A stretch of DNA of 40,095 nt. It comes from an uncultured Flavobacteriales bacterium (lineage in GTDB: Bacteria; Bacteroidota; Bacteroidia; Flavobacteriales_G; Salibacteraceae). Positions 1 through 40,095 of this stretch are shown here, piece after piece (the stretch's first letter is position 1; every line of letters begins with the position of its first letter). The position numbers were made by a program, and so were the translations under genes. Location: the NCBI GenBank assembly GCA_937121175.1, contig CAKZKD010000022.1:1-40095 (forward strand), in the 5' to 3' direction. The notes under the pieces were generated by a model, which ran no database searches, was not told the origin of the DNA, and was given only the letters and a program-made list of their open reading frames with translations.

Positions 1-1
1 A

Positions 2-412
2 AATAATAAAACTGTCCGATTTGCCATCGGAGAGTGGGTCCCTTACACACATAACAATCCTCAATCAGGCCTATTAGAAAAGGTGGTATCGAACGCTTTT
101 AAATTGCGTGGCTATGATGTCACTTTCGATTACTTTCCTTGGCTACGAAGTGCAAAATTAGTTCAGCATTCAAAATATGATGCCACTTTCCCTTGGTACT
201 CGACTGATGACCGTCGTGAGAATTATTTATTTTCACAGCAATCCATACTCGATGTAAAAACACTTCTGTTTTATCACGTTGACTCCAAGTTTGATTGGCA
301 ATCTCTGCAAGATTTAAAACACTATAATATTGGTGCGGTTGAAGGGTATTCATCAACTAAATTTATTCAAAAATACAATTATAAATTCATTTCTTTTTTC
401 CCTTCGGATTGA
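2..412 (+). pseudogene. Truncated periplasmic solute-binding protein (SBP_bac_3-like)
   Basis: The reading frame is open from the window edge, so the 5' end lies outside; the internal GTG at 83 is not a real start. The visible part begins TVRFAIGEWVPYTHNN and continues through FDYFPWLRSAKLVQ, ATFPWYSTDDRRENYLFS and IGAVEGYSSTKFIQ. This is the usual order of the first lobe and hinge of polar amino-acid ABC-transporter binding proteins. It stops about 137 codons in, just after the G-V-x-G-Y hinge region, where family members continue for roughly another 100 residues, so the 3' end is missing. Style and the neighbouring fragment suggest a proteobacterial rather than a flavobacterial origin (inference). 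It is probably non-functional. Confidence 0.6.
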
Positions 413-441
413 AAATAAAGAATTTTTAAAATTCTTTATTT
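413..441 (+). terminator. 14-bp palindrome directly after the stop codon
   Basis: Arms AAATAAAGAATTTT (413-426) and AAAATTCTTTATTT (428-441) are perfectly complementary around one central T. The structure starts at the base after the TGA of the truncated binding-protein gene. It may act as a terminator, although it is A+T-rich and may simply mark the joint where the gene was cut. Confidence 0.4.
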
Positions 442-445
442 CTAG

Positions 446-465
446 ATTCCTGTTTTCACAGGAAT
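446..465. repeat. REP-like palindrome
   Basis: ATTCCTGT (446-453) pairs with ACAGGAAT (458-465) across a TTTC loop and is followed by GACAA. From general knowledge this resembles the dispersed intergenic repeat of the form TTCCTGCTTTCGCAGGAATGACA seen in many bacterial genomes. No second copy was noticed in this window. Confidence 0.45.
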
Positions 466-514
466 GACAATTTTAATTGAATTTTAGAGTAAAAACTCTA
501 AAAGCACTTTTCAA

Positions 515-759
515 TTAAATCACTTTCGCTTCGTTATGTAAAAGATTAATTAACTCATCAATATTAAAACTAGGTGCTAGCAAAAAAGAACCAATCCCAG
601 TTAAGACTTCAACCAGAGGATACTGAACTGAAATTCGTACCTTGCAAGTTGAGCATTTACCTCTTAGGAAAAAATAACTCAAAAGCGGAATATTTTGGAA
701 CCACTTGATCTTTCCATTACATTTTGGACAAGCTAATAACAGATTTGACCACTCACAAC
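515..759 (-). pseudogene. Fragment of type IV prepilin peptidase (PilD N-terminal zinc-ribbon domain)
   Basis: Translated on the minus strand, the segment reads LLLACPKCNGKIKW, then FQNIPLLSYFFLRGKC, STCKVRISVQYPLVEVLTG, and ends at TAA (515-517). It shows the two CxxC pairs (CPKC and CSTC) and the N-I-P-L-L-S-Y and Y-P-L-V-E signatures of the cytoplasmic zinc-ribbon domain of GspO/PilD peptidases. An in-frame TAG just upstream (about 759) and the absence of any start show it is a remnant. The whole membrane aspartyl-protease domain is missing. Flavobacteria normally lack type IV pili, so this is probably foreign DNA (inference). Confidence 0.6.
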
Positions 760-1110
760 CTAACCAATAATAACCACAGTGTTGAATTTTTAAATATCCT
801 AACGTGCCTTTATGCCAACAAAACTCTCTATGGAACTGAAAAAGTAACCGATTTTCAGTTTGAACAAATAGTGAAAAAGTCCAAAAAATTCCAAGGGCAG
901 AAAAAATTAGAATTAAAACAATTTGAACCAGTAAAGGAAGATGAAGAAACTGAGTCTATTATTGTGCAACATCAGAAAACACCATACATTATTCATCCTA
1001 ATTTTTCATTTGTTAAACAAACCCAACACGCTAAATCTTATAAAATGTCTGGGTACTATGCCGAGATTAGAGATGAACGTTATCGAGAAAGAAGAAACAG
1101 AAATTATTAA
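724..1110 (+). CDS. Hypothetical protein, probably a 5'-truncated remnant
   Basis: A 128-codon frame whose first possible start is a TTG lying inside the antisense prepilin-peptidase fragment, so the true 5' end is probably missing. The product is hydrophilic and lysine/glutamate-rich in the middle (KKSKKFQGQKKLELKQFEPVKEDEE) and ends in an arginine-rich tail (RDERYRERRNRNY). No signal peptide, membrane segment or known domain was recognised. It lies between foreign fragments and the DUF932 gene, converging on the latter. It could be the 3' remnant of a mobile-element gene. Confidence 0.3.
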   Translation: MDKLITDLTTHNLTNNNHSVEFLNILTCLYANKTLYGTEKVTDFQFEQIVKKSKKFQGQKKLELKQFEPVKEDEETESIIVQHQKTPYIIHPNFSFVKQTQHAKSYKMSGYYAEIRDERYRERRNRNY

Positions 1111-1124
1111 TATTCAATTAAAAA

Positions 1125-1157
1125 ATCCAGTTTAAGGTACTGGATAAACCTTTTTGA
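1125..1157 (+). terminator. Weak stem-loop between convergent genes
   Basis: ATCCAG (1125-1130) pairs with CTGGAT (1140-1145), followed by AAACC and a T-rich stretch. It lies between the plus-strand hypothetical frame and the end of the minus-strand DUF932 gene. The stem is short, so this is tentative. Confidence 0.35.
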
Positions 1158-1159
1158 TT

Positions 1160-2020
1160 TTAAGCCATTTCATATACTTCATCAAACAGCTTTTTATCTA
1201 ACCGTTCTTGTTGACCAAAGCTCTTTTTTAGCGTATTATGCAATACTGCATTAAAGGCATTGTAACCTAACCAAAGGTTTGGTTCTTCGTTGAGCAACAA
1301 GGCTTCGTAGTTTAAAATCTCAATTACTTCACGAGACTTTTTTGAAGGGTCGCTGTTTTTATCACTACACTCGTATCTAAAGAGTTTTGTTTTATCCAGA
1401 ATGGCTTTCACAAACTCTTGAGTATCGATGATTTTAAAGTCCTTCATCTTATCAAATTTCTTGGTAATAGTGTAGAACTCGTTGTCTAAAAACTTATCAA
1501 ACAGATTATTTAGTCGTGGCATAATAAGATGTGTATTGTTCTTACTGTGTTTTATAGAAAACTCGATTTCTGCTTGTGACACGTGCAGACCGTTTGAGCA
1601 CACTTCTCTATAAAACCCGAAGTGACCAGAGGTCTTTTCACTTCCATCATACGAGTTTTTAAATCGAAGCATCGGTAGTATCAAGTCCTTATCGTTCTTA
1701 ACAGTGAACTGGCTTTTGTCGTCGATAATAAAGTCTGTAATAAAAGACCTGTCATTTTTGTTGATGGTGCGTTTGTGGAAGTTCAGCTGTGCATCCGTCA
1801 GCATTTCTTCAGCTTTCTTGAAGAATAGTTGGTTCGGAATATGGCCATAACTGTTCGAGACCACATTTACGATTTTGCCATTTGAGATTATGGCATTTTC
1901 GAGCCCTCGTCGGGATTCCATCTGTGTCAGACTTTTTAAGGATTTCATTTCTGATGGTACGAAAATTTCATCCTGTTGTAAATTTTGTAAATACATAGCT
2001 TTTGAATTTAGATTAAACAT
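1160..2020 (-). CDS. DUF932 domain-containing protein (plasmid/ICE-type)
   Basis: A 286-residue protein matching the DUF932 family of phage- and plasmid-borne proteins of unknown function. Such proteins commonly sit among replication and partition genes of Bacteroidetes conjugative elements (family knowledge). Visible features are an N-terminal region, a central block GHFGFYREVCSNGLHVS that matches the family's conserved R-x-x-C-x-N-G-L core, and a C-terminal NLWLGYNAFNAVLHN block. No signal peptide or membrane segment is visible. The ATG overlaps the end of the 53-codon gene upstream by 8 bp, suggesting translational coupling. It appears full length or nearly so. Confidence 0.7.
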   Translation of the reverse strand: MFNLNSKAMYLQNLQQDEIFVPSEMKSLKSLTQMESRRGLENAIISNGKIVNVVSNSYGHIPNQLFFKKAEEMLTDAQLNFHKRTINKNDRSFITDFIIDDKSQFTVKNDKDLILPMLRFKNSYDGSEKTSGHFGFYREVCSNGLHVSQAEIEFSIKHSKNNTHLIMPRLNNLFDKFLDNEFYTITKKFDKMKDFKIIDTQEFVKAILDKTKLFRYECSDKNSDPSKKSREVIEILNYEALLLNEEPNLWLGYNAFNAVLHNTLKKSFGQQERLDKKLFDEVYEMA

Positions 2021-2174
2021 TTTCTTTTAATATTTGATAATTGTTGGGATGCTTATCCCTGTAATAAGCCAAGTGACTTTCGCCACTATCGACTTTGTAA
2101 TTATCACTACTCGACTGATAATGTTTTTCAGCTTCTTGTAGCGAAATTTTAGGTTTTTTAGATACTCGTTGCAT
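2013..2174 (-). CDS. Small hypothetical protein (53 aa) upstream of DUF932
   Basis: An ATG-initiated frame (ATG at 2174-2172, TAA at 2015-2013) encoding a hydrophilic 53-residue peptide that begins MQRVSKKPKISLQEAEKHYQ and ends PNNYQILKENV. Its stop overlaps the DUF932 start by 8 bp, the arrangement expected of coupled genes. A longer frame in another register (2027-2215) depends on a TTG start and gives an unlikely composition, so this frame is preferred. No domain is recognised; small proteins in this position are common in ICE/plasmid modules. Confidence 0.5.
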   Translation of the reverse strand: MQRVSKKPKISLQEAEKHYQSSSDNYKVDSGESHLAYYRDKHPNNYQILKENV

Positions 2175-2383
2175 AATGATATATTTTGATTAAACAATAT
2201 TTGAGCAGTACCCAAACGGAAGCTAAAATCTCAGCTCAAAAGGAAACGGAATAAATAAGCGTAGGATGTTGCGTTGGCTTTATGCCGTAGTCTTTTGATG
2301 GGTGTATTTTACGAGTTTACCTTTGCGCTAACTATTGATTGATAACCCCTTCCTTGTAAATACATCTTTTAAAAAACTATCAT

Positions 2384-2419
2384 AAAAAAGAAAAAGGGCC
2401 AGCACGAATGCCGACCCTT
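2384..2419 (-). terminator. Rho-independent terminator of the ParB-like gene
   Basis: On the minus strand, AAGGGTCGGCA (2419-2409) pairs with TGCTGGCCCTT (2404-2394), with one G-T-type mismatch, across a four-base TTCG loop. A T-rich run from the adjoining A-rich 2384-2395 follows. It lies 17 bp past the stop of the 397-codon gene and is a textbook intrinsic terminator. Confidence 0.8.
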
Positions 2420-2435
2420 CTTCAAACAACAAAAG

Positions 2436-3629
2436 CTACTCGTTGAGTTCCTGAACTTGCATTTCAAGAACTGTGATGCGCTCTTTCAAACGTGTTTCAC
2501 GCTTGCTTCTTTTCTCAGCATATTCCTTTTCTATGCCGGTAATCTGGGATTTGTAATACCCTTGCATCGCATTATAGAATGAAATGTTCGTCAGATTGTT
2601 GACGTGATTGCTTTCGCCAAAATGCACTTGCTTTGTGAGCATATACCGTATTAACTTGTGAAAGATTTCCTTTTTGAACTTCTTCTTGAAATTCTCGACC
2701 ATTTCAACTTTGGTCATCTTGGATGTGTTGCCCAATAATTTTGAAAAGTATTTTTGTCGACCTACATAATCCACATTGTTTTCAAATAGCGATATCGAGA
2801 ACGCCACCATTTCATCTACCGAAAGTGTCTTCTTCGTATCGATGTATTTCGTCTCTCGAATCATCTGCACAACTTCTTCAAACTGCTTGTTGTTCTCTAT
2901 TTGCTTCTTGCGGATTTCCCTTTCGTTGATTTTAACGATTTGTTCTTCAGGCGTACAATCTGCCATTTTTCTGTTGGCCAATGGTGCCGAATAATCTGTT
3001 GATTCATCTTTCGATTTTTCAACAATTTTTATGAAGACTTCTTTATTCCTGTAAGTTTCAGGATGGAACAAAATGCCATTGACGAATCCATTTTCTTTCG
3101 CTGAATTGTATTCTTCCAAAGCTTCATTGTGATTCTGCATTGCTTCATCCAATTCGGCCTTTAATTCATCTTCAGAATAATCGTAATGTTGATATTCTTC
3201 CTGAATAGTTTCGATTGTTGGCTCAATCGGATTCTCTATAATTTCAACATCGTCCAATAGATAGACTTTTAATCCGTTTTTTTCCAATTGTGATATAATG
3301 AGCTGATTGCTTTCGTCATCTGCCCAATACTGTCGTATTTCAGGGATTAAAAGGATATTCTCTTTCTTAGACTTTTCAATCAGGTTCAAGAACGATTTGC
3401 TTTTCTTCGTCTCAAAACAGGCTGCTTTCGTACAGACCATTTTTCCTTCGCCGAACAGATTGCCTTGATTTGCTACATTGAAAGGACATTCCACACAAGA
3501 CCCAACTTTCGGGACCAATTTTTTATCGGTAACATCAAACGATGCTTTTTCCAAGTCATAAGTCTGGTCTTTAAACATCCTGTTTATCTGGTGTGCATTG
3601 AAATCCTCGCCCATCGTTTCCAGCATCAT
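2436..3629 (-). CDS. ParB-like partition protein, N-terminally truncated
   Basis: The frame corresponds to the C-terminal part of large ParB/Spo0J-type proteins of Bacteroidetes plasmids and ICEs (PRTRC-like). It shows the cysteine cluster SCVECPFN...MVCTKAACF, a long charged helical middle, and a coiled-coil-like C-terminus (EKRSKRETRLKERITVLEMQV). The ParB nuclease/NTP-binding domain and helix-turn-helix expected before this region are absent. The frame continues without a stop upstream of the first ATG (through GVALFEPEEQQ) to about 3.7 kb, where it runs into integrase-proximal DNA. The gene was therefore probably cut by element insertion, and the ATG at 3629 is only the first available. 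A strong terminator follows it. Confidence 0.6.
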   Translation of the reverse strand: MMLETMGEDFNAHQINRMFKDQTYDLEKASFDVTDKKLVPKVGSCVECPFNVANQGNLFGEGKMVCTKAACFETKKSKSFLNLIEKSKKENILLIPEIRQYWADDESNQLIISQLEKNGLKVYLLDDVEIIENPIEPTIETIQEEYQHYDYSEDELKAELDEAMQNHNEALEEYNSAKENGFVNGILFHPETYRNKEVFIKIVEKSKDESTDYSAPLANRKMADCTPEEQIVKINEREIRKKQIENNKQFEEVVQMIRETKYIDTKKTLSVDEMVAFSISLFENNVDYVGRQKYFSKLLGNTSKMTKVEMVENFKKKFKKEIFHKLIRYMLTKQVHFGESNHVNNLTNISFYNAMQGYYKSQITGIEKEYAEKRSKRETRLKERITVLEMQVQELNE

Positions 3630-3765
3630 CTGCTGTTCTTCGGGTTCAAAGAGCGCTACCCCGACGAACCTAGAAATAGGAAATATTAAAACACTGTTAA
3701 CTGTATGGTTTTCAGTGTTTTTTATTTTTTATGATATCAATTGAAATCATCTAACATCATAAAAA

Positions 3766-3786
3766 AGGTGTGCAATCAGGTGTGCA
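3766..3786 (+). repeat. Paired direct repeats AGGTGTGCA upstream of the integrase
   Basis: AGGTGTGCA occurs at 3766-3774 and again at 3778-3786, offset by 12 bp, between the broken ParB-like gene and the integrase start. Short direct repeats beside a tyrosine integrase are typical of arm- or core-type recombinase binding sites. It is a candidate attachment or arm site, not proven. Confidence 0.4.
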
Positions 3787-3881
3787 TTTTCTTCACTAAA
3801 TTATTGTAATTTTAAAGAGCTTTTAAGAGCAATTTGACTTTCGTCTTTACAAGAATATTTGTTTAACTAAAGACGTGTAAC

Positions 3882-5132
3882 ATGCAGACAAACAACACTT
3901 TTTCGATTATTTTCTTCACAAGAAAATCTCGTAATGCTAAAAACCAATTATCTATTTATGTTAGAATAACCATTAATAAGCAACGCTCTGAAATTAGCCT
4001 AAAACGAAACGTATCTTTCAAACAATGGGATAACAATAAGAATCGTGGACGAGGAACTTCAGCAAAAATTAGGATTCTAAACAACTATCTTGATTATGTC
4101 TATAATAAACTATTAGATTCCCATAAACAGTTATTAGAAGAAGATAAAATCATTTCTGCATCTACAGTAAAAGATCGCTATCTTGGTAAAGATGATAATC
4201 AAAAAACACTAAAAGAGCTTATTGATTATCATAACTCCAATATGGTTACTGTATTGAAATATGGTACAATGAAGAACTATTATACTACCGAAAAGTATTT
4301 AGTCAAATATTTGATTAAAAAATTAAAAGTACATGATATTTATCTAAAGCAACTAAACTATAGATTCATCATTGATTTTGAACAATATTTAAGAACCTAT
4401 AAGAATTCTAAAAAACAATTAGTTTTAGCCAATAATGGAGTAATGAAACATTTAGAGCGTTTTAAAAAAATGATTAACCTCGCTATTAAATTAGAATGGA
4501 TGGTTAAGAACCCTTTCAGTCAATTTCAATTAAAGTTTAATAAATATGATAGACAATATCTTTCGGAAAGAGAATTAGAACTTATAGAAAGTACTCAATA
4601 TACCAACGAGCGATTAGAAAAGATTAAGGATTGCTTCATTTTTGCTTGTTATACAGGACTATCTTATATAGATGTAAAAGAACTTACCTTAAATCAAATT
4701 ACTAAAGGAATAGATAACAATTACTGGATAATTACCAAACGAGAGAAAACCAATGAAACAGTTAAAATTCCTATTCTCCCAAAAGCCTTGGACATTATTA
4801 ATAAGTATAAGAGTACTTCAAAAAACACTTCTAACAAAACCTTATTACCGCTTTGTTCTAATCAAAAGACAAATGCTTATTTAAAAGAAATAGCTAAGGA
4901 TTGTGATATTCATAAGAATATAACATTTCATGTTGCTCGACATACGTTTGCAACTACTTTGATGTTGTCTAACGGAGTTCCTATGGAAACTGTTTCTAAA
5001 TTATTAGGACATACTAAACTTTCTACTACTCAAATTTATGCTAGAGTAATTGAATCCAAAATTAGTGAAGATATTCAAAATTTACTCAAACGTTTTGAAG
5101 CAAAAAAGCAGAAACAATTATCTGCTATATAG
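3882..5132 (+). CDS. Tyrosine-type site-specific integrase
   Basis: A 416-residue Bacteroidetes integrase. Domain order: N-terminal arm-binding domain (about 1-100, with ISLKRNVSFKQWD), SAM-like core-binding domain (about 105-205), and catalytic domain (about 220-410). The catalytic part contains HVARHTFATT (H-x-x-R) and LLGHTKLSTTQIYARV, which supplies the second His and the nucleophilic Tyr. The first catalytic Arg position reads TGLSYIDV, with Ser in place of Arg; from family knowledge this also occurs in IntDOT-like enzymes. The length is normal and the gene looks intact. It cuts and joins element ends at an attachment site. A direct-repeat pair lies upstream and a long inverted repeat downstream, and the interrupted ParB-like gene lies immediately to the left. 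Confidence 0.9.
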   Translation: MQTNNTFSIIFFTRKSRNAKNQLSIYVRITINKQRSEISLKRNVSFKQWDNNKNRGRGTSAKIRILNNYLDYVYNKLLDSHKQLLEEDKIISASTVKDRYLGKDDNQKTLKELIDYHNSNMVTVLKYGTMKNYYTTEKYLVKYLIKKLKVHDIYLKQLNYRFIIDFEQYLRTYKNSKKQLVLANNGVMKHLERFKKMINLAIKLEWMVKNPFSQFQLKFNKYDRQYLSERELELIESTQYTNERLEKIKDCFIFACYTGLSYIDVKELTLNQITKGIDNNYWIITKREKTNETVKIPILPKALDIINKYKSTSKNTSNKTLLPLCSNQKTNAYLKEIAKDCDIHKNITFHVARHTFATTLMLSNGVPMETVSKLLGHTKLSTTQIYARVIESKISEDIQNLLKRFEAKKQKQLSAI

Positions 5133-5154
5133 CATTTATCATTAAGAAAATCCG

Positions 5155-5244
5155 TTTTTAAAGTGATGGATTCAGGGGCTGGGTATAATTGATATCTTTC
5201 CATTAATTCTAAGTTAGCGCGAGGAGAATCCATCACTTTAAAAA
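5155..5244. repeat. 19-bp perfect inverted repeat after the integrase
   Basis: The arm TTTTTAAAGTGATGGATTC (5155-5173) is repeated inverted at 5226-5244, enclosing 52 bp. It starts 23 bp after the integrase stop. It may be a recombination or attachment structure, or a two-way transcription barrier before the convergent BfmA/BtgA gene. Neither arm recurs elsewhere in the window by inspection. Confidence 0.6.
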
Positions 5245-5306
5245 TGCAATAAACGAGCCTTAAAGCGAGTGCGTTAGCTATTCACTATGGGGACTAAATA
5301 AAACTA

Positions 5307-5840
5307 TTAGAGAAAGTTTGATTTTAACTCTTCAATTTTTTCTTTTGACATATCTAGTCGGTAATAACTTTTTCCAAATGTATTTTTGATATGAGACAGC
5401 TTATTTAAGAGGTAGCTAAATTCATTCTTTGTGTCATATAGTTCCTTTCTATATTTATCTAATTCTTTAGCATAGGAATCTAATAATTTTTCAGTTTCTG
5501 TTTTAGAAGCTTCAATCTCTTCTTGAGTTCTTTCAAAATATACAGGTTCTTCTTTTTCTACTTCTTCAAATAAAGACTCTAACATTTCACGAGTTGGTAT
5601 CAACTGAGTTTTCTCAATATTTCTTAAAATGTCAATTACTGCTTTTGCTCTCTTATTTAAAGCCCTAGTATAAGACAAAATAGGATTACGCATTGTATCA
5701 TAAGGAGACAGTCCAGTATCTTCAAAAAATGCAATCATATAATCCAATGTTTCAGAGTAACTTGGACTAGTCTTTTTTGAATATTCCTTGAATTTCTCAA
5801 TGATCTTTTTCTTTAATCGAATCGTATTAAAATCATCCAT
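5307..5840 (-). CDS. BfmA/BtgA family mobilisation protein
   Basis: A 177-residue protein. It opens with a ribbon-helix-helix-like segment (FNTIRLKKKIIEKFKEYSKK), continues with SYSETLDYMIAFFEDTGLSPYDTM, and ends in a long charged coiled-coil region rich in Glu and Lys. This matches the BfmA/BtgA family, small DNA-binding accessory proteins that help the relaxase mobilise Bacteroidetes transposons (family knowledge). The relaxase gene normally found with it is absent from the window, so the mobilisation module is incomplete. It has its own upstream region of about 300 bp and converges on the integrase. The intact reading frame argues against old decay. Confidence 0.7.
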   Translation of the reverse strand: MDDFNTIRLKKKIIEKFKEYSKKTSPSYSETLDYMIAFFEDTGLSPYDTMRNPILSYTRALNKRAKAVIDILRNIEKTQLIPTREMLESLFEEVEKEEPVYFERTQEEIEASKTETEKLLDSYAKELDKYRKELYDTKNEFSYLLNKLSHIKNTFGKSYYRLDMSKEKIEELKSNFL

Positions 5841-6157
5841 ATTTTTTTGAATTGTTACAATGAATCCTTGGTTTTACTGGGCTAATTTTCGTTTTTGATG
5901 TAAACTTACTAAAATACAAAATTCCAAAATGGATATATTTAACTGATTTTCAGTTAAATAAACAAAAAGTAACATCGCGTAGCGTGTTACCCTCTTGCTT
6001 CACAAAACTTCGTCTTGTAGACTCACTTATCATAAATGAATTTTTATGATACTTAGCGATAAAAATTGGTATACATTACTTAAAAAAATTGGAACGTCAT
6101 ATTTCATAAAATCTTAAATAAATTTGTTTGTAACGCACCACAACAAAACTGAATTCA
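5841..6157. promoter_or_regulatory. Intergenic region between mobilisation gene and catabolic operon
   Basis: This divergent region holds the promoter area of the BfmA/BtgA gene (minus) and of the catabolic operon (plus). It contains three hairpins: AACTGA/TCAGTT at 5941-5955; a larger imperfect stem at 5969-5990 (GTAACATCGC opposite GCGTGTTAC); and a perfect 8-bp stem ATCATAAA/TTTATGAT at 6029-6050. The proposed operator at 6061-6077 follows, then a TAAATTTG sequence (6119-6126) that fits the Bacteroidetes -7 consensus TAnnTTTG. No clear -33 TTTG was found at the ideal spacing. No small gene was seen here. Confidence 0.45.
6061..6077 (+). promoter_or_regulatory. Proposed operator A (plus operon)
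   Basis: AAAAATTGGTATACATT ends 80 bp before the ATG of the first plus-operon gene. It matches 16 of 17 positions with operator B, which ends 81 bp before the first minus-operon gene and has the same orientation relative to transcription. It lies about 41 bp upstream of a TAAATTTG -7-like box. Binding by the MocR-type regulator encoded at 37358-38848 is inferred. Confidence 0.55.
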
Positions 6158-8398
6158 ATGAAACTTCGAACACTTGCAAAATATACTTACCTATCATTAC
6201 TAACACTTATTATCATTTCTTGTGCTAAACAGCCACAAACAGAACAACAACGCTGGGAGCTACGTGCTGCTAATACAGAGATCTTCAGAGATGATTTTGG
6301 CGTACCACACATATATGGAAAAACGGATGCCGATGCTGTTTTCGGCTTGCTATATGCACAATGCGAAGATGATTTTAACAGAGTAGAGCAAAACTATATC
6401 TGGGCAACCGGGCGATTGGCAGAAGTTGAAGGAGAAGAAGCTTTATATAGCGATTTACGGGCAAAGTTATTTATGACAGAAGAAGAAGCAAAAGCCAATT
6501 ATGATAAAAGTCCTGACTGGCTTAAAGAGTTATGCGATGCCTTTGCTGATGGCATTAATTATTATCTGCATACACATCCTGAGGTAAAACCTCGATTGTT
6601 AACTCGTTTTGAACCATGGATGCCCATGTATTTTAGTGAAGGATCAATAGGAGGAGATATTGAGCGCGTATCTACAAAAGCAATAAAAACTTTTTACGAA
6701 AAGGAACAACCATCGCTTTCATTAAATGAAGTTAACGATGGGTTAATACGTCTCGCTGACAACGAACCAAGAGGTTCCAACGGGTTTGCTATCTCAGGAA
6801 AATTAACCGAATCGGGTAATACAATGTTGCTTATCAATCCACACACATCCTTTTTCTTTCGAGGAGAAGTACATGTAGTTAGTGAAGAAGGGTTAAATGC
6901 TTATGGTGCTGTAACTTGGGGGCAATTTTTTGTTTATCAGGGATTTAACGAAGAAACAGGCTGGATGCATACTTCAACTTATACAGATGTTATAGACGAT
7001 TTTGTTGAAACTGTTGTAAAAAATGAGGATGGACTAAAATATAAATATGGTGATGAATTACGACCAGTAGAAACGTTAGAAGTTGCACTTAAATACAAAG
7101 AAAATGAAGAAATTAAAAAGCGTGACTTCACCATGTATCGTACCCATCACGGACCAATTACACAAAAAATTGACGATAAATGGGTGGCAACAGCTATGAT
7201 GTGGGACCCTGTAAAGGCGCTAACCCAGTCTTTCACCAGAACAAAACTAAACGGGCATAAGGCATTCAGAGAAATGATGAACATACGTACCAACTCGTCC
7301 AACAATACCGTTTATGCCGATGCACAAGGAAATATAGCTTACTATCATGGTAATTTTATTCCTATGAGAGACGTGAAATTTGATTATACAAAGCCTGTAG
7401 ATGGCAGTAATCCAGCCACCGACTGGAAAGGGTTGCACACAGTAGATGAAGCAATCACTGTAATCAACCCTCCTAATGGTTGGATACAAAACTGTAACTC
7501 AACCCCTTTTACAAGTGCCGATGAATATAGCCCAAAGGTTGAAGACTATCCTCGGTACATGTCGAGAAATCGTGAGAACTTTCGTGGTGTACATGCTATA
7601 CGATTACTGAAAAAAGCAGATAAACTAAACCTCGACAAATTGATTGAAATGGCATACGACCCTTATTTACCTGCTTTTGAAGTACTCATTCCAGGATTAG
7701 TAGCGGCATATGACCAATCCCCAAATCCTGAAAAATCATTAAAAGTGCCAATCGAAGTCTTGCGAAACTGGGATTTTGCCGTATCCAAAGAATCTGTAGC
7801 CATGTCATTAGCCCACTATTATGGCATTATGTATTCGCGAGAAGGGAAATCTCCTAAAAAACTAAGCTATATGGAACGTATAAACTACTTCGGTTCCGAA
7901 TCACCGGAGGAAGAACGCCTTGCAATTTTCCAAAAAACTATAGCCAAATTAACAGAAGATTTCGGCAATTGGAATACGCCCTGGGGTGAAATTAACAGAT
8001 ATCAACGACTTAACGGAGATATTAGACAGCCTTTTAATGATGATAAACCAAGTACACCGGTAGGATTGGCATCAGGCAGATGGGGAGCATTAGCCTCTTT
8101 CGGGGCAAGGTCATACAACGGCACAAAACGTATATACGGTACATCAGGTAACAGTTTTGTAGCTGTAGTAGAATTTGGAGATAAACTAAAAGCCAAAAGT
8201 ATGCTGGCAGGTGGTCAAAGTGGCGACCCCGATTCGCCCCATTTTGATGATCAGGTACAACCTTATATAGATATACAATTTAAAGATGTTGCCTACTATC
8301 GGGAAGATGTAGAAAAGAGAGCCAAAAGTACATATCACCCGGGAAAAAAAATAATTAGTACTTCTATAGAAGCACTCCTCACAATTCAACAGAGATAA
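6158..8398 (+). CDS. Penicillin acylase family Ntn-hydrolase lipoprotein
   Basis: A 746-residue member of the penicillin/acyl-homoserine-lactone/aculeacin acylase family (S45). These enzymes hydrolyse an amide bond between an acyl group and an amine. The N-terminus ends in the lipobox IIIS-C (Cys22), so the product is a lipoprotein. The segment FRDDFGVPHIYG (about 43-54) opens the alpha chain. EPRGSNGFAISG contains the G-S junction at Ser207, the autocatalytic nucleophile that becomes the beta-chain N-terminus. Length and order are normal for the family. As first gene of the fifteen-gene operon it sits behind operator A. In this context it would remove N-acyl caps from peptides or amino acids; acyl-homoserine lactones or beta-lactams are alternative substrates. 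The substrate cannot be read from sequence. Confidence 0.88.
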   Translation: MKLRTLAKYTYLSLLTLIIISCAKQPQTEQQRWELRAANTEIFRDDFGVPHIYGKTDADAVFGLLYAQCEDDFNRVEQNYIWATGRLAEVEGEEALYSDLRAKLFMTEEEAKANYDKSPDWLKELCDAFADGINYYLHTHPEVKPRLLTRFEPWMPMYFSEGSIGGDIERVSTKAIKTFYEKEQPSLSLNEVNDGLIRLADNEPRGSNGFAISGKLTESGNTMLLINPHTSFFFRGEVHVVSEEGLNAYGAVTWGQFFVYQGFNEETGWMHTSTYTDVIDDFVETVVKNEDGLKYKYGDELRPVETLEVALKYKENEEIKKRDFTMYRTHHGPITQKIDDKWVATAMMWDPVKALTQSFTRTKLNGHKAFREMMNIRTNSSNNTVYADAQGNIAYYHGNFIPMRDVKFDYTKPVDGSNPATDWKGLHTVDEAITVINPPNGWIQNCNSTPFTSADEYSPKVEDYPRYMSRNRENFRGVHAIRLLKKADKLNLDKLIEMAYDPYLPAFEVLIPGLVAAYDQSPNPEKSLKVPIEVLRNWDFAVSKESVAMSLAHYYGIMYSREGKSPKKLSYMERINYFGSESPEEERLAIFQKTIAKLTEDFGNWNTPWGEINRYQRLNGDIRQPFNDDKPSTPVGLASGRWGALASFGARSYNGTKRIYGTSGNSFVAVVEFGDKLKAKSMLAGGQSGDPDSPHFDDQVQPYIDIQFKDVAYYREDVEKRAKSTYHPGKKIISTSIEALLTIQQR

Positions 8399-8421
8399 AA
8401 AACACAATAAATTAAAACATT

Positions 8422-9321
8422 ATGAAAACCATTCAAAAACTATTTTTTATCATCTTATTAACAACAACTACTATGGTGCAAGCTCAGAACAAAAAATTAA
8501 AAATCTACATTTCTGCCGATATGGAAGGTGTGGTCGGAGCAGTAACAGGCGAACAATTGGGTCCCGGAGGGTTTGAATACGAGCGCTTCCGCAAGTTCAT
8601 GACTGCCGAAGTAAATGCTTGTATAAAAGCAGCTCGTGAAGCAGGAGCAGATGAGATTTTGGTTAGTGATTCGCATGGAAACGGGCAGAATATTCTTATT
8701 GAGAAACTCCCTGATGATGTGATGATTGTTAGATCTTGGCCACGTATGTTGGGGATGATGGAAGGTATTGACGATTCTTTTGATGGAGCTATATTTTTGG
8801 GCTATCACGCCAGTACTAATAGTAAAGAAGGAGTTAGAGCACACACCATGTCGAGTGCCAATATTACCTCTGTTAAAATCAACAATATTGTAATGCCGGA
8901 GGCAGGTATTAATGCACTAATTGCTGGGCATTTCAATGTTCCGATCATCCTAATTACCGGAGACGATATTGCTGTGAAAGAAACACAAAACCTGCTGGGA
9001 GATACAGAAGGTGCCGTAGTAAAGTGGGCAAATAGCTTTCATTCGGCAAAAACCCTTACTCCGAATGCTGCCTATGAAGTAATCGGCAACAAAACAAAAG
9101 CAGCCATCAAAAGAATTAAAGAGTTTAAACCTTACAAACTAAAAGGGCCGTTAACGCTTGACCTTAGCCTGAAAAACTATCGTCCTGTAGAACTTTTACA
9201 ACATTACCCAGGAGCAAAACGAATTGATTCGCATACCATTCGTTTCGTTGGGAAAGATATTATTGAAATATCTACATTCCTGCGATTTGTAACTGGATAT
9301 AATATTGCTTTAAAACCCTAA
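8422..9321 (+). CDS. M55 family D-aminopeptidase (DppA-like), exported
   Basis: A 299-residue M55 metallopeptidase preceded by a signal peptide ending near MVQAQ. M55 enzymes such as Bacillus DppA are zinc D-aminopeptidases acting on D-Ala-D-Ala and related peptides, and assemble as decamers (family knowledge). Visible metal-site motifs are ISADMEGVVG (Asp33, Glu35), DSHGNG, FLGYHAST and PEAGINA. Bacillus DppA is cytoplasmic, so the signal peptide is notable: it places the activity in the periplasm with the other exported hydrolases. It starts 23 bp after the acylase stop and ends 5 bp before the next start, clearly the same operon. Confidence 0.88.
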   Translation: MKTIQKLFFIILLTTTTMVQAQNKKLKIYISADMEGVVGAVTGEQLGPGGFEYERFRKFMTAEVNACIKAAREAGADEILVSDSHGNGQNILIEKLPDDVMIVRSWPRMLGMMEGIDDSFDGAIFLGYHASTNSKEGVRAHTMSSANITSVKINNIVMPEAGINALIAGHFNVPIILITGDDIAVKETQNLLGDTEGAVVKWANSFHSAKTLTPNAAYEVIGNKTKAAIKRIKEFKPYKLKGPLTLDLSLKNYRPVELLQHYPGAKRIDSHTIRFVGKDIIEISTFLRFVTGYNIALKP

Positions 9322-9326
9322 TTAGC

Positions 9327-10382
9327 ATGAAAAAAACAGCGATTGTAATAACAGGAGGAGATTTACATACCAATTTTGCAAAAACAACCCATGGATTGAT
9401 TAGAGGGTCAGATCGTTTTAAGTTATTAGCCGTTGTAGATCACAATCATGCAGGTTCGGATGCAGGAGAAATTCTGGACGGTAAAAAGAGGAATATTCCA
9501 GTTATTGGTTCTATAGATGAAGCTACAAAACAATTAAATAATATCGATTGTCTTATCGTAGGAGTAGCTACCAAAGGTGGAGTTCTATCTGAGATCTTAT
9601 TAAAAACTATTCGTAAAGCCATTACCTATAAAATCAATATTATAAATGGGTTACATCATTTATTGTGCGAACAACAAGATATTGTAAAACTGGCTGAAGA
9701 ATATGGCGTAGAGTTAATAGATATCCGTAAGCCAAAATCTATCAAAGAGCTGCATTTTTGGACTGGTGAAATTTTCAATATTGATGTTCCTATTGTTGCT
9801 GTTTTAGGAATGGACTGCGCCATGGGCAAACGTACCACAACCAGACTTATGCTGGAAGCTTGTAAGGAAGAAAATATAAAAGCAGAGATGATTTACACCG
9901 GACAAACCGGTTGGATGCAAGGAAGTAAGTATGGTTTTATCTTCGATTCTACACTTAATGATTTTGTTTCAGGTGAATTGGAACATGCGATTGTTTCTTG
10001 TTGGCAAAAAGAAAAACCGGATATGATCCTTTTGGAAGGTCAGTCTAGTCTTAGAAACCCTAGCGGTCCTTGTGGTTTAGAGATGCTTATTTCAGGAAAT
10101 GCAAAAAAAGTGATTTTGGTGTGTGCTCCCGGAAGAAAATATTTTGATCAGGAACCCGAATGGGGGGAAATACCTTCTATTGAATCTGAAATAGAAATCA
10201 TCAAAAAGTTTAATAGCGAAGTCATTGGATTGGCTTTAAATACAGAAGGGCTTACTTCTGAAGAAGCCAAAACGATACAATCCGAATTAGAAGCCTCATT
10301 AAATATACCGGTTGTTATTCCTATACAAGAAGGTGTTCAAAAATTTATTACCGCGCTAAAAATAACAGTTCATGAAGATTAA
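9327..10382 (+). CDS. dgcN: DUF1611 protein, DgcN-type D-glutamate N-acetyltransferase
   Basis: A 351-residue cytosolic protein with no signal peptide. An N-terminal Rossmann-like half (about 1-140) is followed by a P-loop domain with GMDCAMGKRTT (about 168-178), and then LLEGQSSLRNP and VCAPGRKYF. This is the DUF1611 architecture. A DUF1611 protein called DgcN, acting with the epimerase-like DgcA, was reported in marine proteobacteria to acetylate D-glutamate, after which DgcA racemises N-acetyl-D-glutamate. The gene overlaps the epimerase gene by 11 bp, the same pairing, which supports the assignment. The older database label for this family is NAD-dependent epimerase/dehydratase, which the P-loop does not support. 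The transfer to a flavobacterium is inference. Confidence 0.8.
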   Translation: MKKTAIVITGGDLHTNFAKTTHGLIRGSDRFKLLAVVDHNHAGSDAGEILDGKKRNIPVIGSIDEATKQLNNIDCLIVGVATKGGVLSEILLKTIRKAITYKINIINGLHHLLCEQQDIVKLAEEYGVELIDIRKPKSIKELHFWTGEIFNIDVPIVAVLGMDCAMGKRTTTRLMLEACKEENIKAEMIYTGQTGWMQGSKYGFIFDSTLNDFVSGELEHAIVSCWQKEKPDMILLEGQSSLRNPSGPCGLEMLISGNAKKVILVCAPGRKYFDQEPEWGEIPSIESEIEIIKKFNSEVIGLALNTEGLTSEEAKTIQSELEASLNIPVVIPIQEGVQKFITALKITVHED

Positions 10383-11436
10383 AGAAATTAAAGCCTTTTC
10401 AAAAAATTTAGCACTTACCAAGCCTTATAGCATTGCTTATAAAACCGTTTCTGATGTAGAAAGTGCTTTTCTTTTTATTACTCTCGAAAATGGAATTACC
10501 GGTATAGGAGCTGCTAATCCAGCAAAAGAAGTGGTTAATGAAACACCTGCACAAACACTTCAGAATTGTCAATCAGATTACTTTCAATCCTTTATTGGTA
10601 AAGACATTCGACATTTCAGAAAAATGATTCAAGATGTTCATGCTACTTTCCCCGATAAACCGGGTACACAGGCCATTTGGGACATTGCCTTGCATGATAC
10701 TTTCGCTAAATATTTAGGCATTCCCGTAGTGGAAATCTACGGACAGCATATCAAATCGTTACCAACCTCAGTAACTATTGGTATTATGGGGGTAGAGGAA
10801 ACGCTAAAAGAGGCTGCCGAATACAAAAAGTTAGGTTTTAAAGTGCTTAAAGTAAAAACCGGAGAATCGGTTGAATTGGATATTGAACGAATCTTAAAAC
10901 TACACGAACAACATAATGATATGATTATCCGTGTAGATGCCAATCAGGGATATGGGAAAAAAGAATTGCTGCAGTTTGTACAAGCAACAGAAAAAGCAAA
11001 TTTAGAGGTAATAGAGCAGCCTGTTCCTGTGGGGAAAGAACAAGAACTGACTGGAGTAGATGAAAAAATCAGGAAAATACTGGTCGCAGACGAAAGCCTA
11101 AAAAACGGTACCAGTGCCATACAATATGCTACACTTCCTCAACCTTTTGGTATCTACAATATCAAATTGATGAAATGTGGAGGGCTTATGGGAGCGTTTG
11201 AAATTGCAACCATCGCCAAAGCCGCTAATATTAACCTGTTTTGGGGTTGTAATGACGAGAGTATCGTAAGCATCACTGCTGCAATACATGCGGCATTTGC
11301 CTGCCCTCATACCAAATACCTTGATTTGGACGGTAGTTTTGATCTGGCAGAAGACTTGGTCAATGGAGGTTTTTCACTAAAAGATGGCATTCTAAGTATC
11401 AATAAAAAACCAGGGTTCGGTTTTGAGCTTACATAA
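10372..11436 (+). CDS. dgcA: Enolase-superfamily epimerase, DgcA / dipeptide epimerase
   Basis: A 354-residue cytosolic enzyme of the muconate-lactonising subgroup. Catalytic and metal residues are complete: K-V-K of LKVKTG (Lys160, Lys162), Asp189 in RVDANQGY, Glu215 in VIEQPV, Asp240 in ADESL and Lys265 in YNIKLMK. Relatives are either L-Ala-D/L-Glu epimerases that recycle murein peptides or DgcA, the N-acetyl-D-glutamate racemase. The 11-bp overlap with the DUF1611 gene favours the DgcA role. Either reading gives a route from D-glutamate, a peptidoglycan residue, to the L-form. It is one of only two cytosolic enzymes in the first half of the operon. Confidence 0.85.
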   Translation: MKIKEIKAFSKNLALTKPYSIAYKTVSDVESAFLFITLENGITGIGAANPAKEVVNETPAQTLQNCQSDYFQSFIGKDIRHFRKMIQDVHATFPDKPGTQAIWDIALHDTFAKYLGIPVVEIYGQHIKSLPTSVTIGIMGVEETLKEAAEYKKLGFKVLKVKTGESVELDIERILKLHEQHNDMIIRVDANQGYGKKELLQFVQATEKANLEVIEQPVPVGKEQELTGVDEKIRKILVADESLKNGTSAIQYATLPQPFGIYNIKLMKCGGLMGAFEIATIAKAANINLFWGCNDESIVSITAAIHAAFACPHTKYLDLDGSFDLAEDLVNGGFSLKDGILSINKKPGFGFELT

Positions 11437-11444
11437 AAAGTATA

Positions 11445-13073
11445 ATGATGAAACACTTATTTAACGCCCTTCTTGCAATTATTTTGATAAGTTGTACAGA
11501 GCAACAAAGAATACCAGAATACGCTGAAAAAGTTGATAATGTGTTTAGCGACTGGAAACCTACTGAACCTGGAGCAGCAATAGGTATTTACCGTGGAGGG
11601 AAGTTAGAATATGCCAAAGGATATGGCATGGCAAACATGGATTATGGTATTGCCAATACGACAAATTCGGTGTTTAGAATTGCTTCAACATCCAAGCAAT
11701 TTACAGCTGCCTGCATAATATTACTTGCAGAACAAGGTCAGTTGAGCCTTGATAACCCATTGAGTAAGTTTTTTCCTGAATTCCCTGATTATGCAAAAGA
11801 CATCAGCCTACGTCATTTACTTAATCATACCAGCGGTATTAGAGATTATTTGCAACTTGTTTATCTGGCAGGGTTTGATGATGATGACTTCTATACCGAT
11901 GAGGAAGTAATGAACCTTTTGGTAAAACAAAAGAACCTCAATTTTGCCACAGGCGATGAGTTTCTATATTCCAATAGTGGTTATTGGCTATTGGGACAGG
12001 TCGTTTTGAAAGTATCGGGAACTACACTAGCAGAATTTGCCGAGCAAAATATTTTCAAACCTTTGCAAATGAAAAACACCCATTTTCATGATAACAATTC
12101 CATGATTGTGCCAAACAGGGCTTCAGGTTACACACCTACCGATGATGGCTTTGAAATCAGTATGACACAGCTTGAAATGATTGGCGATGGCGGAGTATTC
12201 ACAACCATAGAAGATTTAGGTAAGTGGGTAGATAATTTTAGCACACATACTGTTGGTAGCCAGGAATTCACTCAAAAAATGCAAACTAAGGCTATATTGA
12301 ATAATGGCGATACCCTTGATTATGCGCTCGGCCTAAATATTACCAAATACAATGACAAACCTGTTGTGCGCCACGGTGGTGCTTTTGTTGGTTACAGGGC
12401 CGAATTGATGCGTTTTCCAGAGGAAAATATTGCCATTGCTGTTCTAACAAACAGAAGTGATGGTCAAGCGGGTCAGCACGCAAACCAAATTGCAGATGTC
12501 TTATTTGATAAACCCAAAACATCTGTTGACAAAATAGAGCCACAGAAAACCTCAGAGGACTATGTCACCACACCAGAAAAATTGGCTCATTATGTAGGTA
12601 GTTACTGGAACGACACCTTGATGAAGGGCAATAAAGTCAGCATTAAAAATGACACCCTCTACCTTGATAACAATAGACTAGTAGCTATAGAATCCGGGCA
12701 GTTTAGCTTAGTAAAGTATCCGAAAATTAAAGTAAGTTTTAGGGATGATAGGATGACAATACAGTTTCCAGGAAGAGACCCGCAGATATATACTGCTTAT
12801 GAACTACCTATATATACAGCATCAGACCTCAACACATTTGCAGGAAGTTATTACAGTGAAGAACTACAAGTTTCTTATTTACTTCAACTGCAAGGAAAGG
12901 AGTTACTACTATATATAAATGGTAAGAAAATTTCACCACTTGTCTCTGGCAAGGAGAATATTTTTGTGAATGATGCTATGGGTACTTTTGAGTTTATCAG
13001 GACAAAAAACAAGTCGACAGGTTTTATACTGACCTCAGGTCGGGTTAAAAACTTACTGTTCAAAAAAGAATAA
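11445..13073 (+). CDS. S12 serine hydrolase lipoprotein with C-terminal beta domain
   Basis: A 542-residue beta-lactamase/DD-peptidase-fold enzyme. The lipobox ILIS-C (Cys17) makes it a lipoprotein. The three active-site motifs are present: S-T-S-K (Ser81-Lys84), Y-S-N in FLYSNSGYW, and H-G-G in VRHGGAFVG. The C-terminal 180 residues contain two beta-rich repeats starting LAHYVGSYWNDTL and LNTFAGSYYSEEL. Relatives include D-aminopeptidases, esterases and D-stereospecific amidases (clan SE). It closely resembles the 570-residue product at 30408-32120 in motifs and layout. As there, it is directly linked to an N-acyl-D-amino-acid deacylase gene, so the pair appears duplicated. Substrate unknown; D-peptides are likely from context. 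Confidence 0.85.
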   Translation: MMKHLFNALLAIILISCTEQQRIPEYAEKVDNVFSDWKPTEPGAAIGIYRGGKLEYAKGYGMANMDYGIANTTNSVFRIASTSKQFTAACIILLAEQGQLSLDNPLSKFFPEFPDYAKDISLRHLLNHTSGIRDYLQLVYLAGFDDDDFYTDEEVMNLLVKQKNLNFATGDEFLYSNSGYWLLGQVVLKVSGTTLAEFAEQNIFKPLQMKNTHFHDNNSMIVPNRASGYTPTDDGFEISMTQLEMIGDGGVFTTIEDLGKWVDNFSTHTVGSQEFTQKMQTKAILNNGDTLDYALGLNITKYNDKPVVRHGGAFVGYRAELMRFPEENIAIAVLTNRSDGQAGQHANQIADVLFDKPKTSVDKIEPQKTSEDYVTTPEKLAHYVGSYWNDTLMKGNKVSIKNDTLYLDNNRLVAIESGQFSLVKYPKIKVSFRDDRMTIQFPGRDPQIYTAYELPIYTASDLNTFAGSYYSEELQVSYLLQLQGKELLLYINGKKISPLVSGKENIFVNDAMGTFEFIRTKNKSTGFILTSGRVKNLLFKKE

Positions 13074-13092
13074 AAACTAAAGCGAGCAGAAT

Positions 13093-14571
13093 ATGAGAAA
13101 GTTCCATTATATCATTTCATTGAGTATCCTTTTAGTTTTGTTAAATCAATGTAAACCAACAGAAGAAAAGAACCTGCTTATACAAAATGCTACAATTATT
13201 GATGGCACAGGAGCCGACCGTTTTGTGGGTTCTCTTAGAATTAAGGGCAGCTTGATAATTGATATTGGTGATTTGACAGTATTCGATACTGATTCAATTA
13301 TAGATGGAACCGGGATGATATTAAGTCCGGGTTTTATTGATACGCATAGCCATCATGATGGAGACACTCTTCGAACAGTAGAAGCGGCTATTAGTCAAGG
13401 TATAACCACCATAATTGTAGGTCAGGATGGATTTTCCAGACCCTCTTTAAGCAACTATTTCGATTCATTAAAAACATCCCCGTTATCCTTAAATATAGCA
13501 TCGTATGTTGGGCACAATACCGTGAGACAAAAGGTGATGGGTAATGATTTTAAACGGGAAGCTACAATTGATGAAATAGAAGCAATGAAGAAATTAATTG
13601 CCCGCGATATGCAAAGTGGTGCCCTTGGGCTTTCTACAGGGCTGGAATACGACCCGGGAATCTACTCCAATACACAGGAGGTGATTGAAATGGCCAAAGT
13701 AGCTTCGCAATATGGTGGCAGATATATCAGTCATATGCGAAGTGAGGATATGTATTTAGAGCAAAGCATTGATGAGATTTTAAGGGTTGGCAAGGAAACT
13801 AATATGCCCGTGCAAATTTCTCACTTCAAGTTAGCTCGTAAAGGACTATGGGGAAAGGCAGCTAAAATTCTGACTATTCTTGATAGCGCCAGATCCGATG
13901 GTATTGATGTTACTGCCGATATTTATCCGTATCAATACTGGCAGTCCACTATGACGGTGCTCTTTCCAAAACGCGACTTTGATAACAGGGAAAGCGCAGC
14001 ATTCGCTCTTTCAGAACTCACCACGCCAGAAGGGGTAATCGTTAATAAATTCAACGCTAACCCAATTTATGAAGGGCTTACCCTGAAAGAAATTGCAGAC
14101 CTCAGGAAAGAGGATGCTGTTACAACATTTATAACCTTAATAAAAATGTCTCAGGAGACCCCTGGAGAAAGTATTATTGCTAAATCAATGGATTTGGAAG
14201 ATATTAAGACGCTCAGCAGGTGGCCACATATCAATCTATGCTCAGATGGTGCACCTTCGGGTCATCCACGGGGTTGGGGTGCTTTCCCTCGATATCTAAA
14301 TATGGATACTGGTGAATCCCTTGAGACAAAAATTCATAAGATGACTACCCAAGCTGCTGAGAATATGGGTATAGACAGTATTGGCATTATAAAAGAGGGC
14401 TATTATGCTGACCTCTTATTGTTCGGTATAGAATCTTTTAAAGACAAGGCTACTTTTAAAGAAAGCACACTTAAAGCTGAAGGATTACACAAAGTAATTG
14501 TGTCAGGAAAGGTAGTATTTCAAAATAAGGCACCAACCATGATTTATTCTGGAAGGGTGTTAAAGAATTAA
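13093..14571 (+). CDS. N-acyl-D-amino-acid deacylase (D-aminoacylase)
   Basis: A 492-residue amidohydrolase. The metal-site start is PGFIDTHSHHD (His85, His87), followed by ALGLSTGLEYDPG, SHMRSE, QISHFK and LCSDGAPSGHPRGWG, the D-aminoacylase pattern. The family removes the acyl group from N-acyl-D-amino acids to release free D-amino acids. The N-terminus is hydrophobic and ends in Cys20 within LLNQC, an unusual but possible lipobox, so a surface or periplasmic location is likely. Its paralogue is at 32143-33720; both lie next to an S12 hydrolase. It would act after the acylase and D-peptidases. Confidence 0.87.
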   Translation: MRKFHYIISLSILLVLLNQCKPTEEKNLLIQNATIIDGTGADRFVGSLRIKGSLIIDIGDLTVFDTDSIIDGTGMILSPGFIDTHSHHDGDTLRTVEAAISQGITTIIVGQDGFSRPSLSNYFDSLKTSPLSLNIASYVGHNTVRQKVMGNDFKREATIDEIEAMKKLIARDMQSGALGLSTGLEYDPGIYSNTQEVIEMAKVASQYGGRYISHMRSEDMYLEQSIDEILRVGKETNMPVQISHFKLARKGLWGKAAKILTILDSARSDGIDVTADIYPYQYWQSTMTVLFPKRDFDNRESAAFALSELTTPEGVIVNKFNANPIYEGLTLKEIADLRKEDAVTTFITLIKMSQETPGESIIAKSMDLEDIKTLSRWPHINLCSDGAPSGHPRGWGAFPRYLNMDTGESLETKIHKMTTQAAENMGIDSIGIIKEGYYADLLLFGIESFKDKATFKESTLKAEGLHKVIVSGKVVFQNKAPTMIYSGRVLKN

Positions 14572-14590
14572 CATTTAACGAACCAACATT

Positions 14591-16672
14591 ATGAAAAACA
14601 AATATCTATCAATTTTATTCTCGTTCCTGGCAATAGCTACTGCATTTGCCCAGACAGGCATAGAAAATTATTTGTCTGCACCATTCCCTTCCAACCTTGT
14701 GGGGGCTGAGGATGGTAAAACCATCGCCTGGGTATTCAATGATAAAGGCGAACGGAACATCTTTTATGCAGCCGCCCCATCATTTGCTGCCAAAAAAGTG
14801 ACTACTTATCAGGGAGATGAAGGCATTGTCATTAACAGCCTCCGGTTTACACCTGATGGAAATCAAATTGTTTTTGTGAGAGGAAATACCAATAATCGAA
14901 AGAAAGAAGCTGCTAATCCTGCTCTATTGCCAATGGCTACCGACCGGAACTTATATATAATTGATAAAGACGGCAGCAACCTTCGCAAGATAGGGCCGGG
15001 CACTTATCCCAAAATATCACCCGATGGCAAAACGTTGGCTTATTTGAAAAACAAACAAATTTGGACAGCAACACTCTCTGATACTATTCAGAAGCCTCAA
15101 AAATTATTTCAATCCAGAGGAAGCCAGTCACAAATACGTTGGTCTCCAGATGGAAGCAAAATAGCCTTTACCAGCAGGCGAGGCGATCATTCATTTATCG
15201 GTATTTATGATTTTACCAGCAATCAATTCAAATTTATTGATCCATCCATTGACTTGGATGACCATCCGGTATGGAGTCCCAACGGACAACAATTAGCTTT
15301 TAGGAGAAGACCGGCCGTAAAAAACAGCCTGCCTTTCACACCCAAAAGGGAAGGTTTTCCGTGGTCGATACGATTGTACAATGTAAAAACAAACACTACC
15401 AAAGAAATATGGAAAGCAGATAAAGGGATGGGTAGTGTCGCAACCAACGAAATCCCTGTAGTAGATAATCAACTGCTTTGGACGGCAGGCAATCAACTTA
15501 TTTTTCCCTGGGAAAAAACAGGCTGGCAGCAATTGTATTTGCTCAACCCGGTATCGGGCAAGGTAACGCACCTTACGCCCGGCAAAGGCGAAGTGGAGAA
15601 TGTATCGATCAGTAAGGATTTGCAAACCGTGTATTATACCACCAATATCGGTGATATAAACAGGAGGCATATCTGGAAAGTGGATGTTAAAACCGGAAAA
15701 ACAGTTCAAATTTCGAAAACGAAAAATATAGAATGGTCTCCTGTCCCTCTTGAAAACGGACTGGCTATTTTAAACGCCTCGGCACAAAAGCCGGCATGGC
15801 CTGCCTTGTTGTCTGAAAAGGGAAAAATTACCGAGATAGCTTCAGAATTTTTTCCTTCAACATTCCCACAATCGGCTATGGTAACTCCACAGTCCATTAT
15901 GATTACCGCTACTGATGGAATGCAGGCACCGGCACAAATTTTCTTACCTCCCAATCATAAAAAAGGTCAAAAACATCCAGCATTGATTTTTACACATGGA
16001 GGTTCGAGAAGACAAATGTTGTTAGGCTTTCATTACAGCTCGTATTATTCCAACGCCTATGCGTTGAACCAATATTTTGCCTCAAAGGGCTACGTAGTAC
16101 TTTCGTTAAATTACAGAAGTGGCATTGGCTATGGTATGGAATTCAGGGAAGCACTAAATTATGGAGCACAGGGAGCCAGCGAGTATTTTGATTTAGCAGG
16201 AGCCGGCATATACCTGAAAAACAGGGATGATGTCGATGCAAAAAAGATTGCGCTTTGGGGCGGTAGTTATGGCGGTTATTTAACAGCGCATGGGCTGGCG
16301 AGGGCCTCCGATTTGTTTGCCTGTGGGGTGGATATTCACGGAGTGCATGATTGGAATGAAGCCATTCGCAATTTTGTGAGTTCCTATTCGCCAGAGAAGT
16401 TAGAAGCCTTTGCAAAACTCGCTTTTCAATCTTCCCCAGAATACTATATAGACGGATGGAAATCGCCAGTATTATTCATCCATGGTGATGACGATCGAAA
16501 TGTGAATTTCACCGAAACGGTAAGACTGGCAGAATTGCTTAGAGAACGAAATGTGCCTTTTGAGCAACTGGTTTTCCCTGATGAGGTGCACAGCTTTTTG
16601 CTACATCGGCACTGGATACAAGCCTATGAAGCAGCTTTTGAGTTCATCAACCGACAATTCAATAAAAAATAA
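14591..16672 (+). CDS. S9 family prolyl-oligopeptidase-like peptidase, exported
   Basis: A 693-residue protein with signal peptide MKNKYLSILFSFLAIATAFA. An N-terminal beta-propeller (about 30-420) contains TolB-like repeats such as WSPDGSKIAFTSR and WSPNGQQLAFRR. The C-terminal alpha/beta-hydrolase domain has the nucleophile elbow GGSYGG, the acid in HGDDDRNV and the His in DEVHSF. S9 enzymes release dipeptides or cleave short oligopeptides, the propeller limiting substrate size. The second half is visibly richer in G+C than the first, suggesting mosaic descent. It lies 19 bp after the D-aminoacylase gene and 9 bp before the acylase-like gene. Acylaminoacyl-peptidase activity is an alternative within the family. 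Confidence 0.88.
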   Translation: MKNKYLSILFSFLAIATAFAQTGIENYLSAPFPSNLVGAEDGKTIAWVFNDKGERNIFYAAAPSFAAKKVTTYQGDEGIVINSLRFTPDGNQIVFVRGNTNNRKKEAANPALLPMATDRNLYIIDKDGSNLRKIGPGTYPKISPDGKTLAYLKNKQIWTATLSDTIQKPQKLFQSRGSQSQIRWSPDGSKIAFTSRRGDHSFIGIYDFTSNQFKFIDPSIDLDDHPVWSPNGQQLAFRRRPAVKNSLPFTPKREGFPWSIRLYNVKTNTTKEIWKADKGMGSVATNEIPVVDNQLLWTAGNQLIFPWEKTGWQQLYLLNPVSGKVTHLTPGKGEVENVSISKDLQTVYYTTNIGDINRRHIWKVDVKTGKTVQISKTKNIEWSPVPLENGLAILNASAQKPAWPALLSEKGKITEIASEFFPSTFPQSAMVTPQSIMITATDGMQAPAQIFLPPNHKKGQKHPALIFTHGGSRRQMLLGFHYSSYYSNAYALNQYFASKGYVVLSLNYRSGIGYGMEFREALNYGAQGASEYFDLAGAGIYLKNRDDVDAKKIALWGGSYGGYLTAHGLARASDLFACGVDIHGVHDWNEAIRNFVSSYSPEKLEAFAKLAFQSSPEYYIDGWKSPVLFIHGDDDRNVNFTETVRLAELLRERNVPFEQLVFPDEVHSFLLHRHWIQAYEAAFEFINRQFNKK

Positions 16673-16681
16673 CCATTCACT

Positions 16682-18529
16682 ATGAATCATTTTCTGATAA
16701 ATACATCAAAAGGACTGCTATTGTGCCTCTTTTTTTCATTGATAGCACATACAGTTGCCCAAGCCCAATCCTATAAACTATACACCAAAACCGCTACCAT
16801 GGTTCCTATGCGAGATGGAATAAAACTCTATACCACCATCTATACTCCCATTGGAGCAAAAGAAAAATTGCCTATTCTTATAAAACGCACACCCTATGGT
16901 GCCAAGGAAAGAGATACAGTAGATATGACAGCCATTCCCTATGAAAGTGCGTTGGCAAAAGATGGCTATATTTTTGTGTATCAAGATATACGGGGAAAAT
17001 TTAAGAGTGAAGGGAAAATGGAAATGAATAAACCCCTTTACCACCTTACCAATCCAAACGCAACCGATGAAAGCACCGATTGTCACGATACGGTAGATTG
17101 GTTGGTAAAAAACGTGGAGAATAATAATGGTAAAGCTGGGATTCGCGGTATTTCGTACCCTGGGTGGACTGCCTTGGTAGCGGTAGTTGACCCACATCCG
17201 GCACTAAAAGCTTCATCGGAGCAGGCCTCTCCAGCCGATATGTACCTTGGAGATGATTTTCATCATAATGGAGCTTTTAGACTAAGTTATGGGTTGGAGT
17301 ACGCTTATCTCTTTGAAAATGACCCTACCAAAAACAGTAGCTTCCCTTTTCCACAATTCGATTTATATGATTGGTATTTGAATCTTGGTCCATTAAAGAA
17401 TGTAAATGAAAAATATTTACATGGTCGTTTACCCACTTGGGAACGCTTCATCAACCACCCTGATTATGATGCCCTTTGGAAAGAGCAGTCTGCCTTTACT
17501 TATATGAGTGAACCCGAAATTCCTATTTTGCATGTTGGTGGTTATTATGACCAAGAAGATTTGAATGGACCACAGGCTTTGTACCTTCATATGGAGAAAA
17601 AAGATAAATCCAATCGCAACTATCTACTCATGGGGCCTTGGAATCATGGAGGTTGGGGTCGAATGGATGGTGATAGTCTGGGCAGGATTAATTTTGGCAG
17701 CAAGACGGCCGTTCACTTTCGAGAAAAGGAAAAGCAATGGTTTGACTTCTGGCTAAAAGATGAAGGTGATGGAAATTTTGAAGAAGCCCATTTTTTTCAA
17801 ACAGGATCTAACCAATGGAAAAGTTATGACAGTTGGCCACCAAAAGACATTGAAATAAAAAAATTATATATTGGACCTAACAATACCAACTCATTTTTAA
17901 AACCAAAAGTAGCTGAAGGTTTTACAAGTTATACCAGCGATCCTGCAAGACCTGTACCGTATCGTACATTGCCCATAGAAGCCACTTATGGTAAAGGGAG
18001 TCGCTGGAGAAGCTGGCAGGTAGAAGACCAGCGTTTTGTTTATACCCGTCCCGATGTAGTTAGCTTTACAGGAGAGGTCTTGACCGAAGATGTAACAGTA
18101 ACTGGCAACATCATTACCCGATTGTTTGCTAGTACCTCTGGCACTGATTCAGACTGGGTGGTAAAGCTAATTGATGTGTACCCTAATTTTGATGAAGAAA
18201 ATATCTTGATGAGCAATTACCAGTTTCCTGTGGCTATGGAAGTATTTAGGGGGCGCTACAGAGAAAGTTTTGAAAAACCAAAAGCGTTGACGCCTAACAA
18301 ACCTGAAGAATATGTAATAGATTTACATAATATAGACCACACCTTTAAAAAAGGCCATCGTATTATGATTCAGGTACAAAGCTCATGGTTTCCAGTAATA
18401 GATCGTAATCCTCAAAAATTTGTGCCGAGTATTTTTGAAGCTACTGAAGAAGATTTTATAAAGGCAGAGCAACGAATCTATTTCTCTGCCAAGTACCCAA
18501 CGCATATTGAATTGCCAGTAAAGAAATAA
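16682..18529 (+). CDS. CocE/NonD family hydrolase (alpha-amino-ester hydrolase / glutaryl-7-ACA acylase-like), exported
   Basis: A 615-residue protein with a signal peptide ending near TVAQAQ. The alpha/beta-hydrolase core begins KRTPYGAK and YIFVYQDIRGKFKSEG. The nucleophile motif is GISYPGW (Ser158), the acid lies in HVGGYYDQED and the His in MGPWNHGGW. The C-terminal third is the jelly-roll PepX_C domain. The GISYPGW form and order match alpha-amino-acid ester hydrolases, which cleave or transfer alpha-amino acyl groups including those of beta-lactam antibiotics such as ampicillin (family knowledge). In this cluster it may remove N-terminal acyl or aminoacyl groups. The in vivo substrate of the family is unknown. 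Confidence 0.87.
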   Translation: MNHFLINTSKGLLLCLFFSLIAHTVAQAQSYKLYTKTATMVPMRDGIKLYTTIYTPIGAKEKLPILIKRTPYGAKERDTVDMTAIPYESALAKDGYIFVYQDIRGKFKSEGKMEMNKPLYHLTNPNATDESTDCHDTVDWLVKNVENNNGKAGIRGISYPGWTALVAVVDPHPALKASSEQASPADMYLGDDFHHNGAFRLSYGLEYAYLFENDPTKNSSFPFPQFDLYDWYLNLGPLKNVNEKYLHGRLPTWERFINHPDYDALWKEQSAFTYMSEPEIPILHVGGYYDQEDLNGPQALYLHMEKKDKSNRNYLLMGPWNHGGWGRMDGDSLGRINFGSKTAVHFREKEKQWFDFWLKDEGDGNFEEAHFFQTGSNQWKSYDSWPPKDIEIKKLYIGPNNTNSFLKPKVAEGFTSYTSDPARPVPYRTLPIEATYGKGSRWRSWQVEDQRFVYTRPDVVSFTGEVLTEDVTVTGNIITRLFASTSGTDSDWVVKLIDVYPNFDEENILMSNYQFPVAMEVFRGRYRESFEKPKALTPNKPEEYVIDLHNIDHTFKKGHRIMIQVQSSWFPVIDRNPQKFVPSIFEATEEDFIKAEQRIYFSAKYPTHIELPVKK

Positions 18530-18576
18530 AACTGAATTTTAAAAAGTTTAAATACCATCAATAATTAAGTAACACC

Positions 18577-19884
18577 ATGAAAACATTCAAGACACTTAAA
18601 ATCTTACTGCTCCTTTTAGTATGCCAACCAATCGTTGCACAAAAACTCACTAAAATAGAGAAGCGTATTGTAAATTACGTAAAAGCCAACAACGATGACG
18701 CCATTGCACTTTTAGAAAAGCAAGTGAACATGAACAGCGGCTCCCTTAATATTGAAGGCGTAAACAAAGTTGGGCGCGAGTTTGCAAAAGAGTTTGAAGC
18801 CATTGGTTTTACCGCCACTTTCAAACAACTACCTGCAGAAGTTAAAAGAGGCGACCATTTATTTTGTGAGTTAAATACAGGAAATGTTAATGGGAAAAAG
18901 ATATTGCTAATAGGACATTTAGATACTGTCTTTGAAGAGGACAGTCCATTTCAAACATTCACAAGAGAAGGAAATATGGTGTATGGTCCGGGTGTGGATG
19001 ACATGAAGGGAGGTAATATCATTATCCTTTATGCCCTAAAGGCATTACAGCAAGCAGGAGCATTGAAAAATACTCAAATAATTGCCGCATTTACAAGCGA
19101 TGAAGAAAAAGCAGGAAATCCCATAAGTATTAGTCGAAAAGACTTGATTGATGCCGCCAAGCGAAGCGACATCGCCTTAGGCTTTGAAAGTGCCACAGGA
19201 TTTAATTATGCAACGGTTGCAAGACGAAGCTCAGGCAGTTGGTTGTTAGAAACTACTGGTAAAAGAGCCCATTCTTCAGGTGTTTTTTCAAAAGGTACCG
19301 GAGCAGGTGCCATATTTGAGATGGCTCGAATTTTAAACGCATTCTACAACGAGTTACCAGAGCAAAACTTAACCTTTAACCCTGCAACGGTTGTTGGAGG
19401 TACCACAGTAAATTACAATGCTTCACAAGGTAAGGGTGATACCTTTGGAAAAACAAACATTGTAGCACAAAAGGCCATTGTTAGTGGAGACATAAGATGT
19501 CTTACAGAAGAACAAATACAAGCTACCATGGATAAAATGAATGAGATTGTATCAAAACACCTTCCAAAGACAGGAGCCACCATTACCTTCAAATTGTCAT
19601 ACCCTCCTATGAAACCCACTCCAGGAAATTATGAAGTCTTAAAAGTATTGGATAAGGTAAGTCAAGATTTAGGTCATGGTGAAGTAAAGGCATTTGACCC
19701 TGCAAAGAGAGGAGCAGGTGATATTTCGTTTGTAGCCAACTATGTTGATGGCTTAGATGGCTTAGGTACTATGGGTGGTGGCTCGCATACGCCCAATGAA
19801 CGTATGGATTTAACACGCTTTAACGAGCTTACACAAAGAGCCGCATTATTAATTTATAGATTAATAAACACTAAACAGAAATAA
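18577..19884 (+). CDS. M20 family metallopeptidase (glutamate carboxypeptidase-like), exported
   Basis: A 435-residue zinc peptidase with a signal peptide ending near QPIVAQK. The metal and catalytic motifs are LIGHLDTV (His114, Asp116), GPGVDDMKGG (bridging Asp142), TSDEEKAGN with the Glu-Glu pair, and the distal His in GGGSHTPNE. A dimerisation domain lies between about residues 215 and 330. The closest known type is carboxypeptidase G2, which removes C-terminal glutamate from folates and acyl-glutamates; related M20 enzymes deacylate N-acyl amino acids. Glutamate release would link to the DgcN/DgcA pair. The order in the operon and the 7-bp gap to the next gene support co-transcription. 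Confidence 0.88.
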   Translation: MKTFKTLKILLLLLVCQPIVAQKLTKIEKRIVNYVKANNDDAIALLEKQVNMNSGSLNIEGVNKVGREFAKEFEAIGFTATFKQLPAEVKRGDHLFCELNTGNVNGKKILLIGHLDTVFEEDSPFQTFTREGNMVYGPGVDDMKGGNIIILYALKALQQAGALKNTQIIAAFTSDEEKAGNPISISRKDLIDAAKRSDIALGFESATGFNYATVARRSSGSWLLETTGKRAHSSGVFSKGTGAGAIFEMARILNAFYNELPEQNLTFNPATVVGGTTVNYNASQGKGDTFGKTNIVAQKAIVSGDIRCLTEEQIQATMDKMNEIVSKHLPKTGATITFKLSYPPMKPTPGNYEVLKVLDKVSQDLGHGEVKAFDPAKRGAGDISFVANYVDGLDGLGTMGGGSHTPNERMDLTRFNELTQRAALLIYRLINTKQK

Positions 19885-19891
19885 AGCAATT

Positions 19892-20965
19892 ATGAAACTA
19901 AAAACCATCTTAATAATCGCATCCTTCTTTGTGTCCAATACACTTTTTGGGCAAACATTTCCAGATGCAACATGGGAATACAATATTGATAAAACCAATG
20001 AAAATTGGGATTATAAAAGCTTAAAGACCTTTAGAAAGTATATTATAGATAGTACTCACATAACAGGAATGATGATTGTCCACAAAGGCAAAATCATTTT
20101 TGAATATGGCGATGTGGAAGAGAACAGTTATATCGCTTCTTGCCGAAAAAGTGTGCTTTCTATGATTTATGGTAAGTATGTAGAAGATAAAACTATCGAT
20201 TTAAACAAAACCATCAAACAGCTAGGCATTGATGATGTAGATGGCATTTTGCCAGAGGAAGAAAAGGCAACTGTCCAAGAGATTATTTCTGCCAGATCCG
20301 GTGTCTATCATAAGGAGGGGTATCCAGGTGGTATGCAGCAATATGCTCCCAAAAGAGGCAGTGTAAAACATGGCAGTTACTGGCTGTATAGCAACTGGGA
20401 CTTCAACGTGGCAGGCTATATTTTTGAGCAAGAGACCGGGAAGAACATCTATGACGAAGTAGAGGCACAACTCGCAAAGCCCCTGAACATGCAGGACTGG
20501 GATCGAAGCCTTCAGCAAAAGGAAGGAGACACCACCATCTCAAAATACCTCGCCTACCCCATGTGGTTCTCCACAAGAGACATGGCACGGATAGGATTAT
20601 TGATGCTCAACAAGGGAAATTGGAATGGCACCCAACTCATCTCCGAAAGCTGGGTGGATGAGATGTTAAAGGAGCGCACCAATTACAAAGAACTGAACAC
20701 CAATGTTCCCGTTTTTAGGAACTCTGGGGTTGATTTTGGCTATGGTTATATGTGGTGGCTCATCCAAAATGTGAAAGACAAGCGTTTTGAAAGGGCTTAT
20801 TCAGCAAAAGGTGCTATGGGACAAAACATATCGGTCTTTCCAGCCATGGATGCGGTTTTGGTCTTTAAGACAAAAGCAGCGTATCGAAGAAGAAATTCAG
20901 GCAAGGTGCGCCTGGACATCCTAAAAAAAGTGCCCACATTCTATACAGGAACAGTCAATAATTAA
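19892..20965 (+). CDS. S12 serine hydrolase, exported (class C beta-lactamase-related)
   Basis: A 357-residue S12 enzyme with a signal peptide ending near NTLFGQ. Motifs: S-C-R-K (Ser83-Lys86), Y-S-N in LYSNWDFN, and K-G-A in SAKGAMGQN in place of the H-x-G seen in its neighbours. This places it closer to the 6-aminohexanoate-dimer hydrolase (NylB)/class C branch (inference). It has no extra C-terminal domain. The DNA changes from A+T-rich to clearly more G+C-rich at about 20.3-20.4 kb inside the gene, pointing to recombination between related genes. Likely role: hydrolysis of a D-residue-containing amide or ester. Confidence 0.83.
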   Translation: MKLKTILIIASFFVSNTLFGQTFPDATWEYNIDKTNENWDYKSLKTFRKYIIDSTHITGMMIVHKGKIIFEYGDVEENSYIASCRKSVLSMIYGKYVEDKTIDLNKTIKQLGIDDVDGILPEEEKATVQEIISARSGVYHKEGYPGGMQQYAPKRGSVKHGSYWLYSNWDFNVAGYIFEQETGKNIYDEVEAQLAKPLNMQDWDRSLQQKEGDTTISKYLAYPMWFSTRDMARIGLLMLNKGNWNGTQLISESWVDEMLKERTNYKELNTNVPVFRNSGVDFGYGYMWWLIQNVKDKRFERAYSAKGAMGQNISVFPAMDAVLVFKTKAAYRRRNSGKVRLDILKKVPTFYTGTVNN

Positions 20966-20969
20966 GCAA

Positions 20970-21026
20970 ATGATGAAGACAAGAATATTTTTAGTTGCAC
21001 TATTCATTGGCTTCGCTCAGTATTAA
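20970..21026 (+). pseudogene. Orphan signal-peptide reading frame (18 aa)
   Basis: An ATG 4 bp after the preceding stop opens a frame MMKTRIFLVALFIGFAQY that ends at TAA. It looks exactly like the start of a secreted-protein gene (basic start, hydrophobic core, A-Q-type end), but nothing follows. It fills the largest gap in the first two-thirds of the operon (119 bp). It is most simply the 5' end of a deleted gene; a leader peptide is possible but less likely. Confidence 0.45.
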
Positions 21027-21084
21027 ATTAGTGAGGCAAAGGCCTCAAAGTATAAACCTCACAACGTGAGTAAAAAATAAACAC

Positions 21085-22689
21085 ATGTATATCAAACAGA
21101 CAACGATGGGCAAACTAAAACTGGCAGTACTCTTTTTTTTACTGTTTACCTGTCTGCCCCACAACACCGTATTAGCGCAACTTTCTTCAAAGGAAGTTGA
21201 CAAACTGGTTAACAATGCCATGCAAAAATTCAACGTGGCAGGGGTGGCCGTTGCCATCGTCAAAGACGGCAAGCCTATCCACGCCAAAGGGTACGGGGTA
21301 AAGTCGGTGGACACAAAAGCAAAGGTAGATGAGCACACCCTCTTTGCCATCGCCTCCAACAGCAAGGCATTTACCACCGCGGCCCTGGCCATCCTCGAAG
21401 ATCGGGGAAAGCTAAAGTGGACAGATAAGGTCGTTGACGTTATCCCCGAATTCAAAATGTACAACGACTACGTGACCCAAAACTTTACTATTGCTGATCT
21501 GCTTACACATAGAAGTGGTTTGGGGCTTGGGGTTGGTGATTTGATGCATTTCCCCGATGGTGCTGACTTTACTATTGACGATATCATTAAAAGCTTTCAA
21601 TACTTTAAGCCACAATCTGCATTCAGAACCAAATGGGATTATGACAACCTGCTGTACATGGTCGCTGGCGAAGTCATCAAAAGAGTCTCTGGCATGGAAT
21701 GGGGAGATTTCGTTACCAACAATATCTTCAAACCGTTGCAAATGAATGAGACGTTCAGTTCGATACACCGGGTAACGAACAGCAACCAACTGGCCGTTCC
21801 GCACAGCAATTCCATCAACAACCAACTGCGCACCATCAATCACTATATGACAGACCCTGAAAAAATGAACGGTGCCGCAGGTGCGATCATTTCCAATGTG
21901 TCCGACCTCAGCAAATGGCTCATCACCAGACTGAACAAGGGGGATTACGGCAAGGATTTAGGACAGTCGCTGTTTTCCTTAAAAAATCACCATAAAATGT
22001 GGCAAATACATACTGTTACCAATGCCCGAAAAAGCCCCAGATACAACTCGCATTTTGCAGGGTATGGACTAGGTTGGTTCTTAACAGATGTTAAAGGTAA
22101 CATGATGGTATCCCATACCGGGGGGCTTCCGGGCATGCTGTCCAAAGTGGTGATGATTCCAGACCTCAACCTGGGCATTGTCGTACTCACCAATACCGAA
22201 AGCGGTGGCGGGCCTGCCTTCAGTGCTATTACCCAGACGATTTTGGATAGCTATTTGGGCTTGGACAAATTCAATTGGGTGGACTACTACTATGAGGCGA
22301 GCCAAAAAAGGGTAGCCTCCTCGGATAAGGTTACTACACAAGTGTGGAAAACGGTAGAAAAGTCCAAATCCGTTAAAATTGATGCCAATCAATACATCGG
22401 AATTTATAAAGACAACTGGTTTGGAAAAGTTGAAGTATTTTTAAACAACGGCAAGCTGTGGTTTAAATCATACCGTTCTCCAAAACTTAACGGTCCCATG
22501 CGTTATTACAAAGGAAATGCCTTTGCCATACGGTGGGAATATCAGGATATGAATGCCGATGCGTTTGCCATTTTTAGCCTTGATGAAGAAGGTAAAGCCC
22601 AAAGTATTAAAATGAAGGGAATTTCACCTGATATTGATTTCAGTTTTGATTTTCATGATCTGGGCCTTAAAAGGGTTGAGCATAAATAA
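21085..22689 (+). CDS. S12 serine hydrolase with C-terminal DUF3471-like domain, exported
   Basis: Numbered from the ATG at 21085 the product has 534 residues; the ATG at 21106 (MGKLKLAVLFFLLF) gives the better signal peptide and is probably the real start. Motifs: S-N-S-K (Ser91-Lys94), Y-D-N in WDYDNLLYMV, and H-T-G in VSHTGGLPG. The C-terminal 120 residues (NQYIGIYKDNWFGKVEV onward) form the small beta domain common behind S12 domains in Bacteroidetes. The first 450 bp are markedly richer in G+C than the rest, with a sharp change near 21480. The likely substrate class is D-peptides or esters; exact specificity is unknown. Confidence 0.85.
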   Translation: MYIKQTTMGKLKLAVLFFLLFTCLPHNTVLAQLSSKEVDKLVNNAMQKFNVAGVAVAIVKDGKPIHAKGYGVKSVDTKAKVDEHTLFAIASNSKAFTTAALAILEDRGKLKWTDKVVDVIPEFKMYNDYVTQNFTIADLLTHRSGLGLGVGDLMHFPDGADFTIDDIIKSFQYFKPQSAFRTKWDYDNLLYMVAGEVIKRVSGMEWGDFVTNNIFKPLQMNETFSSIHRVTNSNQLAVPHSNSINNQLRTINHYMTDPEKMNGAAGAIISNVSDLSKWLITRLNKGDYGKDLGQSLFSLKNHHKMWQIHTVTNARKSPRYNSHFAGYGLGWFLTDVKGNMMVSHTGGLPGMLSKVVMIPDLNLGIVVLTNTESGGGPAFSAITQTILDSYLGLDKFNWVDYYYEASQKRVASSDKVTTQVWKTVEKSKSVKIDANQYIGIYKDNWFGKVEVFLNNGKLWFKSYRSPKLNGPMRYYKGNAFAIRWEYQDMNADAFAIFSLDEEGKAQSIKMKGISPDIDFSFDFHDLGLKRVEHK

Positions 22690-22720
22690 AAAAATTAATG
22701 TCTACTAATTATTTCAAATC

Positions 22721-23950
22721 ATGAAAACCACACGAAAAAATTTTCTCCGTACAAGTGCAGCACTTGCAACGTCTTTAGCTATACCTTCATTTTCATTCGC
22801 CAATCTAGGTTCCAGTAGTAATCTCAAAGTAAACGGCTCATTAAAAAATCGTTTTGATCCCTGGATTGAGGTACTTCCGGAGTCTATAAGATATAATGCC
22901 GGGGTATTGCATAATTTGTCCGGGAAAAAACCGGTGATAGCCGTTATTAAAAACAACGGCTATGGTTTGGGTGATATCAACGCGGCTAAAATTTTGGATG
23001 ATATGCCGGAGATAGCCGGATTTGCCGCGGTAAAAACAGATGTGTGCATTTCTGTAAAAGAAGCAGGAATTAAAAAACCTATACTGCATATGGGAATGGC
23101 TACGGATGCAGACTTTTATGATTTGGCTTCTAATAACGTGCAATTGTCCATTTTTGACAGCAGGATGCGAACGCTTTTGGAATCCATTTCCAAAAGAACA
23201 AAACGACCTGTTGATACACACTTGTACATAGATACGGGGATGAGCCGTATGGGAATTCCATATCACCGTGCCATGCCCTGGATAGAAGACATTGCTAAAA
23301 GCAAAAGCATCAATATTCTGGGCTCCTTCATGGGCTTCACAGAAGACCCTGAATTTGATAAAGAGCAATTAAAACGTCTTCAAAACTTAAATGCTAAAGC
23401 TGCTTCAAAAAAAATAAATATGGGAAGATTACATGCTGCCTCATCTAATGCTGTTTATCATTTTCCAGAAGCTTCACTTGATATGATTCGCCCAGGAATT
23501 TCACTTTATGGAGCGTATCCTACCTATCCGAAAAAAGAAGAAAAGATAGCTCCATTAAAAGTGGGGTATCGACTCAATGCTCGGGTGGTAAGAGTTGAAC
23601 AACTGCGAACCGGAGATAGCGTAAGCTATGGAGGCAGTTACGTAGCTAAGTCGCCCGTTTGGATTGCGGCCTTGCCTATTGGCCATGCAGACGGTTATTT
23701 GCGAAAAGCCACCAAAGGAGCTAAAGTTTTAGTGAATGGTAACTTATATCCTGTTATTGGTTATGTAAGTGCCAGTCACACCATTATTGAACTTGGAAAT
23801 GAACCTAAAGTAAAAGTAGGAGATTTGGCAACCTTGGTAGGACCAGATCATCCGGAAATTCATCCAAGTCACCTTTCAACGATTACAGGTACTTCTGTAT
23901 ATGATATACTGATGCACATGAGTGCTCGATTACCTAAAATAGTTCTTTAA
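22721..23950 (+). CDS. alr: Tat-type exported alanine racemase / broad-specificity amino-acid racemase
   Basis: A 409-residue fold-type III PLP racemase. The barrel begins with PVIAVIKNNGYGLG, where Lys77 is the expected PLP lysine. HLYIDTGMSRMGI, RPGISLYGAYP and SVSYGGSYV (the opposite catalytic Tyr) follow, then the C-terminal beta domain. Unlike housekeeping Alr it starts MKTTRKNFLRTSAALATSLA and ends near FSFA. This is a twin-arginine-like signal (R-K-x-F-L), suitable for exporting a folded PLP enzyme. Exported racemases of this fold (the Bsr type) act on several amino acids. Here it would interconvert D- and L-residues freed outside the cytoplasm. A decayed copy of its 3' end lies at 26096-26186. 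Confidence 0.85.
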   Translation: MKTTRKNFLRTSAALATSLAIPSFSFANLGSSSNLKVNGSLKNRFDPWIEVLPESIRYNAGVLHNLSGKKPVIAVIKNNGYGLGDINAAKILDDMPEIAGFAAVKTDVCISVKEAGIKKPILHMGMATDADFYDLASNNVQLSIFDSRMRTLLESISKRTKRPVDTHLYIDTGMSRMGIPYHRAMPWIEDIAKSKSINILGSFMGFTEDPEFDKEQLKRLQNLNAKAASKKINMGRLHAASSNAVYHFPEASLDMIRPGISLYGAYPTYPKKEEKIAPLKVGYRLNARVVRVEQLRTGDSVSYGGSYVAKSPVWIAALPIGHADGYLRKATKGAKVLVNGNLYPVIGYVSASHTIIELGNEPKVKVGDLATLVGPDHPEIHPSHLSTITGTSVYDILMHMSARLPKIVL

Positions 23951-23972
23951 ATATAATCAAGATATATAAGCC

Positions 23973-25085
23973 ATGAAACGTAATTTATTGATAGTCATTT
24001 TAATAGCATTTATATCATGTTCGCAGAACAATAAAGGCATTGAAACTGATTTTGATCATTTGTTAAAAGATAAATTTTCTGAAAAGGAACCTGGAGGTAT
24101 TATTCTTGTTCAGAAAGGATTAGAAGTGGTTTACCTTAATAGTTATGGGGTTGCTGATACTAAGACAAATAAAAAAATAACTGCCAATACAATTTTTAAT
24201 ACAGGCTCTATTTCAAAAACATTTGTATCAAACGGAATTCTTATCCTTCAAGAACAAGGTTTACTATCTGTTGAAGATAGTATTTACAAGTATTTTCCTG
24301 ATTTTAAAAATAAAGACATCGCAAAGAAGATAAAAATAAAACATTTGCTTTCGCATAGTTCGGGGCTTCCTGACAACAGGAAAACAGAAGAAAATAAAGA
24401 ATTCTATATGACAGCTAAGGATAAAGGAAACTTTGAGCCTTTAAAAAATGTAGATTCATTAGTTTTTGAACCAGGTGAAAAATTCGAATATTCCAATCCA
24501 GCTTATAATGGATTAGCTCTTATTATTGAGCAAGTATCACAGAAAAAATGGCAAGATTTTATTGCAGAAAAAATATTTAAACCTTCTGGGATGTCAGATA
24601 GCAGAATTACTGATGGAGATTACCCAACAAAAGATGTTTCTCATGCATATATAAAAGCTGATGGACGTTATAAAGAATTTGATTATGGAGAGTATCCAAC
24701 ATTTGCAGCTGCTGGAAATGGTGGGGTTTGGTGTTCTGTACTTGATTTGGCAAAGTATGAGCTAGCAATACGTAACAACCTGTTTTTAAGCAAACAAACA
24801 ATTGAAAAATCGCGGACAATTCTTTCACCAAAAAACTGGAAAGACACCACTCCTCCTAAAATAGGGTATAGCTGGTTCATTCAAGATAAAAATGATAAAA
24901 AGAACAAATTGGGTGTTAAAATAGTTTCACATACAGGTTCTCAAGGTGGATTTAGGTCGTTTTTCATTTCAATTCCAGAAAAGGATATTATATATGCCGG
25001 TCTATTTAATAGGCCTGTTAAAAATTTATCTGAAGTAAGGGCGAAAGGTTTAGAACTATTAAAAAAACACCATTGGATTGAATAA
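23973..25085 (+). CDS. S12 serine hydrolase lipoprotein
   Basis: A 370-residue S12 enzyme with lipobox AFIS-C (Cys16). Motifs: S-I-S-K (Ser79-Lys82), Y-S-N in FEYSNPAYN, and H-T-G in VSHTGSQGG. It ends shortly after the catalytic domain, with no beta-repeat tail, unlike the 542-, 534- and 570-residue paralogues. Base composition is more A+T-rich than upstream neighbours. Together with the next gene it forms the segment flanked by the racemase gene and the racemase remnant, so it may have entered the operon as a two-gene insertion. Function as for other S12 D-aminopeptidase/esterase relatives; substrate unknown. Confidence 0.84.
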   Translation: MKRNLLIVILIAFISCSQNNKGIETDFDHLLKDKFSEKEPGGIILVQKGLEVVYLNSYGVADTKTNKKITANTIFNTGSISKTFVSNGILILQEQGLLSVEDSIYKYFPDFKNKDIAKKIKIKHLLSHSSGLPDNRKTEENKEFYMTAKDKGNFEPLKNVDSLVFEPGEKFEYSNPAYNGLALIIEQVSQKKWQDFIAEKIFKPSGMSDSRITDGDYPTKDVSHAYIKADGRYKEFDYGEYPTFAAAGNGGVWCSVLDLAKYELAIRNNLFLSKQTIEKSRTILSPKNWKDTTPPKIGYSWFIQDKNDKKNKLGVKIVSHTGSQGGFRSFFISIPEKDIIYAGLFNRPVKNLSEVRAKGLELLKKHHWIE

Positions 25086-25112
25086 ATAATTATTAATGAT
25101 AGAATAAAAAAC

Positions 25113-26096
25113 ATGTACAATAACAAATACAACTTAGGCTTTTTCCCAACACCGTTGCACAAACTCAACAACTTGTCAAAAATTTATTCTGATTATACTC
25201 TTTTTATAAAAAGAGACGACCAAACAGGTTTGGCATCAGGAGGAAATAAAACAAGAAAGTTGGAATATTTAATTAAACAGGCACTGGATAATAATTATGA
25301 TGCTGTTTTTACTACGGGAGCACAACAATCTAATCATTGTAGGCAAACAGCAGCAGCTTGTGCTCAAGCAGGAATTGAATGTCACATTGTAGTGAGAGGA
25401 AAAGAGCCTAAAACATATCAAGGAAATTTATTGTTGTCGCATTTATTAGGAGCTAAAATTCACTTTACCAACGACAATCGAAAAGAAATAGATTTTAATG
25501 AGTTTACAAGTAAATTAGAAAAGAATAAAAAGCCTTTTATTATACCAATTGGAGGATCAAATAGCGTTGGTGCTTTAGGTTTTGTAGATGCTATAAAAGA
25601 GTTAAAGCTTCAATTAACAAGTCAGGATATACATATTGATTATCTCTTTTTTGCCTCAAGCTCAGGAGGTACGCAAGCTGGAATAATGCTGGGCTTAGAA
25701 TTGGCCGATTTAAATATTGAGTTGATTCCAATTAAAATAGATAAAGATGAACCAGAGAGACAGGGGGTAGAACTAGAGGAAGCCATCATAGAAATTATGA
25801 ATGAAGGAAAAAAGTTACTAAACATAGAGAAACAATACACTCTTAAAGATATCCCTTTAAATAAAGAATATAACGAAGCAGATTATGGTGTATTGACTAG
25901 TAATGAAATTTCTGCCATTAATGAACTGGCTTTAAATGAGGGAATTTTATTAGACCCTGTTTATACAGGAAGAGCATTTTACGGAATGCTAGACTGTTTA
26001 AAAAAGAAAAAAATCAAACAAAATTCAAACATCCTTTTTTGGCATACCGGAGGACTTCCAGCATTGTTTGAACATGCAGAAGGACTAAGGAAGTAA
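25113..26096 (+). CDS. D-cysteine desulfhydrase / ACC deaminase family PLP lyase
   Basis: A 327-residue cytosolic fold-type II PLP enzyme without a signal peptide. It starts with FFPTPLHKLNNLS. The PLP lysine is in SGGNKTRKLE (Lys46), TTGAQQSNHCRQTAAAC supplies the substrate-contacting S-N-H, and SSSGGTQAG forms the phosphate-binding loop. The family comprises 1-aminocyclopropane-1-carboxylate deaminases, D-cysteine desulfhydrases and related D-amino acid ammonia-lyases. In a D-amino acid cluster a role in degrading D-cysteine, D-serine or 3-chloro-D-alanine is more likely than ACC use. It lies 27 bp after the S12 gene. The following 152-bp gap contains a racemase remnant. Confidence 0.85.
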   Translation: MYNNKYNLGFFPTPLHKLNNLSKIYSDYTLFIKRDDQTGLASGGNKTRKLEYLIKQALDNNYDAVFTTGAQQSNHCRQTAAACAQAGIECHIVVRGKEPKTYQGNLLLSHLLGAKIHFTNDNRKEIDFNEFTSKLEKNKKPFIIPIGGSNSVGALGFVDAIKELKLQLTSQDIHIDYLFFASSSGGTQAGIMLGLELADLNIELIPIKIDKDEPERQGVELEEAIIEIMNEGKKLLNIEKQYTLKDIPLNKEYNEADYGVLTSNEISAINELALNEGILLDPVYTGRAFYGMLDCLKKKKIKQNSNILFWHTGGLPALFEHAEGLRK

Positions 26097-26186
26097 CCAG
26101 GTCATCCAGAATTTATCCTAATCATCTAGCATATATGATATACTAATACACATGAGTGGTCAGTTACCAAAAATGATTCTTTTATA
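26096..26186 (+). pseudogene. Decayed 3' end of a second racemase gene
   Basis: After the lyase stop, the DNA matches the last 120 bp or so of the racemase gene at 23841-23950. Shared stretches include ATATATGATATACT versus GTATATGATATACT, CACATGAGTG in both, and a final TTACC(A/T)AAAAT(G/A) followed by TTCTTT. The copy has in-frame stops and small gaps, so it is non-coding. It implies a past duplication of the racemase 3' end around the two intervening genes. Confidence 0.65.
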
Positions 26187-26203
26187 AAAATTGGTAATAC
26201 AAT
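26186..26203 (+). promoter_or_regulatory. Weak fourth operator-like sequence
   Basis: AAAAATTGGTAATACAAT shares its first 11 bases with operator A (13 with the preceding AT) and then differs by an inserted base. It lies 45 bp before the likely start of the S9-like gene. It may be an internal control site or a relic of a promoter-proximal segment. Confidence 0.3.
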
Positions 26204-26248
26204 AATAAAAACCCGAGTTCGATATTGAATTCAATTAAAGTGAAAATT

Positions 26249-27349
26249 ATGAAACAAAAACTAACAAAAACCTTTTTTCTCGTAATAGTCAGTTTGACTT
26301 TTGTTTGGTCTGTTAATGCACAAACCAACGAGAAGGAGTTAATGGATGCCATTGCATCCATAAAAAAATCTTTTGAATCTTATAGACATAAGACGGATGC
26401 ACTCCAAAAGAAAATTGATGACATTTATTGGTACAATAAGGTTGGTGATGTAGCCTATGTTGATAAGGTATATATGACCGGCCCTCCACTGGCTAAAGAA
26501 AAGAATCCTACTGCCCAGGGAGCAGGCAACCCCGTAAAATTTTGGTCATATATCTTTTTCCCGAAAAATCTCAATCCATCCGGTAAATATCCTTTACTTG
26601 TTTTTCCTCATGGTGGCGTACATTCAAATATGAATACGTATTATACACATATTATAAGAGAATTGGTTTCTCAAGGCTATATCATTGTAGCAGCTGAATA
26701 CCGTGGTTCTACAGGTTATGGTCAGGGACACTACAAAAAAATAGATTATGGAGGACTGGAAATTCAGGATGTGGATGCCAGCCGACAATACATGATCGAT
26801 AATTATGATGTAGTAGATGAAAACAGAGTAGGTATTTTAGGTTGGAGCCATGGTGGGTTGATTACACTACACAATATATTTGATTCTCCTAAAAACTATA
26901 AAGTTGCTTTTGCGGGAGTTCCTGTAAGCGATTTAATTGCACGTATGGGGTACAAAACGCAAGGGTATCGCAATCTATATTCAGCTGACTATCATATAGG
27001 TAAAACGGCTTATGCAAATGTTGAAGAATACAGAAGACGCTCTCCTGCCTGGCAAGCCCACAAATACAGTGGTACTCCTTTACTAATTCACACCAATACC
27101 ATTGATGCCGATGTAAATGTGTTGGAAGTTGAACATCTTATTAAATCGCTCAAGGCAACAGGGAAAAAGAATTTTAAATACACCATATTTAAAGATATTC
27201 CCGGTGGGCATTCATTTGATCGAATGGATCATAAAAAAGCGAAAGAAATTCGACTAAAAATCTATAAACATCTTAATGACTACTTAAAACCAAATAAACC
27301 GTTTAAGAATCTGAGAGATTTACAAAAAGCAGGGTATAGGTACAATTGA
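26249..27349 (+). CDS. S9-like alpha/beta-hydrolase peptidase, exported
   Basis: The ATG at 26249 is preferred over the one at 26225 because it begins directly with a signal peptide (MKQKLTKTFFLVIVSLTFVW, ending near VNAQ); the product then has 366 residues. The hydrolase domain shows FPHGGVHSNM (oxyanion side), AAEYRGSTGYG, the nucleophile elbow LGWSHGG, the acid in NTIDADVN and the His in PGGHSFDR. It lacks the beta-propeller of the larger S9 enzyme, so it belongs to the short dienelactone-hydrolase/DAP-like group. It is the last gene of the plus operon, ending 50 bp from the end of the convergent operon. A peptidase or acylaminoacyl hydrolase role is likely; an esterase is possible. Confidence 0.8.
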   Translation: MKQKLTKTFFLVIVSLTFVWSVNAQTNEKELMDAIASIKKSFESYRHKTDALQKKIDDIYWYNKVGDVAYVDKVYMTGPPLAKEKNPTAQGAGNPVKFWSYIFFPKNLNPSGKYPLLVFPHGGVHSNMNTYYTHIIRELVSQGYIIVAAEYRGSTGYGQGHYKKIDYGGLEIQDVDASRQYMIDNYDVVDENRVGILGWSHGGLITLHNIFDSPKNYKVAFAGVPVSDLIARMGYKTQGYRNLYSADYHIGKTAYANVEEYRRRSPAWQAHKYSGTPLLIHTNTIDADVNVLEVEHLIKSLKATGKKNFKYTIFKDIPGGHSFDRMDHKKAKEIRLKIYKHLNDYLKPNKPFKNLRDLQKAGYRYN

Positions 27350-27398
27350 TATTTTCTTATATTTTGTTAATAGTTTTCAATTACTTTAAAGAATAAAA

Positions 27399-29261
27399 CT
27401 AATTCTTCCAGTAATTATCTTTCGAATTCGTATCTGGAATATAATCATTCCCTAAGACTATTTTTTGAATTTGTTTTGTTGTTTTCACAATAATCGTCTT
27501 ACTGTCATTTTCTTTCCAAACAGCAGCAGAATAATGGATGTTTTGAGTTGTTTGATCTTTATAAATAACGGTAAGATCTAAAGGCACAGGGAGTTCTCCT
27601 GTTTTTTTAATGGTAATCTGGTAAGAATCTTTGGTTATTTTTTCCAGTTTTTCAATCCCCAAATCAGGAGATGCATTTTCAAAAAACCATGGTTTCCAAA
27701 ACCAATTCAAATTTTGCTGAGACGTTTGATTTACATGATAAAAGAAATCTAACGGTGTAGGGTGTTTACCTCTCCACGTTTCTATATAAGCTGCCAAACA
27801 TTTTTTAAACAATTCCTCACCCAATATATCTTGCAACACATATAAGCCTACGGCAGGTTTCATATACAAATTGAAATAGGAAGTACCTCCTCTTAACATC
27901 GTAGAATTAACCATAGATGCCACATTCCTGTCTGTATTCGCATATTTACTCATACTTCTGGCATAACGGGTTAATCGGTTTAAGGTAGGTTCGGTTTTTT
28001 GCTGATATTTATAAGGCATCATGGCAGCAAAAGCTTCATCCATCCACGCCTGTTCCGTTTCATTAGTCAATACATAAAACGGAAAGTAATTGTGTGCAAT
28101 TTCATGCGCTGTAACATCTACGGTTCGCCCTCTGTTGTCTGCCGAAGGATCATTGGCAATCATCGGGTATTCCATACCGCTGGTTCCATTGGTACCATTA
28201 AATAAAGTCATTGTTGGAAAAGGAAACGGATAGGGAAGTTCGGTAGAAAAATAGTGTATGGATTTTTTGGCAAGTTCGGCAACCTCTATAAAATCTTTGG
28301 ATGCTACCGGGTAAACGGCCTCTATATAAATATCTTTTTCGGTAACCCCTTTTAGCGATGTTCCATCCCAAAGAAAATGATCACTTACCCCAAAGGCAAC
28401 ATCAGAAACGTGATTTGCTTCAAATATCCATTTATTATTGCGAGTGATGGGTTTTCCTGAACGATAATCATTTTGAGTAACGATAGAAACAACAGCATCT
28501 CTCTTTTTTGCTTTTTGATATTTCTTATAAATGCTTTTAGCCAATACTTCGTTCGGGTTTTGAAGCATCCCGGTACCCCATACTAAATAGCCTTTAGGTG
28601 CGGTAACGGTGTAATTATAATTGCCCAAATCGTAATAAAATTCTTGCCCGCCTGAATGGATATTTCTATCCCACCCATTGAGATCGTCATATACAGCCAC
28701 CTTAGGAAACCACTGCCCTAAAAAGAACGAGGTTTCATCTTTGGCTCCCATACGAATATTACTTTTAGAAGGAATGGAAAAACTCCACGCAACTTTTATT
28801 GTAACCGAAGAAGAAGATGCTATGGGTTGCTTCATATCTGCCACTAATTGTGTTCCTTCTATACGATACGGCGTAATCTGGTTATTAATTTTCAATTCTT
28901 TAATAACAACCCCGTTATGCACATCATCAGGGTGTACAACATCATCTCTTATAGTTCCTTTTTTATATAAATTTTGAAAAATATGAAAAACAAGTTGTTT
29001 TAAAGAATCAGGACTGTTGTTTTGATAGTGAATGCTTTCTGTTCCGATAAGTTTTTTTTCACCGGGGATGATTTCTGCATTAATATCATACGAAGCTGTA
29101 TTTTGCCAGTACTTTGCTCCTGGCACACCTAAGGTTGTTCTAGTTTCTTTTTGTAAACCTTTATCAAAATTTTTATGAGTAGGTAATTTTTGTTGACTTT
29201 TTCCAATTAGAGGAAACAACAATACAAAACTATATATTGCAGCCCTTATACATATATTCAT
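27399..29261 (-). CDS. M1 family aminopeptidase, exported
   Basis: A gluzincin of about 620 residues. The ATG at 29261 opens directly with a signal peptide (MNICIRAAIYSFVLLFPLIG); an upstream in-frame ATG at 29285 would overlap the preceding gene by 20 bp. The zinc site is complete: H-E-I-A-H followed after 18 residues by Glu in WMDEAFA. The exopeptidase motif appears as GTSGMEYPM, a variant of GxMEN in which Tyr-Pro replaces Asn. An N-terminal saddle domain (about 50-260) precedes the catalytic domain; the C-terminal helical domain is short. The variant motif may alter N-terminal recognition. It is the last gene of the minus operon. Confidence 0.87.
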   Translation of the reverse strand: MNICIRAAIYSFVLLFPLIGKSQQKLPTHKNFDKGLQKETRTTLGVPGAKYWQNTASYDINAEIIPGEKKLIGTESIHYQNNSPDSLKQLVFHIFQNLYKKGTIRDDVVHPDDVHNGVVIKELKINNQITPYRIEGTQLVADMKQPIASSSSVTIKVAWSFSIPSKSNIRMGAKDETSFFLGQWFPKVAVYDDLNGWDRNIHSGGQEFYYDLGNYNYTVTAPKGYLVWGTGMLQNPNEVLAKSIYKKYQKAKKRDAVVSIVTQNDYRSGKPITRNNKWIFEANHVSDVAFGVSDHFLWDGTSLKGVTEKDIYIEAVYPVASKDFIEVAELAKKSIHYFSTELPYPFPFPTMTLFNGTNGTSGMEYPMIANDPSADNRGRTVDVTAHEIAHNYFPFYVLTNETEQAWMDEAFAAMMPYKYQQKTEPTLNRLTRYARSMSKYANTDRNVASMVNSTMLRGGTSYFNLYMKPAVGLYVLQDILGEELFKKCLAAYIETWRGKHPTPLDFFYHVNQTSQQNLNWFWKPWFFENASPDLGIEKLEKITKDSYQITIKKTGELPVPLDLTVIYKDQTTQNIHYSAAVWKENDSKTIIVKTTKQIQKIVLGNDYIPDTNSKDNYWKN

Positions 29262-29265
29262 CTTA

Positions 29266-30411
29266 TTATTGTTTTTTACGCGCATTGTATTTATCCATTA
29301 TTTTCAGTGTCTCTTTTACAGGGAGTGCTTTCATGGTTCTTCCTTTTTGCCCTGTTATATCGGTTGCCATAAACAGTGAGTTGTAAATAGCTTCTTCAGT
29401 AGCTTCCAGCGTTGCCAAAAACAAAGGCGACATATAATCATTAGCCACTTCTATCGTAGCTTTCTCTCTTTCTTTTGCACTGTATGGAATGCGAAGTTGG
29501 GGGTGCGTGCTAAAGGCAATACTGTAATCGCCACTGCCATTGGATGAAAATGATCCTACTTTTCCAAAAGCCAGAAAAGAACGTTTTGCCAGGCGTTTTA
29601 AATTGCGAGCAGATACGGGGGCATCTGTGGCAATGACAATCATACACGAGCCATCCACCACATAAGGAACATCATTTGCCATATAATAATTGTTGAGTTC
29701 TTTGCCAACCGGAGCACCATTGATGGTAAGAATGCCTCCAAAATTGGTTTGTACAAGCACACCTACGGTATAACCGCCCTTTTCTTTGGGCAACACACGA
29801 GATGAAGTACCGATACCTCCTTTAAAGCCTAAAGCTCTGGTGCCGGTGCCTGCGCCTACATTGCCTTCGGCAACTTTTCCGGTGCTTGCTGTTTGAATCG
29901 CTTCAAAAACATGTTGGCCTTTTACATGGCGGCCTCTGATATCATTGAGCCAGCCATCATTGGTTTCGCCAACCACGGGGTTTACAGATCGAATCTTTTT
30001 ATTTTCGGGGATGGATAAGGTATAATCAACTAAACCGTTTGCCACCAAAAAGGCATTAAGGGTATTGGTGAGGGTAATGGGTGTTTCGATATTGCCAAGC
30101 TCCTCGATTTGTGTAAACCCAAGTGCTTTCCCAAACCCGTTGCCGACAAATACGGCTGCGGGTACTTTTTCCTGAAAGATATTCCCCTGATGCGGTAAAA
30201 TGACAGTTACTCCGGTACGAATGGAGTCGCCAACGATCAATGTTTTTTGTCCAACCGAAACGCCTTGCACATCGGTGATGGCATTGTATTTTCCGGGGGT
30301 GAGGATGCCGGGTTCAATGCCCAAATCTCTGGCTCTTTGCCGCTGATTTTGTGCTTGGGCAATTGAAAGAGCTCCAATCAATACTATTAAAATATATAGA
30401 TGCTTTTTCAT
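29266..30411 (-). CDS. P1 family peptidase, DmpA-type L-aminopeptidase/D-amidase, exported
   Basis: A 381-residue member of the DmpA/BapA family. The precursor self-cleaves before a Ser to give two chains. The junction is visible as VVDGSCMIVIATDAPVS, with nucleophile Ser255. Upstream GGIGTSSRV and VQTNFGGILTINGAPVG are conserved. The signal peptide ends near SIAQAQ. DmpA releases N-terminal L-residues from peptides and also hydrolyses D-amino acid amides and esters, and relatives cleave beta-amino acid peptides (family knowledge). It shares a 4-bp ATGA overlap with the S12 gene upstream, so the two are translationally coupled. In this cluster it is the third unrelated fold able to handle D-residues at N-termini. 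Confidence 0.9.
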   Translation of the reverse strand: MKKHLYILIVLIGALSIAQAQNQRQRARDLGIEPGILTPGKYNAITDVQGVSVGQKTLIVGDSIRTGVTVILPHQGNIFQEKVPAAVFVGNGFGKALGFTQIEELGNIETPITLTNTLNAFLVANGLVDYTLSIPENKKIRSVNPVVGETNDGWLNDIRGRHVKGQHVFEAIQTASTGKVAEGNVGAGTGTRALGFKGGIGTSSRVLPKEKGGYTVGVLVQTNFGGILTINGAPVGKELNNYYMANDVPYVVDGSCMIVIATDAPVSARNLKRLAKRSFLAFGKVGSFSSNGSGDYSIAFSTHPQLRIPYSAKEREKATIEVANDYMSPLFLATLEATEEAIYNSLFMATDITGQKGRTMKALPVKETLKIMDKYNARKKQ

Positions 30412-32120
30412 TCGTTTAAATTTTGCTTTTCAAACCATACGTTTTTGGCCCTGCTGTTTGAGACAAAAGCTCCAATTACATTGCCTTTTTCATTTCGCTT
30501 CAATTTAACGAACTGAAAAGCACTATTGCCTTTTAGCACATCTTTTTTAATGATTTCTATTTCAAAATTTCCGTGCCTGATATGATTCCCAATCAGGTTG
30601 TTATCGTCTATCGAAACATAATAGCTGGTTTTTAGCTCCGGGCTAAAATATTCACCGGCAATGGATTGTAATAGTTCTTTTGAGTAGGGGGTAGATACGG
30701 GTTCAAATGCTTTGAAAACAGTAGAGGAGTTGCCATTAGTTACCGTCATTGTTTTTTCTTTTTTATCCGATTCAAAACGGACTTTTACCGAACTTCCGGA
30801 TAATAGAAACTCATTCTTTTTAACAGGGATTAGCGGAGTTTCATTATTCTCTGAACGAACATATCTTAGTGTATCATTTTTTAAATATATTTTACGCAAA
30901 CCATTACTTCCATCGTCCCAATAAGAAGCAATATATTTGCTGAGTGTTTTGGTAGGAAGTTTTATACCCTTAGGTGTAGTTGTTGCTTTTGTATCACCTT
31001 GTTTATCTGTGAGCAGTATTTCAGCAATTTTATTTGCTTTACTGCCGGGCGATGCGGTCGAAAAATTGGTGATAATGGCTATACTCAGTTTTTCATCCGG
31101 GTAGGTGCCGATAGATGACCGGTAGCCACCAATGGAGCCACCATGCTGCACGCGTTTAACGCCTTTAAAGGAGTCGAGCCGAACACCAAAAGCATAATCA
31201 TTATAAGCTCCATTATTTAATGGGTCGATTGTAAGCATCATCTTAAAAGCCTTTTCCCATCCGGATTTGGGAGTAGAAAAATTTTCCAGCCAGGTTAATA
31301 AATCGGCGGTAGTTGAGTGCATATTTCCGGAGCCTACATAGCCCCAATATTCAACAGCCCTGTCGAACTCGTTTTTTTGTGTGTAATAGGATGTAGCATT
31401 GTTGGGAACCACCCTGTTGTACTTATCTTCTATATAAGTATCCGTCATTCCCAAAGGGTCAAAGACTGATTTTTTCATCCAGCTGGTAAACTCTTCTCCG
31501 GTTACTTCCTCAATAATTTTTGCCATAAACATATAGCCGGTATTGCAGTACAAAAACTCACTTCCCGGTTCAAAGTTCAGATTGCGCTGGTCTTGCATAA
31601 TTCGGTATAAATCTTCATTGGTTCTGGTGTCATCACCTCGCCATCCGGCCAGGGCAAACAAGGTATGCAGGCTTCTCAATCCGCTGGTGTGGTGCAGCAT
31701 TTGCCTGATGGTAATCTTTTCTGCAAATTCGGGCAATTCGGGCATATATTTTTTAATGTTATCATCAACAGAAAGTTTTCCCTGAAGGTGAAGCCGTACA
31801 ATGCCCATCGCTGTGAATTGTTTAGAAACGGAGGCTACATTAAAGCGTGTTCCTGTTGAATTAGGAATAAGATATTCTAAACTTGCCAATCCATAAGCTT
31901 TTGAAAATATCACCTTGCCGCCTTTCATCACCCCTATGGCTCCTCCGGGGTGATTAGGAACATTCCACTGGCTGAAAATTTCATCAATTTTTTGATATTC
32001 CGTAGCTGTTAACTGTGCATAGCTCGCTTGAAAAAAAACACATAAAAGAAAGGTCAATAGTGCTTTTTTAACTACTTTCTGAAGTATTTTATAAGATGAA
32101 TTTACGTAAATAGTTTGCAT
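30408..32120 (-). CDS. S12 serine hydrolase with C-terminal beta repeats, exported
   Basis: A 570-residue S12 enzyme. A 17-residue leader precedes the hydrophobic core, and the signal peptide ends near ASYAQ; a start a few codons later is possible. Motifs: S-V-S-K (Ser97-Lys100), Y-C-N in FLYCNTGYM (Cys replacing the usual Ser) and H-G-G in VQHGGSIGG. Two C-terminal beta repeats begin LSKYIASYWDDGS and LQSIAGEYFSPEL. It is the paralogue of the 542-residue lipoprotein at 11445-13073 and, like it, is a direct neighbour of a D-aminoacylase gene. It follows that gene by 22 bp and overlaps dmpA-like by 4 bp. Confidence 0.85.
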   Translation of the reverse strand: MQTIYVNSSYKILQKVVKKALLTFLLCVFFQASYAQLTATEYQKIDEIFSQWNVPNHPGGAIGVMKGGKVIFSKAYGLASLEYLIPNSTGTRFNVASVSKQFTAMGIVRLHLQGKLSVDDNIKKYMPELPEFAEKITIRQMLHHTSGLRSLHTLFALAGWRGDDTRTNEDLYRIMQDQRNLNFEPGSEFLYCNTGYMFMAKIIEEVTGEEFTSWMKKSVFDPLGMTDTYIEDKYNRVVPNNATSYYTQKNEFDRAVEYWGYVGSGNMHSTTADLLTWLENFSTPKSGWEKAFKMMLTIDPLNNGAYNDYAFGVRLDSFKGVKRVQHGGSIGGYRSSIGTYPDEKLSIAIITNFSTASPGSKANKIAEILLTDKQGDTKATTTPKGIKLPTKTLSKYIASYWDDGSNGLRKIYLKNDTLRYVRSENNETPLIPVKKNEFLLSGSSVKVRFESDKKEKTMTVTNGNSSTVFKAFEPVSTPYSKELLQSIAGEYFSPELKTSYYVSIDDNNLIGNHIRHGNFEIEIIKKDVLKGNSAFQFVKLKRNEKGNVIGAFVSNSRAKNVWFEKQNLNE

Positions 32121-32142
32121 TTTCTTGAATTTTAATCCCTTA

Positions 32143-33720
32143 TTATTTGTTTTTTCTTAACACTTTTCCTGCTTTTATGTTTTGAAATACACCGTTGTCG
32201 ATTGAAAGTTTTCCATTAATTATTACATAAGAGATTCCTTCAGGATATTGGTGTGGTTTTTCAAAAGTTGCTTTGTCAATAACGGTTTTAGGGTCGAAGA
32301 TTACAATATCTGCTTTCATTTGCTCTTTAATCTGCCCTCTGTCTTTTAGTCCAAGCGTAGTTGCAGGCAGTTTTGTCATTTTATAGATAGCCTCCGATAA
32401 TGAAATCGTTCCTTTTTCACGAACATAATGCCCTAAAACTCTTGGAAAAGTACCGTACCACCGTGGGTGTGGGTGTCCCATTCCGGGTTTTACCAACCTT
32501 CCATCCGAGGCAATCATAGTTTGAGGGTGCTTCATAATGCGTTCTACATCACCTTCATCCATAGCATGAAAAACACAAGATGCACCACCATTCAGCTGGG
32601 CTTCAATCACTAAGTCTGCACCGTTTTCCACCGTTGGTTTTAGCCCTTTTTGTTCACACCAGTATTTTAAAGTTTTCCCTTCCAATTCTGGCATCCATCT
32701 TACTTTGGCAAATTGCACTCTGTTTAAGTCGCTGCCTCCGCGGTCATTTAAAATATTAAAAATGATCCCTGATTTTATACTATCACGCAGCGCAGGCTCT
32801 GACACTCTCTGCTTAAAAGCCTCATTTCCTCCGGCTCTTGCCCAACTGGGAATTAGTACAGATATACCGGTATAACTTGCATTGTATGGGTATTGATCCA
32901 TTTTGATGTCAAGGTCTGCTGCCCTGGCAGAATCTACCATAGCCAGTGTTCTGGTACTTTTACCCCACATAGGTTTGCCGATGACTTTATGGTGGGTGAG
33001 TATCACCGGGATTTCTGCTTCTTTAGAAATAACGATGGCTTCCTGAACCGCATCAAATAAGCCCAGCCCTTCTTCACGCAAATGCGAGGTGTAGATACCA
33101 CCTTCGATTGATGCTACTTTTGAAAGCTCTATAACCTCATCTACTTTCGAAAAGGCTCCGGGTAAATATTTAAGCCCGGTCGAAATTCCATAGGCTCCTT
33201 CCTGCATGGCCTGCCGAACCTGTGCTTTCATTTGGCTGAGTTCGCTTTCGGTGGGAGCCCTGTTTTCCAGCTTCATTACATTTTTTCTTACCCTGTTGTG
33301 TCCTACCAGGTAGGCCACGTTCATCCCTACCCCTATCTGATCGAGCGTGTCCAGATATTGGCCAAAAGGCCAGGGGCCGCCACCGTCAGGGCCGCCGAGA
33401 GCTGTTGTTACACCTTGTCTTACATGGCTTTCGCAATTTGAAAGTTTAAGAATGGGGTCTAAGTGCGCATGCATATCAATAAATCCGGGGGCAACAGCCA
33501 TGCCTTTGGCATCTACCTTTCGGGAAGCTTCGGCGGTTGACAAATCACCGATTTTCACAATCAGTCCATCTTTGATTCCGATATCGGTTTTTACCGATTC
33601 TTTTCCTGAGCCATCGTACACATTTCCGTTTAGGATAATGGTGTCATAGCTTTGTGTGTTGTTACAACTCCATAATGTTAAGATTATGAGAAAAAAAGGG
33701 AGAATCGCTTTAGTATTCAT
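32143..33720 (-). CDS. N-acyl-D-amino-acid deacylase lipoprotein
   Basis: A 525-residue amidohydrolase with lipobox LWS-C (Cys19). The metal site begins PGFIDMHAHLD (His84, His86). GISTGLKYLPG, TSHLREEG, LTHHKVIGKPMWG and IASDGRLVKPGMGHPHPRW follow the D-aminoacylase order. It differs from its paralogue at 13093-14571 in having a longer insertion around residues 330-400, and probably prefers other N-acyl-D-amino acids. It lies 11 bp after the aminotransferase gene, so the D-amino acids it frees could be used directly by that enzyme once taken up. Confidence 0.88.
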   Translation of the reverse strand: MNTKAILPFFLIILTLWSCNNTQSYDTIILNGNVYDGSGKESVKTDIGIKDGLIVKIGDLSTAEASRKVDAKGMAVAPGFIDMHAHLDPILKLSNCESHVRQGVTTALGGPDGGGPWPFGQYLDTLDQIGVGMNVAYLVGHNRVRKNVMKLENRAPTESELSQMKAQVRQAMQEGAYGISTGLKYLPGAFSKVDEVIELSKVASIEGGIYTSHLREEGLGLFDAVQEAIVISKEAEIPVILTHHKVIGKPMWGKSTRTLAMVDSARAADLDIKMDQYPYNASYTGISVLIPSWARAGGNEAFKQRVSEPALRDSIKSGIIFNILNDRGGSDLNRVQFAKVRWMPELEGKTLKYWCEQKGLKPTVENGADLVIEAQLNGGASCVFHAMDEGDVERIMKHPQTMIASDGRLVKPGMGHPHPRWYGTFPRVLGHYVREKGTISLSEAIYKMTKLPATTLGLKDRGQIKEQMKADIVIFDPKTVIDKATFEKPHQYPEGISYVIINGKLSIDNGVFQNIKAGKVLRKNK

Positions 33721-33731
33721 GGTATTTTGTT

Positions 33732-34598
33732 TTAAGTAATAACTTTTTTGTAACTGTTTTTTAGAATCAAAAATGCCTCTTGGAGTTTTTTGGTAACCGA
33801 GCCTACATTTCTATCTTGATAAAACAGGTAGTCATCTATTTGTGTTATCGCTCCAATTTGTGTAGTCGTTCCAGTTAAAAAGGCTTCGTCCATTTTTATA
33901 ATATCTTCTTTTGAAATGGCTTCTTCTTTGACTTCTATACCACAATCTTTGCATAATTGAATCACGATTTGTCGTGTAATTCCATCAAGAATATATTCAT
34001 CGGCAGGATGCGTATACACAACCCCTTTTTTGACAAAAAAGATATTGCTGTGCGAACCTTCGGTTATAAAACCATCTCGAAAAAAAACAGCTTCATGAGC
34101 TTCCTGTTTAATAGCATGATCATTTGCCATAACATTTCCTAATAAAGAGATCATTTTAATATCGCAACGATGCCATCGATAATCGGGCATTGTAATTATT
34201 TTAATTGCATTCTTATTAATACCAGGAAATTTTTTGGGCAGCGCATACATCATTAATGTAGGTACTGCATGATCAGGAAAATCATGTTTTCTTGGAGCCA
34301 CACCTCTAGTTACCTGAATATAAATAAGGCACTCACCTTTATCTATATCAGAAACTTTGAGCAGATCATCTATTTTACCAGGAAGTGTCGTTGTATCAAA
34401 ATCTATATGAATTTTATCAAGACATTCAGACAAACGGTTCAAATGTTCTTTTCCATAAAAGAAAGAACCGTTTTTCTGAGTCATCACTTCATAAATTCCA
34501 TCACCAAATAAAAAGCCCCTATCAAATACAGATATTTTAGCATTTTTATAATCTAAAATCTCATCATTCAGATATACTTTTTTGGGATAATTCCTCAT
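33732..34598 (-). CDS. dat: D-amino acid aminotransferase
   Basis: A 288-residue cytosolic fold-type IV PLP transaminase. Diagnostic D-specific features are Arg98 with R-K-H of TRGVAPRKHDFP (Arg103, His105; substrate carboxylate binding in Bacillus D-AAT), the PLP lysine in RCDIKMISLLGN (Lys148), and ITEGSHSN with Glu180. These separate it from branched-chain L-aminotransferases. It converts D-amino acids with 2-oxoglutarate into 2-oxo acids and D-glutamate. The D-glutamate made here would feed the DgcN/DgcA pair of the opposite operon, a good reason for shared control. It starts 21 bp after the dehydrogenase gene. Confidence 0.9.
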   Translation of the reverse strand: MRNYPKKVYLNDEILDYKNAKISVFDRGFLFGDGIYEVMTQKNGSFFYGKEHLNRLSECLDKIHIDFDTTTLPGKIDDLLKVSDIDKGECLIYIQVTRGVAPRKHDFPDHAVPTLMMYALPKKFPGINKNAIKIITMPDYRWHRCDIKMISLLGNVMANDHAIKQEAHEAVFFRDGFITEGSHSNIFFVKKGVVYTHPADEYILDGITRQIVIQLCKDCGIEVKEEAISKEDIIKMDEAFLTGTTTQIGAITQIDDYLFYQDRNVGSVTKKLQEAFLILKNSYKKVIT

Positions 34599-34619
34599 TT
34601 TTAATTATTAAAATTAGTA

Positions 34620-35615
34620 CTAATTAATATAACCCGGAACCGGTATCGTTGCCATAGTATGTAACCCCGGAGATGCTTTTAAAATACTTTTAACACTGTT
34701 AATGGTAATGGCACAGGTAGCAATATCTCCATTGACACCTGTACCTATTTCCGAAACAAATGAAGGTTCTCCTTTTATAGTAACCCTGTCAAAAGATCTG
34801 GGCTCTCCGATAGCTGCTTTAAAATGCATTTTAATTTTACAATCCCCATTGATATATCCGTGGGAAATCTGCTCCACACCACGGGCATCTCCCTCTTTGA
34901 TATCCATTGATGGAACACTTATGTTGTTTTCAGCAATTACAGGTTGAAGATCTTCTGTTACATTGTCTAATTTAAAGCCTACACTATTTGCCAAAAAATA
35001 AACAGATTCTTTTAATCCAACGTGTCGTAATGTACCGGTCTGCTCTTTGGCTTTGAATGCCACGAGATCAAGGCCGGCACCGATTTTTTGCTGAAAAGGG
35101 ATTCTTCGTGGTGTGGCATCCTGAAAACGCTCTACGGTAATACTTTCTACGTCTTTACATACCGAACTCAATACTGATGGAAGGTAGTCCATCAAAAACC
35201 CGGGGTTAACACCAGTACCCAAACAAGCTACATTATATTTTTTGCATATTGCATCTATACTTTTACTTGCTTTTGGATTTTCTTCCCATGGGTGTGATAG
35301 CTCTTCACATGTTGAAACAATGGGTATACCATGTTTAGCTATATTCTCTATTTGCGATTCTAATTTTTGAATGCTTGACACGGTAGTTAATATAGCAGCA
35401 GCAGGTTTTTCCGGAAGGTTTTGCAAAGCTTCTTCAATAGTGTTTTGAATCAATACACCAGAAGATTCTCCATTAATAAGCTCTCCAAAATCCTGATTCC
35501 TTAAATCGTTATTAATATCAACAGCAGCAATAGTTTTCACCTCTTCTTTATCGTCTATATATTTACCTATTTGCTGACCCAAAGGCCCTAGTCCAATTTG
35601 AATTACAGTAATCAT
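34620..35615 (-). CDS. DapB-fold dehydrogenase (2,4-diaminopentanoate dehydrogenase-like)
   Basis: A 331-residue cytosolic NAD(P)-dependent enzyme and first gene of the minus operon, 81 bp downstream of operator B. The Rossmann motif is IGLGPLGQQIG (Gly8, Gly10, Gly13). CLGTGVNPGFLMDYLP is characteristic of the group containing 2,4-diaminopentanoate dehydrogenase (Ord) and other DapB_N proteins. Ord works in clostridial ornithine oxidation, which runs through D-ornithine, but the aminomutase subunits OraS/OraE are not present in the window. A role as an amine/imine oxidoreductase on a D-amino acid-derived intermediate is more likely here. Exact substrate unknown. Confidence 0.75.
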   Translation of the reverse strand: MITVIQIGLGPLGQQIGKYIDDKEEVKTIAAVDINNDLRNQDFGELINGESSGVLIQNTIEEALQNLPEKPAAAILTTVSSIQKLESQIENIAKHGIPIVSTCEELSHPWEENPKASKSIDAICKKYNVACLGTGVNPGFLMDYLPSVLSSVCKDVESITVERFQDATPRRIPFQQKIGAGLDLVAFKAKEQTGTLRHVGLKESVYFLANSVGFKLDNVTEDLQPVIAENNISVPSMDIKEGDARGVEQISHGYINGDCKIKMHFKAAIGEPRSFDRVTIKGEPSFVSEIGTGVNGDIATCAITINSVKSILKASPGLHTMATIPVPGYIN

Positions 35616-35696
35616 AATTTGTTATTATTTTGTTTTTACAATTTAATTTATTGTTATTATTTATTTCTCTGCAATGTAAAATGTATTCTACTATAC

Positions 35697-35713
35697 AATG
35701 CATACCAATTTTT
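35697..35713 (-). promoter_or_regulatory. Proposed operator B (minus operon)
   Basis: On the minus strand the sequence reads AAAAATTGGTATGCATT, 16 of 17 identical to operator A. It ends 81 bp before the ATG of the first minus-operon gene, versus 80 bp for operator A, in the same orientation. It contains ATACCA on the plus strand, the half-site known for GabR of Bacillus (family knowledge). Confidence 0.55.
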
Positions 35714-35858
35714 TTTTTTTGACATATAACTCCTTTTTTGAGAAATTTAGAGAATACATCAACAACTTTTGACTATTATAAATTAAAGATTTTTTAATAT
35801 AAACCCCATCAAACAATTCTACTTTACAACTAAATTGGTTTGCCACAAAAGTAATTTA

Positions 35859-35868
35859 TGGTATACCA
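35859..35868. promoter_or_regulatory. Proposed operator C (palindrome TGGTATACCA)
   Basis: A perfect 10-bp palindrome sharing the TGGTATAC core with operators A and B and extending on the minus strand to CTTTTGGTATACCAT. It faces the regulator side of the region, so autoregulation of the MocR-type gene is possible. Confidence 0.45.
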
Positions 35869-35963
35869 AAAGATATTGGTTAATTATCATTTTTACTCAG
35901 TGATTTTATTTTAATATAAAGCAAACATTAAAATTCAAAAATTTTAACTAAACTCAAATTACT

Positions 35964-36041
35964 ATGATTAAAAAAATGTTTTTGTGTGTTTTTATACTAT
36001 TGCTTACCAGTAATTTTTTTACTCCCTCTTTCTCTTTTTAA
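35964..36041 (+). pseudogene. Orphan signal-peptide reading frame (25 aa)
   Basis: An ATG frame encodes MIKKMFLCVFILLLTSNFFT followed by PSFSF and a TAA stop: a complete Sec-type signal peptide with nothing after it. It begins 95 bp downstream of palindrome C and ends 43 bp before the IS left end. Because the IS shows a clean target duplication, the insertion itself did not remove the rest of the gene. It may be the relic of a lost secreted gene, or a genuine small exported peptide. Confidence 0.4.
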
Positions 36042-36151
36042 TAAAAAAATTAATTATATTAAAAATAAAATGATTGCATAAAGATGTAGCCTTCCCTAAA
36101 AATAGGACAGCTTAAAATTAGAATTTTCTAACTTTAAATTTTAACTGTCAC

Positions 36152-36418
36152 ATGAAAAAAAGCAAGTTTACCGAGAGCCAGATCATCAAGGCACTGAAAG
36201 AGAACGAACAGGGAAGAAGTGTGGGCGATGTTTCCCGCGAGATGGGCATCGACAAGAGCACTTTCTACTATTGGCGCAAGAAGTACGGCGGCATGGAGGT
36301 CGCCCATATGAAGCGATTAAAGGAACTGGAAGAGGAGAACCGTAAGCTCAAGCAGATGTACGCCGATGTCAGTCTGGACGTGCGTATGCTCAAGGATGTA
36401 CTGTCAAAAAAGTTCTAG
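36152..36418 (+). CDS. IS3-family transposase OrfA
   Basis: An 88-residue DNA-binding subunit. The helix-turn-helix reads RSVGDVSREMGIDKSTFYYWRKKYGGM, followed by a leucine-zipper helix (MKRLKELEEENRKLKQMYAD). Before its stop the gene contains the slippery heptamer A-AAA-AAG (36406-36412). A -1 shift there enters the OrfB frame and yields the OrfAB transposase, the standard IS3 control. Confidence 0.92.
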   Translation: MKKSKFTESQIIKALKENEQGRSVGDVSREMGIDKSTFYYWRKKYGGMEVAHMKRLKELEEENRKLKQMYADVSLDVRMLKDVLSKKF

Positions 36419-37290
36419 GGCCTTCCGACAAGAAGCACCGTGCCAAATACCTTCAGGAAGCCTATTCGGTCTGTGTATCACGTTCCTGTCAGGTCATAGG
36501 TCTTGCCCGTTCGATCTGGTACTACCATACCAAGAGGGACGATACGGAAGTAATCGATGCGCTATCACAGTTGGCTGAAGAACTGCCCACCAGGGGTTTC
36601 GAGGTATATTACAAGCGGCTGCGTCGCGAAGGCCATAAATGGAACAGGAAGCGTGTGCTTCGGGTCTATAGGTCGATGAACCTGAAGTTGAGAAGAAAGC
36701 ACAAAAAGAGATTGCCATCAAGGGTAAAGAACCCGTTGGAAGCACCAACGGAACTCAATGAGGTCTGGAGCATGGACTTCATGGCCGACGTTCTCTCCGA
36801 TGGAAGAAAGGTCAGGGTGTTCAACGTGATGGACGATTGCAACCGTGAGGCACTGGCCATGGACATTGGCCTGAACTATCCCGCCAAAAAGGTAGTGGAG
36901 ACCTTGGGGCATTTGGAAGAGGAGATAGGTCTGCCAAAGACCATACGGTGCGACAACGGCCCGGAGTTCATCTCGAAGACCTTGTCGCAATGGTGCAAGA
37001 GCAAAAGGGTGGAACTTCGGTTCATACAACCGGGCAAGCCCATGCAGAACGGATTTATGGAAAGGCTCAACAGGTTTTACAGGGAAGACGTACTTGATGC
37101 CTATTGGTTCAACGACCTTCATCAGATAAGAACATTGACCGAGAAATGGCGAAAGGATTACAATACGGAACATCCACATTCATCATTGGGGGATATGCCG
37201 CCAAGGGAATACAAAGACCGTTTCGGGGAAGAATTCTTCCCCGAAACGATGAACATTGATAATAATTTTATGAATTTAGCAACGTCCTAA
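36412..37290 (+). CDS. IS3-family transposase OrfB (integrase core)
   Basis: The frame is open from the slippery site: VLGPSDKKHRAKYLQEAYSV, then CVSRSCQVIGLARSIWYYH, then the catalytic core, 293 codons in all. The first downstream ATG-like start (near 36571) would miss the HTH_21 region, so expression as the -1 frameshift fusion is more likely. DDE residues are visible: Asp in NEVWSMDFMAD, Asp in IRCDNGPEF and Glu in QNGFMERLNR. Full length, no internal stop. Confidence 0.92.
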   Translation, partial: VLGPSDKKHRAKYLQEAYSVCVSRSCQVIGLARSIWYYHTKRDDTEVIDALSQLAEELPTRGFEVYYKRLRREGHKWNRKRVLRVYRSMNLKLRRKHKKRLPSRVKNPLEAPTELNEVWSMDFMADVLSDGRKVRVFNVMDDCNREALAMDIGLNYPAKKVVETLGHLEEEIGLPKTIRCDNGPEFISKTLSQWCKSKRVELRFIQPGKPMQNGFMERLNRFYREDVLDAYWFNDLHQIRTLTEKWRKDYNTEHPHSSLGDMPPREYKDRFGEEFFPETMNIDNNFMNLATS

Positions 37291-37357
37291 AACAGGTAAG
37301 GCTACAAAGAATTTTCAAAGCAGATATTTATCTAAACTTTTTAAGAATTAACCATTA

Positions 37358-38848
37358 ATGAAAGATAGGCTAAATAATATTATTTTTTCTAACGGATTTA
37401 ATTATAAAAAAGATGGTCTTAGCGTTTATATGAAATTACGTAATGCTATCGCTAAAGCTATTATTGAAAAAAAATTACCTAAAAATTATCAATTACCACC
37501 GACGAGAGTTTTGGCTTTAGACTTAAAACTATCTAGAACCACTATAATTAAGGCTTATGAGATACTTTGTGCTGAACAATATATAAGTTCAATACAGGGA
37601 TCGGGGTATTTTGTAAATGAGGTAACATTTAAGAAGACATCAGATACCATTAAAACTGATATAAAACAGGATAGTATTACTCCAGTTTCCAAAAGAGCTA
37701 TGCAGTTTCGGAAAAATGTGTATTTAATGAATCGAGGAGAGTATAAAGGAATAGCTTTTAGACCCGGTTTACCACCACTTGATATTTTTCCTGTGAGACA
37801 ATGGCAAAGCTTAACAAATAAGTATTGGAAAGATGTAACTTTTTCAGATCTATCATATCGACATACACTTGGATTAGACAGTTTAAGGAAGAATATAGCA
37901 GCCTATTTAAAAATTTATAGAAATATTCAATGCGATTATCAACAAATAGTTATTGTAACCGGATCTTTGCATTCGCTCTCTATTTTGGGAGACTTGCTTT
38001 TAAACAATGGAGATGAAGTAATTTTGGAAAACCCTACGTATGCGAATGCGATCGCACTATTTAAGAGTTTTAAAGCTAAGATTATTCCAACTGAAATAGA
38101 TAAAGAAGGGTTATCTATCAAGAGTATAAAAAATATTAAACTAAAACAACCTAAATTAATCTATACTACTCCATCAAATCAATACCCTACTGGTGTACAA
38201 ATGAGCCTTGATAGGCGATTAGAAATTTTAAAATGGGCTCATGAAAAAAATTGTCTGATTATAGAAGATGATTATGATCACGAATTTAGCAATTGGAATA
38301 ACCCCATTCCATCAATTTTTAGCTTAGATAAGGGAAATAGGGTAGTTTATCAGGGCACCTTTAACAAGCTTTTGCATCCTTCTATTCGATTGGGTTACTT
38401 AATTATCCCTCCAAATTACATAGAAGATATAAAAGCGATGTATGAACAGACGTTACGATTTATTTCTCCTGTGAGTCAAAGAGTCATGTCTGATTTCATT
38501 GAAAGAGATTATTTAAGTCAGCACCTACGAAAAGTAATTCAAATTTCTAACAATCGAAAATTATTTTTCACCAATCAATTTGAAAATATTTTTGAAGAAG
38601 ATATTAAACTTCACCCTGTTACTAATGGTTTACATTTTATAGCAAAGCTTCCAAATCATTTAGATGATGTTAAAGTTTCAGAATTTCTAGGTAAAAATGA
38701 GATTGTAGCATTTCCATATAGCAAATATTTTTTTAAAGGAAAAAAGGATAACGGATTGCTTATGGGGTTTTCTTCTGTCAGTAAACCAATAATCAAGCAA
38801 AAATTAGAAAAAATGAAGCACCTTTTTAAAGATTTTAAGTATACTTAA
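37358..38848 (+). CDS. MocR/GabR-type transcriptional regulator (GntR wHTH + aminotransferase domain)
   Basis: A 496-residue regulator. The N-terminal winged helix (about 1-88) shows KNYQLPPTRVLALDLKLSRT and AYEILCAEQYISSIQGSGYF. A linker and a fold-type I aminotransferase domain follow, with TPSNQYPTGV, IIEDDYDHEF and YQGTFNKLLHPSIRLGY, where Lys337 is the expected PLP lysine. MocR proteins sense amino acids or vitamin B6 through PLP and control nearby catabolic genes. Operators A-C share ATACCA/TGGTAT elements like the GabR half-site, so this protein is the likely regulator of both operons. A ligand such as a D-amino acid that forms a PLP aldimine is inferred. The IS lies just upstream of its start. 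Confidence 0.88.
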   Translation: MKDRLNNIIFSNGFNYKKDGLSVYMKLRNAIAKAIIEKKLPKNYQLPPTRVLALDLKLSRTTIIKAYEILCAEQYISSIQGSGYFVNEVTFKKTSDTIKTDIKQDSITPVSKRAMQFRKNVYLMNRGEYKGIAFRPGLPPLDIFPVRQWQSLTNKYWKDVTFSDLSYRHTLGLDSLRKNIAAYLKIYRNIQCDYQQIVIVTGSLHSLSILGDLLLNNGDEVILENPTYANAIALFKSFKAKIIPTEIDKEGLSIKSIKNIKLKQPKLIYTTPSNQYPTGVQMSLDRRLEILKWAHEKNCLIIEDDYDHEFSNWNNPIPSIFSLDKGNRVVYQGTFNKLLHPSIRLGYLIIPPNYIEDIKAMYEQTLRFISPVSQRVMSDFIERDYLSQHLRKVIQISNNRKLFFTNQFENIFEEDIKLHPVTNGLHFIAKLPNHLDDVKVSEFLGKNEIVAFPYSKYFFKGKKDNGLLMGFSSVSKPIIKQKLEKMKHLFKDFKYT

Positions 38849-39124
38849 TCGACTTAAAAACTTGTTCTTTTTGCGATAATATATTTCCTCTTTTAATAGT
38901 TTGTTTGCCTAAACCAATGATGCTAGCTTCTTACTTTTTCTTTGAACTAAAAAATAAAAATTATTTTAATATTTTTTAATAGAAATTGTATATTTGCCCA
39001 CCGTAAAGACAAATTAAATTTGTTTTTAAATAGTTCTTTTTGACTTTAGTGTACAATTAGGTGAACACATATCGTTAAAAGTGTTTTAAAGCGTTAAAAT
39101 ATAGTGGGTTACAGAATTTTAATT
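38849..39124. promoter_or_regulatory. Intergenic region with a strong -7-like box
   Basis: No gene is seen. TATATTTG at 38989-38996 matches the Bacteroidetes -7 consensus TAnnTTTG, but no clear -33 TTTG lies at the usual distance. Transcription from here would run about 200 nt to the terminator at 39168-39201, through the tRNA-Pro 3' fragment, so a small transcript is possible. Confidence 0.4.
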
Positions 39125-39140
39125 AATCCTGCCACCCCGA
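39125..39140 (+). other. 3' end of a tRNA-Pro gene (probable attachment-site core)
   Basis: AATCCTGCCACCCCGA equals the 3' half of the T-loop, the T-stem strand CCTGC, the acceptor strand CACCCCG and discriminator A of bacterial tRNA-Pro genes that begin CGGGGTG. Upstream sequence does not continue the tRNA: the complementary GCAGG is missing. This is the pattern left when an element integrates into the 3' end of a tRNA gene. An integrase fragment follows at 39326. Confidence 0.55.
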
Positions 39141-39167
39141 CTTAACTAGTTTCATCTAGTTGCATGA

Positions 39168-39201
39168 CGTTGCAAATCACTTGATTTGCAACGTTTTATG
39201 T
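39168..39201 (+). terminator. Rho-independent terminator after the tRNA-Pro fragment
   Basis: CGTTGCAAATCA (39168-39179) pairs perfectly with TGATTTGCAACG (39182-39193) across a two-base loop, followed by TTTTATGTTTTT. This strong terminator sits where one expects the native terminator of a tRNA gene. Confidence 0.75.
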
Positions 39202-39325
39202 TTTTAGGGGTAGCAGATGAGACCTCATGAAACTACCTGAAAACACCGCTCTGGTGTCCATAAAGGGATTTTGAAACCACAGTATTTTTTGTACATTGAA
39301 GTAGCTTTAGTAGGTATTTAACCTT
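39202..39325. other. Short non-coding stretch with small hairpins
   Basis: Contains ATGAG-AC-CTCAT (about 39217-39228) and ACACC/GGTGT flanking GCTCT (about 39244-39258). Their position between the tRNA fragment and the integrase remnant would suit recombinase arm sites, but this is a guess. No gene seen. Confidence 0.25.
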
Positions 39326-39765
39326 GTGTTTTTTATCATTTTATTTACTAATTTAAAGCTATGTAATATATTAGAAAACAGTAGGTTATCAGTCGTATTT
39401 GTCATTAGGAAGCTCACTTCTAAAATTGACACCATTAAGATTTACGCCAGCGTAACAGTTGACGGCAAAAGAGCCGAATTCAACCTAAATCGGGAATTGT
39501 CGGTATCCCTTTGGGACGAAAAACGCAAAAGAGGTAAGGGATTTTCGAAGTACGTTATTTCCTTAAACAAGTATTTAGACCAAGTTTTTACCAGATTACA
39601 TGAAGCGCATCGGCAACTTTTACAAGAGGAAGTTGACATTACCTCTGCGGGAATAAAGGCTCGGTATTTAGGAGAAGATAAAAAGTGCAAAACCTTACTC
39701 GATTTGATAACCTATCTAACACTTCTATGCATACCATGCTGAGAAGAAGGGAAGTTGAAAAATAA
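39326..39765 (+). pseudogene. Frameshifted 5' fragment of a second tyrosine integrase
   Basis: The product matches the arm-binding domain of Bacteroidetes integrases: IYASVTVDGKRAEFNLNREL, SVSLWDEKRKRGKGFS, LNKYLDQVFTRLHEAHRQLL and IKARYLGEDKKCKTLLDLIT. It parallels residues 24-125 of the integrase at 3882-5132. A one-base deletion between 39716 and 39717 changes the register; restoring it gives YHNTSMHTMLRRREVEK, aligned to YHNSNM in the intact enzyme, before a stop at 39763-39765. The core-binding and catalytic domains are absent downstream. It is a dead remnant of an element that used the tRNA-Pro site, or of a tandem island. Confidence 0.8.
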
Positions 39766-40095
39766 CTTTAAAATAGACGAATGGAACTATTACAACCTTT
39801 TTGGAAAGCTGGATAGTACTAGGGTTTACACATTAAAAGATGCTGTAGATGTTTGTTATCCGCATTACTTTTTCAATAAAAATAAGCCTTGTTATTAAGC
39901 TTTTTTTAGGTTTCATATTAACTTCAGGATAATTACTAAAGTGGTAGTAACTACTCAGGACAATCAATAGTTGGGCTAATATGCCAAATTGATTTACCAT
40001 TGCGCAAGGTTTATATTAGATTATGAATTTTATTGTTTCTGGGTATGTTGGTTACGCGAAAATTCAACTATGAGATAAAAAAAATGAATTTTGAC
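39766..40095. other. Right edge with no convincing gene
   Basis: A short frame ending near 39898 (NNFKIDEWNYYNLFGKL and on to NKNKPCY) follows the integrase remnant, perhaps continuing its other register for a few codons, but has no clear start or known domain. The remaining 200 bp are A+T-rich with stops in all frames. Confidence 0.3.

Follow-up and report, generated by a model that had tools for sequence, protein, structure and literature searches.

The 40,095-nt stretch analyzed here (the window) carries two long convergent operons, a short segment with transposase genes and a gene for a MocR-family regulator. The features discussed below are the following.

6066-6074, plus strand: distal box of the plus operon, TTGGTATAC, within the 17-mer at 6061-6077 and 23 bp upstream of the second box
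6089-6097, plus strand: promoter-proximal box of the plus operon, TTGGAACGT, 23 bp past the distal box and containing TTGGAAC
6119-6126, plus strand: -7-like element of the plus operon, TAAATTTG, of sigma-A type (TAnnTTTG), 30 nt past the proximal-box start
6158-27349, plus strand: plus operon, 15 genes (family scans)
27399-35615, minus strand: minus operon, six genes, convergent to the plus operon (family scans)
35671-35678, minus strand: -7-like element of the minus operon, TACATTGC, SM5-like (TAnnTTGY), 30 nt past the proximal-box start
35700-35708, minus strand: promoter-proximal box of the minus operon, TTGGTATGC, within the 17-mer at 35697-35713 and conserved in L012, L013 and L015-L018
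35724-35732, minus strand: degenerate distal box of the minus operon, GAGTTATAT, at a spacing of 24
35835-35866, plus strand: third tandem-repeat-like site, TTGGTTTGC-N14-ATGGTATAC, in the inserted segment and facing right
35964-36041, plus strand: 25-codon remnant similar to the start of a TonB receptor (SusC-like) gene (similarity match)
36152-37290, plus strand: transposase genes HTH_Tnp_1 and rve (Pfam), between operator and regulator
37358-38848, plus strand: MocR-family regulator with a GntR-type winged helix-turn-helix (wHTH) and a class I aminotransferase-like domain (Pfam)

Within the plus operon, family scans recognize penicillin-amidase-like, M55 D-aminopeptidase-like, DUF1611/DgcN-like and L-Ala-D/L-Glu-epimerase-like genes, four beta-lactamase-fold hydrolases, a D-acylase-like amidohydrolase, S9, S15 and M20 peptidases, and alanine-racemase-like and D-cysteine-desulfhydrase-like genes. 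The minus operon encodes a 2,4-diaminopentanoate-dehydrogenase-like protein, a D-amino-acid-transaminase-like protein (this family being its best match, slightly under the cut-off), a second D-acylase-like amidohydrolase, a beta-lactamase-fold hydrolase, an S58 peptidase and an M1-like peptidase. The same scans found neither gabT nor gabD in the two operons, and pdx genes are absent from both operons and from the scanned genes of orthologous loci. This gene content points to the use of D-amino-acid-rich peptides or amides as the common theme.

An earlier note on this DNA had pointed to one 17-mer before both operons, and both copies exist as described: AAAAATTGGTATACATT occupies 6061-6077 on the plus strand, its 3' end 80 bp from the ATG at 6158, and AAAAATTGGTATGCATT occupies 35713-35697 on the minus strand, 81 bp from the ATG at 35615, with 16 of 17 bases identical at the checked positions and start codons taken from the open reading frames. 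Across the 3.73-Mb genome, AAAAATTGGTATRCATT at fewer than two mismatches returns just these two 17-mers; two mismatches add three matches, which is the level of the reversed-pattern control, and the core AATTGGTATRC has five further copies, each within an ORF of at least 100 aa. By this genome search, the motif is no common feature of unrelated genes, which was the first condition that the earlier note had named as refuting.

On sequence grounds, each of the two 17-mers represents one box of a larger unit, the tandem direct repeat TTGGTATGC-N14-TTGGTATGC, with a 23-bp period and an A-rich spacer. The single 17-mer had been proposed as an operator- or activator-type site; the operator-type character stands, but the true unit is the 23-bp-period repeat. 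In Aquimarina (L081/L082), the orthologous gene is preceded by the two-box layout of the plus operon: both boxes and the -7 element are conserved, TTGGAATG stands at the position of the proximal box, and TTGGTAT(A/G)C-N14-TTGGAA before the amidase is common to Aquimarina and the window. At the minus operon, relatives carry TTGTTATAT or CTGTTATGC 23 bp above TTGGTATGC, in place of the window's GAGTTATAT at 24 bp. When a position matrix trained solely on other genomes, with the window held out, was run over the 40 kb, the plus and minus promoters ranked first and second (23.6 and 22.9, the plus operon at rank 1), the next independent site scored 7.5, and the proximal box of the minus operon had the highest single-box score in the window. 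Because the plus copy of the 17-mer is a distal box and the minus copy a proximal box, the near-equal distances of 80 and 81 bp, to which the earlier note had attached meaning, are coincidental; the copies start 53 and 30 nt, respectively, upstream of the conserved -7-like element, and a functional role for equal distance to the ATG was rejected on these differing offsets. Lone copies of TTGGTATGC or TTGGTATAC also occur within coding sequence near target operons (L019:4532, L023:3285, L158:6897), at similar positions in the first gene for two of the three.

The proximal box keeps a fixed relation to the promoter. At 13 of 13 sites, TAnnTT follows the proximal-box start by 30-31 nt, compared with two sites at the next-best offset and a maximum of six in 2000 shuffles, a contrast to be read with the sites being partly kin, the shuffles preserving base composition only and the pattern having been spotted by eye before counting. 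The minus-operon element is retained at 30 nt in relatives, and at the distant, newly found sites L164/L166 the offset is not clearly retained. The earlier remark that a matched -7 box is lacking is therefore incomplete, as a -7-like box does stand 30-31 nt from the proximal-box start. Its form varies: plus-operon and distant-operon sites have TAnnTTT-type boxes, and most minus-operon sites have the SM5-like TAnnTTG(C), with TAnnTTGY matched in the window and L015-L018. TAnnTTTG is the sigma-A-type consensus and TAnnTTGY is the flavobacterial sigma motif SM5, whose genes include those for amino-acid scavenging (PMC9723704); the minus-operon elements would accordingly suit SM5, and the plus-operon element is of the ordinary TAnnTTTG form, a sigma assignment that we infer from the match. 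Among the aligned sites, no -33 element is conserved at normal spacing at the target operons. Inverted repeats were also seen here, GCTCTA...TAGAGC between proximal box and -7 element in L015, L016 and L018, and TTGGTATGCC...GCCTACCAATT spanning the promoter at 9800-9860 of L017.

The product of 37358-38848 is the likely binder of the repeat, in line with the earlier note. Its N-terminal wHTH scores 30.4 bits against the Pfam GntR model (cut-off 27), its C-terminal domain scores 64 bits against Aminotran_1_2, and its best solved relative is Bacillus subtilis GabR, matched over the full length (E 5.5e-50), with K337 aligned to K312, the pyridoxal phosphate (PLP) lysine of GabR. The TTGGTATGC direct repeats, with their TGG core and 23-bp period, are of the MocR operator type. 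Against NCBIfam models, the protein passes the PdxR cut-off (364.7 against 320 bits) and does not reach that of GabR (271.3 against 600 bits). R207 and R430 are the GABA-contact residues of GabR; they align with N230 and K456, and since Arg is thus replaced by Asn and Lys, GABA is an unlikely signal. Orthologues down to about 51% identity retain the PLP lysine. In a sister group (L008, L009, L010, L164-L166), Arg takes its place (TFNRLLHP or similar), and the tandem TTGGTAT operator is kept despite the Arg in L008, L009 and L164-L166, where upstream sequence was checked; these sister regulators may work without a PLP Schiff base.

The first minus-operon gene has no orthologue among 34 family or 41 order relatives, and regulators in the window's own family and order are just 43-45% identical, which makes close-relative footprinting impossible, and distant carriers were used. 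In L012, L013 and L015-L018, TTGGTATGC precedes the orthologue of the first minus-operon gene, and in L012 and L015-L018 an orthologous regulator lies divergently about 30 bp from the motif; the near-identical copies L011 and L080 were left out of the independent cases. In more distant carriers (L019, L021-L023; 61-67% identity for the first gene), the motif heads a longer operon and adjoins the regulator, and in those covered by family scans the dehydrogenase gene comes after M14-type peptidase and TonB-receptor-type genes. A complete TTGGTATGC-N14-TTGGTATGC adjoins regulators of 51-53% identity in L124-L126, and a complete two-box repeat also adjoins regulators of 45% identity in L008 and L009. 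The site is missing at the orthologous operon in G045 and G050, which have no close regulator, and L014 and L020 have neither the site at the locus nor a regulator match in the genome. Orthologous minus-type operons, then, retain the motif where the genome retains the regulator, which bears on the note's second refuting condition, a lack of the motif at orthologous operons. Four amidase orthologues in other settings (L083-L086) have no operator upstream, so the amidase is not a universal regulon member, and an operator shared before every amidase was rejected.

A blind scan for the perfect two-box repeat in the order that includes Hyunsoonleella (395 genomes) gave five matches in four genomes and none for the reversed pattern. 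Two of the matches were already known Hyunsoonleella sites and three lay in new genomes, each of the three with a divergent MocR gene (38-43% identity) as its immediate neighbor; as two of the three are closely similar, they represent about two independent events. The looser TTGGTATRC-N13..15-TTGG gave mixed matches, weakly above control, so specificity resides in the full two-box pattern. Adjacency of site and MocR gene extends over regulators of 38-74% identity in different genomes.

We consider it very probable that the tandem repeat is a MocR activator operator for both D-amino-acid/peptide catabolism operons, a reading built on sequence comparison. From the observed sequence, spacing, conservation and regulator linkage, binding, activation and a ligand can be proposed as follows. 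By analogy with published GabR and MocR sites, the regulator would bind both boxes and activate. It would do so as a head-to-tail dimer, its two winged-helix heads separated by about two helical turns and each occupying one of the boxes. With the proximal box 30-31 nt above the -7 element, it would occupy the position at which the -33 region is contacted and stand in for the missing -33, activating both operons and likely repressing its own gene where that gene is divergent. As the signal we propose an amino acid or D-amino acid, which would react with the PLP carried by Lys337. A broader picture, of a Bacteroidota MocR group of PLP-dependent D-amino-acid sensors with a Lys-to-Arg sister group that keeps the operator, binding a tandem repeat fixed 30-31 nt above the -7 box and so switching on -33-less promoters of two types (sigma-A TAnnTTTG in the plus operon, SM5-like TAnnTTGY in the minus operon), is possible but offered tentatively.

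The main competitor keeps the same MocR regulator on the site and makes it a repressor relieved by ligand. MocR repressors are known, EnuR of ectoine catabolism being the precedent (PMC8739950), and the distance of about 19-43 bp between the boxes and the downstream start codon of the regulator gene in relatives would suit repression of that gene. At the target operons, however, the boxes do not overlap the -7 element and start but stay upstream of them, 30-31 nt away at every site, and the lack of a conserved -33 element at normal spacing fits activation. Preferring activation thus depends on box position, and we regard repression as unlikely, though still deserving some weight. That another regulator recognizes the site and that its linkage to MocR genes is indirect seems very improbable: MocR binding is deduced from sequence, but in different genomes the site adjoins a MocR gene across the whole identity range of these regulators, and its box core is identical to the box published for GabR.

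Bacteroidota -33 elements usually begin with TTG, and the minus promoter of the window can be read as TTG-N20-TACATTTT, which would make TTGGTAT the -33 element of both promoters. TACATTTT, however, is not conserved as a -7 candidate among relatives, the boxes are paired and extend to TTGGTATGC, and the conserved TAnnTT lies 27 nt past the TTG, too long a distance and one held across the 13 sites. The -33 reading was rejected on this spacing, in agreement with the earlier view that TTGGTAT is not such an element, and we give it hardly any credence. A chance likeness of AT-rich leaders is more remote still: the window is AT-rich, and at three mismatches its matches are about as many as in its shuffles, but conservation in orthologous leaders and the MocR linkage in the blind scan already refute this explanation.

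The activator operator proposed here resembles that of GabR in several respects. GabR activates gabTD and represses gabR (PMC6522883), and its box, ATACCA, occurs as direct repeats (PMC4494728); TGGTAT is the complement of that box. In the published description, two 6-nt direct repeats flank an inverted repeat within 41 bp (PMC9452892); no details of the site were found in the 2019 Sci Rep paper. Shared with GabR are the wHTH and aminotransferase-like domains, the PLP lysine, the ATACCA/TGGTAT box, the direct repeats and, in relatives of the window, the divergent regulator gene. The system here differs in its longer boxes, 23-bp period and lack of a conserved inverted box, in N230/K456 at the positions of R207/R430, in its non-GABA targets and in scoring far under the NCBIfam GabR cut-off. 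It is like PdxR, the group of MocR-like regulators of pyridoxine biosynthesis, in passing that family's cut-off, but the PdxR box is AAAGTGGW(-/T)CTA (PMC4494728), and the targets here are catabolic, with no pyridoxine/PLP biosynthesis gene in either operon. In a MocR survey, sites typically consist of direct repeats with TGG or TGT cores, separated by one or several turns of the helix (PMC5320631), and two direct boxes with a TGG core at helix-turn spacing resemble its two-direct-box class. That survey covers just 19 Bacteroidetes regulons, and its main text includes neither TTGGTAT nor peptidase regulons (PMC5320631); our literature search likewise found no MocR regulon for peptidase or D-amino-acid genes in Bacteroidota. 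The type of MocR switch is already known, but its targets here and the precise arrangement of the promoters seem not to have been described. These results provide a concrete, testable candidate operator and regulon for a MocR protein in marine Bacteroidota, where described MocR sites are few, and would link MocR control to the breakdown of D-amino-acid-rich peptides, a side of organic-matter recycling by bacteria that is little understood. In this phylum, whose promoters are unlike those of E. coli, the fixed distance from box to -7 element may offer a way to recognize such activator promoters.

The regulator's surroundings have been rearranged in the window. The minus-operon region is similar to L012 and relatives only as far as about 35730, where the inserted segment joins, which indicates that an insertion moved the regulator gene away from the divergent promoter it once had and clipped the distal box of the minus operon; with that box degenerate, regulation in this host may be weakened or unlike that of the relatives. 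A search for terminal inverted repeats of the insertion element gave nothing convincing. On a larger scale, window positions 2416-39145 match a contig of an Aequorivita MAG at 99.86% identity across 36,731 bp, and tyrosine-recombinase genes lie close to both ends (3882-5132; partial, 39326-39742). Taken with a family that lacks the first minus-operon gene, this identity means that either the cluster is mobile and recently transferred or the contig is misbinned. Within the inserted segment, the third tandem-repeat-like site has a matrix score of 15.7, against a maximum of 12.4 in 20 random windows, and the receptor remnant matches the start of L023:4022-7114 at 70.6% identity over 17 aa (E 0.002). 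Site and remnant probably once headed a transporter operon that was lost when the insertion element cut it.

Follow-up and report, generated by a model that had tools for sequence, protein, structure and literature searches.

The 40,095-nt stretch of contig CAKZKD010000022.1 (the window), from an uncultured Flavobacteriales bacterium, contains a 35,491-bp tyrosine-recombinase element at approximately 3655-39145, which carries a block of 21 genes as cargo. We regard it as fairly probable that this is an integrative element using tRNA-Pro(TGG)-type attachment (att) sites, with a cargo that consists almost entirely of a locus for D-residue and N-acyl peptides. The most likely reading of the cargo is a mobile locus for using such peptides, which are its predicted substrate. 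The original prediction had proposed breakdown of D-amino acids and N-acyl peptides by a unit at 6158-35615. The breakdown part is still the best reading, with two gene labels wrong or doubtful and no transporter; the mobile element, which is the natural unit, had been missed.

Copies of ACCCCGAC on both sides of the element correspond to the 3' end of tRNA-Pro(TGG), to which the 17 bp of the right att site are identical, and the element encodes a site-specific recombinase (Table 1). At the left end, similarity to the intact ParB-like gene of G101:C60 (G101 is an Aequorivita MAG) ends at 3656, and similarity to the element in a Polaribacter MAG (L015) begins at 3655. A relative of the recombinase in genome G361 shows 74% DNA identity and has the same left end. 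These att repeats and the interrupted target gene, like the gene content and the active-site residues described below, are read directly from the sequence. The tyrosine recombinase, tRNA-type att repeats and BfmA-family protein are shared with ICE/IME of Bacteroidota that carry BfmA/BtgA proteins; this one differs in that its ORFs (3655-39145) include neither a relaxase nor conjugation genes, only the BfmA/BtgA-type accessory protein, and in that its cargo is about 29 kb of predicted D-peptide catabolism. Three other origins were considered and rejected: a plasmid (PLSDB has no nearly identical one for positions 1-24000 of the window), a phage (no viral-contig relative of g03 or the integrase) and a circular plasmid (no direct repeats of at least 30 bp at the contig ends).

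All 21 ORFs are intact and form two convergent operons as predicted, with 15 genes on the + strand in operon A (6158-27349) and six on the - strand in operon B (35615-27399), separated by 49 bp. Intergenic distances are mostly below 50 bp and several genes overlap. The start of g15 was called at TTG; an ATG is present at 26249. The Pfam families are S45, M55, DUF1611, enolase, S12 (five), Amidohydro_3 (two), S9 (two), S15, M20, Ala racemase, PALP, M1, S58/P1, Aminotran_4 and DAP-dehydrogenase. The proposed division into 16 exported and five cytosolic proteins was mostly upheld by inspection of N-termini rather than by a trained predictor: 16 proteins have a signal peptide or lipobox (g01, g05, g06, g13 and g19 being predicted lipoproteins), and neither was seen in g03, g04, g14, g20 and g21. 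No further match to g21 was found at E<=1e-40 among 395 Bacteroidia-class genomes.

Table 1. Features of the element and its 21-gene cargo (positions in the window)
Feature	Position	Strand	Basis or remark
Left att site within the interrupted ParB-like gene (core ACCCCGAC, 3658-3665)	3655..3665	.	
Tyrosine recombinase	3882..5132	+	Pfam Phage_integrase/SAM_5/Arm-DNA-bind_5
BfmA/BtgA-family mobilization protein	5307..5840	-	NCBIfam NF041200, 92.7 bits (cut-off 24)
Shared upstream motif AAAATTGGTATACATT, operon A	6062..6077	+	-96/-97 from operon starts
g01 S45 penicillin-acylase-family lipoprotein, Ntn Ser in GSN; missing from L015 copy	6158..8398	+	Pfam
g02 M55 D-aminopeptidase, DppA-like; metal/catalytic residues all retained	8422..9321	+	
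g03 DUF1611 P-loop protein; remote DgcN relative	9327..10382	+	
g04 dipeptide epimerase (KxK, D/E/D, K, DxD)	10372..11436	+	
g05 S12 lipoprotein, D-aminopeptidase-like	11445..13073	+	
g06 D-aminoacylase-family lipoprotein; core member	13093..14571	+	
g07 S9 peptidase, Dpp5-like	14591..16672	+	
g08 S15 CocE/NonD-family hydrolase	16682..18529	+	
g09 M20 peptidase, glutamate-carboxypeptidase-like	18577..19884	+	
g10 S12, divergent	19892..20965	+	
g11 S12 + DUF3471	21085..22689	+	Pfam
g12 exported alanine-racemase-fold protein; His in place of catalytic Tyr	22721..23950	+	
g13 S12 lipoprotein	23973..25085	+	
g14 PLP lyase, D-cysteine desulfhydrase/CuyA-like, cytosolic	25113..26096	+	
g15 S9-type hydrolase	26225..27349	+	Pfam
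g16 M1 aminopeptidase (HEIAH)	27399..29285	-	
g17 S58/P1 DmpA-type aminopeptidase, DGS autocleavage site	29266..30411	-	
g18 S12, D-aminopeptidase-like	30408..32120	-	
g19 D-aminoacylase-family lipoprotein	32143..33720	-	
g20 D-amino-acid transaminase; RxH signature, PLP Lys	33732..34598	-	
g21 2,4-diaminopentanoate-dehydrogenase-like oxidoreductase	34620..35615	-	
Shared upstream motif AAAATTGGTATGCATT, operon B	35697..35712	-	-96/-97 from operon starts
IS3-family insertion sequence separating operon B from MocR; imperfect terminal inverted repeats, transposase	36085..37306	+	
MocR/PdxR-type regulator, GntR + aminotransferase fold	37358..38848	+	NCBIfam PdxR, 364.7 bits (cut-off 320)
Right att site, end AATCCTGCCACCCCGAC, core 39134-39141	39129..39145	.	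Last base common with G101

Most of the predicted family labels are upheld. The protein g04 had been named DgcA; it scores 130 bits against a cut-off of 400, contains the DxD motif and the complete residue set of a dipeptide epimerase (K160/K162, D189/E215/D240, K265 and D318/D320), matches PDB 3rit over its full length (316 bits) and is assigned to the dipeptide epimerases instead. The catalytic residues and DxD are invariant across its homologues (72/72 epimerases). The DgcN label for g03 falls far short as well (137 bits, cut-off 480). The two genes thus resemble the DgcN-DgcA D-glutamate pathway in pairing DUF1611 with an enolase-superfamily 1,1-proton-transfer enzyme, and differ from it in these scores and in an epimerase that has DxD and is nearest to dipeptide epimerases. 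Enolase-superfamily dipeptide epimerases (PDB 3rit/3ro6, 3jva, 1jpm) agree with g04 in every catalytic and metal residue and in DxD, but here the gene is linked to D-aminoacylase, S12, DUF1611 and amino-acid permease genes, not to muropeptide peptidases. Specificity for L-Ala-D-Glu could not be read from residue 24, which we take to be the Glu side-chain contact in the B. subtilis enzyme, as the position is variable (N in 31, S in 13 and K in 10 of 72).

The predicted "exported racemase" g12 is exported and has the alanine-racemase fold. The two catalytic bases of alanine racemase are Lys39 and Tyr265 (PMC8142540); g12 retains the Lys (AVIKNN) and has His for Tyr265 (PIGHADG), so that it lacks one of the two bases and may not be a racemase. 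Both g06 and g19 contain the metal-binding His residues and the catalytic Asp366 of D-aminoacylase, with Asp aligned to the metal ligand Cys96. Compared with D-aminoacylase and N-acyl-D-glutamate deacylase (1m7j, 3gip), the His ligands, catalytic Asp and fold are alike; the Asp at the Cys96 position, the export as lipoproteins and the fusion of many relatives to S12 are different. The transaminase g20 has the PLP Lys and the PRxH signature and scores 267.6 bits, slightly below the cut-off of 277.5. The S12, S58 and amidohydrolase families also hold L-specific peptidases and esterases, and membership in them therefore does not by itself demonstrate D-specificity. Generic peptidases or hydrolases account for about one-third of the genes, and the claim that the island is dedicated to D-residues is accordingly an interpretation of its content.

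Substrates, direction of flux, regulation and route of transfer are what we infer from these data. As judged by enzyme families, the exported acylases (S45 and the two D-aminoacylases) would strip N-acyl caps, and the five S12 proteins, M55 and P1, together with S9, S15, M20 and M1, would shorten the peptide, either in the periplasm or on the outer surface. As no transporter is encoded in the element, import of small peptides and of free D-amino acids would depend on transporters of the host. Once in the cytosol, dipeptides would have their second residue inverted by the DxD epimerase, free D-amino acids would be deaminated by g20 (transaminase) and g14 (PLP lyase), and g21 would serve as an amino/imino oxidoreductase. 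By analogy with DgcN acting for DgcA, the DUF1611 protein g03 probably N-acylates or otherwise primes the D-amino acid.

The original prediction likened the locus to a polysaccharide utilization locus (PUL). The clustered exported hydrolases, cytosolic finishing enzymes and local regulator are indeed PUL-like, but the likeness is at most an analogy: no transporter, SusC/SusD pair or TonB receptor was found among the ORFs scanned at 3655-39145, and the regulator is MocR instead of the HTCS/ECF regulators of PULs. The MocR/PdxR protein combines a GntR domain with a fold-type-I aminotransferase domain, in which the aligned Lys lies in GTFNK. A 16-bp motif has just two exact matches within the window, about 96 bp before the start codons of the two operons; it is AT-rich, and 6 of 1000 shuffled pairs matched equally well when the matched position was not counted. 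A copy with two mismatches lies upstream of M55 in a Balneola MAG (L017). Both operons probably form one regulon through this motif and the resident MocR regulator. The Bacteroidota promoter box TAnnTTTG occurs 43 times in the window, against an expectation of 55, and thus shows no enrichment; one such box is at 6119.

Gene clustering, whose absence from all other genomes would have counted against the original prediction, was found elsewhere: the whole set in G101, a subset in Balneola and a core in Bacteroidota. The core of D-aminoacylase, DUF1611 and dipeptide epimerase is common to 61 of the 77 retrieved loci, nearly all from Bacteroidota, and most retrieved Bacteroidota loci have three to four core genes. 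The median gap between DUF1611 and epimerase genes is 4 nt, S12 and D-aminoacylase are fused in 26 loci, and an amino-acid permease is added in 30. Near-identical copies, conserved core and S12-acylase fusions are all evident on comparison of the genomes. A literature search found no paper on a D-aminopeptidase/N-acyl-D-amino-acid deacylase cluster in Bacteroidetes, and no mention of "DUF1611" in the literature searched.

All carriers of the element are MAGs or draft genomes, and they are classified in different bacterial families. G101 preserves the full 21-gene order, and its RpoB is 76.6% identical to that of the host MAG (G000), which rules out that both are one species. The contigs of G000 and G101 hold almost only mobile DNA, so the host assignment could be wrong. 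It is possible, though less likely than not, that binning placed the same flavobacterial contig in several MAGs, in which case the family-crossing spread would be an artefact and the element real: the ParB insertion site is common to G000 and G101, no ordinary chromosomal gene is present on the G000 contig, the only other exact left ends come from three genomes, all in a single further family (f56), and the partial 16S of G000 is just 89% identical to its own genus. Against misbinning, identity between the two copies is 99.95% within the element and approximately 97% in the flank, a divergence of 0.05% versus about 3%, and their right flanks differ. L015, moreover, has a partial copy adjoining tRNA-Pro in a distinct chromosomal context (its contig ends inside g04), and L017 has a rearranged, 80%-identical subset of the genes.

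Other functions were weighed against use of D-residue and N-acyl peptides in general. Specificity for stem peptides of peptidoglycan released from other bacteria (L-Ala-D-Glu, D-Ala muropeptides), in which the epimerase would convert L-Ala-D-Glu in the manner of muropeptide recycling, would fit the dipeptide epimerase, DUF1611 and acylases of a family that contains N-acyl-D-glutamate deacylase, and no D-residues are commoner in nature than D-Glu and D-Ala; we consider it rather unlikely, as the ORFs include no gene for a lytic transglycosylase, amidase, NlpC/P60, LD-carboxypeptidase or AmpG-like protein, and residue 24 is non-basic in most core homologues. Slightly less likely still is a general oligopeptide-scavenging island whose D-labels are over-annotation: S9, S15, M20, M1, S12 and S58 are broad families and NCBIfam equivalog cut-offs are mostly missed, but M55, two D-aminoacylases, an RxH transaminase, a D-cysteine desulfhydrase-like lyase and a dipeptide epimerase, all related to stereochemistry, occur together, and the core recurs in 61 loci.

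Inactivation or consumption of D-containing antibiotics or lipopeptides (beta-lactams, cyclic lipopeptides) by the S45 acylase, the five beta-lactamase-fold proteins and the D-peptidases appears very unlikely. S45 weakly matches PvdQ, the S12 proteins match class C beta-lactamase models and S9 weakly matches lasso-isopeptidase, but all these matches are far under curated cut-offs, S45 is missing from the L015 copy, and the core, which is present in many ordinary freshwater and soil Bacteroidota, includes no antibiotic-specific gene. Within the preferred reading, a mobile D-residue/N-acyl-peptide locus, we give little credence to a more elaborate version: a self-contained locus that moves intact between families (and rearranged between phyla) as one MocR regulon and performs a new stereo-inversion in two steps, in which DUF1611 would couple a D-amino acid to an aminoacyl group and the DxD epimerase would then invert it, after which a dipeptidase would free the L-amino acid.

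The conserved Bacteroidota operon of D-aminoacylase (often S12-fused), DUF1611, dipeptide epimerase and amino-acid permease provides a defined four-gene set for direct tests of the role of DUF1611. Within marine dissolved organic nitrogen, D-amino acids derived from cell walls form a large fraction that is degraded slowly, and the identity of the bacteria and enzymes that attack D-peptides is an open question. If the proposed function is true, D-peptide breakdown would be a trait that can be gained in one step through a mobile element.

The 21 genes named in the original prediction are all intact and form a convergent pair of operons, one with 15 genes and the other with six, within the window, which is the entire contig C22 (40,095 bp) of a genome in 39 contigs. 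By inspection, a signal peptide or lipobox is found in 16 of the products and in none of the other five, as had been predicted for export. Pfam, NCBIfam and PDB searches together with motif checks support complete active-site motifs for most island enzymes: the M55 peptidase keeps every ligand (motif check), the S58 protein retains the DGS cleavage site, the D-amino-acid transaminase has both PRxH and Lys, and the two D-aminoacylase-family lipoproteins keep the His ligands and the catalytic Asp, with Asp replacing the metal ligand Cys96. Membership in the P1, S12 and amidohydrolase families alone is no mark of D-specificity; the substrates and stereospecificity of the island enzymes are predicted ones.

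Alanine racemase has two catalytic bases (PMC8142540). The protein g12, originally called an exported racemase, is indeed exported and has the alanine-racemase fold; racemisation by it is putative because His occupies the position of the catalytic Tyr265 (PIGHADG). The labels DgcA and DgcN were not sustained: g04 scored 130 against the DgcA model (cut-off 400) and is nearest to dipeptide epimerases (PDB 3rit, 316 bits), and its supposed DgcN partner, the DUF1611 protein g03, scored 137 (cut-off 480). The DxD motif of dipeptide epimerases binds the free amino group of the dipeptide; it is present in g04, together with KxK, D/E/D and Lys (motif check), and is invariant across 72 homologues.

D-aminoacylase, DUF1611 and epimerase genes form a conserved core. 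Among 80 loci retrieved by DUF1611 alignment, ranked by similarity and not drawn at random, a DUF1611 ORF could be called in 77 (two being near-identical copies of the window's), accompanied by the epimerase in 73, by the D-aminoacylase in 65 and by both in 61; 30 DUF1611 loci have an amino-acid permease as well. The median DUF1611-epimerase spacing in the retrieved loci is 4 nt. In the window this pair (g03-g04) is followed by S12 and D-aminoacylase genes (g05-g06), and 26 loci have a D-aminoacylase ORF of sufficient length (at least 780 aa) for an S12 fusion, which Pfam confirmed in two. In the DUF1611 tree the window clusters with Balneola, Marinicella, Flavobacteriaceae and unplaced Bacteroidetes MAGs; in a broader survey, 6 of 100 relatives had DUF1611, which is therefore an accessory gene. 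On mobilizable proteobacterial plasmids of Vibrio and Phaeobacter (L209, L210), DUF1611 adjoins a PLP enzyme of the alanine/ornithine-racemase family, suggesting that DUF1611 proteins go together with stereo-inverting enzymes of varied folds.

The simplest reading is that operons A and B are one regulon. The window has just two exact copies of AAAATTGGTATRCATT, 96 and 97 bp ahead of the first codons of operons A and B, each oriented toward its own operon; an equally long stretch was shared by 6 of 1000 shuffled leader pairs, a count that leaves out the equal spacing. TGGTATRC is also enriched in the window (8 vs 1.6 expected). In a Balneola MAG locus (L017), where the leaders are no longer alignable, a two-mismatch copy of AAAATTGGTATRCATT lies about 60 bp ahead of M55. 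We infer the MocR/PdxR-type regulator to be a candidate for binding at the operon leaders, and the IS3 insertion may have separated it from a shared operator region.

Coordinates of features in the window
Feature	Position	Strand	Remark
ParB-like and DUF932 genes	1160-3654		left of element; collinear with a second locus in the Aequorivita MAG G101 (80-83% DNA identity)
Mobile unit	~3655 to ~39145		
Operon A (g01-g15)	6158-27349	+	
S45 gene and leader	6130-8423		presence/absence exact behind an otherwise identical leader in the Polaribacter MAG locus L015 (9060-9110)
g12	22721-23950	+	
Operon B (g16-g21)	35615-27399	-	
IS3 copy	36085-37306		between operon B and MocR gene; also in G101
MocR/PdxR-type regulator	37358-38848		beyond operon B
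Second Arm-DNA-binding recombinase	39326-40095		start only; directly past right att site; own inverted repeat; other DNA at this position in G101

The ends of the mobile unit were located by comparison with L015 and G101. ACCCCGAC is present at both ends, and the right end, AATCCTGCCACCCCGAC, is identical to the 3' end of tRNA-Pro(TGG). The element begins 166 bp after the end of the tRNA-Pro gene in L015; in L176 a relative of the element, sharing its left-end sequence, borders tRNA-Pro with no gap, and in L177 another lies about 490 bp beyond it, with an intermediate repeat. In the window the insertion location is the ParB-like gene, of which G101 has an intact homologue (602 codons, 81% identical); the window match stops at 3656. 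The ParB-like/DUF932 stretch is probably a piece of some other family of plasmids or ICEs. Just within its left end the element encodes a tyrosine recombinase together with a BfmA/BtgA-type protein, a pair found again with different neighbours in genome G361. The element has no relaxase or transfer gene and for that reason is ruled out as an autonomous ICE or IME. The second recombinase suggests that a further element has inserted in tandem at this site.

The entire element recurs in G101, where 19 differences are spread over 35.5 kb, compared with 34 in a flanking stretch of 1.2 kb; RpoB divergence between G101 and the host is 23%, and a 5-kb host chromosomal stretch has no substantial counterpart in G101. 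L015 has the left part of the element at 99.7-99.9% identity with the S45 gene absent and the leader joined straight to M55, so that the first gene of operon A, the S45 acylase, is a gain/loss site; its contig stops within g04, and a near-identical copy of the remainder was not found in its MAG. L017 has M55-DUF1611-epimerase and P1-S12-D-aminoacylase sets at 81-93% amino-acid identity, separated by genes for two peptidases (one S41, one M29-like), a sortilin/BNR protein, a dicarboxylate symporter and a different MocR; upstream (1-3394) are genes for a Cas9-like protein (HNH) and Cas1. One carrier may be misbinned, as the carriers are MAGs, the element's contigs in the host genome (G000) and G101 are nearly all mobile DNA, other exact left ends occur in only 3 of 395 class genomes, all from another family (f56), and the partial 16S of G000 (C28:99-962, L124) matches a same-genus genome at only 89% identity. 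For a genome from another family the value is 92%, and these identities hint at a mixed bin.

The original comparison with a polysaccharide utilisation locus holds for the logic of the island, yet it is not such a locus itself. The sequence demonstrates which genes are present, how the element is built and that the core is conserved. The best-supported reading is that the island is mobile and serves the catabolism of peptides bearing D-residues and/or N-acyl caps; in this scheme exported deacylases and peptidases would work on the substrate, uptake would proceed via host-encoded functions, and epimerisation, transamination and lyase steps would take place in the cytosol.
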